From Actinotalea sp. Marseille-Q4924 (GTDB lineage: Bacteria; Actinomycetota; Actinomycetes; Actinomycetales; Cellulomonadaceae): a stretch of DNA of 64,000 bases. The notes under the pieces were generated by a model that worked only from the letters and a program-made list of their open reading frames with translations, did not search any database and was not told where the DNA came from. Made by a program: the position numbers and the translations under genes. How positions within the stretch are numbered: position 1 is the first letter of the stretch; the number at the start of each line of letters is the position of its first letter. The stretch is taken from NCBI RefSeq assembly GCF_916618755.1, contig NZ_CAKAKB010000003.1:62001-126000 (forward strand). Direction: 5' to 3'. Shown one piece after another: positions 1 to 64,000 of the stretch.

Positions 1-1669
1 GGCCGAGCGCGCGGGCGTGGAACGCCCGGAGGTCCGCGTCCTCGCCCCGGCGCGTGGCGGCGGCCGCCGCCTCGTCCCGCGCCGCCTCCCACAGCCGCTG
101 GCCGACCTTGTACGACGGCGCCTGGCCGGGCCAGCCGAGGTACCGGTTCAGCTCGAACCGCAGGAAGCCCTCGTCCATGTTGACGTTGGCGCGCAGGAAC
201 TCCCACGCGGTCTCCGCGTCCCAGGGGCCGCCGCCCCACCGCTGGGGCCGGTCCAGCCCCAGGTGCACGCCGATGTCGAGGACGACGCGTGCGGCGCGCA
301 TCCGCTGGGCGTCGAGCATGCCCAGCCGGTCGCCCGGGTCGTCCATGAAGCCCAGGTCCGCCATGAGCCGCTCGGCGTAGAGGGCCCAGCCCTCGCCGTG
401 GCCCGAGACCCAGCACGCGAGCCGGCGCCAGGTGTTGAGCGCCTGCCGCTGGTGCACCGCCTGGGCGATCTGGAGGTGGTGGCCGGGGACGCCCTCGTGG
501 TAGACGGTCGTCTTCTCGCGCCAGGTCGTGAACGTCTCGACGCCGGGCGGCACGGACCACCACATCCGCCCCGGCCGGGAGAAGTCGTCCGACGGCCCGG
601 TGTAGTAGATGCCGCCGTTCTGCGTGGGCGCGATCATGCACTCCAGCGCGAGCAGCGCGTCCGGGATGTCGAAGTGCGTCCCGCGCAGGGCGGTGATCGC
701 GGCGTCCGACGTCTCCTGCATCCAGCGGCGCAGCTCCTCGGTGCCGTGCAGGACGCGTGCCGGGTCCTTGTCGAGCTCGGCGATGGCGTCGGCGACGGTG
801 GCGTCGGGGCCGGCGATCCGCCGCGCGACCTCCTCCTGCTCGTCGATGATCCGGTCGAGCTCCTCCAGGCCCCAGCGGTACGTCTCCTCGAGGTCCACCT
901 CCGCGCCGAGGAAGTACCGGGACCACAGGAGGTAGCGCGCGGCGCCGACGGCGTCCTCGGCCGGCGCCTCGGGCAGGAGCTCCTCGCGCAGGTAGGTGGC
1001 CAGGTGCGCGTAGGCGGCGCGGGCGGCGGCGGCACCCCGGTCGAGCGCGTCCCGACGCTCGGCGGCGTCGGGCGCGTCGGCGAGGGCCGCCTGGGCCTTC
1101 GGCCCGGTCACGAAGGTCGTGAAGAAGGATGTGTCCGGCGCGGCGAGCTGCTCGGCCTGGGCGATGCACTCGAGCACCTGCCGCCGGGCGGCGGTGCGGC
1201 CCCGGGCGGCGGCGAGGCGCAGCGACTCCACGACGCCGTCGGCCGCTGCGGGCAGCGCCTCGAGACGGGCGAGCACGGCGTCCCAGTGGGCGGGCGTCGC
1301 CGTCGGCATGAGGTCGAAGACGTCGCGGAGCTCCTGCACGGGGGAGGCGATGTTGTTGAGCTGACCGAGCAGCTCGTCCGCCTCGTGCAGCTCGAGCTCC
1401 AGGCCGATGCGCTCCCGCATCGCGGCGAGCGTCACGGTGTCGGTGTGGTCCTGCGGGGTCGCGGCGTCGAGCTCGGCGAGCACGGCACGTGCGGCGTCGG
1501 CCTGGGCCTGGTGGCCGGCGGGGGAGAAGTCGGTCATGAGGTGGTCGTACCCGGACAGCCCCATCGCGGTCGCCGCCAGGGGGTTGAGGCGGGCGATCGT
1601 CTCGACGTAGCGGTCGGCGATCGCGTCGATCGCCGTGGGGGTGCGGGCCGGCTGAGCGTCGGTGGTCAT
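1..1669 (-). CDS. DUF885 family hydrolase, C-terminus beyond window edge
   Basis: About 556 codons of a DUF885-family protein are visible, starting at ATG 1669 (MTTDAQPARTP...) and running off the left edge. Around residue 390 the segment YHEGVPGHHLQIA resembles an HExxH-type metallopeptidase motif, which is typical of DUF885. Downstream motifs (SGHGEGWALYAERLM, then RFELNRYLGWPGQ) are also typical of the family. No signal peptide is seen, so a cytoplasmic protein is inferred. The substrate is unknown; some relatives are annotated as peptidases or dipeptide hydrolases. It is divergent from the small membrane protein at 1789. The family call is secure and the function is not. Confidence 0.85.
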   Translation of the reverse strand, partial: MTTDAQPARTPTAIDAIADRYVETIARLNPLAATAMGLSGYDHLMTDFSPAGHQAQADAARAVLAELDAATPQDHTDTVTLAAMRERIGLELELHEADELLGQLNNIASPVQELRDVFDLMPTATPAHWDAVLARLEALPAAADGVVESLRLAAARGRTAARRQVLECIAQAEQLAAPDTSFFTTFVTGPKAQAALADAPDAAERRDALDRGAAAARAAYAHLATYLREELLPEAPAEDAVGAARYLLWSRYFLGAEVDLEETYRWGLEELDRIIDEQEEVARRIAGPDATVADAIAELDKDPARVLHGTEELRRWMQETSDAAITALRGTHFDIPDALLALECMIAPTQNGGIYYTGPSDDFSRPGRMWWSVPPGVETFTTWREKTTVYHEGVPGHHLQIAQAVHQRQALNTWRRLACWVSGHGEGWALYAERLMADLGFMDDPGDRLGMLDAQRMRAARVVLDIGVHLGLDRPQRWGGGPWDAETAWEFLRANVNMDEGFLRFELNRYLGWPGQAPSYKVGQRLWEAARDEAAAAATRRGEDADLRAFHARALG

Positions 1670-1788
1670 GGGGCAGGAGCCTATTCCGGTCCCCGGTGTC
1701 TCTCGCAGGCGAGCCGCAGGGACCTCCGTCCCTCCCGCCGGCGTGCGACACGGTCGAACACTGGAGCCACGTCGTCGGAGGAGGAGCC

Positions 1789-2187
1789 ATGCACCCGTCC
1801 CGACTGGTCGCCGCCGCGGCGGCCTGGGCCGCAGCGGTCCTGTACGTCCTTGTCGGCCTGGGCGTGCTCGACATCGGCCGCGCCGTCGAGCCCGGAGCGG
1901 AGGACCTCCTGGCGTTCGGGCTCGCCGCGGGTGCCGCTCAGCTGCTCGTCGGCGTCGCTGTCCTGGTGGCGCGCGGGCGGGCGCCGCTGCTCGTCGTCGT
2001 CGGCTTCGAGATCCTCGTGGTGCTCATGTACGTGGCCGTGGCGAGCGTCCGGGTCCCGGCGTACGAGGTCTACGGCGTGACCATCAAGGCGCTCGAGATC
2101 GTCGCGATGGTGGCCACGCTCGTGCTCGCGACCCACCTGCAGCCCGTCCGCACCGGTGCGGAGCGCCACGTCGGCCACGGCATCTGA
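1789..2187 (+). CDS. small membrane protein, unknown function
   Basis: A 132-residue protein beginning MHPSRLVAAAAAWAAAVLYVL. ATG 1789 was preferred to a GTG near 1696 because a strong ribosome-binding site (GGAGGAGG) lies directly upstream. Four hydrophobic segments span most of the length (about residues 5-25, 36-58, 62-80, 88-110), so it should be an integral membrane protein. I recognise no domain. It lies between the divergent DUF885 gene and the DinB-like gene, with 53 nt to the latter, so possible co-transcription is the only functional hint. Confidence 0.65.
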   Translation: MHPSRLVAAAAAWAAAVLYVLVGLGVLDIGRAVEPGAEDLLAFGLAAGAAQLLVGVAVLVARGRAPLLVVVGFEILVVLMYVAVASVRVPAYEVYGVTIKALEIVAMVATLVLATHLQPVRTGAERHVGHGI

Positions 2188-2240
2188 CGCGGGCCGCGCG
2201 TACCGTCGTCCTCGTCGAGCGGAGTCGCGAGGAGGACCCG

Positions 2241-2846
2241 GTGACGCAGGACGAGGCGACCTACGGGTCGGAGGAGTTCGACTGGTCGGTCCTGCAGGTG
2301 CCGACGGCCGCCGCGATGGTGCGGGGGCAGCTCGAGTTCTCCTGGCTGGAGCTGCGCGACCGGCTGCGTGCGGTCGACGACGAGACGTTCCGGTGGGAGC
2401 CGGTGCCCGGTGCCCTGTCCGTGGTGCGGCGGGGCACCGAGCGGACGCCGCGCACCCTCGGCACGGGGGACTGGGTCGCCGAGTGGCCTGGCGGCACCGA
2501 CGAGCCGACCCCGCGGACGATCGCGTGGCTGGTCGCCCACCTCACCGAGGCGGTCTTCGAGCGGTGGGAGTGGACGTTCGGCGAGCACCGGCGGCGGCGC
2601 ACCGACGTGGAGGTGCACGGCGAGGTCGGCCCGGCGGTCGCCGGGCTGTCACGCTGGGTCGACGCCTGGCGGGCGGGCATCGCGGCCCTGCCGGACGAGG
2701 ACGTGATGCGGGTCGGGCTGAGCACCGCGACGCCCATCGACGCCCAGGCGCCCTTCGGCCACCTCGTGCTCCACATGAACCGCGAGATCATCCACCACGG
2801 CGCGGAGATCATGGCGTTGGCCGACCTGCGCGGCGCCCTGCGCTGA
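2241..2846 (+). CDS. DinB-superfamily (mycothiol-dependent enzyme-like) protein
   Basis: A 201-residue protein starting at GTG 2241 behind GAGGAGGA. The four-helix DinB/maleylpyruvate isomerase-like fold is suggested by the N-terminal helix (MVRGQLEFSWLELRDRL), the central TIAWLVAHLTEAVFERWEW and the late histidine-rich HMNREIIHHGAEI. In this superfamily three histidines from such helices bind a metal, and in actinomycetes many members use mycothiol as the thiol cofactor. The exact reaction cannot be read from the sequence. It converges on the carboxylase operon. Confidence 0.75.
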   Translation: MTQDEATYGSEEFDWSVLQVPTAAAMVRGQLEFSWLELRDRLRAVDDETFRWEPVPGALSVVRRGTERTPRTLGTGDWVAEWPGGTDEPTPRTIAWLVAHLTEAVFERWEWTFGEHRRRRTDVEVHGEVGPAVAGLSRWVDAWRAGIAALPDEDVMRVGLSTATPIDAQAPFGHLVLHMNREIIHHGAEIMALADLRGALR

Positions 2847-2926
2847 CGGCCGCCACGGCGCCCGGCTGGCACGGCGTGCGAGAGCTCACGACGCTCGCGC
2901 CACCACTGCCGGCGCGGGACCGCACC

Positions 2927-3160
2927 TCAGGGGTGCGTGCTCCAGCGCCAGGCGTCGGGCCCGGGCGAGAGGCGGTCGGACAGGCGGTTCGCGGCGTCGC
3001 GCCAGCGGCGCCGCGCCTGCACCGAGGGGGTGGGGTCGGCGGCGAGGTGCGCGGCGTCGTCGTCGGCGGACTGCGCGCCGGCGGCGAGCCCGGCGACCAG
3101 GGCCGCCAGCTCGACGTCGTCGGGGGCTCCGCGGACGACGCGGACGTCGGGCGGGGTCAC
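2927..3160 (-). CDS. acyl-CoA carboxylase epsilon subunit
   Basis: A 77-residue protein (GTG start at 3160). The N-terminal [19 protein letters not shown] and C-terminal AWRWSTHP match the small actinobacterial acyl-CoA carboxylase epsilon family. These subunits bind the beta chain and stimulate acetyl/propionyl-CoA carboxylase. The start overlaps the stop of the beta-subunit gene by 4 nt (GTGA, 3157-3160), which indicates translational coupling and a shared complex. The length is normal for the family. Confidence 0.88.
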
Positions 3161-4767
3161 AGCGGGATGTTCCCGTGCTTCTTGGCCGGCAGGCTCGCGC
3201 GCTTGGTGCGCAGCGCCCGCAGCGCGCGGACCACCTGGGCACGCGTCTCGGACGGCCGGATGACGGCGTCGACGTAGCCGCGCTCGGCGGCGTCGTAGGG
3301 GTTCACCAGCGCCTCCTCGTACTCGGCGGTCAGGCGGGCGCGCTCGGCGTCCACGTCACCACCGTCCTCCGCGACCTTCTTGAGCGCACCCCGGTGGAGG
3401 ATGTTGACGGCGCCGCCCGCGCCCATGACGGCGATCTGGGCGGTCGGCCACGCGAGGTTGACGTCGGCACCGAGCTGCTTGGACCCCATGACGATGTACG
3501 CGCCGCCGTAGGCCTTGCGCGTGATGACGGTGACGAGGGGCACCGTGGCCTCGGCGTAGGCGTAGATGAGCTTCGCGCCGCGGCGGATGATGCCGTTCCA
3601 CTCCTGGTCGGTGCCCGGGAGGAAGCCCGGGACGTCCACGAAGGTCAGCACCGGGATGTTGAACGCGTCGCAGGTGCGCACGAAGCGGGCGGCCTTCTCG
3701 GCGGCGTTGATGTCGAGCGTCCCCGCCATCTGCTGCGGCTGGTTGGCGACGACGCCCACGGGGCGCCCCTCGACGTGGCCGAACCCGACGATGACGTTCT
3801 GCGCGTACAGCGGCTGGACCTCGAGGAAGTCGCCGTGGTCGAGGACGTGGCCGATGACGGTGTGCATGTCGTACGGCTGGGAGTCGGAGTCCGGGACGAG
3901 GGTGTCCAGCTCGAGGTCCTCGTCCGTGGTGCCCAGGTCGGCGTGCGCGTCGTCCTCCCACACCGGGGGCTCGGAGAGGTTGTTCGACGGCAGGTAGCCG
4001 ACCAGCGCCTTGACCCAGTCGATGGCGTCGTCCTCGTCCGCGCCGAGGTAGTGCGCGACGCCGGAGCGTGCGTTGTGCGTCTGACCGCCGCCGAGCTCCT
4101 CGAAGCCGACGTCCTCGCCCGTCACGGCGCGGATGACGTCCGGGCCGGTGATGAACATGTTGGACGTCCCGTCGGCCATGACGACGAAGTCGGTGAGGGC
4201 GGGGGAGTACACCGCCCCGCCGGCGCTCGGGCCGAGGATGAGGGAGATCTGCGGGATCACGCCCGACGCGGCGACGTTGCGGCGGAAGATCTCGGCGAAC
4301 TGCGTGAGGGCCGCCACGCCCTCCTGGATCCGCGCGCCGCCGCCGTCCAGCACGCCGATGAGCGGCACGCCGGTGCGCAGCGCCAGGTCCATGACCTTGG
4401 TGATCTTCTGCCCGTGCACCTCGCCGAGGGAGCCGCCGAAGACGGTGAAGTCCTGGCTGTAGACGCAGACCTGGCGGCCGTCGATGGTGCCGTACCCGGT
4501 GACGACGCCGTCGCCCGGCGTCTTGCGCTTCTCGAGGCCGAAGCGGGTCGACCGGTGGGCCGCGAAGGCGTCGAGCTCGACGAAGCTGCCCTCGTCCAGC
4601 AGGGCGGCGATGCGCTCCCGTGCGGTCTTCTTCCGCCGCGGGTGCTGCTTGGCCGCCGCGACCTCCTCCTGGGCGTCGACGGCACGGGACGTGCGCCCGG
4701 CGAGGTCGGCGAGCTTCGCGTCCGTACCCGCGGAGGTGCCGGTCGAGGTGGCGAGTGCGTCAGTCAC
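3157..4767 (-). CDS. pccB: acyl-CoA carboxylase beta (carboxyltransferase) subunit
   Basis: A 536-residue carboxyltransferase that moves CO2 from biotin to an acyl-CoA, supplying malonyl- or methylmalonyl-CoA for lipid synthesis. Both crotonase-like halves are present: the N-terminal acyl-CoA part with [13 protein letters not shown] and [13 protein letters not shown], and the C-terminal biotin part with [15 protein letters not shown] and [18 protein letters not shown]. The residue after AYGGAY (position 425) is Ile. In Streptomyces homologues, Ile at this site accompanies acetyl-CoA use and Asp accompanies propionyl-CoA use, so the pccB name may mislead. GTG 4767 was chosen because a -10 hexamer lies 7 nt upstream. 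Biotin ligase is divergent next door. Confidence 0.92.
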
Positions 4768-4774
4768 CCGAGTG

Positions 4775-4780
4775 AGGGTA
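4775..4780 (-). promoter_or_regulatory. -10 element of carboxylase beta-subunit gene (leaderless)
   Basis: TACCCT on the minus strand ends 7 nt before GTG 4767. This spacing places the transcription start at or next to the start codon and fits a leaderless mRNA. Confidence 0.6.
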
Positions 4781-4846
4781 GTTGTCGGGATCAGCACATG
4801 CCGGATGCCGTTCCCCACCGTGTCGGCCCACCGCCGTGTGCGGGTC

Positions 4847-4874
4847 TCGACAAACGTCGGCGTGTCGCTAGGGT
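4847..4874 (+). promoter_or_regulatory. promoter of biotin ligase gene (leaderless)
   Basis: A -35-like TCGACA (4847-4852), a 16-nt spacer and -10 TAGGGT (4869-4874), followed by 6 nt and then ATG 4881. This is the best -35/-10 pair among the leaderless-type promoters here. Confidence 0.6.
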
Positions 4875-4880
4875 CGCGCC

Positions 4881-5756
4881 ATGTCTGCTGCGCGTGAGCC
4901 GTTGGAGCCCGCTGCCGTCGTGGCGGCGCTGCGGTCCGCGGGGGCGACCGGGCGCGTCGTCGTCGTCGAGCGGACGGCGTCCACCTCGGCGGACGTCCTT
5001 GCCGGTCTCGCCGCGGCGCCGGCGGACTGGCCCGACCGCTCGGTGCTGGTGACCGACCACCAGGAGGGCGGGCGCGGCCGGCGCGGGCGGACCTGGACGA
5101 CGCCGGCGCGCGCCGCCCTGACCTTCTCCGTCGTGCTCCGGCCCGCGGGTGCGGTGCCGCCGGACCGGTGGGGGTGGTTGCCGCTCCTGGCCGGGCTGGC
5201 GGTCGTCGAGGCGGTCGAGCGGGTCGCCGGTGTGCGGGCCGGGGTGAAGTGGCCGAACGACGTGCTTGTCGACGCGGACGCCGAGGACCTCCCGGGCTGG
5301 GGGACGCGCCGCAAGCTCGTGGGCATCCTCGGCGACCTCGCACTCGTGCCGGAAGGACGCGCGGCGGTCGTGGGGATCGGCGTCAACGTCGACCAGACCG
5401 CGCACGAGCTGCCCGTGGCGACCGCGACGTCGCTGCGCCTGCTCGGTGCGGACGGCAGCGGGGCCGCGCCGGAGCGCACGGCGCTGCTGGCCGCCGTCGT
5501 CGAGGGCCTCCTCGAGGTCGACGCCCGGTGGCGTGCGGCGGGTGGCGACGTCCACCGGGCCGGCCTGGACTCCCGCGTCGCCGCGGTCTGCACGACGCTC
5601 GGTCGGCAGGTCCGTGTGGACCTCCCCGGCGACGGGGTCCTCGAGGGCGTCGCCCGGTCGCTGGCACCCGACGGGTCCCTCGAGGTGGTCGATGCCGGCG
5701 GCCGTGTGCACGGCGTCCTGGCCGGTGACGTCCGTCACACGCGGATGGCCCGCTGA
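4881..5756 (+). CDS. birA: biotin--[acetyl-CoA-carboxylase] ligase
   Basis: A 291-residue biotin protein ligase that activates biotin as biotinyl-AMP and attaches it to a carboxyl-carrier lysine. The biotin/ATP loop [11 protein letters not shown] (about residues 58-68) and the KWPNDVLV lysine motif are clear, and a short C-terminal beta domain follows. There is no N-terminal winged-helix DNA-binding domain, so it is a monofunctional (group I) ligase rather than a BirA repressor. It is divergent from the carboxylase beta gene across 113 nt, and that biotin-dependent complex is its expected client. A leaderless promoter fixes the ATG. Confidence 0.92.
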
Positions 5757-5758
5757 AC

Positions 5759-5764
5759 TAGCCT
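5759..5764 (+). promoter_or_regulatory. -10 element of cyclase gene (leaderless)
   Basis: TAGCCT directly after the birA stop codon, 6 nt before GTG 5771. It supports the GTG start and independent transcription of the cyclase gene. Confidence 0.55.
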
Positions 5765-5770
5765 GGCCGG

Positions 5771-6829
5771 GTGGACGACGACGAGCGGGGGGACGGGCCC
5801 GAGGCCTCGACGGACGCCGACTCGACCGTCGCGCGGCTCGAGGACCAGCTCCTCGGCGGGCCCCGGACGCTGTCCCTCTCGGATGTCGCCGCCAGCGCGG
5901 GCGCCGGCATCGAGGACGTCCGCCTCTTCTGGCACGCGCTCGGCCTGCCGACGCTCGAGGACGGCGCGGTCGCCTACACCGAGGCCGACGCCGAGGCGGT
6001 CCGGCTGCTGCACCGCGCGTCGCAGACCTACGACGTCTCCGACCGAACGGCCGTCTCCCTCGTGCGGTCGATCGGCCACACGACGGACCGGCTGGTGCTG
6101 TGGCAGGTGGAGGCGCTGACAGAGCACCTCGCCCAGCGCCACGACCTCGACGACGTCACGGCGCGCCTCCTCGTGCTCGACCGCCTCAGCGAGATCGCCC
6201 CGTTGCTCGAGCACCAGCTCGTGCACGCCTGGCGCCGGCAGCTCGCGGCGCTGGCGGCGCGCATCGCGGCGGAGTTCGGATCCGCCCGCGGCAGGCCCTC
6301 CGGCGACGACGACGAGCTGCCGCTTGCCCGGGCCGTCGGGTTCGCCGACATGGTGTCCTTCACCAAGCGCACGGCCCGCCTCGGGGCGCACGAGCTGGCC
6401 GACTTCGTGCAGCACTTCGAGACCGGCGCACGCGACGTCGTCACGAACAACGGCGGACGCGTGGTCAAGACGATCGGCGACGCGGTGCTCTTCGTCGCCG
6501 ACGACGTGCGGGCGGGCGCGGAGATCGCGCTGGGCCTGGCCGACAGGTTCCACGCGGGCGCTCCGACGCCCGTGCGCGTCAGCTGCGTGTGGGGCCGCGT
6601 GCTCTCGCGCTTCGGCGACGTGTTCGGGCCCACCGTCAACGTGGCGGCCCGCCTGACGGAGGAGGCGGAGCCGGGCACGGTGCTGCTGGACCCCGGGACG
6701 GCCGCCGAGGTGCGCGCGTTGGGCGGGTACCACCTGGTGGAGCTGACGGACCGCGAGATCGAGGGCATCGGCCCGTTGCGCCCGGTGCGGCTCGAGCGCG
6801 TGCGGCTCCGGCTGGCGCACGAGGACTGA
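5771..6829 (+). CDS. class III adenylate/guanylate cyclase with helical N-domain
   Basis: A 352-residue protein. Residues 1-170 are helical with no transmembrane segment. Residues 185-350 form a class III nucleotidyl cyclase domain. All six catalytic positions can be read: metal Asp193 (FADM) and Asp237 (TIGD), purine-specifying Lys233 and Asp283, and transition-state Asn290 and Arg294 (TVNVAAR). The Lys/Asp pair predicts ATP as substrate and so cAMP as product. The layout resembles Mycobacterium tuberculosis Rv1264, whose helical domain makes the enzyme pH-sensitive. Similar control here is inference. The protein should be cytosolic. It converges on the HMCES-like gene. Confidence 0.85.
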   Translation: MDDDERGDGPEASTDADSTVARLEDQLLGGPRTLSLSDVAASAGAGIEDVRLFWHALGLPTLEDGAVAYTEADAEAVRLLHRASQTYDVSDRTAVSLVRSIGHTTDRLVLWQVEALTEHLAQRHDLDDVTARLLVLDRLSEIAPLLEHQLVHAWRRQLAALAARIAAEFGSARGRPSGDDDELPLARAVGFADMVSFTKRTARLGAHELADFVQHFETGARDVVTNNGGRVVKTIGDAVLFVADDVRAGAEIALGLADRFHAGAPTPVRVSCVWGRVLSRFGDVFGPTVNVAARLTEEAEPGTVLLDPGTAAEVRALGGYHLVELTDREIEGIGPLRPVRLERVRLRLAHED

Positions 6830-6835
6830 GCGCGA

Positions 6836-7738
6836 TCACGCTCGTCGCGGCCCGCTGGGCGACCGTGCGTCCGGCACGGATGCGTCGGGCACGGGTGCGT
6901 CGGGCTCGACCGGCTCGATGAGCTCGGGACCGTTCGTGCCCACGCGGTTCACCGCGGTCGAGACGGGTGTCGCGACCAGAGAGGGCGCCTGGGTGCGGAG
7001 GAGCGCGACGGCCGCCGCGCCGTCCTGCTGGTGCGGGTCCAGCCACGCGTCCCAGGCCTCGGGCGGCAGGATCACCGGCCGCCGGTCGTGGATGCTCGAC
7101 AGGTGCGGGTCGTTCGTCGGCGCGCCGCCGGTGACGATGGTCATGGTGACGAGCCAGCGGTTCGGGTCGTCGTCGGGCAGGGAGCGGTCCCGCCAGAACT
7201 CGTACAGGCCGGCGAAGGCCAGCGGGGCGCCGTCGGGGGAGTGGATCCAGAACGGCTGCTTCGGGGTTCGCTTCGGGGAGCCCTCGGGCGGCGCCTGCCA
7301 CTCGAAGTAGCCCTCCGCGGGCACGAGGCAGCGGCGCGCGGCGACGGCCTTGCGGAAGGCCGGCTTCTCGACGAGGGACTCGACCCGCGCGTTGATCATG
7401 CGGTTGCCGACGCTCGGGTCCTTCGCCCAGCCCGGGACGAGGCCCCACCGCACCACCCGCAGCGACCGCTCGACGGGCGTGTCCCGGTCGGGCGCGTCCT
7501 CGTCGGCTGCGTCGCCGCGGGCTCCGTCGTCGTCGGGCACCTCGCCGCCGGTCTGCGGTGGCGCAGCGTCCGCGGTCGGCCGCTTCTCGCGCTCGACCAC
7601 CACGCGCACCGGGTCCGTCGGGGCGAGGTTCCACGAGGGTGGGAGCGCGCGGGCGTCGTCGGCGACCGCCTCCGGTGCCACGTCGAAGGCGTCGGCGAGG
7701 TCCAGGGCGTCCCGGAACGAGGCGTAGCGGCCGCACAT
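6836..7738 (-). CDS. SOS response-associated peptidase (HMCES/YedK family)
   Basis: A 300-residue protein beginning MCGRY. Cys2, exposed after Met removal, forms the thiazolidine crosslink with abasic sites in single-stranded DNA in this family. Other family residues are present: NLAPT, GLVPGWAKD, the NARVE loop, the Glu of EGYFEW and the His of SSIHDRRPVIL. The expected role is shielding abasic sites at replication forks. An acidic insertion of about 35 residues (around positions 65-90) interrupts the usual core, and a C-terminal proline-rich tail is extra. The start is fixed by the required MC N-terminus. Confidence 0.9.
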   Translation of the reverse strand: MCGRYASFRDALDLADAFDVAPEAVADDARALPPSWNLAPTDPVRVVVEREKRPTADAAPPQTGGEVPDDDGARGDAADEDAPDRDTPVERSLRVVRWGLVPGWAKDPSVGNRMINARVESLVEKPAFRKAVAARRCLVPAEGYFEWQAPPEGSPKRTPKQPFWIHSPDGAPLAFAGLYEFWRDRSLPDDDPNRWLVTMTIVTGGAPTNDPHLSSIHDRRPVILPPEAWDAWLDPHQQDGAAAVALLRTQAPSLVATPVSTAVNRVGTNGPELIEPVEPDAPVPDASVPDARSPSGPRRA

Positions 7739-7891
7739 GGGACCAGCATGCCGCCGGGCACCGACATCGGCCCACGACGCTGGCCACGGGCGAGCGCCGT
7801 CCACCGCAGCCGGCCTGCCGTGTCGATGCGGAGACCGCGTCCGAGGGGTGGAAGACTGTCCGCCGACGCGCGGATCGAAACGATTCGGTGT

Positions 7892-7897
7892 CACAAT
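7892..7897 (+). promoter_or_regulatory. possible -10 element of MFS gene (leaderless)
   Basis: CACAAT ends 6 nt before GTG 7904. It departs from the TANNNT pattern at its first base, so the call is tentative, but the spacing matches the other leaderless promoters here. Confidence 0.35.
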
Positions 7898-7903
7898 CGA
7901 GCA

Positions 7904-9388
7904 GTGCCTGTGACCTCACCCGACCGGACCGCTCTCCGGTCGACCTCGCCGCCCGCGCGGACCGCCCCGTCGGAGCGGACGTTCTGGTTCGTCCTGCTCG
8001 TGGGATCGCTGACCCTGCTGCCCGCCGTGACGACCGACATGTACCTGCCGTCGCTGCCCGACGTCGCGGCCGACCTGTCGACGACGCCCGCCGCGGCCCA
8101 GTTCACCATCACGGGGATGCTCATCGGGGGGGCGCTCGGCCAGCTCCTCGTCGGGCCGTTCTCGGACCGGGTCGGCCGCCGTCTGCCGGTGCTCATCGGC
8201 GTCTCGCTGCACGTCGTGATCTCGCTGCTGTGCGTGGTGGCCACCACCATCGAGCAGCTCGCGACGCTGCGTGTGCTGCAGGGCCTGGTGAGCGCGGGCG
8301 CCACCGTCGTCGCCATGGCCGTCATCCGCGACCGGTACACCGGCGCGGAGGCCGCCCGGATCATCTCCCGCCTCATGCTGGTCATCGCTGCGGCGCCCCT
8401 CCTCGCCCCGACGGCCGGCAGCGTCATCGCCGAGGCGTGGGGGTGGCGGGCGGTCTTCGTGACCCTCGCGATCTTCGCGGCGCTGCTCGTCGCCGTCGTC
8501 GCCCTCTTCCTGCCGGAGACCCTCCCGCCGCACCGCCGCGCCGCCCACGGCATCGCGGCGTCCTTCCGCGGCTACACCGCCCTGCTCCACGACGGACGCT
8601 TCGTCGCGCTCGCCGTCATCCCCGGCATGGCGATGGCGCTCATCATCAGCTACGTCGCCGGCTCGTCGTTCGTGTTCCAGGAGCAGTACGGGCTCAGCGC
8701 CCAGCAGTTCGCGTACGTCTTCGCGCTCGGGGGGACGTCGCTCGTCACAGGCTCGCAGGTCAACGCCGCGCTGGTACGCCGCTTCGGCCCGCTGACGCTG
8801 CTGCGGGTCGGCCTGCCGGTCACCCTCGCCTTCACCGTGCTGCTGGCAGTGCAGGGCGCGACCGGGATCGGTGGCTTGCCAGGCCTCGTGGTCGCGATCT
8901 GGTTCTCGACGGCGGTGCTCGGGTTCGTCATGGCCAACGCGTCGGCCCTCGCGCTGTCGCGCCACGGGGACCGCGCGGGGACGGCTGCGGCGTTCATCGG
9001 CTTCTTCCAGGCCGGCCTGGCCGGGGTGGTGAGCCCGCTCGTCGGGCTCCTGGGCGGCGACGCCCTGGCGATGACCGGTGTGATGCTCGCGAGCATGGTC
9101 GTCGCGCAGCTGGTGCTGACGTTCGGGACGCCCGCGTACCGGCGCGACGCGCACGAGCAGCTCGAGCACGTCGGGACGCAGGTGGCCCAGGTGCGAGCCG
9201 CGGCGGTGACGGCCGGTGAGGGGGAGCCTCTGCCGGTGGCGGACGTCGCGCCGGCACGGGAGCATGCGCCCGTCGAGGACGCGGAGCAGGCCGTCAAGGT
9301 CCCGGGCGAGGTCGGGGTGCGGGCCGTCGGGACGCCAGGCGAGGTGGCGATGCAGGGCGCGGGCGCACCGGCGCAGGCCCGGCCCTAA
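7904..9388 (+). CDS. MFS multidrug exporter, Bcr/CflA family
   Basis: A 494-residue major facilitator with about 12 membrane segments. TTDMYLPSLPDVAADL in the first helix-loop is the Bcr/CflA signature, and the loop 2/3 motif GPFSDRVGRRLPVL is the MFS A motif. The predicted role is proton-driven efflux of drugs or small metabolites. The roughly 80-residue hydrophilic C-terminal tail, rich in Ala/Val/Glu/Pro, is longer than usual. GTG 7904 and GTG 7910 are both possible; spacing to a -10-like element favours 7904. The TAA stop forms part of the next gene's -10 element. Confidence 0.88.
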   Translation: MPVTSPDRTALRSTSPPARTAPSERTFWFVLLVGSLTLLPAVTTDMYLPSLPDVAADLSTTPAAAQFTITGMLIGGALGQLLVGPFSDRVGRRLPVLIGVSLHVVISLLCVVATTIEQLATLRVLQGLVSAGATVVAMAVIRDRYTGAEAARIISRLMLVIAAAPLLAPTAGSVIAEAWGWRAVFVTLAIFAALLVAVVALFLPETLPPHRRAAHGIAASFRGYTALLHDGRFVALAVIPGMAMALIISYVAGSSFVFQEQYGLSAQQFAYVFALGGTSLVTGSQVNAALVRRFGPLTLLRVGLPVTLAFTVLLAVQGATGIGGLPGLVVAIWFSTAVLGFVMANASALALSRHGDRAGTAAAFIGFFQAGLAGVVSPLVGLLGGDALAMTGVMLASMVVAQLVLTFGTPAYRRDAHEQLEHVGTQVAQVRAAAVTAGEGEPLPVADVAPAREHAPVEDAEQAVKVPGEVGVRAVGTPGEVAMQGAGAPAQARP

Positions 9389-9391
9389 CCT
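9386..9391 (+). promoter_or_regulatory. -10 element of aminotransferase gene (leaderless)
   Basis: TAACCT overlaps the TAA stop codon of the MFS gene and ends 6 nt before ATG 9398. Confidence 0.6.
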
Positions 9392-9397
9392 GGGGCG

Positions 9398-10627
9398 ATG
9401 GCTCCTCACGTGCCCGGCCGCTGGAACGACGTCGTGCGAGCGGCCGGCCTGGTCGCACCCGACGGCACGGTGCGGGCGACGGTGTTCGCGGAGATGTCGG
9501 CGCTCGCGACGCGGACCGGCGCGATCAACCTGGGTCAGGGGTTCCCCGACGTCGACGGTCCCGCGCACGTCGCCGAGGCGGCGGTCGCGGCGATCCGTGC
9601 GGGGCACAACCAGTACCCGCCCGGGCCGGGTGTGCCGGCGCTCCGGCACGCGATCGCCGAGCACCAGCGGCGGCAGTACTCGCTCGACGTCGACCCCGAG
9701 TCCGAGGTGCTCGTGACCGTCGGGGCCACGGAGGCGCTCGCGGCGGCGGTGCTCGCGCTGGCCGGGCCGGGGGACGAGGTCGTGACCGTCGAGCCGTACT
9801 ACGACAGCTATGCGGCGGTCGTCGCGGCGGCCGGCGCCACCCACGTGACGGTCCCCCTGCGTGCCGACGACGGCGGCTACCGCCTCGACGTCGCGGCGTT
9901 CCGTGCGGCCGTCGGTCCGCGGACCCGCGTCATCCTGCTCAACACCCCCCACAACCCGACGGGGGCGGTGCTCGACCGGGCCGAGCTCGAGGTCGTGGCG
10001 GCCGCCGCCCGTCAGCACGACGTCGTCGTCGTCACCGACGAGGTGTACGAGCACCTGGTGTACGACCGGGCGCGCCACGTCCCGATCGCGACGCTGCCCG
10101 GGATGTCGGAGCGGACGCTCACGGTGTCGTCGGCGGGGAAGACGCTGTCCTTCACCGGCTGGAAGGTCGGGTGGGTCACGGGGCCGGCCGACCTCGTCGA
10201 CGCCGTGCGTGCCGTCAAGCAGTACCTCACGTACGTGGGCAGCGGGCCGTTCCAGCACGCGGTCGCCGAGGCGCTCACGGACGACGGCGGACGGACGCGG
10301 GCGTGGCTGGCGGAGCTCGTCGCCTCGCTCGAGAGGCGTCGGGACCTGCTCTGCGAAGGCCTGGAGGCCGCGGGGTTCGACGTCGTAGTGCCGCAGGGGA
10401 CGTACTTCGTGGTCGCGGACGGCCGCGCGCTCGGGTTCGAGGACGGAGCCGAGCTGTGCGCGCGCCTGCCCGAGCTCGCCGGCGTGGTCGGTGTGCCGGT
10501 GAGCGCGTTCTGCCGCGAGGGGACGGCCGCCGCGGAGGAGTTCAGGTCCGGTGTGCGGTTCACGTTCGTCAAGCAGGAGGACGTGCTCGTCGAAGGGGTG
10601 CGGCGGCTGGGCGCGATGCGGCGCTGA
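9398..10627 (+). CDS. class I/II PLP-dependent aminotransferase (DapC/methionine aminotransferase-like)
   Basis: A 409-residue fold-type I aminotransferase. The PLP Schiff-base lysine is Lys248 (SSAGKTLSFTGWKVGW). Asn186 of NTPHNPTG, Asp214 and Tyr217 of TDEVYEH, and a C-terminal Arg (SGVRFTF) complete the cofactor and carboxylate sites. The GQGFPD N-terminal motif is shared by N-succinyldiaminopimelate aminotransferase (DapC), kynurenine aminotransferases and YbdL-type methionine aminotransferases. The substrate cannot be decided from sequence alone. No neighbouring lysine-pathway gene is seen. Confidence 0.85.
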   Translation: MAPHVPGRWNDVVRAAGLVAPDGTVRATVFAEMSALATRTGAINLGQGFPDVDGPAHVAEAAVAAIRAGHNQYPPGPGVPALRHAIAEHQRRQYSLDVDPESEVLVTVGATEALAAAVLALAGPGDEVVTVEPYYDSYAAVVAAAGATHVTVPLRADDGGYRLDVAAFRAAVGPRTRVILLNTPHNPTGAVLDRAELEVVAAAARQHDVVVVTDEVYEHLVYDRARHVPIATLPGMSERTLTVSSAGKTLSFTGWKVGWVTGPADLVDAVRAVKQYLTYVGSGPFQHAVAEALTDDGGRTRAWLAELVASLERRRDLLCEGLEAAGFDVVVPQGTYFVVADGRALGFEDGAELCARLPELAGVVGVPVSAFCREGTAAAEEFRSGVRFTFVKQEDVLVEGVRRLGAMRR

Positions 10628-10736
10628 CAGCCTCGCCAGCCACCGCCGGCACGTGGCGACTTCGAGCTGTCCGGCTCCGGGAGCCATGTCGTCCACAGCC
10701 GGGCTGTCGTGTCCGGTGCGTGTCGGTGCCTCGTTC

Positions 10737-10742
10737 TAGTGT
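10737..10742 (+). promoter_or_regulatory. -10 element of HNH endonuclease gene (leaderless)
   Basis: TAGTGT ends 7 nt before ATG 10750 and supports that start over the upstream in-frame extension. Confidence 0.5.
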
Positions 10743-10749
10743 CGTACAC

Positions 10750-12543
10750 ATGTTCGAGGGTGTGGTGGTGGAGCGGTCGGCGGAGGATGACGTCGCCGCG
10801 GCGCTGGCGTTTGCGCGGTCGCGGGCGGGCCGGTCGATCCCGGCGCAGGACGTGGCGGTGCGGTGGGCGTTGAACCACCCCCACGCGGCGAGGTTCGCCG
10901 CTGCGGTCCCGGGTCCGGGGCTGGCGGGGATGGTGCAGGAGGTCGCGGTCGCCGACGCCCCGAGCCAGGACCTGCTGGAGGTGGTCGGGGCGTGGGAGCG
11001 GCTGGGTGCGTGGGTGGTGGCCGGTCAGGCCAGGGTGCTGCAGGAGCTGCACCGCCGGGCGGTGGGGTCCACGTGGGCGGTCAAGGGCCTGCGGGACGAG
11101 GTCGCCGGCACGTTGGCCGCGTCCGGTCGGGCCGCGCAGGTCCTGCTGGACCGGGCCGTGGAGCTGGGTCACGCCCCGGAGGTCCACGACGCGTTGGCGC
11201 ACGGGGTGGTGTCGGTGCGCAAGGCCGACGTGCTGCTGCGCGAGACCGGGTCCCTGACCGGCCAGGAGGCCCGGGCGGTGCACACCGAGGTGCTGGACCG
11301 GGCGCACGAGCTGACCGCACCCCAGGTCGGTGCCGCCGCCCGGCGGCTGGTGCTGCAGGTGGACCCCGACGCCGCCGAGCACCGCCACCACCAAGCCCGA
11401 CGGGACCGGTGCGTGGTGCTCGAACCCGCGGCGGACTGCATGGCGACCCTGCGGGCGTACCTGCCGGCGGGGGACGCGGTGCGGGTCATGCACGCCCTGG
11501 ACACCGTCGCCACCACCGCCGCCCCGGAGGACCCCCGTGGTGTGGACGCGCGCCGCGCGGACGCTCTCGTCGACGTCCTGGGTTCGGTCCTGGACGGCAC
11601 GACCGACGACCTGGGCGCGCTGCTCACCGGCCGCGGCGGCCCGGGCGCCGACGCACGCGACAGCGCGGGCGCGGGCGGCGGTGCCGGTGTGCGGTCCTCA
11701 CGGCGGCGCCGGCGCCGCCCGGTCAAGCTCGCGATCACCGTCACCGCGGACGCGCTGGCCGGGGCGACCTGGACCCCGGCGTGGCTGGGCCGGTACGGGC
11801 CGGTCCTGCCCTCCCTGGCCCGCCAGCTGGCCGCGGAGGCGACGTGGCACTTCCAACGCACCGACCCCGCCACCGGGGAGGCCCTGGAGCAACCCGGCAG
11901 CCGCTACCGCCCCCCGGACGCCCTGCGTGAGGCGATCATCGCCCGCGACGTCACCTGCACCTTCCCCGGCTGCCGCACCCCCGCCCACACCTGCGACCTG
12001 GACCACACCATCGCCTTCGACGACACCCGCGACGCGGCCGGGCAGACCCGACGGTCCAACCTCGCCGCCCTGTGCCGCCACCACCACCAGCTCAAGACCC
12101 ACGCCGGATGGACACCCCACCGCGACCCCGCGACCGGAGTCACGACGTGGACCTCACCGACCGGTAAGCCGTACACCCGCAACCCCGTCCCCGCACCGAG
12201 CGAGGTCCGACCCGACCAGAACCGACCGAGCCAGAGCGCACCGAGCGAGACGGGACCGAGCCAGAGCGCACGGAGCGCGACGAGACCGACCCACACCGCA
12301 CGGAGCGATACCGGACCGAGCGAACCGGAACCACCACCGGACAAGGACGAGAGGCACCGTGACCCGGCCGCCACGAAGGGAGCTGCCCCGTCCGCCGCTG
12401 CAGGGGGCACCCCACCCGACACCCAGAGCGCCCAGTCGCCCGAAGCCGAGACGCGCAGCCGACCCGGCACCAGCGACCACGGCATGCCCGAAACCGACAC
12501 CGGCCGCGGAGACGAGACATCGCGGGGCGACCCACCGTTCTGA
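10750..12543 (+). CDS. DUF222 domain HNH endonuclease (13E12-type repeat family)
   Basis: A 597-residue protein. An N-terminal DUF222 region of about 330 residues is followed by a low-complexity linker and an HNH nuclease around residues 395-460. Zinc cysteines and the catalytic motif are visible: CTFPGCRTP, CDLDHTIAF, then NLAALCRHHHQLK. This family is abundant and often multicopy in actinomycetes (13E12 repeat proteins in mycobacteria) and may be mobile, but its biological role is unproven. The C-terminal 120 residues are hydrophilic Ser/Pro/Thr/Arg repeats encoded by a 30-nt tandem DNA repeat. Confidence 0.88.
   Translation: MFEGVVVERSAEDDVAAALAFARSRAGRSIPAQDVAVRWALNHPHAARFAAAVPGPGLAGMVQEVAVADAPSQDLLEVVGAWERLGAWVVAGQARVLQELHRRAVGSTWAVKGLRDEVAGTLAASGRAAQVLLDRAVELGHAPEVHDALAHGVVSVRKADVLLRETGSLTGQEARAVHTEVLDRAHELTAPQVGAAARRLVLQVDPDAAEHRHHQARRDRCVVLEPAADCMATLRAYLPAGDAVRVMHALDTVATTAAPEDPRGVDARRADALVDVLGSVLDGTTDDLGALLTGRGGPGADARDSAGAGGGAGVRSSRRRRRRPVKLAITVTADALAGATWTPAWLGRYGPVLPSLARQLAAEATWHFQRTDPATGEALEQPGSRYRPPDALREAIIARDVTCTFPGCRTPAHTCDLDHTIAFDDTRDAAGQTRRSNLAALCRHHHQLKTHAGWTPHRDPATGVTTWTSPTGKPYTRNPVPAPSEVRPDQNRPSQSAPSETGPSQSARSATRPTHTARSDTGPSEPEPPPDKDERHRDPAATKGAAPSAAAGGTPPDTQSAQSPEAETRSRPGTSDHGMPETDTGRGDETSRGDPPF
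12224..12313 (+). repeat. 30-bp tandem repeat, three degenerate copies
   Basis: Copies at 12224-12253, 12254-12283 and 12284-12313 sit inside the 3' part of the HNH gene. The first two differ at a few positions and the third is more diverged. The period is a multiple of three, so copy-number changes keep frame. They encode Ser/Arg/Thr-rich repeats. Confidence 0.7.
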
Positions 12544-12734
12544 GAACGTCGGCCGATGGCGTGCATCACGGCCCGCCCGCGCTTCAGCACACCCCGAGGT
12601 GCGGCCAGGCCGCCGCCGTCAGGACCCGGTGCTCGGCACTCGGACGATCGGCACCCGTGCCGCCCGCGTCCGACGGTTCGGGGACGCCGGCCGGGTGCGT
12701 GCGCGGTCAGCCACGCCGCCCACCGTCAGCCAGG
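12544..12734. other. intergenic gap between convergent genes
   Basis: Between the convergent HNH and DUF72 genes. I see no convincing ORF, hairpin or RNA gene in it. Confidence 0.4.
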
Positions 12735-13676
12735 TCACCCACTGTCAGCCTGTCGCCCGGCGGAGGACGTCACGGGCTCCGTCGCCTCACCCCGCGTGAC
12801 AAGTGCGGCGGGACGCCCCGGACCGGCGGGCGGAGCGGGCCGATGGGTCGTCCCCGGGCCGACACCAAGCAGAGCAGCGAGCCGCTGGGCGTCGAACGGC
12901 GCGTGCACCTTGACGTCGTTGTCGAAGTACACGAACACGTCCAGTCCCGCACCGGACCACCGGCGGATCTTGTCCGCCCACCGTGTGAGCGACGCGTCGT
13001 CGTAGCCGCTGACGTAGAGCTCCTCGGCGCCGTGCAGCCGTACGTAGACCAGGTCGCTGGTCACGTCCTCCAACAGCGGCCACTTCCCCGCGGTGTCCGC
13101 GACGACGAGCCCGATGTCGTGCCGCCGCAGCAGGTCGACGGCCTCGGCGGTGGCGAAGCTCGCGTGGCGCACCTCCATGACGTGGCGCAGCGGACGGTGC
13201 TCGTCCGTCGTCGTCAACGACCGGCCCTCCATGCGGTCGTCGTGCTGCTCGGCGAGCGCCGCTGCCGCCGTCGTCGTCCGGGGCAGGGCGCGGAAGAAGG
13301 CGTCGAGGCGGTCGGCGTCGAAGCGGAGCACGGGCGGCAGCTGCCACAGGAAGGGCCCGAGCTTCGGCCCGAGGGCGAGGACGCCCGACGCGAAGAAGTT
13401 CGCCAGCGCCGTCTCCGGTCGCGTGAGCTTGAGCATGTGCGTGATGAACCGTCCACCCTTGACCGAGAACACGAAGTCCTCCGGTGCGGTGGCAGCCCAC
13501 GCCGCGTAGCTCGCCGGCCGCTGGAGCGCGTAGAAGGACCCGTTGATCTCCACCGTGGAGAGCAGCGTCGAGGCATGCTCGAGCTCCCGGCGCTGAGCCA
13601 GGCCCGGCGGGTAGAACACCCCCCGCCAGGGCGCGTAGCGCCAGCCGGAGATGCCGACCCGCACCGTGCCGCCCAT
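12735..13676 (-). CDS. DUF72 domain-containing protein
   Basis: A 313-residue TIM-barrel-like DUF72 protein (YecE family). The family hallmarks GISGWRYAPWRG and FYP at the N-terminus, VEINGSFY, KGGRFITHM and a late FVYFDNDVKVHAP are all present. Function is not established in general; some members occur near DNA-repair genes. ATG 13676 was chosen over GTG 13685 because a -10 TAGCGT ends exactly 7 nt before it. The C-terminal 40 residues are Gly/Pro/Ala-rich and probably disordered. Confidence 0.82.
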   Translation of the reverse strand: MGGTVRVGISGWRYAPWRGVFYPPGLAQRRELEHASTLLSTVEINGSFYALQRPASYAAWAATAPEDFVFSVKGGRFITHMLKLTRPETALANFFASGVLALGPKLGPFLWQLPPVLRFDADRLDAFFRALPRTTTAAAALAEQHDDRMEGRSLTTTDEHRPLRHVMEVRHASFATAEAVDLLRRHDIGLVVADTAGKWPLLEDVTSDLVYVRLHGAEELYVSGYDDASLTRWADKIRRWSGAGLDVFVYFDNDVKVHAPFDAQRLAALLGVGPGTTHRPAPPAGPGRPAALVTRGEATEPVTSSAGRQADSG

Positions 13677-13683
13677 GCCGCTC

Positions 13684-13689
13684 ACGCTA
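13684..13689 (-). promoter_or_regulatory. -10 element of DUF72 gene (leaderless)
   Basis: TAGCGT on the minus strand, 7 nt before ATG 13676. Confidence 0.55.
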
Positions 13690-13851
13690 GGCACGCCCAC
13701 CGCGGTCCGCGCGGCGTGGGGCCGCCCCCGGGTGCGGGACCGCCGGAGCACGGGGGGCGACCACCGCCCTTCCTCCCTAAGGTGGCCATCACGACGGCGC
13801 CGCCGCCGGACCGACGCCCGACCGCGCCGCCGCGACATCGAGGAGCTCGTC

Positions 13852-15348
13852 ATGCCCACCCGGATCCGCCGTTCCCGGGACGACCGTCGCCTGGCAGACC
13901 TCGCCGCCGCGGGGGAGATCCGGGAGGACCGGCGCAGCGCCGTCGTCGACGGCCCGCAGCTCGAGGCGATCCTCGCTCGCATCCGGGAGGAGCTCGCGCT
14001 GCCGGAGCGCTTCCCGCCCGACGTGCTGGCCGCCGCCGAGCGGTCCGTCGCGGACCCGGCGCTGCCCACCACCGACTGGACGGACATCCCGTTCCTCACG
14101 ATCGACCCGCCGGGCTCGACCGACCTCGACCAGGCGCTGCACCTCGCGCGCCGGGACGGCGGCTTCCGCGTCCACTACGCCATCGCCGACGTCCCCGCCT
14201 TCGTCCCGCACGGGTCCCCGGTCGACGCGGAGGCCCGCCGCCGCGGCCAGACGCTGTACAGCCCCGACGGTCGCGTGCCGCTGCACCCGCCCGCCATCAG
14301 CGAGGGGGCAGCGAGCCTCCTGCCCGACAACACCGCACCGGCCTTCGTCTGGGTGCTGGACCTCGATGCCGAGGGCCGCACGACGACGGCCCAGGTCGAG
14401 CGGGCGCTCGTCCGCAGCCGCACCCGCTACGACTACGAGCAGGTGCAGCGCGAGGTCGACGACGGGACGGCCCCGGACGTGCTGCGGCTCCTCAAGGAGG
14501 TGGGTGAGCTGCGCGCGGCGCTCGAGCGCGAGCGCGGCGGCGCGACCCTGCCGCTTCCCGACCAGGAGGTCGTCGAGCACCCCGACGGCTACGAGCTGCG
14601 GCTGCGTCCACCGGTCCCGAGCGAGGACTGGAACGCCCAGATCTCCCTCATGACCGGGATGGCCGCAGCGGCGATGATGCTCGACGGCGGTGTCGGGATC
14701 CTCCGGACGATGCCGGCGCCCGACGCGCGGACGGTCACCCGGTTCCGCCGCCAGGCCCTGGCGCTGGGTGTCGCCTGGCCCGAGGGAACCCCCTACGGGG
14801 AGGTGCTCCGCGGCCTCGACCCGGCCGACCCCCGACAGCTGGCGCTGCTGCACGAGTCCACGGTGCTGTTCCGCGGCGCGGCGTACACGCCGTTCGACGA
14901 CGGCGTGCTGCCGGAGGTCCGGGAGCAGGCTGCCGTCGGCGCGCCGTACGCCCACGTCACCGCACCGCTGCGTCGTCTGGTCGACCGGTTCGGCCTCGTC
15001 ACGTGCGAGGCGCTGTGCCGCGGGACGGAGGTGCCCGCCTGGGTGCGCGAGGCGCTGCCCACGCTGCCCGCGCTCATGGCCGCCTCCGACCGCCTCGCGG
15101 GTGCCCTCGAGCGGGCGGCGGTCGACGCCGCCGAGGCCGCGCTGCTGGCAGGTCGGGTCGGGGAGGAGCTCGAGGGGGTCGTCGTGGACGTCGACGACGA
15201 CGGCGCGGGCGCGCTCCTGCAGGTCGTCGCTCCGCCCGTGCTGGCACGGGTCACCGGGGCGGGCCTCCAGCCAGGGGCGACGGTGCGCGCCCGCCTCGTC
15301 GAGGCCGACCCGGTGCAGCGCGTCGTGCGCTTCGAGCTGCTGCCCTGA
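13852..15348 (+). CDS. RNB-domain ribonuclease (RNase II/R family)
   Basis: A 498-residue 3'-5' exoribonuclease of the RNB superfamily. The four-aspartate metal site is visible in LTIDPPGSTDLDQALH (about residues 81-96), followed by the conserved HYAIADVPAFV. Further RNB blocks are GQTLYSPDGRVPLHPPAISEGAASLLP and, later, YAHVTAPLRRLVDRF. It lacks the N-terminal cold-shock domains of E. coli RNase II/R and has only a short C-terminal barrel, as usual in actinobacteria. ATG 13852 has GAGGAG upstream, and a TAAGGT -10 at 13778-13783 would give a leader of about 60 nt. Confidence 0.88.
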   Translation: MPTRIRRSRDDRRLADLAAAGEIREDRRSAVVDGPQLEAILARIREELALPERFPPDVLAAAERSVADPALPTTDWTDIPFLTIDPPGSTDLDQALHLARRDGGFRVHYAIADVPAFVPHGSPVDAEARRRGQTLYSPDGRVPLHPPAISEGAASLLPDNTAPAFVWVLDLDAEGRTTTAQVERALVRSRTRYDYEQVQREVDDGTAPDVLRLLKEVGELRAALERERGGATLPLPDQEVVEHPDGYELRLRPPVPSEDWNAQISLMTGMAAAAMMLDGGVGILRTMPAPDARTVTRFRRQALALGVAWPEGTPYGEVLRGLDPADPRQLALLHESTVLFRGAAYTPFDDGVLPEVREQAAVGAPYAHVTAPLRRLVDRFGLVTCEALCRGTEVPAWVREALPTLPALMAASDRLAGALERAAVDAAEAALLAGRVGEELEGVVVDVDDDGAGALLQVVAPPVLARVTGAGLQPGATVRARLVEADPVQRVVRFELLP

Positions 15349-15419
15349 GGCAGGGGCTCCTCGGCACCGGCCCCGTCCTCGCGCCCCGACGGGCCTACTC
15401 CTACCCGATCGCCCCTCAG

Positions 15420-15425
15420 TAGGGT
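15420..15425 (+). promoter_or_regulatory. -10 element of pgi (leaderless)
   Basis: TAGGGT, 7 nt before GTG 15433. It fixes the GTG start. Confidence 0.6.
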
Positions 15426-15432
15426 CGGCACT

Positions 15433-17115
15433 GTGACGACACCTCCCATCGACCCGACCTCCACCCAGGCATGGACGGCGCTCGACGCCCACAAGTCCGG
15501 CCTCGACCCCGACCTGCGCGGGTGGTTCGCCGCCGACCCGGACCGCGCCGCCCGGCTCACCCGGACCGTCGCCGACCTGCACGTCGACCTCTCGAAGAAC
15601 CTCGTCACGGACGAGACGCTGGGGCTGCTGGCGCAGCTCGCGGACGAGGTGGGCCTCCGTGACCGGATCGACGCGATGTTCCGTGGCGACCGCATCAACG
15701 TCACGGAGAACCGGGCCGTCCTGCACACCGCGCTGCGCCGGCCGGCCGGGACGGAGCCTCGTCTCGTCGTCGACGGCCAGGACGTCGACGCCGACGTGCA
15801 GGCCGAGCTGGCGAAGATGTCCTCGTTCGCGGAGCGCGTGCGCTCCGGGGAGTGGACGGGCGTGACGGGCGAGCGGATCAGGACCGTCGTCAACATCGGC
15901 ATCGGCGGCTCCGACCTCGGGCCCGTCATGGTCTACGAGGCGCTGCAGCCGTACGTGAAGGACGGCCTCGAGCTGCGCTTCGTCTCCAACATCGACCCGA
16001 CCGACGTCGCCGAGACGGTCGGCGGCCTCGACCCGACCACGACGCTCTTCATCGTCGCGTCCAAGACGTTCGGCACCCTCGAGACGCTCACTAACGCACG
16101 CCTGGCGCGGGACTGGCTGTGGGAGAACCTGCAGGCCTCGGGGGCCATCGACGGGTCCGAGGAGTCCCGGAAGGCGGCCGTCGCCCAGCACTTCGTCGCC
16201 GTGTCCACCGCGTTGGACAAGGTCGCGGCCTTCGGGATCGACCCGGCCAACGCCTTCGGGTTCTGGGACTGGGTCGGCGGGCGCTACTCCGTGGACTCGG
16301 TCATCGGCACCGCGCTCGCGGTGGCGATCGGGCCGGACGCGTTCCGCGACTTCCTCGCCGGCTTCCACGCCGTCGACGAGCACTTCCGGACCGCTCCCTT
16401 CGAGCAGAACGTCCCGGCGCTGATGGGCCTGCTCAACGTCTGGTACGTCAACTTCTTCGACGCCCACACGCACGCCGTCCTGCCGTACGCGCAACACCTG
16501 CACCGGTTCCCCGCCTACCTGCAGCAGCTCACCATGGAGTCCAACGGCAAGTCGGTGCGCTGGGACGGCACGCCCGTCACCACGCAGACCGGCGAGGTCT
16601 TCTGGGGGGAGCCGGGCACGAACGGCCAGCACGCGTTCTACCAGCTCATCCACCAGGGCACGCGGCTCGTCCCGGCGGACTTCATCGCCGTCGCGAACCC
16701 GGCCCACCCGTTGCGCGACGGGGACACCGACGTCCACGCCCTCTTCCTGGCGAACTACTTCGCGCAGACCAAGGCGCTCGCCTTCGGCAAGACCGCCGAC
16801 GAGGTCCGTGCCGACGGCACCGCGGAGGAGATCGTCCCGGCGCGGGTGTTCACGGGCAACCGGCCGACGACGTCGATCCTCGCGCCGGCGCTCACGCCGT
16901 CGGTCGTGGGACAGCTCATCGCGCTGTACGAGCACATCACCTTCGTCCAGGGCGTCGTCTGGGGCATCGACTCCTTCGACCAGTGGGGCGTCGAGCTCGG
17001 CAAGGTGCTCGCGACCCAGGTCGCGCCCGCCGTGGCCGGCGACGCCGCGGCCCTCGACGAGCAGGACCCCTCCACGCGGGGCCTCATCGAGTACTACCTG
17101 CAGCACCGCCGCTGA
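15433..17115 (+). CDS. pgi: glucose-6-phosphate isomerase
   Basis: A 560-residue phosphoglucose isomerase interconverting glucose-6-phosphate and fructose-6-phosphate in the cytosol. Substrate-binding and catalytic blocks are intact: [37 protein letters not shown], the Glu/His region [12 protein letters not shown] with [15 protein letters not shown], and the C-terminal [14 protein letters not shown]. The length is typical of the bacterial/eukaryotic long form. It is monocistronic, with its own leaderless promoter and a repeat/hairpin region downstream. Confidence 0.96.
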
Positions 17116-17131
17116 GGCGGCCGGGCCGCGG

Positions 17132-17193
17132 GACGACGACGGCGGCGTCCCCCACCGTGGCCGACGACGACGGCGGCGTCCCCCACCGTGGGC
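17132..17193 (+). repeat. 31-bp tandem repeat, two near-identical copies
   Basis: Copies at 17132-17162 and 17163-17193 differ only near the 3' end (GGCC versus GGGC). Each contains GACGACGACGGCGGC and a short CCCACCGTGGG palindrome core. It lies just after pgi. Confidence 0.85.
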
Positions 17194-17208
17194 GATGCCG
17201 TCGTCGTC
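17163..17208 (+). terminator. possible terminator hairpin downstream of pgi
   Basis: A perfect 12-bp stem GACGACGACGGC (17163-17174) pairs with GCCGTCGTCGTC (17197-17208). The first tandem copy (17132-17143) can pair with the same arm, giving alternative hairpins. There is no U-tract, which is common in high-GC actinomycetes. Confidence 0.5.
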
Positions 17209-17253
17209 CTCGGCGGCGCGCGGGCTCGGGGAGCCGGATCGTCGGGCGCTGCC

Positions 17254-17259
17254 TAGGGT
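17254..17259 (+). promoter_or_regulatory. -10 element of AI-2E permease gene (leaderless)
   Basis: TAGGGT, 6 nt before ATG 17266. Confidence 0.6.
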
Positions 17260-17265
17260 CGTCAC

Positions 17266-18552
17266 ATGATCTCCTGGCTCAAGCGCTCGACGTCGTCCGG
17301 AGGGCGCCGGCCCGCAGCCCCCGCGACGGGGGCGTCCCCCCGCCCGGCGGGTACCACCGTGACCCACGACCCGTCCGCGACGTCGGCGTCCGCGTCCGCG
17401 CGGGTGACCGGGCCGGAGCGCCGGCGTCGGTCGCCGTGGGAGGACCTGCTCGGCCGGACCGCCCTGCGTTCCGGTCAGCTGCTCCTGGTGCTCCTCCTCG
17501 TGTCCGTGACGGTGTGGGGGCTCCGTCAGGTCTCGCTCCTGGTCATCCCCCTGCTCATCGCGACGATCATCGCGGCGGCGGTGGCGCCCGTCGTGCGGTG
17601 GCTGCGTGGGCGCGGCGTGCACAACACCGTCGCGACAGCGATCGCGATGGTCGTCGGCGTGGGGGCACTGGCGCTCGTGCTGTGGTTCGTCGGCCGCGCC
17701 GTCCGCAACGAGTGGGGCGAGCTCCGCACCCGCGCGATGGAGGGCTTCGATGAGCTCCAGCGGTGGTTGACGGAGGGTCCGCTGCAGCTGGACGACCAGC
17801 AGATCACCGCCGCGCGGGAGCAGCTCGGCGAGCTCGCCGCGAGCGACGCCGTCCAGAGCGGGGCGGTGGCCGGCGCGACGGCCGCCGCGGAGGTCGTCAC
17901 CGGGACGGTGCTGGCCCTCGTGGTGCTGTTCTTCCTGCTGCGCGACCACCGGCGCATCTGGCAGTTCTTCCTTCGACCCTTGGAGCCGGACGTCCGCCGG
18001 CGGGCCGACCGGATCGGTGTGAGCGCCGTCGACGTGCTGGGTGGTTACGTCCGAGGCATCACGATCATCGCCTTCGTCGACGCCTTCTTCATCGGCCTCG
18101 CGCTCTTCCTCCTCGGGATCCCGCTGGCCCTGCCGCTCGCCGTGCTCGTCTTCCTCGGTGCCTTCATCCCGATCCTCGGAGCGACGCTGGCCGGGACGTT
18201 CGCGGCACTCGTCGCCCTCGTCTCCGACGGCCCCGTGACCGCGCTCATCGTCCTGGGCGTCGTCGTCGCCGTGAACCAGATCGAGGGGAACTTCCTCGAG
18301 CCCGTCGTGCTGGGACGGGCACTGCACCTGCACCCGCTCGCGGTGCTGCTGGCTCTGACCGCGGGGACGATCCTCTCCGGCATCGTCGGGGCGCTGCTGG
18401 CCGTGCCGCTGGCCGCAGTGGCCTGGACGGTGGTCAGTGCGTGGAACGCGACGGACGGCGGCGAGGACGACCACCCGGGGCTCGGCGGACGCGACGACCC
18501 GCGCAGCCGCATGGTGACCACCGCCGAGGGCGGGCTGCGGTCCGGTCGCTGA
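17266..18552 (+). CDS. AI-2E family transporter
   Basis: A 428-residue membrane protein of the AI-2E/PerM family. A hydrophilic N-terminal 60 residues is followed by about eight membrane segments. Family landmarks are the paired helices near residues 65-110, a soluble helical region (about 140-200) and the C-terminal LGAFIPILGATLAGTFAAL plus VNQIEGNFLEPVVLGRALHLHP. Members export varied small molecules; AI-2 transport was shown for only some, so the substrate is open. luxS lies in the same window at 32.6 kb but is not linked. Confidence 0.85.
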   Translation: MISWLKRSTSSGGRRPAAPATGASPRPAGTTVTHDPSATSASASARVTGPERRRRSPWEDLLGRTALRSGQLLLVLLLVSVTVWGLRQVSLLVIPLLIATIIAAAVAPVVRWLRGRGVHNTVATAIAMVVGVGALALVLWFVGRAVRNEWGELRTRAMEGFDELQRWLTEGPLQLDDQQITAAREQLGELAASDAVQSGAVAGATAAAEVVTGTVLALVVLFFLLRDHRRIWQFFLRPLEPDVRRRADRIGVSAVDVLGGYVRGITIIAFVDAFFIGLALFLLGIPLALPLAVLVFLGAFIPILGATLAGTFAALVALVSDGPVTALIVLGVVVAVNQIEGNFLEPVVLGRALHLHPLAVLLALTAGTILSGIVGALLAVPLAAVAWTVVSAWNATDGGEDDHPGLGGRDDPRSRMVTTAEGGLRSGR

Positions 18553-18611
18553 CCCGCCCAGGACACGGTCGAGGGCACCGGCCGACAGCGGCGGGGACTC
18601 CCCGGTCCGCC

Positions 18612-18617
18612 TACCCT
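18612..18617 (+). promoter_or_regulatory. -10 element of S4-protein gene
   Basis: TACCCT about 38 nt upstream of ATG 18656. This leaves a short leader containing a GGGAGG ribosome-binding site at 18646-18651. Confidence 0.4.
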
Positions 18618-18655
18618 GGGTGGGCAGGTCAGCGTGCGTGACGTCGGGAGGGTCG

Positions 18656-19057
18656 ATGGCGGAGTCGCAGGTCCCCGCGGCTGCCGTCACCCCCCAGCCG
18701 CGTGTCCGCGTCGACGCGTGGGCGTGGGCGGTGCGTCTGTTCCCGACCCGGTCCGCCGCCGGTGCCGCCTGCCGCGCCGGTCACGTGCGCGTCAACGGTG
18801 ACCGGGCCAAGCCCGCGACCCCCGTGGGGCCCGGTGACGAGGTCCGCATCCGCGTGGCCGGTCGGGAACGGCTCGTCGAGGTGCGCCGCACCCTCGTGAA
18901 GCGGGTCGGCGCCGCGGTCGCCGTCGAGTGCTACGTCGACAACACCCCACCGGAGCCGCCGCGCGAGGAGATCGCGCTGCTGCCGCGACGCGAGCGGGGC
19001 GCGGGCCGGCCCACCAAGCGCGACCGCCGCGAGATCGAGCGACTCCGCGGCTACTGA
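18656..19057 (+). CDS. S4-domain RNA-binding protein (Hsp15/HslR-like)
   Basis: A 133-residue protein with one S4 domain (about residues 17-75): VRVDAWAWAVRLFPTRSAAGAACRAGHVRVNGD. Hsp15 relatives bind 50S subunits carrying nascent chains and help recycle stalled ribosomes. The basic C-terminus (RRERGAGRPTKRDRREIERLRGY) fits RNA binding and is typical of the family. ATG 18656 has GGGAGG 4 nt upstream. It converges on the iron-transport operon. Confidence 0.85.
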   Translation: MAESQVPAAAVTPQPRVRVDAWAWAVRLFPTRSAAGAACRAGHVRVNGDRAKPATPVGPGDEVRIRVAGRERLVEVRRTLVKRVGAAVAVECYVDNTPPEPPREEIALLPRRERGAGRPTKRDRREIERLRGY

Positions 19058-19134
19058 CGGTCCGCTCCGCGCCGGCGCGCGCTCAGGCCACGAGCCGGAG
19101 CAGCTCCCCGAGCAGCGGCCGGAGAGGTCCTCGG

Positions 19135-20181
19135 TCAGGCGGCGCCCGGGAACCAGGTGACAGGCCCCGCGATGCGGACGCCGACGGTGTCCCCCTCGGG
19201 CATCTCGCCCTGCGTGCGGCACAGGACCGGCAGGAGCACGTCGCCGGGGCATCGGACCTCGAGCGCGACGCTCGCGTCGTGCCCGTAGAAGTACCGGTCG
19301 ACGACGCGCGCCGTGAGGCCCTCGCCCTCGGGGACCAGGTGCACCTGCTCGGGTCGCAGCACGGCGCGGCCCACGCCGTCGGCCGCGGCCTGGGCGAGCG
19401 GCAGGTGGCCCAGCGGGGTCCAGACGACCCCGTCGCGCACGGTCGCAGGGATGACGACGGCCTCGCCGACGAACCGCGCGACCTCCACGTCCCGCGGGAA
19501 GCGGTACACCTCCTTGGGCGTGCCCGCCTGCACGACGACGCCGTCGCGCATCACCGCGACGACGTCCGCGGTGGACAGCGCCTCCTCCTGGTCGTGCGTG
19601 ACCAGGACCGCCGTGGCCCCGGCCGCGTGCAGGGCGGCGCGCACGTCCGCCCGGACGCTCGCCCGCAGGGCCGCGTCGAGCGCGGAGAACGGCTCGTCGA
19701 GCAGGACGACGTCGGGCCGGGGTGCGAGCGCCCGCGCGACGGCGACGCGTTGCTGCTGCCCGCCGGACAGCTGAGCGGGCATGCGCCGCTCGTAGCCCCG
19801 CAGACCCACGAGCTCGAGCAGCTCGGTGACGCGGGCGCTGCTGGTGCGTCGCGCACCCCGTCCACCGCGCAGGCCGAACGCGACGTTCTGGGCCACCGTG
19901 AGGTGCGGGAAGAGGGCGCCCTCCTGGGGCACGACGGCGACGCGACGCTTCTCGGGCGCCAGGTGCGTCCCCGCCCCGGTGACCGTCCGGCCGGCGAGGA
20001 CGACGGAGCCGTCGTCGGCCCGCTCGAAGCCCGCGATGACGCGCAGCAGCGTCGTCTTGCCGCACCCTGACGGGCCGAGGACGGCGGCGAGGCGCCCGGA
20101 GGGGACCTCGAGGTCGACGCCGCGCAGCACCGGCTGCTCGCCGAACGCCTTCGTGACCCCACGGACCTGCAGGGGGCTCAT
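19135..20181 (-). CDS. fbpC: iron(III) ABC transporter ATP-binding protein
   Basis: A 348-residue importer ATPase. Walker A is GPSGCGKTTL, the signature is LSGGQQQRVAVARAL, Walker B is VVLLDEPFSALD, the H-loop is VLVTHDQEEA, and a C-terminal TOBE-type regulatory region follows. It is the last gene of the operon. Its ATG overlaps the permease stop by 4 nt (ATGA, 20178-20181). Partner genes identify it as the FbpC-like energiser of ferric-ion uptake at the inner face of the membrane. Confidence 0.9.
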   Translation of the reverse strand: MSPLQVRGVTKAFGEQPVLRGVDLEVPSGRLAAVLGPSGCGKTTLLRVIAGFERADDGSVVLAGRTVTGAGTHLAPEKRRVAVVPQEGALFPHLTVAQNVAFGLRGGRGARRTSSARVTELLELVGLRGYERRMPAQLSGGQQQRVAVARALAPRPDVVLLDEPFSALDAALRASVRADVRAALHAAGATAVLVTHDQEEALSTADVVAVMRDGVVVQAGTPKEVYRFPRDVEVARFVGEAVVIPATVRDGVVWTPLGHLPLAQAAADGVGRAVLRPEQVHLVPEGEGLTARVVDRYFYGHDASVALEVRCPGDVLLPVLCRTQGEMPEGDTVGVRIAGPVTWFPGAA

Positions 20182-21863
20182 CGCAGCCTCACTCCCTCCG
20201 GACGGTCAGGACCCGGAGGTCCTGCTGGTCGACCGACGGCCGGTCGAGCCGGTCCGAGGACCGCCTCGGTCGCGGCGTCCCCCGTCCGCGACGTCCCGTC
20301 CGCGGTCGTCGTGCGGTTCACCGTCCGTGTCTGGACCCGCGTGAGCAGGACCGTCGGGACGATCGCGAGCAGGACGAGCGCCGCCGCGTACGGGGCAGCC
20401 GCAGCGTAGGCACCGGATCCGGTCTCGGTCCACAGCCGGGTGGCCAGGGTGTCCATGCCGGTCGGTCGCAGCAGCAGTGTCGCGGGCAGCTCCTTCATCG
20501 CTGTCAGGAGAACGAGCGCGGCACCCGTCGCGATTCCCGGACCGGCGAGCGGGACCGTGACGCGTCTCAGGGTGGCCCACGGCCCGAACCCCAGGGAGCG
20601 CGACACCTCCTCCAGCCGGCGGGGGCTCTGCGCGACGCTCGCGCGGACCGCACCGACCGCGGCGGGGAGGAACAGCACGGCGTACCCCAGGACCAGCAGG
20701 GGCACCTCCTGGTACAGCGGCTGGAGGTACCGGACCCCCAGGAAGACCAGCGCGAGGGCGACGACGACGCCCGGCAGGGCGTGGCCCGCGTAGGTGGCGT
20801 GCTCCAGGACGCGGACCGACCGTCCGGCGAACCGTGCCGCCAGGATGCCCACCGGGACCGCGAGCAGCGTGGTGACGAGGGCGCCGAGGACCGCCACGCC
20901 GACGGTCGCCCCGGCCGCGTCCGTGAGCCGGCCGACGTCGAGCCGGGCCGAGGACCCGACGACCAGCCAGTACGCCAGGCTCCCCGCCGGGAACGCGAGA
21001 GCGACGCCGGCGACCGCGGCGCAGGCGAGGACGCCGACAGGCGCCCACCGGCCGAGTGCCACGGGCGCCGCCGCCCGCGCGACGCCCGACCCGACGCGGG
21101 CCTGGCCGGCACGGCCGCGGCTGCGCGTCTCGGCGACCGTGATGGCGATCGTCAGCACGACCAGGATGATCGAGAGGACCGCCGCCGGCGTGCGGTCGAA
21201 GCTGGAGCGGTACGACGCGTGGATGACGCGCGTGAAGACGTCGTAGCGCAGCAGCGACGGCGCGCCGAAGTCCGACAGGACGTACAGCGCCACCAGCAGC
21301 CCGCCGGCCGCCGCGGCCGGCCGGATCTGCGGCACGGTGACCCGGAGGAACGTCGCGAGGCTGCTGCGGCCCAGGGAGCGGGAGACCTCCTCCAGGCTCG
21401 GGTCCGCTCGGCGCAGCGCGGCCACGACGGGGAGGAAGACGTACGGGTACGTGCACGCCGATAGCACCAGGAGCGTTCCCCAGAAGCCGGCGAGCTCCGG
21501 GAACGTCGAGATCCACGCGTACGCGGCGACGTAGCTCGGCACCGCCAGCGGCAGCGCGGCGACGACGCCCCACGTCCGCCGGCCAGGCAGGTCCGTGCGC
21601 GCGGTGAGCCAGGCCAGGCCGACGCCGACGACCAGGCACACACCCGTCACCGCGGCGGTGAGCCCCAGGCTGCGCAGCACCAGCCGGACCGTCCGCTCAC
21701 GGACGACGATCTCCCAGGCGGCGCCGAGACCGCTCTCCCCGGCCCGGACCACGAGGTAGGCCAGCGGGAGCAGCGCGACGAGCGCCGCGGCCGTCGCGGG
21801 GACGACGAGGACGGCCGGCGGGCGTTCCCGGACCGGCCGCCCTCGCGGCGTCGTCAGGCTCAG
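20178..21863 (-). CDS. fbpB: iron(III) ABC transporter permease, apparent CTG start
   Basis: A 561-residue FbpB-like permease with about 12 membrane segments and two copies of the ABC-permease EAA loop (EEVSRSLGRSSLATFLRVTVP and a similar later one), so one chain forms the whole channel. No ATG, GTG or TTG lies in this frame from at least 45 codons upstream until after the first membrane helix. CTG 21863 overlaps the stop of the binding-protein gene as CTGA, exactly like the ATGA overlap at the other end, with GAGGTGGG upstream. A CTG start by coupling is inferred; a sequence error is the alternative. Confidence 0.85.
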   Translation of the reverse strand: MSLTTPRGRPVRERPPAVLVVPATAAALVALLPLAYLVVRAGESGLGAAWEIVVRERTVRLVLRSLGLTAAVTGVCLVVGVGLAWLTARTDLPGRRTWGVVAALPLAVPSYVAAYAWISTFPELAGFWGTLLVLSACTYPYVFLPVVAALRRADPSLEEVSRSLGRSSLATFLRVTVPQIRPAAAAGGLLVALYVLSDFGAPSLLRYDVFTRVIHASYRSSFDRTPAAVLSIILVVLTIAITVAETRSRGRAGQARVGSGVARAAAPVALGRWAPVGVLACAAVAGVALAFPAGSLAYWLVVGSSARLDVGRLTDAAGATVGVAVLGALVTTLLAVPVGILAARFAGRSVRVLEHATYAGHALPGVVVALALVFLGVRYLQPLYQEVPLLVLGYAVLFLPAAVGAVRASVAQSPRRLEEVSRSLGFGPWATLRRVTVPLAGPGIATGAALVLLTAMKELPATLLLRPTGMDTLATRLWTETGSGAYAAAAPYAAALVLLAIVPTVLLTRVQTRTVNRTTTADGTSRTGDAATEAVLGPARPAVGRPAGPPGPDRPEGVRLR

Positions 21864-22909
21864 GTGAGTCCCACCTCGTCGAGCAGCGCGAGGGTCTCGT
21901 CGAGGGACTCGAGGTCGTTGAGGTCGATCTGCTGGCCCTGCAGCTCCGACAGCGGCGGGAGGTCGAAGGTGGTCGACTCGACGCCCTCGACGACGGGGTA
22001 CTCCGCGGTCTCGTCCGCGAAGTACTGCTGCGTCTCGTCGGACAGGAGGAAGGCGATCGCCTCGGCGGCGGCCTCCGGCTGGTCGGTGCCCTCGACGATG
22101 CCGGCGCCCGCGACGTTGATGAGCGCCCCCGGGTCGTCGCTGTCGAGGAAGTGGATCCGCGCGTTCACGCCCTCCTCGCCGACCTCCGCGGTGCGCTGGT
22201 ACCAGTAGTAGTGGTTGATCAGGCCCAGGGCGACCTGCCCGGCGTCCACGGCGTCGAGGACCGCGTTGTTGTTCTCGTACGCCTGCGGGTCGTTCGCCGC
22301 GAACGCCTCGAGCCACTCCCGGGCGCCGTCGTCGCCGCGCGCCACGCGCAGCGCGGTGACGAACGCGTGGAAGCTCGCGTTGCTGGGCGCGTAGCCGATC
22401 TTCCCCGCCCACTCGGGCTCGAGGAGCTGGTCGATGCCCGTGATCGACTCGATCTCGGGCACCTGCTCCGGGTCGTACGCGAGGACGCGGGCACGGCCCG
22501 ACGTCGCCACCCAGCGGCCCTCGGCGTCCCGGTACGCCTCGTCGACGAGGTCGAGGACCTCCTGGTCGAGCTCGGCGAGCATGCCCGCATTGGCCAGCGC
22601 ACCCAGGGCGCCGGCGTCCTGGCCGAAGAAGACGTCGGCGTCGGTCGCCTCGCCCTCCTCGAGCAGCTGGGCCGCGAGCTCGCTCGTCCCGGCGTAGCGG
22701 ACCTCGACGGGCACGCCCACGGCCTCCTCGAGACGGTCCAGGACCGGCTCGACGAGGTTCTCGTTGCGCCCGGAGTAGATGACGAGCGCGCCGTCGGCGT
22801 CCTGCGCGTCCCCGGTGGCCTCGGGCGCACCGGCGTCGGAGCCGCAGGCCGCGAGCGTCGCGGTGACGGCGAGGAGGGCGGTCGGGAGGGCGAGTCGCGA
22901 ACGGCGCAC
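21860..22909 (-). CDS. fbpA: iron(III) ABC transporter substrate-binding lipoprotein
   Basis: A 349-residue FbpA-like periplasmic-binding-type lipoprotein. A signal peptide with lipobox (ATLAACGSD) anchors it outside the membrane. The motif NHYYWYQR contains the adjacent tyrosines that bind Fe(III) in FbpA/FutA proteins, and ALVIYSGRNENL is the family N-terminal strand. GTG 22909 has AGGAG 7 nt upstream. It is the first gene of a three-gene operon with an iron-box promoter. Confidence 0.92.
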   Translation of the reverse strand: MRRSRLALPTALLAVTATLAACGSDAGAPEATGDAQDADGALVIYSGRNENLVEPVLDRLEEAVGVPVEVRYAGTSELAAQLLEEGEATDADVFFGQDAGALGALANAGMLAELDQEVLDLVDEAYRDAEGRWVATSGRARVLAYDPEQVPEIESITGIDQLLEPEWAGKIGYAPSNASFHAFVTALRVARGDDGAREWLEAFAANDPQAYENNNAVLDAVDAGQVALGLINHYYWYQRTAEVGEEGVNARIHFLDSDDPGALINVAGAGIVEGTDQPEAAAEAIAFLLSDETQQYFADETAEYPVVEGVESTTFDLPPLSELQGQQIDLNDLESLDETLALLDEVGLT

Positions 22910-22999
22910 GCGTGCTCCTGGGTGGTCTGGACCGGACGGTCGTCGGCTGGGGGAGGTGCACCTCGTCGTGCCGGTCGCCCGGTGCGGACGGCCGGATCG

Positions 23000-23028
23000 A
23001 GACTAGGTGAGGCATGCCTTACCTCCAA
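23000..23028 (-). promoter_or_regulatory. promoter of the iron uptake operon
   Basis: On the minus strand: -35 TTGGAG (23023-23028), a 17-nt spacer and -10 TAGTCT (23000-23005). The expected start is near 22993, giving a leader of about 84 nt before GTG 22909. Confidence 0.6.
23005..23024. promoter_or_regulatory. DtxR/IdeR-type iron box
   Basis: AGGTGAGGCATGCCTTACCT, a near-perfect 20-bp inverted repeat made of AGGTNAGGC half-sites. It fills the spacer between the -35 and -10 of the iron-uptake promoter, so a bound iron-loaded repressor would block RNA polymerase. It also lies about 90 nt upstream of the divergent serine dehydratase gene. Confidence 0.7.
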
Positions 23029-23077
23029 ATCGCCGCGGGGTGCCGCTCAGCGGCGGGCGGCCGTGGTCGGTCACGGC

Positions 23078-23083
23078 TAGCGT
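23078..23083 (+). promoter_or_regulatory. -10 element of serine dehydratase gene
   Basis: TAGCGT about 32 nt upstream of ATG 23116. No clear -35 is seen. Confidence 0.4.
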
Positions 23084-23115
23084 GGGCGGACCACCACCAC
23101 GCGCGAAGGGGCACG

Positions 23116-24603
23116 ATGAGGGGCGCCGACCAGGCCCGGCGGACGACGACCGCCTACGTCTCGCTGTTCGACCTGTTCTCCATCGGGGTGGGTCCGTCGT
23201 CCTCCCACACGGTGGGACCCATGCGCGCGGCCCGCGCCTTCGCCCGACGCCTGCGCGACGACGGGCTGCTCGACCAGGTCGACCGTGTCACGTGCGTCCT
23301 CTACGGGTCGCTCGGGGCCACCGGCCTCGGCCACGGCACGCCCGACGCCGTCGTGGCCGGGCTGGCCGACCTCGACCCCGCCACCTGCGACCCGGACGCC
23401 GTGCGCGGTGCGTGGTCGCGCCGGCCCGCCGAGGCTGACGGCGCGCCGGGGGCGCCGCAGGTCGACGTGGCACCGGCAGCTCCGGCCGGACCGCGGGCAC
23501 CCCGCCACGCCGCCGACGACGGGCTGCTGCTCGCGGGGGAGCGCCCCATCGTCTTCCCGCGGGACGCCGTCGCGCTCGCGCCCCGGACCCGGCTGCCGGG
23601 ACACCCCAACGCCCTGACCCTGCTGGCGTGGCAGGACGGCGAGCCGCTGCCCCTGCGGGAGGAGACGTGGTACTCGGTCGGCGGGGGGTTCGTCGTCCGC
23701 GACGGCGCAAGGACCGACGGCGACGACGCGGCGCCGCCCGTCCCGTACCCCTTCGACACGGCCGCCGACCTGCTCGCGACGTGCGACGCGACGGGGCTCG
23801 ACATCGCCGGCGTGGCGCGCGCCAACGAGGAGGCGCTGCACGGGCGCGAGGCGGTCGAGGCGCGCCTGGACGCCGTGTGGGACGCCATGACGACGTGCGT
23901 GTCCCGCGGCCTCCGGGCGACGGGCACGCTCCCCGGCGGGCTCCGCGTGCCCCGGCGTGCCGCGGCCGTGCGGGCCCACCTGGAGGAGCGCGACGCCCGG
24001 GGCGAGGGCGGGACGTCGACGGAGTGGCTGCACGCGTGGGCGCTGGCGGTCAACGAGGAGAACGCCTCCGGCGGCCGCGTGGTGACCGCGCCGACGAACG
24101 GCGCGGCGGGGATCGTGCCGTCCGTCGCGCACCACTACCTGCGTTTCGTGCCGGGCGCGTCGCGCGAGGGCGTCCACCGGTTCCTGCTCACCGCGGCGGC
24201 GCTCGGCTCGCTGTTCAAGCGCAACGCCTCCATCTCCGGCGCCGAGGGGGGCTGCCAGGCCGAGGTGGGCTCGGCGTGCGCCATGGCAGCGGGTGCGCTG
24301 TGCGCCGTCCGCGGCGGTACGCCCCGCCAGGTGGAGAACGCCGCGGAGATCGCCATCGAGCACCACCTTGGGCTGACCTGCGACCCGGTGGGCGGTCTGG
24401 TGCAGATCCCGTGCATCGAGCGGAACGCGATCGCGGCGTCGACCGCGGTGAGCGCGGCGCTGCTGGCCCTGCACGGTGACGGCACGCACCTCGTCTCGCT
24501 CGACACCGTCGTGGAGACGATGCGGCAGACCGGACAGGACATGTCGAGCAAGTACAAGGAGACGAGCGAGGGCGGGCTCGCCGTCAACGTCGTCGAGTGC
24601 TGA
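23116..24603 (+). CDS. sdaA: L-serine ammonia-lyase, [4Fe-4S], single chain
   Basis: A 495-residue serine dehydratase converting L-serine to pyruvate and ammonia. The N-terminal beta domain starts SLFDLFSIGVGPSSSHTVGPMRAA. The alpha domain has KRNASISGAEGGCQAEVGSACAMAAGALC and CDPVGGLVQIPCIERN, which carry the cluster-ligand cysteines. Both domains are in one polypeptide, as in E. coli SdaA. A Pro/Ala-rich insertion of about 40 residues (around 115-150) is extra. ATG 23116 follows a GAAGGGG site. It is divergent from the iron importer, with the iron box between. Confidence 0.93.
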   Translation: MRGADQARRTTTAYVSLFDLFSIGVGPSSSHTVGPMRAARAFARRLRDDGLLDQVDRVTCVLYGSLGATGLGHGTPDAVVAGLADLDPATCDPDAVRGAWSRRPAEADGAPGAPQVDVAPAAPAGPRAPRHAADDGLLLAGERPIVFPRDAVALAPRTRLPGHPNALTLLAWQDGEPLPLREETWYSVGGGFVVRDGARTDGDDAAPPVPYPFDTAADLLATCDATGLDIAGVARANEEALHGREAVEARLDAVWDAMTTCVSRGLRATGTLPGGLRVPRRAAAVRAHLEERDARGEGGTSTEWLHAWALAVNEENASGGRVVTAPTNGAAGIVPSVAHHYLRFVPGASREGVHRFLLTAAALGSLFKRNASISGAEGGCQAEVGSACAMAAGALCAVRGGTPRQVENAAEIAIEHHLGLTCDPVGGLVQIPCIERNAIAASTAVSAALLALHGDGTHLVSLDTVVETMRQTGQDMSSKYKETSEGGLAVNVVEC

Positions 24604-24609
24604 GGACCT

Positions 24610-25080
24610 TCAGGCCGCCGTCGGCCGCAGCCTGCGCAGGAGCAGGTACATCTCGCAGCCCAGGCACAGGCCGAAAGCCGCGTTGAGGAAGGCGGCGACG
24701 AGCGCGACCGCCGCGGCCACCGTCACGGCGCCGGGCACGCCCACCAGCGCCAGCACGAGGCCGAGCCCCGTGACGACGAGGCCCACGAGCTGCGCGAACC
24801 GCGGTGGCGCGGGGTCCTCGAGCTGCTGCGGCGGCGCGAGACGCGGGCGGACGAAGCGGCGGTAGGCGACGCCCTGGACGGACCCCTGCACGCCCCGCAC
24901 CACGCCGACGACGAAGAGCGCGACGACCACCGCGAGCAGGACCGTGCCCGCCGCCATCCCGCCGAGCAGCACGGTGAGGGCCAGCAGCACGGTGGTCACG
25001 GCCGCGCCGAAGCGCGGCCCACGGGGGTCGATCCCGGCGCCGTGCGGCGGGGCCGGCGAGGGAGTGCGGGGTGACGTCAC
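24610..25080 (-). CDS. DUF4395 membrane protein
   Basis: A 156-residue protein. Its N-terminal 20 residues end in IDPRGPRFGAAVT, which is typical of DUF4395 and leads into the first pair of helices. A soluble loop (GVAYRRFVRPRLAPPQQLEDPAPPRFAQ) precedes a second hydrophobic pair, and a late GLCLGCEMYL carries two conserved cysteines. GTG 25080 has AGGAG upstream. DUF4395 genes commonly sit beside thioredoxin-like genes, as here (79 nt away), which suggests thiol redox or sulfur handling at the membrane. The role is unproven. Confidence 0.8.
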   Translation of the reverse strand: MTSPRTPSPAPPHGAGIDPRGPRFGAAVTTVLLALTVLLGGMAAGTVLLAVVVALFVVGVVRGVQGSVQGVAYRRFVRPRLAPPQQLEDPAPPRFAQLVGLVVTGLGLVLALVGVPGAVTVAAAVALVAAFLNAAFGLCLGCEMYLLLRRLRPTAA

Positions 25081-25159
25081 GGGAGCTCCTGGGTTGGTGC
25101 TGGGAGAGGGATGCGGTCGTGCAGGCGCGCGGTCTGCAGGCGCGCCTGCGCCGTGGTGC

Positions 25160-25669
25160 TCAGCGGGCGACGGCGACCAGGTCGTCGTGGTCGAGGGCGG
25201 CGCGGGCCTGGTCCGGCCGCATCGGACCGGAGGTCCGCGACAGCACGATGCCGTCCGCGTCGAGCAGCAGGACGGTCGGGGTGCGCAGGACGCCGAGGCG
25301 CCGCACGAGCGCGTCGTGCTCCTCGACGCGGATCTCGACGTGCGCGACGCCGTCCCTGTCGCCGGCGACGGCGCCGAGCGCGCGCGCCACCTGGGGGCAC
25401 GTCGCGCACGTGGCGGCGGAGAGCTGGAGGAAGGTGCGGTGGCTGCCGAGGGCGTGCCCGAGCTCGTCGGCCCCCACCCTGACGCCCGGCTCGGCGGCGC
25501 GGAAGCGCCCGTCACTGCGGCGCAGGAGCAGGCCGGTGACGGTCGCGGCGGCGAGCACGGCGAGGAGCACGAGCCCCTGGCTCCCGAGGGACCCCGCGGC
25601 GCCGCCGTCCGCTGCGGCGGTCAGCACGGTGCCGAGGGCGTGCTCGGGCTGGACGAGGAAGGCGGTCAC
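25160..25669 (-). CDS. membrane-anchored thioredoxin-like protein
   Basis: A 169-residue protein from GTG 25669. A transmembrane helix (LVLLAVLAAATVTGLLL, about residues 32-48) precedes a thioredoxin-like domain with the active-site CATC in SAATCATCPQVARAL and the cis-Pro in LRTPTVLLLD. If the anchor is N-in, the domain faces outward and would act as an extracytoplasmic thiol oxidoreductase. It is followed by the DUF4395 gene, the usual partner. Upstream in-frame starts exist; 25669 is the first that gives a plausible N-terminus. Confidence 0.75.
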   Translation of the reverse strand: MTAFLVQPEHALGTVLTAAADGGAAGSLGSQGLVLLAVLAAATVTGLLLRRSDGRFRAAEPGVRVGADELGHALGSHRTFLQLSAATCATCPQVARALGAVAGDRDGVAHVEIRVEEHDALVRRLGVLRTPTVLLLDADGIVLSRTSGPMRPDQARAALDHDDLVAVAR

Positions 25670-25826
25670 GTCCGGTCCGAACCGTCGGAGGCCGTGGATT
25701 AGTCCCGGCCGACGTCCCCGTGAGACGCGGACAGGGACACTCCGGGACCTCTGCCGGGACGCGTCGGGCGGTCCCCGAGGAGCCCGAGGAGCCCGGCACA
25801 AGTCGTGGGATGGTTGCGCTCACGCC

Positions 25827-25842
25827 ATGTAAGCGCTTGCAT
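25827..25842. promoter_or_regulatory. LacI/cre-type operator
   Basis: ATGTAAGCGCTTGCAT is an almost perfect palindrome. Its core TGTAAGCGCTTGCA fits the LacI-family/cre pattern TGNAANCGNTNNCA at every fixed position. It probably controls malQ, the thioredoxin-like gene, or both. Confidence 0.65.
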
Positions 25843-26000
25843 GCGATCATCGGGACGTCCGGTCGACCACTGACCGCGTCCCCGGCGGCTCGTCCCCCGG
25901 TCCCGCTCGACGGAGAGGTGCGGGGACCACAGGGCCGTTCGGGGGTCGAGGGTCGAGGGACCTAGGATCGGGCGCCCCGCCGCAGTAAGTTTCTGAAAGT

Positions 26001-26008
26001 CTTGCAAG
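26001..26008. promoter_or_regulatory. CTTGCAAG palindrome upstream of malQ
   Basis: A perfect 8-bp palindrome preceded by TTTCTGAAAGT. Repeats containing TTGCAAG occur in operators of maltose/alpha-glucan regulators (MalR type) in actinomycetes, so a sugar-responsive site is plausible. Evidence is limited to this short match and the adjacent malQ. Confidence 0.4.
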
Positions 26009-26165
26009 GAACGACCCGAGCACCACCTCGACCGAACGAGCAGCAGCACCCGACAGATCGACCCGACAGCCCTAGGGGCAGCAGGGCACGACCGGTGGAA
26101 CATCACCCGTCCCACCGACGTTGTGCCGTCACTGGCCCTCGGGCCCCGAGCGAACGAGTGCAGGT

Positions 26166-27992
26166 ATGGACACCACCGTGACACTCCCCGAGATCGTCCC
26201 CGCGTCGTACGTCGACGCACACGAGACCGTGCAGGAGCTGGACCCGCGGACCCGGTCCGCCGTGATGTCGGTGATCGCCGACCACGGCGACCCCGTCCCC
26301 CCGGTCGTGTGCGCCCCGGGGCGCGCCTCCGACGAGCTCGACGGGGAGCTCTGGACCCTCGACGGCCACCGCATCGGCGACGCGGGCGGCGTCGGTCCCG
26401 AGGCCGGCTACTACCGCCTCGCGCAGCCGGACGGCCGCCGACGGCTCGTCGTCAGCGCACCGGAGCGCTTCGCGCAGCCCGAGCGCGGCTGGGGCTGGGC
26501 CGTCCAGCTCTACGCCGCCCGGTCCCGGGACTCCTGGGGCATCGGCGACTTCGGCGACCTCGCGCTCGTCGCCCGGTCCGCCGCGCGGGCGGGCGCCGGC
26601 TCGGTTCTCATCTCGCCGGTCCACGCGGCCGCCCCCGTGCCCGCGCAGCAGGCCTCGCCCTACTCGCCGGCCTCGCGGCAGTGGCTGCAGCTGCTCCACA
26701 TCGCGATCGACGACGTCCCCGGCGCCAGCGAGGTGGACCTGTCCGACCTCGCGGTGCGCGGCAAGGCCCTCAACACCGAGCGGCGCATCTACCGCGACTC
26801 CGTCTGGGAGCTGAAGCTCGCCGCGCTCGAGCGCGTCTGGGCCGCCACGAAGGGGCACCTGCCCGTCGAGCACGACGTCTTCGTCGCCGAGGGTGGGGAG
26901 GACCTGCGTCGCTTCGCGCTGTGGTCGGCGCTCGCGGAGCGCTTCGGCACCGCGCACTGGAGGGCCTGGCCCGAGCGCTTCCGGACGCCGGCCGGCGCCG
27001 AGGCCTTCGCGGTGGAGAACGCCGACCGGGTCGCGTTCTTCGCCTGGGCGCAGTGGGTCGCCGACGTGCAGCTCGCCGCCGCCTGCCAGGCGGGGGCGAC
27101 CATCGTCGCGGACGTCGCCGTCGGCTTCGACTCCTCCTCGGCCGACGCCTGGATGCACCAGGAGATGGTGTCGTTCGACTACGAGGTGGGCTGCCCGCCG
27201 GACCGGCACAACCTCGACGGCCAGAAGTGGGGCCTGCCGTCCATCAACCCCGCCGCCCTCATCGCGTCGGACTTCGCCCCCTTCGTCGGCATGATGCGTG
27301 CTGCCCTCCGGCACGCCCGCGCGCTCCGGATCGACCACGTCATGCAGCTGTGGCGGCTGTACTGGGTGCCTCTGGGCGGCCACCCCGCCGGCGGCGTCTA
27401 CGTCCACTACCCGACGGAGGCGCTCCTCGCGATCCTGCGGCTCGAGGCGAGCCGGGTCGGCGCGTGGGTCGTCGGTGAGGACATGGGGACCGTCGCGGCC
27501 GGCGTGCGGGAGACGATGGAGGAGTCCGGGATGCTCGGCTACCGCGCCGCCCTGCGGCTGCCGGTCGACCAGTTCCCCGAGGCCGTCATGGGCGCGTCGT
27601 CGACGCACGACCAGGCCACGGTCGCGGGCACCCTGACGGGGTCGGACAACGAGGACCTCCGACGGATCGGCAAGGCCGCGAACTTCGAGCAGCTCGAGGG
27701 TGTCCGCCGGGAGCTGGCCGCCACGGCTCGGGTCGACCTGGACCAGCCGATCGGCCGGCCCGAGATCGAGAAGGCCGTGGTCGCGCAGTACACGCGGCTC
27801 TCCGAGTGCCGGGCGCGCGTGGTCCTCGCCTCGCTCGACGACGCCGGAGGGGTGGCGGAGCGGCCCAACATGCCCGGCACGGTCACGCAGTGGCCGAACT
27901 GGTGCCTGAGCCTCCCGCTCCCCGTCGAGGACCTGCTCGCGGAGCCGCTCGCCGTGCGGGTCGCCGAGGTGCTGGACGCCCGCCGGCGCTGA
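26166..27992 (+). CDS. malQ: 4-alpha-glucanotransferase (amylomaltase)
   Basis: A 608-residue GH77 enzyme that transfers maltosyl/glucan units between alpha-1,4-glucans during maltodextrin and glycogen use. The catalytic triad can be placed: nucleophile Asp390 (LRIDHVMQLWRLYW), acid/base Glu438 (VVGEDMGTV) and Asp482 (SSTHDQATVAG). The SWGIGDFGDLALV and QQASPYSPASRQW blocks are typical. It is shorter than E. coli MalQ (about 690), mainly at the N-terminus. ATG 26166 has only a weak ribosome-binding site; an in-frame ATG at 26121 is the alternative. Confidence 0.93.
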   Translation: MDTTVTLPEIVPASYVDAHETVQELDPRTRSAVMSVIADHGDPVPPVVCAPGRASDELDGELWTLDGHRIGDAGGVGPEAGYYRLAQPDGRRRLVVSAPERFAQPERGWGWAVQLYAARSRDSWGIGDFGDLALVARSAARAGAGSVLISPVHAAAPVPAQQASPYSPASRQWLQLLHIAIDDVPGASEVDLSDLAVRGKALNTERRIYRDSVWELKLAALERVWAATKGHLPVEHDVFVAEGGEDLRRFALWSALAERFGTAHWRAWPERFRTPAGAEAFAVENADRVAFFAWAQWVADVQLAAACQAGATIVADVAVGFDSSSADAWMHQEMVSFDYEVGCPPDRHNLDGQKWGLPSINPAALIASDFAPFVGMMRAALRHARALRIDHVMQLWRLYWVPLGGHPAGGVYVHYPTEALLAILRLEASRVGAWVVGEDMGTVAAGVRETMEESGMLGYRAALRLPVDQFPEAVMGASSTHDQATVAGTLTGSDNEDLRRIGKAANFEQLEGVRRELAATARVDLDQPIGRPEIEKAVVAQYTRLSECRARVVLASLDDAGGVAERPNMPGTVTQWPNWCLSLPLPVEDLLAEPLAVRVAEVLDARRR

Positions 27993-28135
27993 GTACCCGG
28001 CAGGGGACGACGGCACGACGCCGCTTTCACCCCCGCGGGCGCTACCCGGCGCCCGTCCGGGACGGGACGATGGTCAGGACCCCCACGTCGGGCGTCCTGG
28101 CCATCGCCGCTTCGCGGCACGTCCGAGGAGCACCC

Positions 28136-28801
28136 ATGGCTGCCTCCGTCATCGCCGCGGTCGTGGCGAAGCTCGCCGCGCTGAGCTTCCCGGCCAAGGC
28201 CACGCTCGCTGTGGGCGTCGCCGTCGGGGCCGTGGGCGCCGTGCCGGTCGCGGACGTCGTCGTGCCGGACCAGGTCGTCTCCGACGACGGGTCGAGCGCC
28301 GGCGGTGACCCGGTCGACGGTGACCCGGCCGGCGGCGGTGACCCGGTCGACGGTGACCCGGCCGGCGGCGGTGACCCGGTCGACGGTGACCCGGTCGACG
28401 CGGACGCGGCTGACGACGCGGGCGCGGGTGGTGACGGGGACGCCCTCACCGACGGCGAGGACGTCGCACCCGCAAAGGACCGGCCCGCGGCGTCGGACTT
28501 CGGGCAGTCCGTCGCGGCCGACGCCCGTGACGGCGGGGTGGACGGGCAGGAGATCCGGCGGCGCGCGCACGAGCGCAACGCCCAGCGGGCAGCCGAGCGG
28601 GCGGCCGAGCGCGCCGCCGAGCGTGCTGCCGAGGGCACCGGGGCGCCCGAGGACCCGGCCGCGCCCGGGACGGACGCGGGACCGGAGCGGACCGGGCCGT
28701 CCGCCCCGGGCGACAAGAAGCCTCACCCGCGGGGCAAGGTCGCGGGGAGCCCCGCCGGCAACGGCCACGGCAACGCCTACGGCCGGGCCGGCCGCCCCTG
28801 A
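28136..28801 (+). CDS. hypothetical secreted or anchored acidic repeat protein
   Basis: A 221-residue protein. A hydrophobic N-terminus (SFPAKATLAVGVAVGAVGAV, about residues 17-36) could be a signal peptide or anchor. It is followed by Gly-Asp-Pro repeats (GDPVDGDPAGG units), a DFGQSVAADARDG segment and an AAER repeat helix. The tail is Pro/Lys/Gly-rich. No domain is recognised. A 33-bp tandem repeat encodes the GDP region, so length variation between strains is likely. ATG 28136 follows GAGGAG. Confidence 0.65.
   Translation: MAASVIAAVVAKLAALSFPAKATLAVGVAVGAVGAVPVADVVVPDQVVSDDGSSAGGDPVDGDPAGGGDPVDGDPAGGGDPVDGDPVDADAADDAGAGGDGDALTDGEDVAPAKDRPAASDFGQSVAADARDGGVDGQEIRRRAHERNAQRAAERAAERAAERAAEGTGAPEDPAAPGTDAGPERTGPSAPGDKKPHPRGKVAGSPAGNGHGNAYGRAGRP
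28301..28399 (+). repeat. 33-bp tandem repeat, three copies
   Basis: Copies 28301-28333 and 28334-28366 are identical. The third (28367-28399) diverges at its 3' end. The period is 11 codons, so frame is preserved on expansion or contraction. Confidence 0.85.
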
Positions 28802-29000
28802 GACGTCGAGCGACGGCGTGCGCCTGCCCACGCGGGCGACGCCCTGCTCGCGCGTGCTGCCGGCGAGCCCGACCGTCCGCGGGGCAACCTGAGAGCACGC
28901 AGGCCTGCGCGGAGCCGGACCCTTCCGCCGTGTCCGCACGACGGCCTAGCGTGAGGCTCCGGTCGGCGACGCCGTCGGCCGTCGCGCGACGGAGGTGGCG
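28802..29000. other. intergenic region upstream of agmatine deiminase gene
   Basis: A 199-nt gap between same-strand genes. I see the GGAGG ribosome-binding site at 28991-28995 but no clear promoter hexamers or hairpin. Confidence 0.4.
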
Positions 29001-30080
29001 GTGAGGTCTGCGGGTGGCCCGGTATTCCTCATGCCCGCCGAGTGGGAGCCGCACGAGCGGACGTGGATGGCGTGGCCGTCGGGCGGGTACACGCTCGGTG
29101 ACAGCGCCGCCGAGGCGGACGCCGCGCGCCGCGCCTGGGCGGCTGTCGCGAACGCCGTCGTCGAGCACGAGCCGGTGACGATGGTGGTGACCGCGTCCGA
29201 GGAGCGCACGGCACGGCCCATGCTCGCCACCGCGGTGGACGTCGTCGTCCTCCCGCTCGACGACGCCTGGATGCGCGACATCGGCCCCACGTTCGTCCGG
29301 GCACCCGACGGAGCGGTGGCGGCGGTCACCTGGGTCTTCAACGGGTGGGGGCAGCAGGAGTGGGCGTCGTGGGAGCACGACTCCCGGGTCGCCGCCGAGG
29401 TCGCCGGCCTGGCCGGCGTCGAGCGGATCACCTCGACGCTGGTCAACGAGGGCGGCGGCCTCCACGTCGACGGACGCGGGACGGTGCTCCTCACGGAGAC
29501 CGTCCAGCGCGACCCCGCCCGGAACCCCGGCTGGTCCCGGGCGGACGTGGAGGCCGAGCTCGCCAGGACCATCGGGGCTCGCCGCGTCGTGTGGCTCCCC
29601 CGGGGGCTCACCCGTGACAGCGAGCGCTACGGCACCCGCGGTCACGTCGACATCGTCGCGGCACCCACCCCCGGCGGCCCGGTGCTCCTGCACGACCAGC
29701 GCGACCCGACCCACCCGGACCATGCGGTCACCCGCGAGGTGCGCGCGGCGCTGGAGGCGGCCGACGACGCCCTCGGCCGGCCGCTGCCGGTCGTCGACCT
29801 CCCGGCGCCGCGCACGCTCCGCGACGGCAGCGGGTGGGTCGACTGGAGCTACGTCAACCACTACGTGCTCAACGGCGCCGTCGTGGCCTGCTCCTTCGAC
29901 GACCCCGCCGACGACGAGGCCGCCGCGATCCTCGCGGAGAGCTACCCCGGGCGCGACGTCGTCCGGGTGGACGCGCGGCCCCTGTTCGACCGGGGCGGCG
30001 GCATCCACTGCATCACCCAGCAGCAACCCGCGTCGCTCCGCACCGGGGCGGCGCACGAGGAGGCCACGTGGAGCTCGTGA
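29001..30080 (+). CDS. aguA: agmatine deiminase
   Basis: A 359-residue guanidino-group deiminase (PPAD superfamily) converting agmatine to N-carbamoylputrescine and ammonia. The N-terminal MPAEWEPHERTWMAWP, DDAWMRDIGPTFV, NEGGGLHVDG and the catalytic cysteine Cys337 in GGGIHCITQQQP are diagnostic. GTG 29001 is preferred to GTG 28995 because GGAGG then lies at a normal spacing. The downstream amidase gene overlaps its 3' end, giving a two-gene arginine-to-putrescine route. Confidence 0.93.
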   Translation: MRSAGGPVFLMPAEWEPHERTWMAWPSGGYTLGDSAAEADAARRAWAAVANAVVEHEPVTMVVTASEERTARPMLATAVDVVVLPLDDAWMRDIGPTFVRAPDGAVAAVTWVFNGWGQQEWASWEHDSRVAAEVAGLAGVERITSTLVNEGGGLHVDGRGTVLLTETVQRDPARNPGWSRADVEAELARTIGARRVVWLPRGLTRDSERYGTRGHVDIVAAPTPGGPVLLHDQRDPTHPDHAVTREVRAALEAADDALGRPLPVVDLPAPRTLRDGSGWVDWSYVNHYVLNGAVVACSFDDPADDEAAAILAESYPGRDVVRVDARPLFDRGGGIHCITQQQPASLRTGAAHEEATWSS

Positions 30081-31078
30081 CGGCGTTCGACCCACCGCAG
30101 TCCCCGGCCAGGACCGGCCCCGCGCGAGGTCCGGTGCTGCGGGTCGGCGTGGTGCAGCACCGCTGGCACGCCGACCCCGAGCGGCTGGCGGACGAGCTCG
30201 CGCAGGGCGTCGCGCTGGCGGCGCGCGAGGGTGCCGTCGTCGTCTTCCTGGCCGAGCTGACCCTCTCCCGATACCCGGCCGACCGGCGCGGGGGTCCCGA
30301 CGCGTGCGCCGCCGCCGAGGACCTGGACGGCGGACCGACGGTCACGCTCGCGACCCGCCTCGCGCGCGAGCACGGCGTGCTGGTCCAGGCGTCCCTCTAC
30401 GAGCGGGCCGACGCGCCGGACGGGCCCGACGGGCTCGGCTACAACACCGCCGTGCTCGTCGGTCCCGAGGGCGTCGTGGGGCGGACCCGCAAGCTCCACA
30501 TCCCGGTGACGGCCGGCTACCACGAGGACACGTACTTCCGGCCGGGCCCGGCCGCCCCGGACCCGTTCCCCGTCCACGGGCACCCCCTGCTGGCCGGCGC
30601 GCGGCTGGGGATGCCGACGTGCTGGGACGAGTGGTTCGGCGAGGTGGCGCGCGCGTACGCGCTGGCAGACGCCGACCTGCTGGTCTACCCCACGGCGATC
30701 GGGTCGGAGCCGGACCACCCGGGCTTCGACACGGAGCCGCTCTGGCGCCAGGTGGTCGTGGGCCACGGCATCGAGAACGGCCTGTTCATGGTCGTCCCGA
30801 ACCGCTGGGGTGCGGAGGGCCTCATCACCTTCTACGGGTCCTCGTTCGTGTCCGACCCGTACGGGCGCGTGCTGGCCCGCGCGCCGAGGGACGCGTCCGC
30901 GGTCCTCGTGGTCGACCTGGACCTCCAGCAGCGGCAGGACTGGCTGACGCTGTTCCCGTTCCTGCGCACGCGGCGGCCGGACGCCTACGGCCTCCTCACG
31001 CATCCGGTGGTCCCCGAGCGTGCCGGTGACGTCGCCGATCCGGCCGACGACGTGGAGCCGTCACTGACGCCTCCGTGA
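30068..31078 (+). CDS. aguB: N-carbamoylputrescine amidase (carbon-nitrogen hydrolase)
   Basis: A 336-residue nitrilase-superfamily enzyme. The triad is Glu63 (FLAELTLS), Lys142 (TRKLHIPV) and Cys185 (MPTCWDEWF). Overlap with agmatine deiminase strongly suggests hydrolysis of N-carbamoylputrescine to putrescine, CO2 and ammonia. GTG 30068 has AGGAGG 4 nt upstream and overlaps the previous gene by 13 nt; GTG 30077 would give the common 4-nt GTGA overlap and is equally possible. The CDS length changes by only three codons. Confidence 0.9.
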   Translation: MELVTAFDPPQSPARTGPARGPVLRVGVVQHRWHADPERLADELAQGVALAAREGAVVVFLAELTLSRYPADRRGGPDACAAAEDLDGGPTVTLATRLAREHGVLVQASLYERADAPDGPDGLGYNTAVLVGPEGVVGRTRKLHIPVTAGYHEDTYFRPGPAAPDPFPVHGHPLLAGARLGMPTCWDEWFGEVARAYALADADLLVYPTAIGSEPDHPGFDTEPLWRQVVVGHGIENGLFMVVPNRWGAEGLITFYGSSFVSDPYGRVLARAPRDASAVLVVDLDLQQRQDWLTLFPFLRTRRPDAYGLLTHPVVPERAGDVADPADDVEPSLTPP

Positions 31079-31172
31079 CCCATCCGTGCGCCCCGCAGCC
31101 GCGAACCCCCTGTGCCCACGCACGGGCCGGTCGGCACCGACGTCGGCCGCCCGCCCACCCGAAGGAGTCCCC

Positions 31173-31628
31173 ATGAGCCCCACCCGACGCCACGTCCTCA
31201 CCGGAGCCGCCGGAGCGGCCGCCGGGGCCTGCCTCCTCGCGGCTTGCGGCGCGTCCGGCGGTGACCGGCCCGCTGAGGGCGGGGCGCCGGAGCCGGACGA
31301 GGGTGCGACCACCGGAGGCGACGACGGTGCGGGCTCCGGTGCTCTCACGGCTCTCGCGGACGTGCCGGTGGGTGGCGCCGTCCTCGTGACGAGCTCCTCG
31401 GGGCTCAAGGTCCTCGTGGCCCAGCCGGTCGAGGGCGAGGTCGTCGGCTACAGCTCGGTCTGCACCCACCAGGGGTGCACCGTCGCGCCCGCCGGCAGCG
31501 AGCTAGCGTGCCCGTGCCACGGATCGGTGTTCGACGTCGCCACCGGGGAGCCCCTCGAGGGGCCGGCGACCGAGCCGCTGGTGCCGTTCGAGGTGCGTGT
31601 CGAGGGCGGTGACGTGCTGGAGGCCTGA
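31173..31628 (+). CDS. Rieske [2Fe-2S] lipoprotein
   Basis: A 151-residue protein. The N-terminus (SPTRRHVLTGAAGAAAG then LLAACGASGG) looks like a Tat signal with lipobox, so export of a folded cluster protein to the outer face of the membrane is predicted. After a Gly/Asp/Glu-rich linker, a Rieske domain shows both ligand pairs, CTHQGC and CPCHGS. These small actinobacterial Rieske proteins are usually not part of a bc1 complex; the electron partner is unknown. AAGGAG precedes ATG 31173. Confidence 0.88.
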   Translation: MSPTRRHVLTGAAGAAAGACLLAACGASGGDRPAEGGAPEPDEGATTGGDDGAGSGALTALADVPVGGAVLVTSSSGLKVLVAQPVEGEVVGYSSVCTHQGCTVAPAGSELACPCHGSVFDVATGEPLEGPATEPLVPFEVRVEGGDVLEA

Positions 31629-31717
31629 CCGTTTGGAGTTGCGGCTCCTGCCCGGTGGCCGTCCAATCGAGTCGACGGTGGCGATCACGCCCCCGCCGCC
31701 GACGAGAGGTGAGGACG

Positions 31718-32260
31718 ATGGAGACCGGGACGATCGTGTGGATCGTGGTGGCCGTGCTGGTGCTCGCCCTGATCATCGGGCTGGCCCTGTGGTGGTCGCG
31801 CCGTAGCTCCGAGCGCCGCGTGGAGAAGCAGCGGCACGAGGCCGCCGAGCTGCGTCGTCGCGCCGAGGCCGACCAGGTGGAGCTGCAGCAGCGGCAGGCG
31901 GAGGCGGAGCGCCTTGACGCGCACGCGCGCATGGCGCAGGCCGAGGCGGACAGCCGCTCCGCCGACGCCGCACGCCTGCAGGCCCAGGCGCGGGAGCGTC
32001 AGGAGGAGCTCGCGACGCCGAGGCACGACGTGGAGGAACGGCTGCGCCGCGCCGACGAGATCGACCCCGACCGGCCGGGCGACGGCAGGCACGACGGTCG
32101 CACGGACCGCGGGACGGACCACGACACGGACCGCGGCACGGACCACGACGCTCGCCGGGACGACGGCACCCCGGGCTCCTCCGACGGGTACGACGACGGC
32201 CGTGAGCGGCACGTCGCCCACGAGACGCACGACGACGGGGGCCGCAGCCCGTCCCGCTGA
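31718..32260 (+). CDS. single-pass membrane protein with coiled coil
   Basis: A 180-residue protein. One transmembrane helix (VWIVVAVLVLALIIGLALWW, about residues 7-26) is followed by a long charged helix rich in Ala/Glu/Arg/Gln (about 30-115), likely a coiled coil. The tail is of Asp/Arg/Gly/His repeats (DRGTDHD units). No enzymatic domain is seen. Similar proteins are common but uncharacterised in Micrococcales. ATG 31718 follows GAGGTGAGGA. Confidence 0.6.
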   Translation: METGTIVWIVVAVLVLALIIGLALWWSRRSSERRVEKQRHEAAELRRRAEADQVELQQRQAEAERLDAHARMAQAEADSRSADAARLQAQARERQEELATPRHDVEERLRRADEIDPDRPGDGRHDGRTDRGTDHDTDRGTDHDARRDDGTPGSSDGYDDGRERHVAHETHDDGGRSPSR

Positions 32261-32388
32261 GCGGGGGCGGCGCGTGCCGGGAGCCGACGACGACCACGGA
32301 CGGGACCCCGCCGGCCGCGACGGAGGTCCCAGGAGTCGTATGACGAAAGTCCTCCGACGGGGCGTCGCCGACTGCCGAGAGTAGGGAC

Positions 32389-32466
32389 ATGACCACGCTC
32401 ACCCCCCGCCCCGACACCATCCCCGTCGACGACGAGGACGACGACCTGCCGCAGTTCTGGGACTGA
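32389..32466 (+). CDS. putative 25-residue small protein
   Basis: A 25-codon ORF from ATG 32389. It begins MTTLTPRPDT, has a run of acidic residues in the middle and ends PQFWD. It is too short for codon statistics, but it sits in a non-coding gap and ends 20 nt before a very strong hairpin, so a short transcript ending there could consist of little else. A GAGAG lies 7 nt upstream of the ATG. It could be a small protein, a leader peptide for luxS-mtnN, or chance. Confidence 0.4.
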   Translation: MTTLTPRPDTIPVDDEDDDLPQFWD

Positions 32467-32486
32467 TCCCCCGAGCAGGCACGGCA

Positions 32487-32518
32487 CAGAGGGCGGCACC
32501 GCGCGGTGCCGCCCTCTG
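32487..32518 (+). terminator. strong intrinsic hairpin between small ORF and luxS
   Basis: CAGAGGGCGGCACCGC (32487-32502) is followed directly by its exact reverse complement (32503-32518), a 16-bp perfect inverted repeat. It can act as a terminator or attenuator 88 nt before luxS. No U-tract follows. Confidence 0.75.
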
Positions 32519-32606
32519 CCGTTGCCGGGCCGGCCGTACGGAACACTGGGGGAGGGCGTTCCGTCGTGGGGACGGACGTGGACCGTACCGATGAGGGAGC
32601 ACACCG

Positions 32607-33083
32607 GTGGACCAGCCGAAGATGAACGTCGAGTCCTTCAACCTCGACCACCGCACCGTCGCGGCGCCGTACGTGCGCCTGGCCGACCGCAAGGTCCTGC
32701 CCGCCGGGGACGTGCTCAGCAAGTACGACGTCCGCTTCGCCCAGCCGAACGTGGCGCACCTCGAGATGCCGGTGGTCCACTCCCTGGAGCACCTCTTCGC
32801 CGAGCACTCCCGCAACCACTCGGACCGGGTCATCGACTTCTCCCCGATGGGCTGCCAGACCGGCTTCTACCTCATCCTCTCCGGCGAGTGGGCGGACGGG
32901 GACGTCCAGGACCTCATCGCCGCGACGCTCGAGGACGTCACCCGGGCCCAGGAGGTGCCGGCCGCCAACGAGACGCAGTGCGGCTGGGGTGCCAACCACA
33001 CGCTCACCGGCGCGCAGGACGCGGCACGGCGCTTCCTCGCCGCGCGCGCGGAGTGGAGCACGGTGACGCGGGCGACGGCGTGA
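32607..33083 (+). CDS. luxS: S-ribosylhomocysteine lyase
   Basis: A 158-residue LuxS splitting S-ribosylhomocysteine into homocysteine and DPD, the AI-2 precursor. The metal motif HSLEH gives His58, Glu61 and His62. Cys83 (MGCQTGFY) is the catalytic cysteine and Cys125 (TQCGW) the third metal ligand. GTG 32607 follows GAGGGAG at 7 nt. It overlaps mtnN by 4 nt, so the activated-methyl-cycle steps from S-adenosylhomocysteine to homocysteine are coupled. Whether AI-2 is a signal here is not shown. Confidence 0.95.
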
Positions 33084-33835
33084 CCGTGCCGCCGCCCTCG
33101 CGGGGCGGGCCCGAGGTGGCCGCCGCCGTCGTCGTCGCGATGGACGACGAGGCCGCCCCGTTCCTCGACCGCGCGACGCGCGTCGGTGACCCGGTGCAGG
33201 TGGGCGGCGCCGTCGAGCGCATGCTGGAGGTCGACGGCAGGGCGGTGCTCCTCGTGCGGAGCGGCATCGGTCTCGTCAACGCGGCCACCGCGGTCGCCGT
33301 CGTGGTGGCGACCGCTCGCACGCGCGTCGTCATCAGCGCCGGCAGCGCGGGCGGCCTCGGCAGCGACGTGCGCGTCGGCGACGTCGTCGTCGGGGAGCGG
33401 TACGTCTACTCCAGCGCCGACGCCCGGGCGTTCGGGTACGTCCTCGGACAGGTCCCGGGCATGCCGGCGGCCTACACCGCCGACGGCGGCCTCGTGGACG
33501 CCGTGGCCGAGGGCGCCACCGTGGAGGCGCCTGACCTCACGCTGCGGGCGGGCACCATGGTCTCCAGCGACACCTTCGTCGAGGCGTCCCGGGTCGAGCA
33601 CCTGCGGTCGGCCTTCCCCGACGCGCTCTCGACGGACATGGAGTCCACGGCCCTGGCCCACGCCTGCTTCGTGCACCGCACCGCGTTCGTCTCCGTGCGG
33701 GGCGTCTCCGACCTGTGCGGACCCGCCGCCGACGGCGACTTCCTCACCCACGTCGACGACGCCGCCGACCGCTCCGCCCGGGTCGTCCTGGCTGCGCTCG
33801 CGCGCCTCGCGACACCGCTCACCGCACCGCGGTGA
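33080..33835 (+). CDS. mtnN: 5'-methylthioadenosine/S-adenosylhomocysteine nucleosidase
   Basis: A 251-residue nucleoside phosphorylase-fold enzyme that removes adenine from S-adenosylhomocysteine or methylthioadenosine. The early [25 protein letters not shown] and SAGSAGGL, and the late [13 protein letters not shown] with VRGVSDLCG, match MTAN. The GTG start overlaps the luxS stop (GTGA, 33080-33083). Its product S-ribosylhomocysteine is the LuxS substrate. It also clears the inhibitory methylthioadenosine formed in polyamine synthesis. Confidence 0.88.
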
Positions 33836-33847
33836 GCAGCGCCGCTC

Positions 33848-34711
33848 TCAGGAGCTGATGTCCTTCGTGGTGAACCGCGCCCACGCGGCCGCCGTGAAGA
33901 CGGCGGTGTAGGCGAGGGCGGACACCACGCCGGGGAGCAGGGCCTCCGTCGCGACGGGGTCACGCAGCAGGTCCGCGAACGCGAACCACCAGTGCGTCGG
34001 CAGGTACTCGTGGATCGGCTCGAGCTGGGACAGCGCGTCGAGGATCTGGCTGGTCAGCGCCACCACGAGCACGGCGATGGTCGCCGCGAGCGGCTGCTCG
34101 GTGAGCGTGGAGATGAACAGGCCGATCGCACCCAGCGCCACCAGGCACAGCGTCAGGTACCCGCAGACCAGGAGCACGCGCCCGAGCCCTTCGGCGAACG
34201 TGAGGGTCGTGCCCGAGATGGTCGGCAGCGGGCCCGTCCCGAAGAGGGCGACCCCGACCGTGCCGCCGACGCCGGCGACGAGCAGCGTCGCGGAGGCGGC
34301 GAAGACGACCATCGCGGCGAGCTTCACGAGCAGCAGCCGGGTCCGCTCGACCGGGACGACGAGCAGGTAGCGCAGGGTGCCCTGGTTGGCCTCGCCCGCG
34401 ACGGCGTCCCCGGCGATCGTCGCGACCGCCGTCGGCAGGAAGAACGGCATCTGGACGAAGAGCGCGGCGAGCGCGACGAAGAGGCCGTTGACCGTGATCT
34501 GGCCGAAGAGGAACGAGTCGCCGTCGCCGGAGCCCGACACCCGGATCGACACCGCGATGATCACGGGGACGGCGGCGAGCACGACGGCGCCCGCGATGTT
34601 GCGGCGCCGCCGGTAGATGAGCCGCAGCTCGGACACGAAGAGCCGCCACGTCGCGCCCCGAGGGCCGGCGTCGTCGGCGACGACGGGCCGCACCGCCTCA
34701 GCCGCTGACAT
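33848..34711 (-). CDS. ABC-2 type permease, cassette 1
   Basis: A 287-residue ABC-2 membrane protein with six membrane segments: an amphipathic entry helix (FVSELRLIYRRRRNIAG), then hydrophobic blocks to the C-terminus. Its ATG (34711) overlaps the ATPase gene by 14 nt, the same overlap as in the paralogous pair at 58.7 kb. The motif GDAVAGEA.GTLRYLL.VPV.RTRLL is shared with that paralogue. It is predicted to form the channel of an exporter driven by the upstream ATPase. Substrate unknown. Confidence 0.85.
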   Translation of the reverse strand: MSAAEAVRPVVADDAGPRGATWRLFVSELRLIYRRRRNIAGAVVLAAVPVIIAVSIRVSGSGDGDSFLFGQITVNGLFVALAALFVQMPFFLPTAVATIAGDAVAGEANQGTLRYLLVVPVERTRLLLVKLAAMVVFAASATLLVAGVGGTVGVALFGTGPLPTISGTTLTFAEGLGRVLLVCGYLTLCLVALGAIGLFISTLTEQPLAATIAVLVVALTSQILDALSQLEPIHEYLPTHWWFAFADLLRDPVATEALLPGVVSALAYTAVFTAAAWARFTTKDISS

Positions 34712-35675
34712 CGAAGCCCTCCCCGGTGAGCTCGACGAACATCTCCTCCAGGTCGGCGGTGCGGACCTCCAGGCCACGCACCGGCACGCCCGCCCGGACG
34801 AGCGCGACGACGACGTCCTCCGGGGCGGTGGCGCCCAGCGTGGCGGTGACGGCGTCGGCGTCGAGGGCCACGGCCGCGAGGCCCAGGCGGTCGAGCACCC
34901 TCGCGGCGCCCGCCGGGTCGCTCGAGCGGACGGCGACGACGGCGGCGCTCCGCGCGCGCAGGTCGGGCAGGGCGTCCTGCGCGACGAGCCGGCCCCGGTG
35001 CATGACGCCCACGTGCGTGCACACCTGCTCCACCTCGGACAGCAGGTGGGTGGAGAGCACGACGGTCGAGCCGGACGCCGCGAGCTCGAGCAGGAGGGAC
35101 CGCACCTCGCGGGTACCCTGCGGGTCCAGCCCGTTGGTGGGCTCGTCGAGGACGAGCAGGTCGCGCGGGCGCAGCAGGGCCGCCGCGAGGCCCAGTCGCT
35201 GCCGCATGCCGAGCGAGTAGTGCCGGTAGCGCTTGCCCGCCGCGGCCGCCAGCCCGACCCGCTCCAGCGCGGCGCCGATCCGCCGGTCGAGGGTGCGCGG
35301 GTCGGTGGTGCGGTCGGCGGCGTCGAGACGCCGCAGGTTCTCGACAGCGGACAGGTAGGGGTGGAACGCCGGCCCCTCGACGAGGGCGCCGACGCGCGGG
35401 AGGACCGCCGCGGCGTCGTCGGGCATGGCGTGACCGAGCAGGAAGCGCTCGCCCGCCGTCGGCTGCAGGAGGCCGAGCAGCATGCGGATCGTCGTCGTCT
35501 TGCCCGAGCCGTTGGGGCCGAGGAAGCCGTAGACGGCCCCGTGCGGCACGGCGAGGTCGACCCCGTCGACGGCGACCTGGCCCGACCGGAAGCGCTTCGT
35601 CAGTCCGCGGGTCGCCAGGGCGAGGTCCGTCGGCGGAGCCGGTGCGAGGGGGACGTCGAGGGCGGGGGCGCTCAC
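34698..35675 (-). CDS. ABC transporter ATP-binding protein, cassette 1
   Basis: A 325-residue ABC-2-type ATPase. Walker A is GPNGSGKTTTIRMLLGL, the signature is YSLGMRQRLGLAAALL, Walker B is LLVLDEPTNGLDPQGTREV, and a C-terminal regulatory part of about 80 residues follows. The GTG start overlaps the stop of the upstream RseB/LolA-like gene (GTGA, 35672-35675). Blocks such as TKRFRSGQVAVDG and VPHGAVYGFLGPNGSGK are nearly identical to the ATPase at 57.8 kb, marking a duplication. Confidence 0.92.
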   Translation of the reverse strand: MSAPALDVPLAPAPPTDLALATRGLTKRFRSGQVAVDGVDLAVPHGAVYGFLGPNGSGKTTTIRMLLGLLQPTAGERFLLGHAMPDDAAAVLPRVGALVEGPAFHPYLSAVENLRRLDAADRTTDPRTLDRRIGAALERVGLAAAAGKRYRHYSLGMRQRLGLAAALLRPRDLLVLDEPTNGLDPQGTREVRSLLLELAASGSTVVLSTHLLSEVEQVCTHVGVMHRGRLVAQDALPDLRARSAAVVAVRSSDPAGAARVLDRLGLAAVALDADAVTATLGATAPEDVVVALVRAGVPVRGLEVRTADLEEMFVELTGEGFDVSG

Positions 35676-36955
35676 CCGGTCGGCCCGGGCGGGGCGGCGG
35701 CCGCGGCCGCCTCGAGCGTGGCGCGGTCCACCGCGCCGACGAGCACCCGGCCGTCGTCGGTGACGAGGACGCTGAGCAGGCGCGACGTGAGCAGCCGGCC
35801 CGAGCCCCACTCACCGGACACGGCCGGCAGGGACTTCAGGAGCGCGGCTGCCTGGGCGGCGGTCGACCCGGTCTCGTCCTCCCCGCCGTGCCCCGGACCG
35901 AAGGGCGCACCGCCGTCGTCGCCGGGCGCCTCGCCCGCGCCGCCGCCGGCGAGCCGGTCCAGCGCTCCCGGGGGCAGCGCCGCCACGAGCACCGACGACC
36001 AGCCGTCGCCCACGAGCTGCGGCTCCGCGTCCGTCGTGGCGTCCGGCACGCCTCCAGGGCCCGGAGCGGCGCCGTCCGCCGCAGCGTCGCCGGGCGCCGG
36101 GGCGGGGCCGTCGCCGTGGCGGGCCGTGAGGTCGACCTCCTCGACCGTCGCACCCGGCGGCGGCGTGAACGTGACGGTGTCCTCGGCCGGCGGCACGAGG
36201 CTGAGGCTCGTGAACCCGACCTCGAGGGCCGGCGCGGCGTGGCCGACCGCGAAGACCTGGACGCGCGTGGGCACCCGGTCCGCGGCGTCGACGGCGATCC
36301 GGACGGACGCCACGAGCGACCCCTCGCCGCGCGGGGTGAGGACGAGCTGGTGGGCGGGTCGGCCCGCGACCGTCACCGGCTCACCGACGGTGACGTCGGT
36401 CGACGGCTCGAGCGCCTGCAGGACGAGGTCGCTCACCTCGCGCGGCGTCAGCGGCGGCACCGCGGCGTCGACACGGGCGCGCAGGTCCGCCGCGGGCGTG
36501 CCCGGGCCGTCGTCGGGCAGGAGGTAGCGGGTGGCGAGGCGGTCGTCGCTCGACCACGTCCACAGGTCCTCGCCGTCGGCGACCACGGTCAGCTCGCCCA
36601 TCCGGCCGTGCAGCGAGACGCGCGAGCGATCGGGCCCGAGCGCCCAGACCCGCAGGGTGTGCTCACCCTCGAGGAGCGACATGGCGTCCGTGGAGGACCC
36701 GGGGCCGGCGTCCGCCGAGATCCCCGGCAACGACGGCAGGCCGAGGTCCGCGCGGTGAACCAGCGTGCCGGACAGCCCCTCGACCTCGGCGGACTGCAGG
36801 TCGTCCAGGAGCTCCGTCGCCGTGCGGTCGGGCAGGTCCGGCGCGGCGGAGGCGACGACGGGGGCCACCAGCCCCGCACCGACGACGGCGACCGCGAGTC
36901 CGGCGGGCAAGGCCCAGCGGACGCCTGGGCGGGGACGGCGGGGTCGCGACGACAT
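35672..36955 (-). CDS. secreted RseB/LolA-like protein, cassette 1
   Basis: A 427-residue exported protein. An N-terminal hydrophobic signal or anchor (LPAGLAVAVVGAGLVAPVVA, about residues 16-35) is followed by a domain resembling the RseB/MucB-LolA fold: LSGTLVHRADLGLPSLP, HTLRVWALGPDRSRVSL, DLWTWSS, VAGRPAHQLVLTPR. The Gly/Ala/Pro/Asp-rich middle is probably disordered. The end, GRLLTSRLLSVLVTDDGRVLVGAV, is shared with the paralogue at 56.4 kb. In proteobacteria this fold binds lipids or lipoproteins; here, with no outer membrane assumed, sensing or handing a lipidated substrate to the ABC-2 transporter is inference. Confidence 0.82.
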   Translation of the reverse strand: MSSRPRRPRPGVRWALPAGLAVAVVGAGLVAPVVASAAPDLPDRTATELLDDLQSAEVEGLSGTLVHRADLGLPSLPGISADAGPGSSTDAMSLLEGEHTLRVWALGPDRSRVSLHGRMGELTVVADGEDLWTWSSDDRLATRYLLPDDGPGTPAADLRARVDAAVPPLTPREVSDLVLQALEPSTDVTVGEPVTVAGRPAHQLVLTPRGEGSLVASVRIAVDAADRVPTRVQVFAVGHAAPALEVGFTSLSLVPPAEDTVTFTPPPGATVEEVDLTARHGDGPAPAPGDAAADGAAPGPGGVPDATTDAEPQLVGDGWSSVLVAALPPGALDRLAGGGAGEAPGDDGGAPFGPGHGGEDETGSTAAQAAALLKSLPAVSGEWGSGRLLTSRLLSVLVTDDGRVLVGAVDRATLEAAAAAAPPGPTG

Positions 36956-37018
36956 GCCCCCATCCTCGCCCCGGTCCGGGAGCGCGTCGAGGTCCGCAGG
37001 TCCGACGCCGCGCGCGCC

Positions 37019-37034
37019 CTCAGTCCTCCCTCAG
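37019..37034 (+). promoter_or_regulatory. CTCAG-N6-CTCAG direct repeat, cassette 1
   Basis: CTCAG at 37019-37023 and 37030-37034, an 11-bp period, in the divergent gap between the RseB/LolA-like gene and the Nudix fusion. OmpR-family regulators usually bind such one-turn direct repeats. The same arrangement lies at 56363-56378. Confidence 0.5.
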
Positions 37035-37060
37035 GGGGATGCGGGCACCAGGATGGGCCC

Positions 37061-38797
37061 ATGGTGCGACGCAGCGCGGGACTCCTCCCGTACCGCCGGC
37101 GGGACGGCGTCGTCGAGGTCTTCCTCGGCCACATGGGCGGGCCCCTCTGGGCGCGCAAGGAGGAGGGCGCGTGGACGGTCCTCAAGGGCGAGCACGACGA
37201 CGACGAGGACGCGGACACGGCGGCCGACCGCGAGTTCGCCGAGGAGACGGGCCTCGAGCCCCCGCCGGGGCGGCGACTGCCCCTCGGGACCGTGCGGCAG
37301 AAGGGTGGCAAGGAGGTCACGGCCTGGGCCGTGGAGGCCGACCTGGACGCGGGCGCCGCCGTCAGCGGCACCTTCGAGATGCCCTGGCCGCCGCGGTCCG
37401 GGCGGGTGCAGACGTTCCCGGAGATCGACAGGTTCCGGTGGTGGCCGCTGGCGCAGGCCCGCGAGGTCGTCGTCGGGGCGCAGACGGAGCTCCTCGACCG
37501 CCTCGAGGCAGCGCTCGGTGCCGCGGGGGAGGACGACCCGCCGGTGGTGGTGCGGCTCCCGGACGGGACCCTCAAGCACCGCTCCCCGCTGACCGGCACC
37601 GAGGTGTGGACGGTGCCGCGTCGGGCCCACCGGCCGCACCACGACCGGCCCGGTGAGGGTCCGCGGCGGCCGCTCGACGCCGCCGCGGCGGGGCGGGTCT
37701 GCGCGTTCTGCCCCGGACGGCACCTGGAGACGCCGCCGGAGAAGGCGCGGATGCTGTCGACCGGGGAGGTCCAGCGGCACGTCCCTGCGTCCGCGCTCGG
37801 AGCGACGGAGCCCGAGCTGCGCCGGTTCGCCAACCTCTTCGAGATCCTGTCGGTGGACTACTGGCGGACGGACCACGGCTGGGCGGTGCCCGACGAGGTG
37901 CAGGCGCGGGCGGCGGCCTACGTCGCCCAGCCGCTCGGTCGCGAGCACGTGCTCGGGGTGCTGCGCCGGCGTGCCGCGGCGGAGGGCGTCGACGACGCCG
38001 CCTGGGCCGCGCTCCCGGACGACGCCCGGCTGGAGCGTGCGGTCGACCTGTTCGCCGGGGCGCACGACGTCGTCGCCGCCCGCAGGCACCACGTGGACGG
38101 GGCGCGGTTCGAGGACGAGCTGGCCGGTCCGGGCACGATGACGCCGGACGAGCACCACCGGTTCGTCGCCTTCACGCTCGACGCGGTGCGCTCGCTGTAC
38201 GCCGAGCAGCCGCACGCCCGGTACGTCGTCGCGTTCCAGAACTGGCTGCGCCCGGCCGGGGCGTCGTTCGACCACCTGCACAAGCAGGTCATCGCCATCG
38301 ACGAGCCCGGGCCGCGCACGGCTGCGGTCCTGCGCCGGCTGCGCGAGGACCCCGACGTGGTGCGTCGCCGGGTGCTGGCCCACGCCGAGGAGCGCGGGCT
38401 CGTCGTCGCGCGGACGGACCACGCCGTCGCGCTGGCCGGCGTCGGGCACACCTACCCCGCGTTCGAGGTGTGGTCGCTGGACGACCGGCTGCCGTGGGAG
38501 CACGACGACGAGCAGGTCCGGGGGATGTCGGACCTGCTGCACGCGCTGCACGCCGCGACGGGTGTCGCGATGCCGTCGAACGAGGAGTGGCACCACCGCC
38601 CGCCCGACGCCGCCGAGCGGCTGCCGTGGAACGTCGTCCTGAAGTGGCGCGACGCGACGGCCGCGGGGTTCGAGGGCGCGACGGGGATCCACGTGACGAC
38701 GGTGGACCCCTGGGTGCTGCGCGCGGACACGGTCGCGCGGCTGCATGAGCTGCGCGGCACGGGGGTCGTCGCCGAGGTGCGTCTCGGCGACGAGTGA
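37061..38797 (+). CDS. Nudix-DUF4921 (GalT-like) fusion protein
   Basis: A 578-residue two-domain protein. Residues 1-160 are a Nudix hydrolase with a perfect Nudix box (G-x5-E-x7-REFAEETGL). From about residue 165 (VRLPDGTLKHRSPLTGTEVWTVPRRAHRP) a complete DUF4921 domain follows, related to galactose-1-phosphate uridylyltransferase/HIT folds. It has zinc-type cysteines in CAFCPGRHLETPPE and the histidines of FDHLHKQ. DUF4921 proteins are normally free-standing. Fusion suggests coupled handling of a nucleoside-diphosphate or nucleotide-sugar substrate. It is divergent from cassette 1 with the CTCAG repeat between. Confidence 0.85.
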   Translation: MVRRSAGLLPYRRRDGVVEVFLGHMGGPLWARKEEGAWTVLKGEHDDDEDADTAADREFAEETGLEPPPGRRLPLGTVRQKGGKEVTAWAVEADLDAGAAVSGTFEMPWPPRSGRVQTFPEIDRFRWWPLAQAREVVVGAQTELLDRLEAALGAAGEDDPPVVVRLPDGTLKHRSPLTGTEVWTVPRRAHRPHHDRPGEGPRRPLDAAAAGRVCAFCPGRHLETPPEKARMLSTGEVQRHVPASALGATEPELRRFANLFEILSVDYWRTDHGWAVPDEVQARAAAYVAQPLGREHVLGVLRRRAAAEGVDDAAWAALPDDARLERAVDLFAGAHDVVAARRHHVDGARFEDELAGPGTMTPDEHHRFVAFTLDAVRSLYAEQPHARYVVAFQNWLRPAGASFDHLHKQVIAIDEPGPRTAAVLRRLREDPDVVRRRVLAHAEERGLVVARTDHAVALAGVGHTYPAFEVWSLDDRLPWEHDDEQVRGMSDLLHALHAATGVAMPSNEEWHHRPPDAAERLPWNVVLKWRDATAAGFEGATGIHVTTVDPWVLRADTVARLHELRGTGVVAEVRLGDE

Positions 38798-38813
38798 CCG
38801 TCGTCGGGTCGGC

Positions 38814-39146
38814 TCAGCGGACGAGGCGCCCCTCGTCGATCGACAGGTGGACCGTCTCGTCGTCGTCCACCGACGCGACGTCGTCGCCGCTCACCCAGGT
38901 GTCACCCCCGAGCAGCCCCTTGTGGATGCGCAGGTAGCCCGTGCGGGCCAGCCAGTGCGCCGCGGAGGCGGGAGGGCCGTCGTCGCCGAGGAGGGTCTCC
39001 TGCCCTTCGGCGGTCACGGCGTCCGGGTCCCCCAGGTGCACGTCCTTGACCTTGCCCAGCTTGTGGCCGTCGACGTCCACGACGGCCATGCCCTCCCTCA
39101 CCAGGGTGATCGCGCGGGTCCCGTGTCCGAAGGCGTCGGCGCTCAT
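38814..39146 (-). CDS. DUF2171/PRC-barrel-like small protein
   Basis: A 110-residue protein. The segment MAVVDVDGHKLGKVKDVHLGDPDAVTAEG resembles the PRC-barrel/DUF2171 beta fold found in stress-related and photosynthetic proteins. The second half (RIHKGLLGGDTWVSGDDVASVDDDETVHLSID) repeats the beta pattern. It has no membrane segment. ATG 39146 has GAGGAGGAG upstream. The role is unknown. Confidence 0.65.
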   Translation of the reverse strand: MSADAFGHGTRAITLVREGMAVVDVDGHKLGKVKDVHLGDPDAVTAEGQETLLGDDGPPASAAHWLARTGYLRIHKGLLGGDTWVSGDDVASVDDDETVHLSIDEGRLVR

Positions 39147-39322
39147 GGCTCCTCCTCGAGCTCGTGGTCCTCCCAGTGAACGACGCCCCGCCGTCGTCGG
39201 CACGTCGAGCCGCGGCGGGTGGGCACCGCCGGGGACGTTGGTACCTGGACCGGACTGCTCGACGGGCGTGGCCTGGGGGAGTCGCCGGTGGCCGGCGGCG
39301 CGACATCGGGGAGGAGGACGAC
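39147..39322. other. divergent intergenic region
   Basis: A 176-nt region between the DUF2171-like and GyrI-like genes. Strong ribosome-binding sites sit at both ends. I see no clear promoter hexamers. Confidence 0.4.
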
Positions 39323-39781
39323 ATGGACGTGGAGACGGTGGACCTGGCGCCTGGGCGGCTCGTGGGGGTGCACGAGGTGGTCGCGGTGCCGGACCTCACG
39401 GACTTCTTCGGTCGTGCCTTCGGGACCGCGGCCGCGGCGGTGGCGGCCGTGGGTGCGCCGCCGTCCGGGCCGGCGGTGGCGCTGTACCGCGGCGACGTCA
39501 CCGACCGGGTCGACGTCACGGCGGGGTTCCCCGTGCCGCTCGACGCCCCGGCGCCGGGGGACGGCCTGGCGGACGTGCGGCTGCCGGAGGGCCCCGCCGT
39601 GGTCACCGTGCACGTCGGTCCCTACGACACCCTGCGGGACACCTATGCGCGTCTGGAGCAGTGGATGTCCGGACGCGGGCTCGTCGCGCGCGACGTCATG
39701 TGGGAGGAGTACCTCGACGGCCCGGATGCCGAGCCGGACCCGGCGCGCTGGCGGACCCGGGTCGTCATGCCGGTCCGCTGA
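39323..39781 (+). CDS. GyrI-like small-molecule-binding protein
   Basis: A 152-residue stand-alone GyrI-like (AraC effector-binding) domain. The pattern VETVDLAPGRLVGVHEVV, a central ALYRGDVTDRVDVTAGFPV and a C-terminal VTVHVGPYDTLRDTYARLEQWM with late DVMWEEYLDGPDAEPDPARWRT fit the SHS2-type ligand-binding fold. There is no DNA-binding domain, so it is probably a soluble binder or hydrolase of small hydrophobic molecules. GAGGAGGA precedes ATG 39323. Confidence 0.75.
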   Translation: MDVETVDLAPGRLVGVHEVVAVPDLTDFFGRAFGTAAAAVAAVGAPPSGPAVALYRGDVTDRVDVTAGFPVPLDAPAPGDGLADVRLPEGPAVVTVHVGPYDTLRDTYARLEQWMSGRGLVARDVMWEEYLDGPDAEPDPARWRTRVVMPVR

Positions 39782-39815
39782 GCGGGGCGGCCGCCGCGCG
39801 GTCGGTGCCGGGGCG

Positions 39816-39821
39816 TACGGT
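39816..39821 (+). promoter_or_regulatory. -10 element of RecF-like ATPase gene (leaderless)
   Basis: TACGGT, 6 nt before ATG 39828. Confidence 0.5.
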
Positions 39822-39827
39822 TCGGCG

Positions 39828-40934
39828 ATGATCCGGACGATCGCCGTCGAGGGGTACCGCTCGCTGCGCCACCTCGTCGTCGGTCTGGGGACGCTGACCG
39901 TGGTCACCGGGCCGAACGGCTCGGGCAAGACGAGCGTCTACCGTGCGCTGCGGCTGCTCGCCGACCTGACGCGGGACGGCGCGCTGTCCAGCCTCGCGCG
40001 CGAGGGCGGCCTCCGGTCGGCGCTGCACGCGGGGCCGTGGACCGGTGAGCGCGTGTCCCTCCGCCTGGGGTTCGCCGACGACGACCTGTCGTACGCCGTC
40101 GACCTCGGCATGCCGCAGCCGCCGACGCCCTTCCCGCTCGACCCCGAGGTGAAGTCCGAGGTCGTGTGGGCGGGTCCGCACCTGCGCGCCGGCGCCGTCC
40201 TCGCCGACCGGAAGGGCCCCCGGGTGCGGATCCGGGACCGCGACGGGGAGCTGGTCGTCGCCCCGTGGCAGGTGCGCGCGCACGAGTCGCTCGTCGCGAC
40301 GCTCGCGGACCCGGCGGAGGCCCCCGAGCTCTACGCGATCCGGGAGCAGGCGCGGCGGTGGCGCTTCTACGACCACGTCCGCACCGATGCCGACGCGCCC
40401 GCTCGGCGGCCGGGGGTCGCCACGTTCACGCCGGTGCTGGCGGCCGACGGCGCTGACCTGGCCGCCGCGCTGCTGACGATCCAGCGGGTCGGCGTGGCGC
40501 AGACGCTCGACAGCGCGGTGGACGCCGCGTTCCCGGGATGCACCCTCCAGGTCGGCGAGGACGCCGACGGCGGCTGCCGCCTCACGCTGGACCAGCCGGG
40601 CGTGCGGCGGCCCCTGGGCGTGGCCGAGCTCTCCGACGGCACCGTGCGCTTCCTGCTGCTCGCCGCGGCGCTGCTGTCCCCGCGCCCGCCGGCGCTCCTG
40701 GTCCTCAACGAGCCCGAGGCGAGCCTGCACCCCAGCCTCATGCCGGCGCTCGCCGCCCTGGTGGCGGACGCGGCGACGCGCTCGCAGGTCGTCGTCGTGA
40801 CGCACTCCGGCGAGCTCGTCCGGGCGCTGCGTGCGGACGCGGACCTCCTCGAGCTGCACAAGGACGGCGGCGCGACGGGCGTCGTCGGCAGCCTCGCCTT
40901 CGAGGGGCCGGAGTGGTCGTGGCCGCGCCGCTGA
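39828..40934 (+). CDS. AAA/ABC-type ATPase (RecF/OLD-like, AAA_21)
   Basis: A 368-residue ATPase. It starts IRTIAVEGYRSLRHLVV, the usual RecF/SMC-like entry strand, then Walker A GPNGSGKTS near residue 30. Late blocks are AELSDGTVRFLLLAAALL (signature-like), LLVLNEPEASLHPSLMPAL (Walker B) and VVVTHSGELVRAL (H-loop). There is no TOPRIM nuclease domain as in OLD proteins, and no toxin-like neighbour as in many defence pairs. Single genes of this type are common and of unknown function. A -10 hexamer fixes the ATG. Confidence 0.8.
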   Translation: MIRTIAVEGYRSLRHLVVGLGTLTVVTGPNGSGKTSVYRALRLLADLTRDGALSSLAREGGLRSALHAGPWTGERVSLRLGFADDDLSYAVDLGMPQPPTPFPLDPEVKSEVVWAGPHLRAGAVLADRKGPRVRIRDRDGELVVAPWQVRAHESLVATLADPAEAPELYAIREQARRWRFYDHVRTDADAPARRPGVATFTPVLAADGADLAAALLTIQRVGVAQTLDSAVDAAFPGCTLQVGEDADGGCRLTLDQPGVRRPLGVAELSDGTVRFLLLAAALLSPRPPALLVLNEPEASLHPSLMPALAALVADAATRSQVVVVTHSGELVRALRADADLLELHKDGGATGVVGSLAFEGPEWSWPRR

Positions 40935-40975
40935 GGGGCGCCCCGCTGCGACGGTGACGCGTCCCGTCGTCGGAC

Positions 40976-41578
40976 CTACGTCGCCGCGCGTGCGTGGAGC
41001 TCGAGGAGTGCCAGGCGGAGCCGCTCGGCGAGCCCGGGCGCCGCGTCCGCCGGCAGAGCCGAGACGTCGAACCACGCGACGTGCTCGCTCTCGTCGCTGA
41101 CGGCAGGCGTCGCGTCGGCGGGGGCGAGGGCGACGTAGCCGACGTCCCAGTGCGCCCGGCACCGGCCGAACGACGCGCCCAGCTCGTGCCGGTCGAGCTC
41201 CGCGGGGAGCAGCCGGTCACCGACGGCGCCGACGAGCCGGAGCCCGGCGATGCCGCTCTCCTCGCGCGCCTCCCGCAACGCGGTCATGGCCAGCGAGGTG
41301 TCCGCCGCCTCGGCGTGCCCACCCGTCTGCACCCAGAACCGGCCCTTGCGGTGGAAGCAGAGCAGCACCCGGCTCAGGTCGGGCGTGAGGATCCAGCACG
41401 AGCCGGTGAGGTGCTCCGGCCCTCCGTCACGCGAGAGCGCCGCGGGCCCGAGGGTGCGCACGAGCGACGCGTAGCGGGCGGCCAGCCGGCGCTGGCCGTC
41501 GTCCACCGGCGTCCAGGTGCGCAGGTCGTCGAGGAAGGCCTCCGCAGGGTCGGGCGTCCCGGCCGCGGCGGTCGGCAT
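40976..41578 (-). CDS. Nudix hydrolase
   Basis: A 200-residue protein with a Nudix domain in residues 55-190: GCWILTPDLSRVLLCFHRKGRFWVQTGGHAEAADTSLAMTALREAREESGI, where the Nudix box reads GGHAEAADTSLAMTALREAREESG. It is predicted to cleave a nucleoside diphosphate linked to another moiety; the substrate is undetermined. The ATG (41578) shares one base with the stop of the molybdate transporter gene (TGATG), so the two are translationally coupled. Confidence 0.85.
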   Translation of the reverse strand: MPTAAAGTPDPAEAFLDDLRTWTPVDDGQRRLAARYASLVRTLGPAALSRDGGPEHLTGSCWILTPDLSRVLLCFHRKGRFWVQTGGHAEAADTSLAMTALREAREESGIAGLRLVGAVGDRLLPAELDRHELGASFGRCRAHWDVGYVALAPADATPAVSDESEHVAWFDVSALPADAAPGLAERLRLALLELHARAAT

Positions 41579-42783
41579 CAGGGCGTCCCGCGGCGCCGGG
41601 CGTCCAGGCGCGCCACCAGCCACCATGCGAGGAGCCCCAGGACGAGGGCGACGGCGAGGTTGAGCACCACGCCCAGCACGCCCACGACCACGGCGAACGC
41701 CCAGTCGACCGGTCGGCGCAGGTCGCGCAGGAGCGTCATGTGCAGGACACCGGCGACGGCCAGCAGCCCCGCGAGCACGGGCAGGGGGAAGGCCTGCAGC
41801 GCGGGTCCGAGCCCCGCCCCGACGCCCAGCGCCAGCCCGACGAGCAGCGTGCCGATCGCGATCGACGCCCCGCCGGTCCGGGCTCCGAAGGCGCGGTGGG
41901 CCGTGAACCCGCCGGCGCCGTGGCACACGGGCATCCCGCTCACCGCCCCCACGCCGACGTTGGCGAGCCCGAGGCTGATGGCGAGGCGGTTGGGGGTCAC
42001 CCGCCGCGCCGCCGCCCCGTAGTAGGTGCGGGCCGCCTCGGCCGCGCCGATGCAGGAGTTCGCGAACGTCAAGGGGATCTGCGGCAGCGTGAGGGTCACG
42101 GCGGCCACGGCGACGACGGACCACGACAGGTCCGGCGCGTCGAGCGGGGCCGGCCCGAGAGCCACCGCACCGGGGCCCGTGACGAGCACGACGACGACGC
42201 CCACCGCCACGAGCGCGAGGCTGACGGCGTACCGCCGCAGCAGCGCGGCCAGGACCGCGACCAGGAGGGCCCCACCGACGAGGTAGGCGGTGGGGCGGGT
42301 GTGGTCGGCGAACGTGGTCGGTGGCGCGGTGACGAGTCCGGTCGCCACCTCGAGGAACAGCAGACCCACGGACAGCTGGACCGCGCGCACGAGGGGCAGC
42401 GGGAAGACGCGCGCCGCCCGGTCCAGCAGCCCGGTGGCGCCGAGGACGAGGAAGACCACGCCCATGAGCAGCGCGCCGGCGGCGATCTCGTCCGGGCCGA
42501 GCCGGGCGGCGATGGCGATCGCGCCGAAGGCCTTGAGCGGCTGCACGGGGACCGGGACGCGGTAGTACAGCCCGGAGAGGATGTAGAGCACGCCCGCGGG
42601 GAGCAGCGCGGCCGTCGCCGAGAGGCCGTTGACGACGATCATGGCGACCGCGATCGGGACCAGCACCCCGACGTCGCCGACGGCTCCCGCGATCTCCCGG
42701 ACGTCGAGGCGCGGCCGCAGGAGTGGCCCGCGGTCGGCGCCGGGTGCGACGCGGACGCCGTCCTCGCGGAGGTCGTCGTGCAC
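41578..42783 (-). CDS. MOT1-type molybdate/sulfate transporter
   Basis: A 401-residue membrane protein with about 10-12 helices. VPVQPLKAFGAIAIA and SGMPVCHGAGGFTAHRAFGA are the two signature motifs of the MOT1 molybdate-transporter branch of the SulP superfamily, without a STAS domain. Molybdate uptake is therefore likelier than sulfate. The window also has a molybdopterin oxidoreductase at its right edge, a possible consumer. GTG 42783 is the start, and the downstream Nudix gene is coupled. Confidence 0.85.
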   Translation of the reverse strand: MHDDLREDGVRVAPGADRGPLLRPRLDVREIAGAVGDVGVLVPIAVAMIVVNGLSATAALLPAGVLYILSGLYYRVPVPVQPLKAFGAIAIAARLGPDEIAAGALLMGVVFLVLGATGLLDRAARVFPLPLVRAVQLSVGLLFLEVATGLVTAPPTTFADHTRPTAYLVGGALLVAVLAALLRRYAVSLALVAVGVVVVLVTGPGAVALGPAPLDAPDLSWSVVAVAAVTLTLPQIPLTFANSCIGAAEAARTYYGAAARRVTPNRLAISLGLANVGVGAVSGMPVCHGAGGFTAHRAFGARTGGASIAIGTLLVGLALGVGAGLGPALQAFPLPVLAGLLAVAGVLHMTLLRDLRRPVDWAFAVVVGVLGVVLNLAVALVLGLLAWWLVARLDARRRGTP

Positions 42784-42833
42784 GTGGGCTCCAAGGGTGT
42801 GGGTGTCGACGCCGCGGTCAGCGTACGCGGCAC

Positions 42834-42839
42834 TACCGT
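42834..42839 (+). promoter_or_regulatory. -10 element of Ppx/GppA gene (leaderless)
   Basis: TACCGT, 6 nt before ATG 42846. Confidence 0.55.
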
Positions 42840-42845
42840 GCGTCC

Positions 42846-43772
42846 ATGAGACTGGGTGTGCTCGACGTCGGCTCCAACACCGTCCACCTCCTCGTCGTCG
42901 ACGCGCACCGCGGCGCCCCGCCGGTGCCGCAGTCGTCCACGAAGTCGGTGCTCCGCCTGATGCGGTACCTCGAGCCGTCGGGCCGGATCAGCGACGAGGG
43001 GGTGGAGGCGGTCCTGGCGGCGGTGCGCGAGGCGTGCCGCCACACCGAACGCTCCAAGATCGACGAGCTCCTGCCCTTCGCGACGTCGGCGCTGCGCGAG
43101 GCGCCCAACGGCCAGGAGGTCCTCGACCTCGTGGAGTCCGAGACGGGGGTGCGCCTGCAGGTGCTGTCGGGCGACGACGAGGCCCGGATCACCTTCCTCG
43201 CCGTCCGCCGCTGGTACGGGTGGTCGGCGGGGGAGATCCTCCTGCTGGACATCGGCGGCGGCTCCCTGGAGATCGCTGCGGGCGGGGAGGAGGAGCCCGA
43301 GGTGGCGGTGTCGGTCCCGCTCGGTGCCGGCCGGTCCACGATCGGCTTCCTCCACGACGACCCACCGACCTCGAAGCAGATGGACGAGCTGCGGGAGCAC
43401 GCGGCCGGCGTCCTCAAGAAGACCGTGAAGGCGTTCTCCGACGCCCCGAAGCCCGAGCACGTCGTCGGGTCCTCCAAGACGATCCGCTCGTTGGCACGGC
43501 TGGCCGGGTCGGTGGCGGACGGCGTCGGGGCCCAGGACCGCCGCCTGCTCCGGCTCGACCAGCTGGAGGACTGGGTGCCGCGCCTGGCGAAGATGCCGGC
43601 CGACGCCCGCCCCGCCCTGCCCGGCATCACCCAGGACCGGACCTTCCAGATCGTCGCGGGAGGCATCGTGCTCGCCGCCGCGATGCGCGCGTTCGGGGTG
43701 CGGGAGCTCGAGGTCTCGCCGTGGGCGCTGCGCGAGGGGCTCATCCTGCGCTACCTCGACCGTCTGGCCTAG
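42846..43772 (+). CDS. Ppx/GppA family phosphatase
   Basis: A 308-residue exopolyphosphatase/pppGpp phosphohydrolase of the short actinobacterial type (only the ASKHA catalytic core, no C-terminal HD-like domain). The phosphate-binding loops are LGVLDVGSNTVHLLVVD at the N-terminus and ILLLDIGGGSLEIA near residue 140. ATSALREAPNG and VVGSSKTIRSLARL are further core blocks. Expected substrates are polyphosphate or guanosine pentaphosphate. A leaderless promoter gives the start. Confidence 0.9.
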   Translation: MRLGVLDVGSNTVHLLVVDAHRGAPPVPQSSTKSVLRLMRYLEPSGRISDEGVEAVLAAVREACRHTERSKIDELLPFATSALREAPNGQEVLDLVESETGVRLQVLSGDDEARITFLAVRRWYGWSAGEILLLDIGGGSLEIAAGGEEEPEVAVSVPLGAGRSTIGFLHDDPPTSKQMDELREHAAGVLKKTVKAFSDAPKPEHVVGSSKTIRSLARLAGSVADGVGAQDRRLLRLDQLEDWVPRLAKMPADARPALPGITQDRTFQIVAGGIVLAAAMRAFGVRELEVSPWALREGLILRYLDRLA

Positions 43773-43893
43773 CCGACCGCCCGCCGCCGATCCGAGGACG
43801 TTCGTCCCTCACGCCACGCCCGCCGTCGGGCGTTCCCTGGGGGACAGGGGCGGGGACCCCGCCCCCAGCGGTCGACGGCGACTGGAGGTCACC

Positions 43894-44949
43894 ATGAAGG
43901 CTCTCGTCTACCACGGGCCCGGCTCGAAGGCCTGGGAGGACGTCCCCGACCCGCACATCAAGGCGCCCACGGACGCCGTGGTGAAGGTCGACACCACGAC
44001 CATCTGCGGCACGGACCTGCACATCCTCAAGGGCGACGTGGCCAGCGTGACGGAGGGCCGGATCCTCGGCCACGAGGGCGTCGGCACGATCGTCGAGGTC
44101 GGTGCCTCGGTCCAGAACCACAAGGTCGGCGACAGGGTGATCATCGCCTGCATCACGTCGTGCGGCGTGTGCGTGTACTGCCGCAGCGGCAACCCCTCGC
44201 ACTGCCTCGCCGACGAGGGCGCCTCAGGGATCGGCTGGATCCTCGGCCACCTCATCGACGGCACCCAGGCCGAGTACGTGCGCATCCCCTTCGCCGACAG
44301 CTCGCTGTACGCGCTGCCGGAGGGCGTGCCGGACGAGGCGGCCGTCCTGCTGTCGGACATCTTCCCGACAGGCTTCGAGATGGGTGTGCAGTACGGCGCC
44401 GTGAAGCCGGGCGACACCGTCGCCGTCGTCGGCGCGGGACCCGTGGGTCTCGCCGTCATGGCGACCGCCGGCCTCTACGGCGCGGCCCAGATCATCGCGA
44501 TCGACCTGGACGAGAACCGGATCGAGATGGCGAAGACGATCGGCGCGACGCACGGGGTCGACTCCGGTGCCGCCGACTGGAAGGAGCAGGTCCTCGCCCT
44601 GACGGACGGCTACGGCGTGGACGTCGCCGTCGAGGCCGTGGGCATCCCCGCGACGTTCCGCATGTGCACCGACATGGTGCGGCCCGGTGGCCACGTGGCG
44701 AACGTGGGCGTGCACGGCCACCCGGTCGAGCTCCCGCTCCAGGACCTCTGGATCGCCAACCTGACGATCACCACGGGGCTCGTGAACACGACGACCCTCG
44801 CGATGCTCCTCAAGCTGGTGAAGCAGCAGAAGCTGCCGGTCGAGAAGTTCGTGACGCACCGGTTCGGCTTCGACAAGGTCCTCGACGCCTACGAGACCTT
44901 CGGCGACGCCGCGGCGACCAAGGCGCTCAAGGTGGTCATGGCCCACTGA
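43894..44949 (+). CDS. adh: zinc-dependent alcohol dehydrogenase
   Basis: A 351-residue medium-chain dehydrogenase. The catalytic zinc site is CGTDLH with GHEGVGTIVE, and the structural zinc cysteines are in CGVCVYCRSGNPSHC. The Rossmann motif AVVGAGPVGLAVM and the downstream Asp of IIAIDLDENR favour NAD. The length and the DIFPTGFEMGVQYG motif match the zinc alcohol dehydrogenases common in actinobacteria. The substrate is unknown. A strong terminator follows. A related formaldehyde dehydrogenase lies at 62.3 kb. Confidence 0.92.
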   Translation: MKALVYHGPGSKAWEDVPDPHIKAPTDAVVKVDTTTICGTDLHILKGDVASVTEGRILGHEGVGTIVEVGASVQNHKVGDRVIIACITSCGVCVYCRSGNPSHCLADEGASGIGWILGHLIDGTQAEYVRIPFADSSLYALPEGVPDEAAVLLSDIFPTGFEMGVQYGAVKPGDTVAVVGAGPVGLAVMATAGLYGAAQIIAIDLDENRIEMAKTIGATHGVDSGAADWKEQVLALTDGYGVDVAVEAVGIPATFRMCTDMVRPGGHVANVGVHGHPVELPLQDLWIANLTITTGLVNTTTLAMLLKLVKQQKLPVEKFVTHRFGFDKVLDAYETFGDAAATKALKVVMAH

Positions 44950-44963
44950 GCCCGCCGGGACCG

Positions 44964-44998
44964 GGCCCGGTCGCCCTCGCAGGGAGGGCGACCGGGCC
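44964..44998 (+). terminator. intrinsic terminator of alcohol dehydrogenase gene
   Basis: A 14-bp stem GGCCCGGTCGCCCT (44964-44977) pairs with AGGGCGACCGGGCC (44985-44998) across a 7-nt loop. It begins 14 nt after the stop codon. Confidence 0.85.
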
Positions 44999-45050
44999 GT
45001 CACGCGCCGGCGACGGGCCCCGGGCGCGCCGGCGGCTCGTGCGGCGCTGC

Positions 45051-45094
45051 GTCGAGGCGGCTCGGTCGGCGCGTCGAAGCGGCTCAGTCGGCGC
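45051..45094 (+). repeat. 22-bp tandem repeat at a gene end
   Basis: Copies 45051-45072 and 45073-45094 differ at two positions. The second contains the stop codon and last residues of the nucleotidyltransferase gene (minus strand). Confidence 0.75.
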
Positions 45095-45872
45095 AGAGCG
45101 CGAGCACCGCGGCTCGCATCGCCGGGTCCACGTCGACGTGCTCGTCCAGCCATCCCAGGACGGCCCGGGCCGACTGCGGCGTCCTGTCGTAGCCCTGCAC
45201 GAACGTCGCGAGGTGCTGCGCCGTGAGCGGCAGCCGCCGCTCCGCCCGCCGCTCCGGCGCGAAGGGGTCGACGGGCGCCGCCGTCGGCATCTCGACCGAC
45301 GCGGCGATCTCCAGCACACGGTCCACCGCGTGCGACTGCACGAGGCGCGCCGCGGCGAGCCGCTCACCGCGGTGGTACCGCCCCAGCCCGACGTAGAGGG
45401 CGGTGAGCGCCTCACCGGTGGCCCACGCGACGTCGACCGGCGGGGGAGCCGGTGCGGTGCGCACCGGTCGCAGGAGCGTCGTGTCGAAGCCCTCCTGCGC
45501 CCACACGACACGCCCGGCCGCGAACGGGATGCCGGGGAGCTCGTGCGGCTCGAAGACCGCGAGCTCGCACAGGACGCCGTCGCGGTAGAGGAGCTTGTAG
45601 CCGTCCGGCGTGTTGCGGAACGCGTACGCCACCGGGGCGACCCCCGTCAGCCAGGAGAGGTCCTCGATCATCGGGCCCTTCGCGCCCGGTCCGACGACGA
45701 CGAAGAAGTCCAGGTCCGACCACCGGTCCAGGCGGTCCCGCTCGAGACCGACGGATCCCAGCCCCAGCAGCGCGAGCGCGCGGCCGTCGGCCGCGAGGGC
45801 CGCGCCGATCCGGTCCAGCCGGCGCAGCAGGCGCTGCACCGCGACGTCGTCGGCCGCGTCCCGGTCACCCAC
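45084..45872 (-). CDS. nucleotidyltransferase domain protein
   Basis: A 262-residue protein. The nucleotidyltransferase motif LLGLGSVGLERDRLDRWSDLDFFVVV (about residues 28-53) contains the G-S and D-x-D elements that bind nucleotide and metal. A helical C-terminal region resembling aminoglycoside or MNT-type partners (VDRVLEIAASVEMPTAAPVDPF) follows. There is no resistance-gene-specific motif and the substrate is unknown. GTG 45872 is 11 nt after the stop of the FMN-binding protein gene, so the two form an operon. Confidence 0.75.
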   Translation of the reverse strand: MGDRDAADDVAVQRLLRRLDRIGAALAADGRALALLGLGSVGLERDRLDRWSDLDFFVVVGPGAKGPMIEDLSWLTGVAPVAYAFRNTPDGYKLLYRDGVLCELAVFEPHELPGIPFAAGRVVWAQEGFDTTLLRPVRTAPAPPPVDVAWATGEALTALYVGLGRYHRGERLAAARLVQSHAVDRVLEIAASVEMPTAAPVDPFAPERRAERRLPLTAQHLATFVQGYDRTPQSARAVLGWLDEHVDVDPAMRAAVLALCAD

Positions 45873-45883
45873 GGACGGGCGGG

Positions 45884-46306
45884 TCAGATCGTCGGCTCGT
45901 CGGCACCCGGCAGGTCCACGTGGAAGCGCCGGCCGGTGATCTCCTCGACGCTGATCGCGACGAGCTGGGTCTTGTCCGTGCCCACCCACGGGCGCAGCGG
46001 CAAGGCCTCCGCACGGTCCGCGGCGTCGCCCTTGAGGTGACGCGCGGTCCCCCGCACGACGACGCTCACGGCGTGGTCGGCCACCACGTCGTCGACCTCG
46101 AACGCCACGCCGTGGTTGACGGTCGTCCCGAAGAGCTTGCTGCCCTCGGCCGTCCGGAAGACGACGCGATCGCCGTCCACGACGAAGTTCACGGGGACGA
46201 GGTACACCTCGCCGGCGACCTGGTACGCCAGTCGCCCCAGGGACTGCCGCTGCAGGACGTCCCACGCCTCCGCGTCGGTGAGAACCACCATGTCGGTCTG
46301 CTCCAT
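45884..46306 (-). CDS. pyridoxamine 5'-phosphate oxidase-like (split-barrel FMN/F420) protein
   Basis: A 140-residue split-barrel flavin-binding protein. The pattern MVVLTDAEAWDVLQRQSLGRLAYQVAGEVYLVPVNFVVDGDRVVFRTAEGSK is typical of the Pyridox_ox_2-like family, whose members bind FMN, F420 or heme and are rarely true PdxH enzymes. ATG 46306 follows GGGAGG. Its function cannot be set more precisely. It is the first gene of a two-gene unit with the nucleotidyltransferase. Confidence 0.8.
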   Translation of the reverse strand: MEQTDMVVLTDAEAWDVLQRQSLGRLAYQVAGEVYLVPVNFVVDGDRVVFRTAEGSKLFGTTVNHGVAFEVDDVVADHAVSVVVRGTARHLKGDAADRAEALPLRPWVGTDKTQLVAISVEEITGRRFHVDLPGADEPTI

Positions 46307-46469
46307 CACGCCACCTCCCGTCCTCCCACGCTAGGCGCCCGACGGCGGCCCGCACGGGACCTCCGTCGCTGGCGCGCCCGCCGGGATCGGCCCGCACCTC
46401 GCCCGGCCCCGGACCACCGCAGCGAGGGCGGCGGTGGTCCGTGATCGACCCGTGCACCACGATGGGGGC

Positions 46470-47813
46470 GTGACCACCACCGACGCGGCCTCCCGCCGCC
46501 TGCGCTGCGCCCTCTTCGTCGACTTCGACAACGTCTACATCGGGCTGCAGCGACTCGACCCGACGGCCGCGGAGGCCTTCGCCACGCACCCGGGGCACTG
46601 GCTCTCCGGGCTGGAGAGCGGCACGGACGACGACGGCGACTTCACCCGCCGCTTCCTCGTCCGGGCGTGCTACCTCAACCCGTCGGTCTTCTCGCAGTTC
46701 CGGCCGAACTTCACGCGCGCCGGCTTCAGCGTCGTGGACTGCCCGTCGCTGACGCAGCAGGGCAAGAGCAGCGCGGACATCAACCTCGTGCTCGACGCCG
46801 TCGACGCGCTCGCGGCGCCCACGTTCTACGACGAGTTCGTCATCGTCTCCGCCGACGCGGACTTCACCCCGCTGGCGCACCGGTTCCGCGCCGCCGACCG
46901 CCGCGTCACCATCATCACCGCGAGCCCGGCCGCGAGCGCCTACCGCGCCGTCGCGGACACCGTCATCACGGCCGACGCCCTCACCGAGCTCGTCCTGCCG
47001 ACGACGGCGGAGCGACTCGCGGAGGCCGTGGCCGCCGTGCCGGTCCCCGTGGTCGAGCAGACGGCCACCGCGTCCGCGACCGGCACCGGCAGGTCGGCCG
47101 GCGGCGAGGGCAGCACCCCCGGAGGCGCCGGCACGGGCCGACGGCGCGCCGGGGTCGAGGAGGGTGCACCGCCGAGGTCCCGCGGCATCGGCGGCGGACC
47201 GGCGCGCGCGCTCGTGCTGCGCCAGGTCCGGACGGCGGACCGGCCGCTCAACGGCGGGTCGCTCGCGCAGGCGGCCCAGAAGGCGGAGCCGGCGCTCGCC
47301 TCCACGAACTGGGACGGTGCGGGGAGCTTCTTCCCCTGGCTCGCCACCGCGGTGCCGGAGGTCGCGGCGTCGGCGGGGTTCGTCTGGGACCCCGCCCGGT
47401 TCAGCGAGGCGGACCTGCCCGGTGCGGGCGGCGTGGACCTGCCGCCGCTGCAGCGTCAGGTCGTCGAGGTGACCGAGATCCCGAACCTGCCGACGGAGCG
47501 GTACCGCGCGCTCCTCACGGCCCTCGCCGACGACGTGGCGGCCCACCCGTTCGACCGGCCGGAGACGGCCCGACGGGTCCGCGACGCGTGCCAGGCCGCG
47601 GGGGAGGCGATCGGCAAGGCGTCCGTCAACACCGTCATCGCCGGGGTGCTCTACGCCGGGCTCGACCTGGCGGCGAGGCCCGACGCCCGGACCATCGCGC
47701 AGACGTGGGCGGACAACGTCCTCGGCCTGTGCCGCGGCGCTCGCATGGACCTCACCGCGCAGGACGTCGCCGCCATCCGGACGTGGGTGGGCGGGGGGCT
47801 GCTCGACCGCTGA
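46470..47813 (+). CDS. NYN-domain nuclease with C-terminal OST-HTH/LOTUS-like domain
   Basis: A 447-residue protein. Residues 10-170 form a NYN (PIN-like RNase) domain. The acidic residues are readable in LFVDFDNVYIGL, GKSSADINLVLDAVDAL and FVIVSADADFTPLAHRF. After a Gly/Ala/Thr linker, residues about 235-300 (RALVLRQVRTADRPLNGGSLAQAAQKAEPAL then DGAGSFFPWLATAVPEVA) look like an OST-HTH/LOTUS RNA-binding module. A helical C-terminal domain ends the protein. An endoribonuclease guided by LOTUS-type RNA binding is likely. GTG 46470 was chosen as the first start before the NYN domain. Confidence 0.82.
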   Translation: MTTTDAASRRLRCALFVDFDNVYIGLQRLDPTAAEAFATHPGHWLSGLESGTDDDGDFTRRFLVRACYLNPSVFSQFRPNFTRAGFSVVDCPSLTQQGKSSADINLVLDAVDALAAPTFYDEFVIVSADADFTPLAHRFRAADRRVTIITASPAASAYRAVADTVITADALTELVLPTTAERLAEAVAAVPVPVVEQTATASATGTGRSAGGEGSTPGGAGTGRRRAGVEEGAPPRSRGIGGGPARALVLRQVRTADRPLNGGSLAQAAQKAEPALASTNWDGAGSFFPWLATAVPEVAASAGFVWDPARFSEADLPGAGGVDLPPLQRQVVEVTEIPNLPTERYRALLTALADDVAAHPFDRPETARRVRDACQAAGEAIGKASVNTVIAGVLYAGLDLAARPDARTIAQTWADNVLGLCRGARMDLTAQDVAAIRTWVGGGLLDR

Positions 47814-47833
47814 CCCCGGCCCGCGGGCACCGG

Positions 47834-49909
47834 TCAGTCGGCCGGCGCCACCGCCGCCGCGAACTGGCTCCGGTGCAGGGCCGCGTAGGCCCCGTCGGCG
47901 GCGAGCAGCTCCTCGTGGCTGCCCTGCTCCACGATCGAGCCGCGGTCCATGACGAGGATCGTGTCGGCGTCGCGGATCGTCGACAGGCGGTGGGCGATGA
48001 CGAACGACGTCCGCTGCCTGCGCAGCCGCGCCATCGCCTGCTGCACGAGCACCTCGGTGCGCGTGTCGACCGACGACGTCGCCTCGTCGAGCACGAGGAT
48101 CGCGGGGTCGGCCAGGAACGCGCGCGCGATGGTCACCAGCTGCTTCTCGCCCGCGCTGAGGTTGCCGGCCTCCTCGTCGACCACGGTGTCGTACCCGTCC
48201 GGCAGCGCCTGGACGACGTGGTCGACGTGCGCGACCCGAGCCGCCTCGAGGACCTGGTCCTCGGTGGCGTCGGGACGTCCGTACGCGATGTTCTCCGCGA
48301 TCGTCCCGCCGAACAGCCACGTGTCCTGCAGCACCATCCCGACGTTGCGGCGCAGGGCGGCCCGCGACATCTGCCGGGTGTCCACGCCGTCGAGGGTGAT
48401 CCGTCCCGCGTCGATCTCGTAGAAGCGCATGAGCAGGTTGACGAGGGTCGTCTTGCCCGCCCCGGTGGGACCGACGATGGCGACGGTGCGGCCCGGCTCG
48501 ACCTCCAGGGAGAGGTCGTCGATGAGGGGCGCGTCGGGCTCGTACCGGAACGACACGTGCTCGAACGTCACCTTCCCGCGGGCACGGGTGCCGTCCGCCG
48601 GCGCGGGGGCGGGCGCGACGTCCGGTGACTGCTCCGGTGCGTCCAGCACCTCCACCACGCGCTCGAAGCTCGCGACGCCCGACTGGAGGAGGTTCATCAT
48701 CGACGCGATCTGCGTGATGGGCTGGGTGAACTGACGGGAGTACTGGATGAACGCCTGGACGTCGCCGAGGGTGATCGCGCCGGCCGCCACCCGCAGGCCC
48801 CCGACGACGGCGATGGCCACGAACGACAGGTTGGACAGGAACATCATCGCGGGCTGGATGAGGCCCGAGATGACGTTGGCCCGGAAGGCGGCGTCGTAGA
48901 GCGCCTCGTTCTCCTCGTGGAAGCGCTGGGACACCGCACGCTGCCGTCCGAACACCTTGACCAGCGCATGGCCGGTGTACATCTCCTCGACGTGGCCGTT
49001 GAGCGTCCCCGTCCTCGCCCACTGCTGGACGAACTGCGGCTGCGCGCGCTTGGCGATCACGGCGGTGAGCAGGCCCGCCGCGGGCACCGTGATGACCGCC
49101 ACGAGGGCGAGCACGGGCGAGATCCACAGCATCATCGCGAGCACGCCGAGCACCGTGAGGACCGCCTGCACGAGCTGGCTCAGCGTCTGCTGCAGGGTCT
49201 GGGCGAGGTTGTCGACGTCGTTCGTCACCCGGGAGAGCAGGTCACCCCGGGCGCGCCGGTCCACCTCGGCCAGCGGCAGCCGGTCGAGCTTGGCCTGGAC
49301 GTCGCGCCGCAGGCCGAACACCGTCCGCTGGACCACGCCCGTGGTGATCCGCCCCTGCAACCAGCCCAGCACCCAGGCGCCCGCGTACAGCGCGAGAGCC
49401 ACGACGAGGATCCGGGCCAGCGCACCGGTGTCGATGCCCTCGCCCGGCACGAGCCCGGGCGCGGTCGCGGCGATCGCCGCCAGCTCGTCCTGCCCCGCCG
49501 CCTCGAGGGAGGCGACGACCTGTTCCCGGGTCGCGCCGGCGGGCAGCTGCCTTCCGAGCACGCCGGAGAAGATGACGTCGGTGGCCCGACCCAGCACGTA
49601 CGGCCCTGCCACCAGGGCGGCGACGGAGCCGACCGTCAGCAGCCCGACGGTGGCGAGCCGGACCCGCTCGGGAGCGAGGACGCCGAGCAGGCGCCCCAGC
49701 GACGCGCGGAAGTGCAGCGGCTTGGCGGGGGGCACGGCCGCCGCCATCGGCCCGTGCCCCATCGGCCGGCCACCGGCGCCGGGCGGCGGCCCGCCGCCCG
49801 GACCGGGCCCGCTCGCACCGCCGTGCCCCGCACCGCCGTGCCCACCACCGCCGTGCCCACCACCGCCGTGCCCGCCGTGCCCGGTCGCAGGCCGTGCCGG
49901 CGCGCTCAT
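47834..49909 (-). CDS. ABC exporter half-transporter, consensus ATPase, His/Gly-rich N-terminus
   Basis: A 691-residue fused permease-ATPase. The first 70 residues are HGG/HGGGG repeats and Pro/Gly, an unusual cytosolic His-rich extension. Six membrane helices (about 90-370) precede the ATPase. Walker A is GPTGAGKTTL and Walker B is ILVLDEATSSVD with the catalytic Glu, while the signature NLSAGEKQ is non-canonical. The 4-nt overlap with the upstream half-transporter indicates a heterodimer. The His/Gly stretch might bind metal ions or regulate the exporter; that is inference. Confidence 0.9.
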   Translation of the reverse strand: MSAPARPATGHGGHGGGGHGGGGHGGAGHGGASGPGPGGGPPPGAGGRPMGHGPMAAAVPPAKPLHFRASLGRLLGVLAPERVRLATVGLLTVGSVAALVAGPYVLGRATDVIFSGVLGRQLPAGATREQVVASLEAAGQDELAAIAATAPGLVPGEGIDTGALARILVVALALYAGAWVLGWLQGRITTGVVQRTVFGLRRDVQAKLDRLPLAEVDRRARGDLLSRVTNDVDNLAQTLQQTLSQLVQAVLTVLGVLAMMLWISPVLALVAVITVPAAGLLTAVIAKRAQPQFVQQWARTGTLNGHVEEMYTGHALVKVFGRQRAVSQRFHEENEALYDAAFRANVISGLIQPAMMFLSNLSFVAIAVVGGLRVAAGAITLGDVQAFIQYSRQFTQPITQIASMMNLLQSGVASFERVVEVLDAPEQSPDVAPAPAPADGTRARGKVTFEHVSFRYEPDAPLIDDLSLEVEPGRTVAIVGPTGAGKTTLVNLLMRFYEIDAGRITLDGVDTRQMSRAALRRNVGMVLQDTWLFGGTIAENIAYGRPDATEDQVLEAARVAHVDHVVQALPDGYDTVVDEEAGNLSAGEKQLVTIARAFLADPAILVLDEATSSVDTRTEVLVQQAMARLRRQRTSFVIAHRLSTIRDADTILVMDRGSIVEQGSHEELLAADGAYAALHRSQFAAAVAPAD
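49815..49885 (-). repeat. short tandem repeat encoding His-Gly-Gly units
   Basis: Repeated CACGGCGGTGGTGGG-like units on the minus strand, giving HGG/HGGGG. Copy number is prone to slippage. Confidence 0.6.
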
Positions 49910-51636
49910 GCCGCCTCCTCCACGGTCACCTGCGACAGGACGATCTCGCGGTACGTCGCGTTGGACTCCATGAGCTCGTGGTGGGTCCCCTCGCCGACGA
50001 CGACGCCCTCGTCGAGCACGACGATGTGGTCGGCGTGCCGGATCGTGCTCACCCGCTGCGCGACGACGATGACCGTCGCGTCCCTCGTCTCGGGCACGAG
50101 CGCCGCCCGCAGGGCGGCGTCGGTCGCGACGTCGAGGGCGGAGAAGGCGTCGTCGAAGAGGTAGACGCGCGGCCGCCGGACCAGCGCCCGGGCGATCGAC
50201 AGGCGCTGGCGCTGCCCCCCGGAGACGTTCGTGCCCCCTTGCGTGACGGCGGCGCCGAGGCCGCCCATCCCGCGGACGAAGTCCGCCGCCTGGGCCACCT
50301 CCAGGGCGTGCCACAGGGCGTCGTCGTCGGCCTCCTCGTCGCCGTCACGGAGGTTGGACGCGACGGTCCCGGAGAACAGGAACGCCTTCTGCGGGACGAG
50401 TCCCATCACGCCCCACACGGTCTCCAGGTCCAGGTCGCGCAGGTCCACGCCGTCGAGGAGCACCGCGCCCGCGGTCGGGTCCTGCAGGCGGGGCACCATC
50501 TGCAGGAGCGTCGTCTTCCCCGAGCCGGTCGAGCCGATCACGGCCGTCGTCTCACCCGGCCGGGCGCGCAGGCTGACGCCGCGCAGCACGGGCGCCGCGG
50601 CACCGGGGTAGCGGAACTCCACGTCCCGCAGCTCGACCTCGCCGCGCAGGGGCGGCGGCCGGACGGGGTCCACGGCCGGCACCACGGTGCTCTCGGCGCG
50701 CAGGACCTCGGTGACGCGCTCGGCGGACACCTCGGCACGGGGGATGATCATGACCATCATCACGGCCATCATCACGGCCATGAGGATCTGCATGAGGTAG
50801 CTGAGGAAGGCCACCATCGAGCCGATCTGCATGGCTCCGGTGTCGATGAGCTGGGCGCCGAACCAGATGACCGCGACGCTGGAGACGTTGAGCACGAGGA
50901 ACACCGTCGGGAAGGTCAGGGCCATGATCCGGCCGGCCCCGACGGCCACGTCCATGAGCTCGGTGCTCGCCCGGTCGAAGCGCGCACGCTCGTGGTCCTC
51001 ACGGACGAACGCCCGCACCACCCGCATGCCGGTGATCTGCTCGCGCAGCACCCTGTTGATCGCGTCGAGGCGCGTCTGCATCGCCCGGAACAGCGGGCGC
51101 ATCCGCGACACGGCCACCGCGAGCACCGCGCCCAGCGCCGGCACCACGACGAGGAGCAGCGAGGACAGGCGCACGTCCTCCCGCAGCGCCATGACGACCC
51201 CGCCGACCATCATCACCGGGGCCGCGATCATGAGCGTGAGGCCCAGGTACAGCACGAGCTGCACCTGCGAGACGTCGTTCGTCGTCCGGGTGATGAGCGA
51301 CGGCGCCCCGAACCGGCCGACCTCGCGCGCGGAGAACGTCTGGACGTGGTCGAACACCGCGCCCCGCAGGTCCCGGCCGACGGACATCGCCACCCGCGCA
51401 CCGGCGTACACGGCGCCCACGGCGCAGACGACCTGCACGGCGGTGACGACGAGCATGACGCCGCCGATCCGGAGGATCCGGCCGATGTCCCCCTGGGCGA
51501 TCCCCTGGTCGATGAGGTCCGCGTTGAGGCTCGGGAGGTAGAGGTTCGCGACGGCCTGCACCAGCTGCAGGACCGCCACGACCACCACGAGCGCGAGGTA
51601 CGGGCGGGTGCGCTCACGGAGCACCTGGATCAGCAC
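49906..51636 (-). CDS. ABC exporter half-transporter, degenerate ATP site
   Basis: A 576-residue fused permease-ATPase with six membrane helices in residues 15-300. Walker A is GSTGSGKTTL and the signature NVSGGQRQRLSIARAL is canonical, but Walker B is VYLFDDAFSALD, with Asp replacing the catalytic Glu. Combined with the partner's non-canonical signature, both defects fall in the same composite site, as in heterodimeric exporters such as BmrCD and TM287/288. It overlaps the partner gene by 4 nt. GTG 51636 is the start. Probable drug or lipid export; substrate unknown. Confidence 0.9.
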   Translation of the reverse strand: MLIQVLRERTRPYLALVVVVAVLQLVQAVANLYLPSLNADLIDQGIAQGDIGRILRIGGVMLVVTAVQVVCAVGAVYAGARVAMSVGRDLRGAVFDHVQTFSAREVGRFGAPSLITRTTNDVSQVQLVLYLGLTLMIAAPVMMVGGVVMALREDVRLSSLLLVVVPALGAVLAVAVSRMRPLFRAMQTRLDAINRVLREQITGMRVVRAFVREDHERARFDRASTELMDVAVGAGRIMALTFPTVFLVLNVSSVAVIWFGAQLIDTGAMQIGSMVAFLSYLMQILMAVMMAVMMVMIIPRAEVSAERVTEVLRAESTVVPAVDPVRPPPLRGEVELRDVEFRYPGAAAPVLRGVSLRARPGETTAVIGSTGSGKTTLLQMVPRLQDPTAGAVLLDGVDLRDLDLETVWGVMGLVPQKAFLFSGTVASNLRDGDEEADDDALWHALEVAQAADFVRGMGGLGAAVTQGGTNVSGGQRQRLSIARALVRRPRVYLFDDAFSALDVATDAALRAALVPETRDATVIVVAQRVSTIRHADHIVVLDEGVVVGEGTHHELMESNATYREIVLSQVTVEEAA

Positions 51637-51804
51637 CGGACCAGTGTCACGCAGGGCACCGACACGGACGAGGGGTTTCTCCTGAGGCGTAGACGTGCGC
51701 GCGGTGCCCGCCGCGACGGGGCCGGGCACCGCAGGCTGGCAGGCGCCTGTGACGGGGTCCGCCGGGCCTCGCCGGCAGCCGGACGTGCTGCGACGCTGAC
51801 CGGT

Positions 51805-52494
51805 ATGACCGCACTCGACTCCGCGCACGTCCTCGTCGTCGGCGCGACGGGCGGCCTCGGCTCGGCGATCAGCCGCCGGCTCGCCGACCGCGGCGCCCGG
51901 CTGTCCCTCAGCGCACGGTCCGCCGACCGGCTCGACGCCCTCGCCGGCGAGCTGGGCGACGCCGTCGTGGGCACGCACGCGGCCGACATGACGTTCCCGG
52001 CCGCACCGGCCGACGTGGTCGGCGCCGCCTCGGCGGCCCGTGCGCTCGACGGTGTCGTGTTCGCGGCGGGTGTGGTCGCCTTCGGGCCCGTGACGGAGCT
52101 CGACGACGACGTCCTCGACGCCCTCCTGCTGCTCAACCTCGTGGCGCCCGTGCGGCTCGCGCGTGCGGCGGTGCCCGTGCTCGCCGACGGGGGCTTCCTG
52201 GCGAACGTGAGCGCCGTCGTCGCCGAGCGCCCCACGGCGGGGATGGCGGCCTACTCCGCCGCCAAGGCGGGCCTGACCGGGTTCGACGCCGCGCTCGCCC
52301 ACGAGCTGCGCCGTCGGAGGGTCCGGGTGCTCGACATCCGTCCGCCCCACACCGAGACGGGGCTGGCGGGCCGGCCGATCGCCGGTCAGGCGCCTCCGCT
52401 GGGGCAGGGTCTGGCGCCCGACGACGTCGCGGCCCGCGTCGTCCGGGCGGTCGAGGCGGACGAGCGGGACCTGCCGGCGTCGGCCTTCGCCTGA
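51805..52494 (+). CDS. short-chain dehydrogenase/reductase
   Basis: A 229-residue classical SDR. The NAD(P)-binding motif VVGATGGLGSAISRRL (about residues 11-26), the Asn of FAAGVV and the catalytic Tyr and Lys in AAYSAAKAGL are intact. It is slightly shorter than the usual 250, with a reduced C-terminus. The Arg after the third strand (SARSADR) hints at NADP. The substrate is unknown and no operon partner exists. Confidence 0.88.
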   Translation: MTALDSAHVLVVGATGGLGSAISRRLADRGARLSLSARSADRLDALAGELGDAVVGTHAADMTFPAAPADVVGAASAARALDGVVFAAGVVAFGPVTELDDDVLDALLLLNLVAPVRLARAAVPVLADGGFLANVSAVVAERPTAGMAAYSAAKAGLTGFDAALAHELRRRRVRVLDIRPPHTETGLAGRPIAGQAPPLGQGLAPDDVAARVVRAVEADERDLPASAFA

Positions 52495-52498
52495 GGGT

Positions 52499-52882
52499 TC
52501 AGCCGGCGAGGTCGGCGACGCCGAGCGCCAGTGCGAGGGCGCTGAGGACGAACGGCAGCGCCATCTGGCGCCGCGGCTGGGGGAGCGGCAGACGGACCTC
52601 CCGGGTGTCCGGCAGCTGCATGAGGGTGACCTGCTCGCCGACCTCGTACGCCCTCGGCTGGTGCGAGGCCGGCGGCAGGAGCCGGCGCTCACCGGTGGCC
52701 CTGTCGCGGTACGCGACCGTCGGGGCGTACAGCAGATGGCTGCTCCCCGAGATGGAGGACCGCTTGACGGCGACCTCGACCACCTCCCCGGGCAGGGGCT
52801 CCGCGCCGGGCGGGATGCGGTGCCGGCGCACCATGTGCACGCCGGCGGCCGCGAGCAGCACGGCCGCCACGACGAGCACCAT
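52499..52882 (-). CDS. DUF3592-like membrane protein
   Basis: A 127-residue protein. An N-terminal membrane helix (MVLVVAAVLLAAAGVHMV) and a C-terminal one (LPFVLSALALALGVADLAG) flank a beta-rich exterior domain (PGEVVEVAVKRSSISGSSHLLYAPTVAYRD) like DUF3592. ATG 52882 lies 8 nt after the amidohydrolase stop, so they are probably co-transcribed. No function is known. Confidence 0.7.
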   Translation of the reverse strand: MVLVVAAVLLAAAGVHMVRRHRIPPGAEPLPGEVVEVAVKRSSISGSSHLLYAPTVAYRDRATGERRLLPPASHQPRAYEVGEQVTLMQLPDTREVRLPLPQPRRQMALPFVLSALALALGVADLAG

Positions 52883-52890
52883 GGTGGTCC

Positions 52891-54102
52891 TCAGCCCTCG
52901 GCGAGCCGGTCCAGCGCCAGCCCGGCGAGCACGGCCGCGGCGACGGGCAGCGCCGCGTCGTCGAACCGCGCCTGCGGCGAGTGGTTGTACGGGGCGGTCG
53001 CCGGGTCCTCGCCGGCCGGCGTCGCGCCGAGGAAGAGGAAGGCCCCCGGGACCTCCTGCAGCACGTAGGCGAAGTCCTCCGCACCGGAGACGGGCTGCTT
53101 CGCCGTCTCGTACGCGTCCGGCCCGACGACGGCGCGCGTGACCCGCTCCGCGCGGTCCACCTCGGCGGGGTCGTTGACGGTCACCGGGTAGCCGCGCTCG
53201 TACGTGACCTCCGCGGTGAGGCCGTGCGCCGCGGCGATGTTCTCGGCGACGCGCACGAGCCGGTCGGGGATGGCCTCGTGGTGCTCGCGGGAGAACGTCC
53301 GGACGGTCGCGTCGAGCTGCGCCGTCTCGGGGATGACGTTGTCGGTCGTGCCGGCCGCCACCCGCCCCACGGAGACCACCACGGGGTCGTGCGCGTCGAA
53401 CTGCCTCGTGACGACGGTCTGGAGCGCCAGGACGATCTCGGCGGCGACCGTCACCGGGTCCGCCGCGAGGTGCGGCATCGACCCGTGGCCGCCGCGGCCG
53501 CGCACGGTCACGTAGAGCTGGTCCGACGCCGCCATCGCGGTCCCCGCACGGCCGGTGACGACGCGCAGCGGGGTGTTGGACGACGCCACGTGGATGGCGT
53601 AGGCGGCGACGACCCGCTCGCCCGCGGCGTCGAGGACACCCTCGTCGATCATGTACCGGGCGCCGTGGAAGCCCTCCTCGCCCGGTTGGAACATGAGGAC
53701 GACCGAGCCCGCCAGCTCCTCGCGGCGCGCGGCGAGGAGCCGTGCCGCGCCCACCAGCCCCGCGACGTGCAGGTCGTGCCCGCACGCGTGCATGAAGCCG
53801 GTGTGCTCGCTCGTGAACGGCTCACCCGTCTCCTCCGTCACGGGCAGCGCGTCCATGTCCCCGCGCAGGAGCACGGCCGGCCCGGGGCGAGCGCCCCGCA
53901 GCACGGCCACCACGGAGCCGACGGCCGTCCCGGTCGTGACCTCCAGCCCCAGCCCCTCGAGCGCGGCCAGGACGCGCGCCTGCGTCATGGGCACCTCGAG
54001 TCCCTGCTCGGGGATCCGGTGCAGGTCGTGGCGCAGCGCCGCCAGCTCCGCGGCCATCGCCTCCGCGTCCGCGAGCAGGTCCTGGAGCAGGTCGTGGGGC
54101 AC
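52891..54102 (-). CDS. M20 family amidohydrolase (hippurate hydrolase-like)
   Basis: A 403-residue M20D peptidase/amidohydrolase. Metal ligands are seen in HACGHDLHVAGL (Cys and His), QPGEEG (Glu), AIHV (His) and the late NHSP. RGDMDALPV is the N-terminal family block. These enzymes hydrolyse N-acyl amino acids, hippurate or peptidic amides in the cytosol. GTG 54102 has GGAGG 5 nt upstream. Which amide is cleaved is not clear. Confidence 0.9.
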   Translation of the reverse strand: MPHDLLQDLLADAEAMAAELAALRHDLHRIPEQGLEVPMTQARVLAALEGLGLEVTTGTAVGSVVAVLRGARPGPAVLLRGDMDALPVTEETGEPFTSEHTGFMHACGHDLHVAGLVGAARLLAARREELAGSVVLMFQPGEEGFHGARYMIDEGVLDAAGERVVAAYAIHVASSNTPLRVVTGRAGTAMAASDQLYVTVRGRGGHGSMPHLAADPVTVAAEIVLALQTVVTRQFDAHDPVVVSVGRVAAGTTDNVIPETAQLDATVRTFSREHHEAIPDRLVRVAENIAAAHGLTAEVTYERGYPVTVNDPAEVDRAERVTRAVVGPDAYETAKQPVSGAEDFAYVLQEVPGAFLFLGATPAGEDPATAPYNHSPQARFDDAALPVAAAVLAGLALDRLAEG

Positions 54103-54224
54103 GTGCGCCTCCGGTCGTGGTCGCGCCTCGTGGGCGGCGTGGTCGGGTCGTCCGGTGCGACCGTACCCGTCCCGGCCCGCCGCCGTGCCCTCTGCCGTCC
54201 CCTCTGCCGTCCCCTCCCTGCGGC

Positions 54225-55649
54225 TCAGGGCGGCGGGACGTCCACGCGGGCGCGGAGCCCGCCCAGCGGTGCCTCCGCCAGCGTGACGTCGCCGCCGTGC
54301 TCCCGGGCGATCTCGCGCACGATCGCCAGGCCCAGCCCGCTCCCGCCCGCCTCGCGCTCGCGGGCCTCGTCGAGGCGCACGAACCGCTCGAACACCCGGT
54401 CACGGTCGTGGGCGGGGATGCCGGCGCCGTCGTCGTCGACGGTCACCGACCCCTGCCCGACGGTGACGCGCACCCGCGAGGTGGCGTGGCGCACCGCGTT
54501 GTCCACGAGGTTGCGGACCACGCGGCCGAGCGCGGGCGCGTCGCCGACGGCGGACCCGGTCCCGTCCACCTCCACGCGGACGTCCGGCCGGCGCAGGACC
54601 GCGCCGGACCCGCCGACGGCGTCGCGCGCGACGTCCACGAGGTCGACCTCCTCCCGCGTCCGGGGAGCGGAGCCGACCCGCGCCAGGAGCAGGAGGTCGT
54701 CGACGAGCCCCTGCATGCGCAGCACCTCGCCGACGAGGTCGTCGGCCAGCTCGTCGGTGCGGTAGACCTCCGGGTGCTGCCGGGCCACCTCCAGGCTCGC
54801 GCGGAGGGTCGCCAGCGGCGAGCGCAGCTCGTGGGCCGCGTCGGCGACGAACCGCCGCTGCCGGGCCGACGCCGTCTCCAGCCGGTCCAGCATCTCGTTG
54901 AGCGTGCGCGCGAGGGCGGAGACCTCGTCGTCGGCGGGGCTGACGGGAAGGGAGCCCGGGCCGCCGGCGCGGGCGACCTGGGCGGCGGCGGAGCGCATCC
55001 GCTCGACGGGGTGCAGCGCGCGCCCCAGCACCAGCCACACCGCCACCGCGAGGATGCCGGTGAGCGTCGGCACGACGCCGACCAGGGACAGGCTCAGCGC
55101 CCGCAGCAGTCCCTGGACCTCGGCGAGCGGCATCGTGGCGACCACGGTGACCTGCTCGCCGCGCCACGTCGTCGGGACGACGGCGACGCGTGCCTGGCCG
55201 TCGTAGGCGCTCTGCGACGTCGGGCTGACCACCCCGCTCGTGGCGGTCGCGGCGCGCAGGCGGGCGATCTCGTCCGGCGGCAGGACGGGCAGCGTGCGGC
55301 TGGCGCTGGGAGAGGTGGCGACGACGAGCCCGTCGCGGTCGAGCACCTGCACGATCTCCCCGGGCTCCTCGACCGGCAGCGCGTCCGGCAGGCTGTCGGA
55401 GGCGACGAGTTCCGCGGTCGTCGTCGCCCGTTCGCGGACGATCCCGTCGAGCTCGGCGACGCGCGAGCGGGACAGGACGGTCGTCAGCGTCAGCGCCCCC
55501 GCGATGAGCGTGACGCAGAGCAGGCCGGCGGTGAGCACGGTGAGCCGGGTCCGCAGGGACCGGCTCCGCCACGGGTCGGCGCCGTCCCTGCCGGTGTCCC
55601 CGCGACCCGCGTCAGGTCGCTCGACGGGCGGTGCGGTGCCCGCGTGCAC
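54225..55649 (-). CDS. sensor histidine kinase
   Basis: A 474-residue membrane kinase. Two membrane helices (about residues 36-58 and 185-210) enclose an exterior sensor domain of about 125 residues. HAMP, then HisKA with the phospho-His in FVADAAHELRSPLATLRASLE, then HATPase_c with NLVDNAVRHA, DDGAGI and GSGLGLAIVREI complete it. GTG 55649 lies 6 nt after the response-regulator stop. It likely senses the cell envelope and controls the adjacent RseB/LolA-ABC cassette. Confidence 0.93.
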   Translation of the reverse strand: MHAGTAPPVERPDAGRGDTGRDGADPWRSRSLRTRLTVLTAGLLCVTLIAGALTLTTVLSRSRVAELDGIVRERATTTAELVASDSLPDALPVEEPGEIVQVLDRDGLVVATSPSASRTLPVLPPDEIARLRAATATSGVVSPTSQSAYDGQARVAVVPTTWRGEQVTVVATMPLAEVQGLLRALSLSLVGVVPTLTGILAVAVWLVLGRALHPVERMRSAAAQVARAGGPGSLPVSPADDEVSALARTLNEMLDRLETASARQRRFVADAAHELRSPLATLRASLEVARQHPEVYRTDELADDLVGEVLRMQGLVDDLLLLARVGSAPRTREEVDLVDVARDAVGGSGAVLRRPDVRVEVDGTGSAVGDAPALGRVVRNLVDNAVRHATSRVRVTVGQGSVTVDDDGAGIPAHDRDRVFERFVRLDEAREREAGGSGLGLAIVREIAREHGGDVTLAEAPLGGLRARVDVPPP

Positions 55650-55655
55650 GGCGGC

Positions 55656-56309
<654 letters not shown>

Positions 56310-56362
56310 CTGACCAGCATCCCACCGCGGAGGCCCCGGACGGCTGAGGCGGGCCTGATGAC

Positions 56363-56378
56363 CTCAGCGCCGTCTCAG
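56363..56378 (+). promoter_or_regulatory. CTCAG-N6-CTCAG direct repeat, cassette 2
   Basis: CTCAG at 56363-56367 and 56374-56378 (11-bp period), 23 nt before ATG 56402 and about 54 nt upstream of the divergent response-regulator gene. An inverted CTGAG (56344-56348) lies nearby. This is the same layout as at 37019-37034. Confidence 0.5.
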
Positions 56379-56401
56379 TGCCCCGGGGGGACGCTCTTCG
56401 C

Positions 56402-57703
56402 ATGACCCAGAGCTCCACCCGCACCGGCGCCACCACCGCCGGCGCCCCCCGCTCCCGGCGCACGGCGTGGGCCGTGCCCGCCGGTGTCGCCATCGCCGTC
56501 GCCGCGGCGTTCGCCACCCCGCCGCTGCTCGCGAGCGCAGGCGACGACTCCCTCCCCGACATCACCCCGGAGCAGCTCGCCGAGCGCGTCGCGGCCGCGG
56601 AGCCCGCCCCGCTGTCGGGGACCGTCGTGCACACGGCCCGCCTCGGGCTGCCCGAGCTGCCGCTCACCGAGGCGACGGGCGCCGACCCGGTCGCCCTGCT
56701 CGGCGGCTCCTCGACGCTACGGGTCTGGACGGACGGCGCGGAGCGTTCCCGCATCGCGCTCCTGGGTGCCGCGTCGGAGTACTCGCTCGTCACCGACGGG
56801 CCCGACGCCTGGACGTACTCGAGCACGACGGACGAGGTCGTCCACTACACGCTCGACGCCGCGGGCCGGGCGCAGTACGAGGCCGCCGCGGCCGACGTGC
56901 GCGCCGGCCTGGCCCCCGACGTCGTCGGCACGCTGCCCACGCCCGAGGAGGCGGCACGCACCGCGCTGGAGCAGGTCCAGGGCTACTCCGCCGTCACGCT
57001 GGACGCGCAGACCACGGTGGCCGGTCGGGCCGCGTACCAGCTCGTGGTGACGCCGCGGGACGCGGAGACCCTCGTGGGCCGGGTCGTCGTCGCCGTCGAC
57101 GCGGAGACCTCGACGCCGCTGCGCGTGCAGGTCTGGAGCGTCCAGGACGCGGACGTGCCGGCGCTGGAGATCGGCTTCACCGACGTGACGTTCGGCCTGC
57201 CCGATGACGGCGTCCTGACCTTCTCGACACCGGCGGGGGCGACCGTCCGCGAGGTCGTGATGCCGATGATGGAGCCGCAGGAGCCGGGCGCGCTGGAGGA
57301 GCTGCTCGCGGCCGACCCGCCGGCCCCGGGTGAGCCGATCGACCCGGCGCTGCTGCCCGAGGGCGTCGCGACGACGGGGACCGGCTGGGAGACCGTGACC
57401 GAGGTCGCCGGCGTCGACGTCGCCGCGATCCTCGCCGGTGACCCCGCCGCGCTCACCTCGCTGCCCGAGTCCGAGCGGCTCATCGGCTCGGACCGCGCGC
57501 AGGACCTCATCTCGGAGTTCCTGCCGGACGAGGAGCAGGCGAGCGCCTTCGAGCTGGACGGCGCCGCGCTCTACGACAGCCTCACCACCGAGGTCCCCGA
57601 GGGTCGCCTGCTGACGTCGGCCCTGCTCAGCGTGCTCGTGACCACGGACGGGCGGGTCCTGTACGGCGCCGTGCCGGCCGAGGTCCTGCGCGGACTGGCC
57701 TGA
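56402..57703 (+). CDS. secreted RseB/LolA-like protein, cassette 2
   Basis: A 433-residue paralogue of the 36-kb protein. The N-terminal anchor is VPAGVAIAVAAAFATPPLLA. Shared blocks are LSGTVVHTARLGLPELP, STLRVWTDGAERSRIALLG, DAWTYSS, VAGRAAYQLVVTPR and the ending GRLLTSALLSVLVTTDGRVLYGAV. It should lie outside the membrane. It is the first gene of a three-gene unit with its own ABC-2 transporter, divergent from the two-component system. Lipid or lipoprotein binding is inferred from the fold resemblance only. Confidence 0.82.
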   Translation: MTQSSTRTGATTAGAPRSRRTAWAVPAGVAIAVAAAFATPPLLASAGDDSLPDITPEQLAERVAAAEPAPLSGTVVHTARLGLPELPLTEATGADPVALLGGSSTLRVWTDGAERSRIALLGAASEYSLVTDGPDAWTYSSTTDEVVHYTLDAAGRAQYEAAAADVRAGLAPDVVGTLPTPEEAARTALEQVQGYSAVTLDAQTTVAGRAAYQLVVTPRDAETLVGRVVVAVDAETSTPLRVQVWSVQDADVPALEIGFTDVTFGLPDDGVLTFSTPAGATVREVVMPMMEPQEPGALEELLAADPPAPGEPIDPALLPEGVATTGTGWETVTEVAGVDVAAILAGDPAALTSLPESERLIGSDRAQDLISEFLPDEEQASAFELDGAALYDSLTTEVPEGRLLTSALLSVLVTTDGRVLYGAVPAEVLRGLA

Positions 57704-57740
57704 CAGGCCCGAGGACCGCTGCCATGGGGGTCGCCACGGG

Positions 57741-57746
57741 TAGCGT
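57741..57746 (+). promoter_or_regulatory. internal -10 element before ATPase gene, cassette 2
   Basis: TAGCGT, 7 nt before GTG 57754. It favours that GTG over ATG 57724 and suggests an extra promoter for the transporter genes. Confidence 0.5.
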
Positions 57747-57753
57747 TCCGGTC

Positions 57754-58740
57754 GTGAACGTCCCGCAGCCGGAGGGCCGGTCCGAGCGGGCGGCCCCGGA
57801 GCGAGACCTGGCCGTGCGGACCGCGCACCTCACGAAGCGGTTCCGCTCGGGTCAGGTGGCCGTCGACGGGATCGACCTCGAGGTGCCGCGCGGCGCGGTC
57901 TTCGGCTTCCTCGGTCCGAACGGCTCGGGCAAGACGACGACCATCCGGATGCTGCTGGGTCTGGTCCGCCCGACCGAGGGCCGGGCGTGGCTGCTCGACG
58001 GCCCGATGCCGGACGCGGGGCCGACGGTCCTGCCGCGGGTCGGTGTCCTCGTCGAGGGCCCGGCGTTCCAGCCGTACCTCAGCGGTCGGCGCAACCTCGC
58101 CCGGCTCGACGCGAACGACGCGACCGCCGACCCGCGGACGTCCGGGCGGCGCATCGACGAGGCGCTCGAGCGCGTGGGCATGGCGGCCGCCGCCGCGAAG
58201 CCCTTCCGGCAGTACTCCCTGGGCATGAAGCAGCGGCTGGGCCTGGCCGCCGCGCTCCTGCGGCCCCGGGAGCTGCTCGTCCTGGACGAGCCGACCAACG
58301 GCCTGGACCCGCAGGGCACTCGTGAGGTGCGGGTCCTCATCCGCGAGCTGGCCGACGCGGGGACGACCGTCCTCGTGTCCTCGCACCTCCTCAGCGAGAT
58401 CGAGCAGGTGTGCTCCCACCTCGGCATCATGAGCCGCGGGCGTCTCCTCGTGCAGGGCGAGCGGCACGTCGTGATGGGCGTGGCGACGCCGCACGTTCAC
58501 GTCACCACGACGACGGACCACGCGCCCCGGGCGGCCGAGGTCCTGCGCCGGCTGGGTGTCGGTGGGGTGACCCGCGAGGGGGCCCTGGTCCACGGTGTGC
58601 TCGACGGCGTGGGACCGGCCGCCGTCTCCTCCGGGCTCGTCGGTGCCGGCGTGGACCTGCTCGGCCTGGAGGTCCGCCGCCAGAGCCTCGAGGAGCTGTT
58701 CGTGCGTCTCACGGGGGAGGGCTTCGATGTCGCCCGCTGA
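57754..58740 (+). CDS. ABC transporter ATP-binding protein, cassette 2
   Basis: A 328-residue ABC-2-type ATPase. Walker A is GPNGSGKTTTIRMLLGL, the signature is YSLGMKQRLGLAAALL, Walker B is LLVLDEPTNGLDPQGTREV, and the C-terminus ends VRLTGEGFDVAR. It is closely similar to the 35-kb ATPase along its whole length, diverging mainly in the last 100 residues. The start was placed at GTG 57754 from the -10 element. It overlaps the permease gene by 14 nt. Confidence 0.92.
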   Translation: MNVPQPEGRSERAAPERDLAVRTAHLTKRFRSGQVAVDGIDLEVPRGAVFGFLGPNGSGKTTTIRMLLGLVRPTEGRAWLLDGPMPDAGPTVLPRVGVLVEGPAFQPYLSGRRNLARLDANDATADPRTSGRRIDEALERVGMAAAAAKPFRQYSLGMKQRLGLAAALLRPRELLVLDEPTNGLDPQGTREVRVLIRELADAGTTVLVSSHLLSEIEQVCSHLGIMSRGRLLVQGERHVVMGVATPHVHVTTTTDHAPRAAEVLRRLGVGGVTREGALVHGVLDGVGPAAVSSGLVGAGVDLLGLEVRRQSLEELFVRLTGEGFDVAR

Positions 58741-59650
58741 CGTCGCCGGGGCGCGGCGTCCCGCGGCGCACCCCGGTGGGGTGCTCGGGGGGCCCGCGAC
58801 CGACCCGGCCGCGGAGTGGCTGCCCCGGCCCGGCGCCTTCGGTCGGATGCTGCGCAGCGAGATGGCGCTCGTGTTCGGCCGACGCCGCAACGTCGCGCTG
58901 CTGTCCGGCCTCGCCGCCGTGCCCCTGCTGCTGGGCCTCGTCCTCTTCGTCGCGCAGGACACGGCGCTGGCCGGGCAGGGGCCGGGGTTCGTCGGCCGGG
59001 TCACGGGCAACGGCCTGTTCCTGGTCGTGGCGTCGCTGTTCCTGTGCCTGCCCTTCCTCCTGCCGCTGACCATCGGCATCGCGACGGGCGACGCCGTCGC
59101 GGGGGAGGCGGCCGGCGGCACCCTGCGGTACCTGCTCTCCCTGCCGGTTCGGCGGACGCGGCTGCTCGTCGTCAAGGCGCTCGCCACGCTGGCGTTCGTC
59201 GGGGCGGCCGTGCTCGGCATCGCCCTCGTGGCGCTCGCGGCCGGGTCCGCACTGTTCGGCCTGTCCGACCTCACCCTGCTGTCCGGGGCGACCATCCCGG
59301 TCGCCGACGGCGTCCTGCGCATGGCCGGCGTCGTCGCGTACGTGGCGCTCTCGCTGACCGGCCTGGTCGCCGTCGGGCTGTTCTACTCGACTCTCACCGA
59401 GGTGCCGGTCGGCGCCATGGCGGGGACCGTGGTCACCGCGGTGGTGTCGGCGGTGCTCGACACCCTGCCGCAGCTGTCCGCGATCCATCCAGCGCTGCTG
59501 ACGCACCACTGGCTGGACTTCGCCGAGTTCCTGCGGCTGGAGGTCGACCCCGCCGTCCTCGGTCAGGGCCTGGCCGTGCAGGCGGCCTGGGTCGCCGTGT
59601 TCGGGGCGCTGGCGTGGAGCCGGTTCACCACCGCAGACGTCACGTCCTGA
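58727..59650 (+). CDS. ABC-2 type permease, cassette 2
   Basis: A 307-residue ABC-2 permease with six membrane segments. Shared landmarks with cassette 1 are the RMLRSEMALVFGRRRN entry helix, GDAVAGEAAGGTLRYLLSLPVRRTRLL and LFYSTLTEVPVGAMAGTVV. A longer Pro/Gly-rich N-terminus (about 30 residues) is cassette-2 specific. The ATG lies inside the ATPase gene end with the same 14-nt overlap as in cassette 1. Substrate unknown. Confidence 0.86.
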   Translation: MSPADVAGARRPAAHPGGVLGGPATDPAAEWLPRPGAFGRMLRSEMALVFGRRRNVALLSGLAAVPLLLGLVLFVAQDTALAGQGPGFVGRVTGNGLFLVVASLFLCLPFLLPLTIGIATGDAVAGEAAGGTLRYLLSLPVRRTRLLVVKALATLAFVGAAVLGIALVALAAGSALFGLSDLTLLSGATIPVADGVLRMAGVVAYVALSLTGLVAVGLFYSTLTEVPVGAMAGTVVTAVVSAVLDTLPQLSAIHPALLTHHWLDFAEFLRLEVDPAVLGQGLAVQAAWVAVFGALAWSRFTTADVTS

Positions 59651-59709
59651 GCACGGGGGCCGCGCCGGCCGAGTTCCCCGGCGCGCGCAGGCCCAGGGCG
59701 TGATCCGCC

Positions 59710-59741
59710 CCCGCCCCGACGGTCGCCACCGTCGGGGCGGG
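59710..59741. terminator. bidirectional terminator between convergent genes
   Basis: A perfect 14-bp stem with arms 59710-59723 and 59728-59741 and a CGCC loop. It lies between the stops of the permease (59650) and the antiporter (59778). Confidence 0.85.
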
Positions 59742-59777
59742 ACGGGGCGTGCGTGGGCCTCCGCGGCGCGCTCTCCC

Positions 59778-61088
59778 TCATGCCGACGTGCCGGCGACCT
59801 CCGGGTCCTCGCTGTCCGCCTCCGGCTTGCCGGCCAACCGACGCCGCGCGTCGTCCAGCCAGGCCATCGCGGGGGTCGCGGTGACGCCGTGGAGCACGAC
59901 CGAGGACACGACCACGAGCCCGACCAGCGCCCACAGGCGGCTGTCCTCCAGCGCGAAGTCACCCTCCTGCAGCGCGTACGCGACGTAGTAGAGCGAGCCG
60001 ACCCCGCGGACGCCGAAGAAGGCGACGACGGCGCGCTCGCGCGGGCCCGTGGTGCTGCCGGCTAGCCCGATCCAGCCGGCGACGGGACGCACCAGGAGCA
60101 GGAACACCGCGACGACCGCGACCTCGGCCCACCCGACGGGCGCGAGCAGGCCGCGTGCGACCGCGCCGCCGAGCAGCACGAGGACCGCGACGGTGAGGAG
60201 CCGTTCGACCTGCTCGACGAAGCTGTGCATGACCGCGTGCTGCTCGTGGTGCCGCTCGGTGCTCCGTATCGTCGCCGCGGTGACGAAGACCGCGATGAAG
60301 CCGTACCCCTCGGCCAGCTCCGTGAGCCCGTAGGCGAGGAAGACGGCGGCCAGGGCGACGAAGCCCTGGAGGTTCTCCGTCATGCGGTGCTCGGCCGCGA
60401 GGCTGGAGAAGAACAGCCGGCCGAGGAGCCAGCCGACCGCCAGCCCGCCGAGGACCCCCAGGCCCAGGCGCCACAGGACGTCCACGAGCACCCACTCGGC
60501 GAGCCAGCCGCCCGGGGCGACGCCGGCGATGCTGATCGCGACGGCGGCGTACGTGAACGGGAAGGCGAGGCCGTCGTTGAGCCCGGCCTCGGACGTCAGG
60601 GCGAACCGAGCCTGGTCGTCCTCGGCGCCGGGCTCGGCGAGAGGCCGGTTCACCTGGACGTCCGTCGCGAGGACCGGGTCGGTCGGTGCGAGGACGGCGG
60701 CGAGGAGCATGGCTCCCGCGGCGCCGAAGCCCAGGAACCACCACCCGAGCAGTCCCGTGGCGAGCATCGTCAGCGGCATGGTGACCGCGAGGAGGCGCCA
60801 CGTCGTGCCCCAGGTGCGGATCGCGAACGGGCGGTTGAGGGCCAGGCCGGCGCCCATCAGGGAGACGATGACGCACACCTCGGTGAGGTGGACGGCGACC
60901 GACTGGTAGCGGATCGGGTCCGGGTCCGGCAGCTGCGGCAGCAGCGCGAACGCGGCCATGCCGGAGCCGAGGAAGACGATCGGCCACGACACCGGTGCCC
61001 GGCGCAGCACCCACGGCAGCAGGGCGGCGGCGAGGGTGGCGAGCCCGATCGCGGCGAAGAGGATCCCCGAGCCCTCGAACTCGATCAC
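59778..61088 (-). CDS. monovalent cation:proton antiporter (CPA1/NhaP type)
   Basis: A 436-residue membrane antiporter with about 12 helices. The ion-site motifs LAPTDPVLATDVQVNRP and SEAGLNDGLAFPF (Asn-Asp pair) are characteristic of the NhaP branch, and GVRGVGSLYYVAYAL is the conserved late-helix motif. It exchanges Na+ or K+ for protons for pH and salt homeostasis. The short hydrophilic C-terminus lacks TrkA-C domains. GTG 61088 was chosen because TACCGT lies 6 nt upstream. Confidence 0.9.
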   Translation of the reverse strand: MIEFEGSGILFAAIGLATLAAALLPWVLRRAPVSWPIVFLGSGMAAFALLPQLPDPDPIRYQSVAVHLTEVCVIVSLMGAGLALNRPFAIRTWGTTWRLLAVTMPLTMLATGLLGWWFLGFGAAGAMLLAAVLAPTDPVLATDVQVNRPLAEPGAEDDQARFALTSEAGLNDGLAFPFTYAAVAISIAGVAPGGWLAEWVLVDVLWRLGLGVLGGLAVGWLLGRLFFSSLAAEHRMTENLQGFVALAAVFLAYGLTELAEGYGFIAVFVTAATIRSTERHHEQHAVMHSFVEQVERLLTVAVLVLLGGAVARGLLAPVGWAEVAVVAVFLLLVRPVAGWIGLAGSTTGPRERAVVAFFGVRGVGSLYYVAYALQEGDFALEDSRLWALVGLVVVSSVVLHGVTATPAMAWLDDARRRLAGKPEADSEDPEVAGTSA

Positions 61089-61094
61089 CGGCTC

Positions 61095-61100
61095 ACGGTA
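61095..61100 (-). promoter_or_regulatory. -10 element of antiporter gene (leaderless)
   Basis: TACCGT on the minus strand, 6 nt before GTG 61088. Confidence 0.55.
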
Positions 61101-61210
61101 GGTGCCGCGCGGGTCCTGCGCCCGTCGCCGCGGAGGGGCGCCGGTACCGGCGCCGACGTCGTGAGCCGCCGTCGGCAAGCCGGGGCGTGCGGTCCCGGCA
61201 CCTACCGGCC

Positions 61211-61216
61211 TACCGT
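61211..61216 (+). promoter_or_regulatory. -10 element of VOC-deaminase gene (leaderless)
   Basis: TACCGT, 7 nt before ATG 61224. It is a mirror image of the antiporter promoter 110 nt away. Confidence 0.55.
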
Positions 61217-61223
61217 GCTCGAC

Positions 61224-62128
61224 ATGACCCCGCACGTGCGCCAGCTCCGCGTCGTCCTCAACACCGACGACCTGCCCGCAGCCCTCGCGTTCTACCGGGA
61301 CGCGCTGGGGCTCGCGGGCCTGGAGGCGTTCTCCGGGCCCGACGACGCCGAGGTCGTCATCCTCGACGCCGGCCGGGCGACGCTCGAGCTCGCGAACCCG
61401 GCGCAGTCGCAGCTCATCGCCGACGTGGAGACGGGCGGGGTCGCCAGCACGCCCGTCCGCCTGGCGTTCGAGGTCGACGACGCCGCGATCGCGACGGTGG
61501 CGCTCACCGACGCATCGGCACCGCTCGTGGCGGCGCCGGTCCGGACCCCCTGGGAGTCGCTCAACGCGCGCGTCACCGACCCCGAGGGACTCCACGTCAC
61601 CGTGTTCCAGGAGCTGGCGGGTCACCCGCCGGCGAGCCTGGTGGGCACCGAGGTGGCGGGCCTGGGGGAGGAGGGGCTGCTCGCCCGCGCCGTCCAGATG
61701 GCGCAGTCGAACGCCGAGGCCGGAGCCGAGCCGTTCGGGGCGATCGCGGTGTACGAGGGCGTCGTCGTCGGCGTCGGGGTGAACACGCGGGACGTGGCCG
61801 TGGACCCGACCGCGCACGCCGAGGTCGAGGCGGTCCGCGACGCGGCCCGTCGGCTGGGGCGCGCCGACCTGGCGGGGGTGACCGTGTACTCGAGCTGCGA
61901 GCCGTGCCCCGTCTGCCGGACGGTCGCCGCGGTCGCCCGGTCGACGAGGTCGTCTACGCCGCCGAGGCGGCGCTCGTGCCGGCCGCGGTCAGCGACATCC
62001 CCGCCGAGCTGTGCCGCGTCGTCGCCCAGTACCGTCCCGAGCGCGTCCGCCCGGGTGTCACCGGCCTCACGCGGGAGCAGCTCGCGGCGCCCTTCGCCAC
62101 GTTCCTGGAGCGCCGCGCGACCCCGTGA
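61224..62128 (+). pseudogene. VOC-CMP/dCMP-type deaminase fusion, frameshifted
   Basis: Residues 1-125 are a VOC/glyoxalase-like domain (VRQLRVVLNTDDLPAALAFYRDALGL to GLHVTVFQELAG). Residues from about 135 are a zinc deaminase with TAHAEVEA and SSCEPCPVC. At about 61938-61941 the frame is lost. The deaminase ending (VDEVVYAAEAALVPAAVSDIP to FLERRATP, stop 62128) continues in the frame one base back. Adding one base in the CCCGG run would restore a 301-residue protein. It may be a recent pseudogene or a sequence error. I see no slippery heptamer to suggest programmed shifting. Confidence 0.75.
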
Positions 62129-62157
62129 CGCGCCTGCTGCCCGGCTGGTGGTCTGCC

Positions 62158-62183
62158 ATGCTGAGACGACGACGTCTCAGCAT
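62158..62183. promoter_or_regulatory. 11-bp perfect inverted repeat upstream of fdhA
   Basis: ATGCTGAGACG-ACGA-CGTCTCAGCAT. It could be an operator for fdhA or a terminator for the preceding gene. Confidence 0.5.
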
Positions 62184-62210
62184 CCGACCCGGTACCCCGG
62201 CTCCGTGCGT

Positions 62211-62232
62211 GGTCACGATCCGGTCACGGTCC
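62211..62232 (+). repeat. 11-bp direct repeat in the fdhA leader region
   Basis: GGTCACGATCC (62211-62221) and GGTCACGGTCC (62222-62232), one mismatch, 99 nt before fdhA. It is possibly a one-turn regulator site. Confidence 0.4.
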
Positions 62233-62330
62233 GATCCCGATTCCGCTCGCGGTACCGGCCTGCGAGGTCGAAGGTGGAGGGACGGGCCGACCAGCAGGGG
62301 TCGGTCCATGACGGTCAAGGAGGATCGTCC

Positions 62331-63551
62331 GTGTCAGGAAACCGCGCTATCGCGTACAAGGGTCCGGGCAAGGTCGAGGTCATCGACGTCGACTACCCGA
62401 CCTTCGAGCTCCAGGACGGGCCCGGCGTCAACCCCGCCAACGTCGGCCGCAAGGTGAACCACGGCGTCATCCTCAAGACGGTGGCGACGAACATCTGCGG
62501 CTCGGACCAGCACATGGTCCGCGGTCGGACGACCGCGCCGACCGACCTGGTCCTCGGCCACGAGATCACCGGCGAGGTGGTCGAGGTCGGCTCGGACGTC
62601 GAGTTCATCAAGGTCGGCGACCTCGTCTCGGTGCCGTTCAACATCGCCTGCGGCCGCTGCCGCAACTGCAAGGAACGCAAGACCGGCATCTGCCTCAACG
62701 TGAACCCCGACCGCCCGGGCAGCGCCTACGGGTACGTGGACATGGGCGGCTGGGTCGGCGGGCAGGCCGAGTACGTGCTCGTGCCCTACGCCGACTGGAA
62801 CCTGCTGAAGTTCCCGGACAAGGACCGGGCGATGGAGAAGATCCTCGACCTCGCCATGCTGTCGGACATCTTCCCGACGGGCTTCCACGGTGCGGTCACG
62901 GCCGGCGTCGGCGTCGGTGCGACGGTCTACGTCGCCGGTGCCGGCCCGGTGGGCCTCGCCGCTGCCACGGGCGCACAGCTGCTGGGCGCCGCCGTCGTGA
63001 TCGTGGGCGACCTCAACGAGGACCGGCTCGCCCAGGCCCGCAGCTTCGGCTGCGAGACCATCGACGTGTCCAAGGGCGACCCGGGGGAGCAGATCGCGGA
63101 GATCCTCGGGGTGCCCGAGGTGGACTGCGGCGTCGACGCCGTCGGCTTCGAGGCGCGCGGCCACGGCCAGGACGCGAGCCACGAGGCGCCGGCGACGGTG
63201 CTCAACTCGCTCATGGACATCACCAAGGCCGGTGGGGCGCTCGGCATCCCCGGCCTGTACGTCACGGGTGACCCGGGCGGCATCGACGAGGCCGCCCAGA
63301 AGGGCTCCCTGTCGCTCAGCCTGGGCACCGGCTGGGCCAAGTCGCTGTCCTTCACCACGGGCCAGTGCCCGGTCATGAAGTACAACCGCGACCTCATGAT
63401 GGCGATCCTGCACGACCGGGTGAGCATCGCGAAGAACGTCAAGGCGACCCCGATCACGCTCGACAAGGCCCCGGAGGGCTACGCCGAGTTCGACGCGGGC
63501 GCGGCGAAGAAGTACGTGCTCGACCCGAACGGGTACCTCGGCGCCGCCTGA
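62331..63551 (+). CDS. fdhA: glutathione-independent formaldehyde dehydrogenase
   Basis: A 406-residue zinc dehydrogenase of the Pseudomonas FDH (dismutating) type, oxidising formaldehyde to formate with bound NAD. The catalytic zinc site is ICGSDQHMVRG with GHEITGEVVEVG, and the structural zinc cysteines are in CGRCRNCKERKTGICLN. The long insertion NPDRPGSAYGYVDMGGWVGGQAEYVLVPYADWNLL and the late GHGQDASHEAPATVLN are hallmarks of this subfamily. GTG 62331 follows AGGAGGA. The molybdopterin oxidoreductase downstream may oxidise the formate. Confidence 0.93.
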   Translation: MSGNRAIAYKGPGKVEVIDVDYPTFELQDGPGVNPANVGRKVNHGVILKTVATNICGSDQHMVRGRTTAPTDLVLGHEITGEVVEVGSDVEFIKVGDLVSVPFNIACGRCRNCKERKTGICLNVNPDRPGSAYGYVDMGGWVGGQAEYVLVPYADWNLLKFPDKDRAMEKILDLAMLSDIFPTGFHGAVTAGVGVGATVYVAGAGPVGLAAATGAQLLGAAVVIVGDLNEDRLAQARSFGCETIDVSKGDPGEQIAEILGVPEVDCGVDAVGFEARGHGQDASHEAPATVLNSLMDITKAGGALGIPGLYVTGDPGGIDEAAQKGSLSLSLGTGWAKSLSFTTGQCPVMKYNRDLMMAILHDRVSIAKNVKATPITLDKAPEGYAEFDAGAAKKYVLDPNGYLGAA

Positions 63552-63560
63552 GGACCACGC

Positions 63561-63593
63561 GGCGGGCCCGGGCCCTCGGGGTCCGGGCCCGCC
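63561..63593. terminator. terminator hairpin between convergent genes
   Basis: An 11-bp stem GGCGGGCCCGG (63561-63571) pairs with CCGGGCCCGCC (63583-63593). It lies between the fdhA stop and the oxidoreductase stop and probably works in both directions. Confidence 0.85.
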
Positions 63594-63623
63594 GTGCGTC
63601 CCACGGCGCCCGGCCCGCTGCGC

Positions 63624-64000
63624 TCAGGCGGCCGCCGGCTCCAGACGGATGACGACGCTCTTGCTCGTGGGGGTGTTCGAGTCGTCGGCGGTGGAGTCGA
63701 GCGGCACGAGCACGTTCGTCTCGGGGAAGTAGGCGGCGGCGCAGCCCCGGGCCGTGTCGTAGGCGACGACGCGGAAGGCCTCGGCCCGCCGCTCGACGCC
63801 GTCGGTGAACTCCGACACGAGGTCCACCACGTCGCCGTCGGCGAACCCCAGCTCGTCCAGGTCGGCGGCGTTGACCAGGACCACGCGCCGCCCGCCGTGG
63901 ATGCCGCGGTACCGGTCGTCCGGGCCGTAGACCGTGGTGTTGTACTGGTCGTGGGACCGCAGGGTCTGCAGCAGCAGGCGGCCGGGCGGCGTCCGGGGCC
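63624..64000 (-). CDS. molybdopterin oxidoreductase (FdhF/YdeP-like), C-terminus only
   Basis: The last 125 codons of a molybdopterin oxidoreductase, continuing past the right edge. RLLLQTLRSHDQYNTTVYGPDDRYRGIHGGRRVVLVN is the molybdopterin-dinucleotide-binding domain. The tail AAYFPETNVLVPLDSTADDSNTPTSKSVVIRLEPAAA matches the formate dehydrogenase alpha-like YdeP family. Formate as substrate is plausible next to fdhA but not shown; the active-site and Fe-S regions lie outside the window. Confidence 0.85.
   Translation of the reverse strand, partial: PRTPPGRLLLQTLRSHDQYNTTVYGPDDRYRGIHGGRRVVLVNAADLDELGFADGDVVDLVSEFTDGVERRAEAFRVVAYDTARGCAAAYFPETNVLVPLDSTADDSNTPTSKSVVIRLEPAAA

Follow-up and report, generated by a model that had tools for sequence, protein, structure and literature searches.

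An exported LolA/RseB-like protein conserved with an ABC-2 exporter and a divergent two-component system in Actinomycetota

Introduction

To our knowledge, little is known of the ways in which monoderm actinomycetes survey their membrane surface for lipids and lipophilic agents, and few roles have been assigned to LolA/RseB-type proteins outside Gram-negatives. The window analyzed here, a stretch of 64,000 nucleotides from Actinotalea sp. Marseille-Q4924, contains two cassettes that each encode an exported protein, an ABC ATPase, and an ABC-2 permease, and one of them lies beside a two-component system (TCS). This raises the question of whether the exported protein, the exporter, and the TCS belong together and what such a module would do. 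A literature search returned no description of this module. The conserved gene set reported below points to a little-studied mode of envelope surveillance in actinomycetes.

Results

Translation confirmed both cassettes where the sequence-only reading had placed them, in the order exported protein, ATPase, permease, and all six genes were free of internal stops. The kinase/regulator pair, with both genes on the minus strand, is divergent from cassette 2 as that reading had it, and Pfam matches identify both proteins. The features are as follows.

33848-34711, minus strand: cassette 1 ABC-2 permease (Pfam ABC2_membrane_2, 5.4e-11)
34698-35675, minus strand: cassette 1 ABC ATPase (Pfam ABC_tran, 3.7e-26)
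35672-36955, minus strand: cassette 1 exported protein, 427 aa, without the operator upstream
54225-55649, minus strand: sensor histidine kinase (Pfam HAMP, HisKA, HATPase_c)
55656-56309, minus strand: OmpR/PhoB-type response regulator (Pfam Response_reg, 6.8e-26; Trans_reg_C, 1.8e-19)
56362-56378, plus strand: predicted response-regulator operator CCTCAG-CGCCG-TCTCAG, differing from TCTCAG-N5-TCTCAG by one mismatch and lying 23 nt ahead of the cassette 2 ATG
56390-56395, plus strand: predicted -10-like element GACGCT (matching nAnnnT with the spacing conserved, from consensus and sequence)
56402-57703, plus strand: cassette 2 exported protein, 433 aa (from translation), with a signal/anchor segment at about residues 24-46 (by eye), a LolA/RseB-like region at about 107-285, and a C-terminal domain at about 323-433
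57754-58740, plus strand: cassette 2 ABC ATPase (Pfam ABC_tran, 5.5e-27)
58727-59650, plus strand: cassette 2 ABC-2 permease (Pfam ABC2_membrane_2, 2.7e-09)

The ATPase and permease genes overlap by 14 nt in each cassette (34698-34711 in cassette 1 and 58727-58740 in cassette 2). In cassette 1, the exported-protein gene shares 4 nt with the ATPase gene (35672-35675); in cassette 2, 50 nt lie between the two, a gap that becomes 20 nt if the ATPase starts at an in-frame ATG at 57724 instead of the GTG given. Both permeases matched ABC2_membrane_2 above the Pfam cut-off, with further matches only to ABC2_membrane_4 and _3. Between the cassettes, identity is 40% for the exported proteins (408 columns), 63% for the ATPases (314 columns), and 46% for the permeases (276 columns); the description of the ATPase cores as nearly identical thus holds for stretches of the core and fails for the protein overall. 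Because an AU test rejected cassettes 1 and 2 as sisters, they are ancient paralogues and not the product of a local duplication.

The trio turned out to be conserved far outside close relatives. We compared 168 distinct Actinomycetota relatives of the exported protein (213 rows, reduced to 169 by removal of duplicates and to 168 by counting the frameshifted locus L163 once); 15 further matches, at least 6 of them from family f6, lie outside this set. An ABC ATPase gene, on which alone the call of an ABC locus rests, is adjacent in 140 of the 168. Of the 136 ATPase genes with a readable stop, 99 contain a start codon located exactly 14 nt ahead of the stop codon's end, a count for which the permease frame was not confirmed gene by gene. 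Since the trio recurs across the phylum and this start codon position recurs with it, the trio and its 14-nt overlap pattern are beyond chance.

A divergent TCS accompanies 79 of the 168 relatives, with L114 classed as having both ABC genes and TCS and L164 assigned by hand as the 79th TCS locus. The divergent orientation noted in the window was borne out, the adjacent TCS being divergent at 78 of 78 loci. At 82 of the 168 loci (about half), an ATPase is present but there is no TCS alongside, meaning none resembling that of the window within about 1.2 kb. Most exporter units are therefore regulated otherwise. At 20 of the 168 loci, the TCS is present without ABC genes. Seven family f94 genomes with TCS-only loci gave no permease match anywhere, such absences in the genome searches being upper limits, and four genomes with the trio gave matches of 45 to 47% identity. 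Because these 20 loci keep the exported protein and the TCS without ABC genes and the seven genomes lack a permease match, we conclude that the exported protein belongs with the TCS.

The module is widespread and extends to genomes resembling Streptomyces. It was found in one copy in each of 11 matched genomes of family f6/genus g33, and a scan of genome contigs with one protein gave two loci. In the plasmid collection, one record matched, an 11.85-Mb Nonomuraea replicon, and the viral contigs searched held no relative of the exported protein.

By profile comparison, residues ~107 to 285 of the exported protein are LolA/RseB-like. In hhalign, the 168-row profile matched Escherichia coli LolA with an E value of 4.5e-6 (probability 87%, 143 columns) and RseB with an E value of 0.0076 (probability 5%), and five unrelated controls gave E values of at least 0.25. 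When a 74-row profile was compared with the PDB, 12 of the 14 matched sequences were LolA (best, 4.6e-4) and one was MucB (0.37); a 19-row profile gave nothing significant (best E value, 0.2, with an unrelated protein scoring equally). At E<=0.01, 45 of 74 family members matched the Pfam MucB_RseB N-terminal domain. The cassette 2 protein itself was below the threshold for this domain at 0.011 (0.0058 in a six-frame search), and exported proteins P0001 and P0004 alone fell below the Pfam cut-offs.

The RseB/LolA likeness noted earlier thus applies to part of the protein and does not extend to the C-terminal ~110 residues, which match nothing known. The RseB C-terminal domain was considered for this block but was not supported, as a genome-wide search with PF17188 gave nothing at E<=10 with a positive E. 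coli control and the C-terminal profile gave E values of 0.09 to 0.19 against E. coli RseB. The suggestion of lipoprotein handling found no support, as a lipobox was present in 0 of 168 exported proteins (first 60 matched residues); we know of no outer-membrane Lol pathway in actinomycetes of this kind. Tree distances of the exported protein correlated with those of the kinase sensor part (r 0.89, partial 0.36) and of its catalytic part (0.88, partial 0.37). These correlations do not discriminate, since the sensor part scores no higher than the catalytic part.

A direct repeat, TCTCAG-N5-TC[T/A]CAG, is common to the TCS-linked loci and is followed at a fixed spacing by a -10-like element. The repeat has a period of ~11 bp and sits at the predicted -35 position. 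Allowing two mismatches, we found this box at 75 of 78 TCS-linked loci (1.5 expected from Markov resampling) and at 1 of 89 other loci (0.8 expected). These counts are not an independent test, since the box was first spotted by eye in the same TCS loci; the resampling and the non-TCS loci serve as controls. Many of the loci are related; by genus, the counts were 34/35 and 6/6. This classification includes L004, which ends at a contig end, as a 141st ABC locus and counts as non-TCS one locus whose upstream side is cut off. The boxless TCS loci in the count are L163, where a box is visible by eye in the sequence, L117, and L184. The box is kept at 19 of the 20 loci that have the exported protein and the TCS without ABC genes. 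Among 74 distinct promoters, the A and T of the -10-like element were found at the fixed spacing in 96% and 99%, respectively. Because the repeat and this element are common to TCS-linked loci, the response regulator probably acts through the repeat as an activator of the exported-protein operon. The cassette 2 ATG is only 7 nt past the T of its -10-like element, which suggests a leaderless transcript.

Only cassette 2 has the predicted operator; no box lies upstream of cassette 1. With at most one mismatch allowed, the window's genome contains seven boxes, of which one is at the module; a backward control pattern gave none. The remaining six fall within or next to unrelated open reading frames, and we claim no regulon. 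A search for perfect boxes gave 15 sites in 14 TCS genomes, with the module accounting for 9, and 5 sites, all away from the module, in eight genomes selected for being non-TCS. The box does not fit the CutR motif TAWATAAA (PMC12802291) or the Corynebacterium glutamicum MprA motif TKTTAAGAAM (PMC12113857).

Discussion

We give even chances to a reading in which cassette 2 and the divergent kinase/regulator pair act as one envelope surveillance module with an amphiphile-binding protein, an exporter, and feedback on the kinase. The kinase would respond to a disturbance on the outer side of the membrane, and the phosphorylated regulator would occupy the tandem TCTCAG box at the -35 position upstream of the exported-protein gene, much as PhoB binds pho boxes, and turn on the exported protein, the ATPase, and the permease. 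The exported protein would be anchored at the outer membrane face by its signal segment, left uncleaved or cleaved only slowly, and its LolA/RseB-type fold would bind an amphiphile (a lipid, a lipid-linked precursor, or a lipophilic toxin) that the ABC-2 transporter would then extrude. Whether the exported protein is free or loaded would probably signal to the kinase if the problem persists. Cassette 1 would be the same exporter unit under other control. The direct repeat at TCS-linked loci is new here and makes control of the module by its regulator directly testable.

The exported protein may feed back on the kinase, which would link lipid-binding chaperones to two-component signaling; alternatively, the box may mark the protein as a mere target gene without feedback. 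According to PMC7400510, MucB senses lipids through a hydrophobic cavity, and in PMC9739842, exported accessory proteins such as CseA are proposed as modulators of Streptomyces kinases. A possible, if somewhat doubtful, form of the idea makes the exported protein a LolA/RseB-type, lipid-responsive co-sensor of its own kinase, with the kinase replacing the anti-sigma factor and an optional ABC-2 exporter that empties or loads it. If this is true, Actinomycetota as a whole would have an envelope-sensing system of three components, often comprising five genes, that could be recognized by its box.

It is unlikely that the module serves drug or toxin efflux, with the ABC-2 transporter removing a membrane-active antibiotic that the TCS senses directly and the exported protein acting as a nonsignaling scavenger. 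TCS-ABC resistance modules, for example LnrJK, are common in Gram-positive bacteria, and the ATPases score best against the drrA and lantibiotic protection subfamilies, although below the cut-offs (197 and 178 bits against NCBIfam TIGR01188, DrrA type, with a cut-off of 312). However, the TCS-only loci and the f94 genomes without a permease match weaken this reading because a module without an exporter would be pointless as efflux, and the single copy in each of the 11 matched f6/g33 genomes is unlike an acquired resistance gene.

Quite improbable is a signaling-only role, in which the exported protein is a Gram-positive RseB counterpart acting as TCS co-sensor on the kinase, while the ABC genes provide a distinct output that the system can do without. 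The persistence of the exported protein, divergent TCS, and box where ABC genes are absent fits such a role, as do the MucB/RseB N-terminal domain matches, but the 82 loci with an ATPase and no adjacent TCS make the transporter the more widespread partner, and the RseB C-terminal domain was not detected. A NosDFY-like mechanical device, in which ATPase and permease move the exported partner to mature or insert an envelope component, possibly a metalloprotein, and no substrate crosses the membrane, is very unlikely: the TCS resembles heavy-metal subfamilies (below the cut-off) and a gene next to TCS-only locus L184 is cation-diffusion-facilitator-like by eye, but Cys, His, and Met are absent from the invariant and nearly invariant columns of the 74-protein alignment, any Cys occurs in the matched region of only 16 of 168 proteins, and no copper-enzyme gene was recognized by eye in 24 wide contexts.

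In the surveillance reading, the module resembles several known systems in part. Like LolA with LolCDE, a LolA-like region is encoded beside an ABC transporter; unlike it, the permease matches ABC2_membrane_2, which is not known to be LolC/E-like, the protein has an extra C-terminal domain, TCS control is present, and an outer-membrane target is not expected, the nearest named loci being from Actinotalea, an actinomycete. LprG and LppX of mycobacteria are also actinobacterial LolA-like lipid-binding proteins, and LprG is paired with a transporter; however, they are lipoproteins, the LprG partner is an MFS transporter, and we know of no comparable TCS for them. CseA-CseBC and AfsQ3-AfsQ1/Q2 of Streptomyces likewise encode an exported accessory protein with a TCS, but in PMC9739842 CseA is a lipoprotein and AfsQ3 a potential one, whereas our proteins show no lipobox, contain a LolA-like region, are usually encoded with an ABC exporter, and have their genes divergent from the TCS. 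GerS of Clostridioides difficile, also from a Gram-positive bacterium, has the LolA fold and regulates a partner; in passages of PMC8496864 it is a lipoprotein that activates an amidase, and these passages mention no ABC exporter or TCS.

RseB/MucB shares with the module an exported protein with an N-terminal LolA-like region, the MucB_RseB domain, and a tie to an envelope-type regulator. Here, however, the partner is a kinase/regulator pair, usually beside ABC-2 exporter genes, and the MucB_RseB_C domain is missing from the matches. No anti-sigma/ECF sigma pair was recognized by eye next to the exported protein in the 24 wide contexts. Separately, a sigma-70-like gene, of the primary type by eye, lies divergently ~0.8 kb upstream at locus L081.

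The two cassettes of the window

The sequence-only reading had described two cassettes of the same gene order, and both are present: all six genes give clean translations, and the 14-nt ATPase-permease overlap occurs in each (34698-34711 and 58727-58740). Between cassettes 1 and 2, the exported proteins are 40% identical, the ATPases 63%, and the permeases 46%. The ATPases and permeases of both exceed Pfam cut-offs; the exported proteins have DUF2092 or MucB_RseB (Pfam) and lolA matches, all subthreshold. The genome (3.64 Mb) holds two exported-protein copies, the closest named loci are from Actinotalea, and the sole match of the MucB_RseB model to the whole genome in six frames was the cassette 2 protein, below cut-off. 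Among relatives, a start codon lies exactly at the 14-nt overlap position in 99 of 136 ATPase genes with a readable stop, and the overlap looks like a family trait.

In a tree of the exported proteins, those of cassettes 1 and 2 fall in separate, well-supported groups, and a two-tree test on 44 of the 168 rows rejected a tree in which the two were constrained together (p-AU, 4.5e-116). The cassettes are thus ancient paralogues and do not stem from a local duplication. The same tree requires at least 10 changes in two-component system (TCS) state and at least 9 in ABC state (with L164, described below, under its earlier label).

A LuxS gene (32607-33083, plus strand; PF02664, 1.8e-49) and then a frame ending at 33835, resembling MTA/SAH nucleosidase by eye, are possibly an AI-2/S-ribosylhomocysteine pair directly adjoining cassette 1. 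A gene for an agmatine/peptidyl-arginine deiminase family protein (28995-30080, plus strand; PAD_porph, 1.3e-104), followed by a frame nitrilase-like by eye, may form a putrescine pathway pair. A Na+/H+ exchanger gene (59778-61817, minus strand; PF00999, 1.6e-30) is convergent with cassette 2.

Distribution of the gene set

Using exported-protein alignments as queries, we found matches in 29 of 61 genomes in the family sample, 41 of 149 in the order, 101 of 295 in the class, and 37 of 296 in the phylum. These samples overlap, and removal of duplicates left 168 distinct loci. An ATPase gene without a TCS nearby was seen in 82, both in 58 (including L004, cut by a contig end), a TCS without an ATPase in 20, and neither in 7; one further locus, L164, has an ATPase with a less similar TCS. 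The divergent arrangement claimed for cassette 2 proved general, the regulator being divergent from the exported-protein gene in 78 of 78 TCS loci.

Six loci of one genus (g33 of family f6: L068, L180, L197, L199, L201, and L205) have the exported-protein gene without adjacent ABC or TCS genes; in this genus, the ATPase is present in 20 of 26 loci examined. At L163 (genome G466; 2 contigs, 99% complete), the exported-protein gene is broken into two frames, a pseudogene or a sequencing error. At L081, a distant relative, a sigma-70-like gene (by eye; 8045-8965, plus strand) lies divergent about 0.8 kb from the exported-protein gene.

To check the absence of the ABC transporter, we searched 17 genomes with the permease. 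Seven genomes of family f94 with TCS-only loci gave no match at an E value of ≤1e-5, those of f8 and f99 gave only distant matches located elsewhere (best, 36% identity), and four genomes with the trio gave matches at 45 to 47% identity. Because the search was empty or distant-only in genomes with TCS-only loci, the exported protein and TCS evidently remain together without the exporter. Since three other f94 loci (L185, L189, and L200) have the ATPase, exporter loss in f94 is recent or partial. L065, L137, and f94 loci such as L165, L166, L168, and L169 combine a LolA-like exported protein, a divergent TCS, and the predicted operator with no ABC genes, and we read this arrangement as the module's reduced form.

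Predicted operator and promoter

A direct repeat, TCTCAG-N5-TCTCAG, was first noticed by eye in intergenic sequences of TCS loci, the same loci in which it was then counted. Scored on the forward strand with at most 2 mismatches against Markov-1 resampling, this box occurs in 56 of 58 ABC-plus-TCS loci (expected, 1.2), representing 34 of 35 genera and all 15 families, in 19 of 20 TCS-only loci (expected, 0.3), representing all 6 genera and all 3 families, and at L164. Of the 82 ABC-only loci, a single one has it (expected, 0.8), as do none of the 7 with neither. A two-strand count with a letter-shuffle control gave 54 of 56, 20 of 21, 4 of 83 (expected, 1.2; L164 is one of the 4), and 0 of 7, respectively. 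A reverse box faces the regulator gene in 16 of 78 loci, with no more than 1 mismatch in 10; of the remaining 6 reverse boxes, 5 overlap the forward one.

When 74 distinct promoters (from 76 boxed loci of 78) are aligned by their boxes, 96% have A and 99% have T at a fixed spacing, a -10-like CAnnnT. Because an ATG often follows this element by 7 nt, the exported-protein transcript is predicted to be leaderless. In cassette 2 the elements are as follows:

56362-56378, plus strand, box (predicted operator)
56390-56395, plus strand, -10-like element
56402, plus strand, ATG of the exported-protein gene

At cassette 1, the box search gave a chance-level match only. Elsewhere in the window's own genome, a one-mismatch box (L216; G000:C3:179878-179894) lies 182 nt upstream of a gene that, by eye, encodes a putative secreted lipoprotein, and the regulator may have a second target there.

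The exported protein

A 168-row profile matched Escherichia coli LolA over residues 107 to 285 (E, 4.5e-6) and RseB at 0.0076 over 60 residues, where the probability was low (5%). For five E. coli proteins unrelated to these, the values were ≥0.25. With 19 rows, the profile scored 8e-4 against LolA and 0.11 against RseB; its PDB search reached LolA chains at E values no lower than 0.2, which an unrelated protein also attained. The 14 PDB sequences matched by a 74-row profile at an E value of ≤1 were 12 LolA (best, 4.6e-4), one MucB (0.37), and one unrelated. Among 74 members, matches at ≤0.01 were to MucB_RseB (45), DUF2092 (28), LolA_like (12), and LolA (9); the cassette 2 protein, taken by itself, matched none of these four at that threshold. 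The RseB C-terminal family was looked for but not detected. The last ~110 residues, with conserved G326, G328, W329, V332, G401, D416, G417, G422, and V424, gave no family in the search. Conserved columns contain no Cys, His, or Met, and the first 60 matched residues of the 168 proteins contain no lipobox.

Proposed mechanism and prior knowledge

Comparison across loci shows the LolA-like region, the conserved trio with its divergent TCS, and the operator/promoter geometry. We propose that the regulator would bind the box and activate the exported-protein operon, that the exported protein would bind an amphiphile on the outer side of the membrane, that the ABC-2 transporter would supply or remove it, and that the exported protein's state may feed back on the kinase. 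As precedents, lipids are sensed by the MucB cavity (PMC7400510), kinases are proposed targets of CseA and AfsQ3 (PMC9739842), and GerS (PMC8496864) is a regulator with a LolA fold from a Gram-positive bacterium.

In all three g33 loci read (L068, L070, and L072), the exported-protein gene adjoins a polyprenyl diphosphate synthase-like gene, recognised by eye. We take these genomes to be Streptomyces, and their exported-protein locus presumably corresponds to SCO4583-SCO4586. SCO4585 is named an ABC transporter protein (PMC3897704), SCO4586 an ABC transporter (PMC6414726), and SCO4582 a sigma-E regulon membrane protein (PMC6767563); the relevant text of these papers holds no functional study of the gene set. 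A literature search, with most subscription papers outside its scope, found no description of the module or box. We regard the module as related to known kinds: an ABC module, probably under TCS control, whose exported protein is of the LolA/RseB type.
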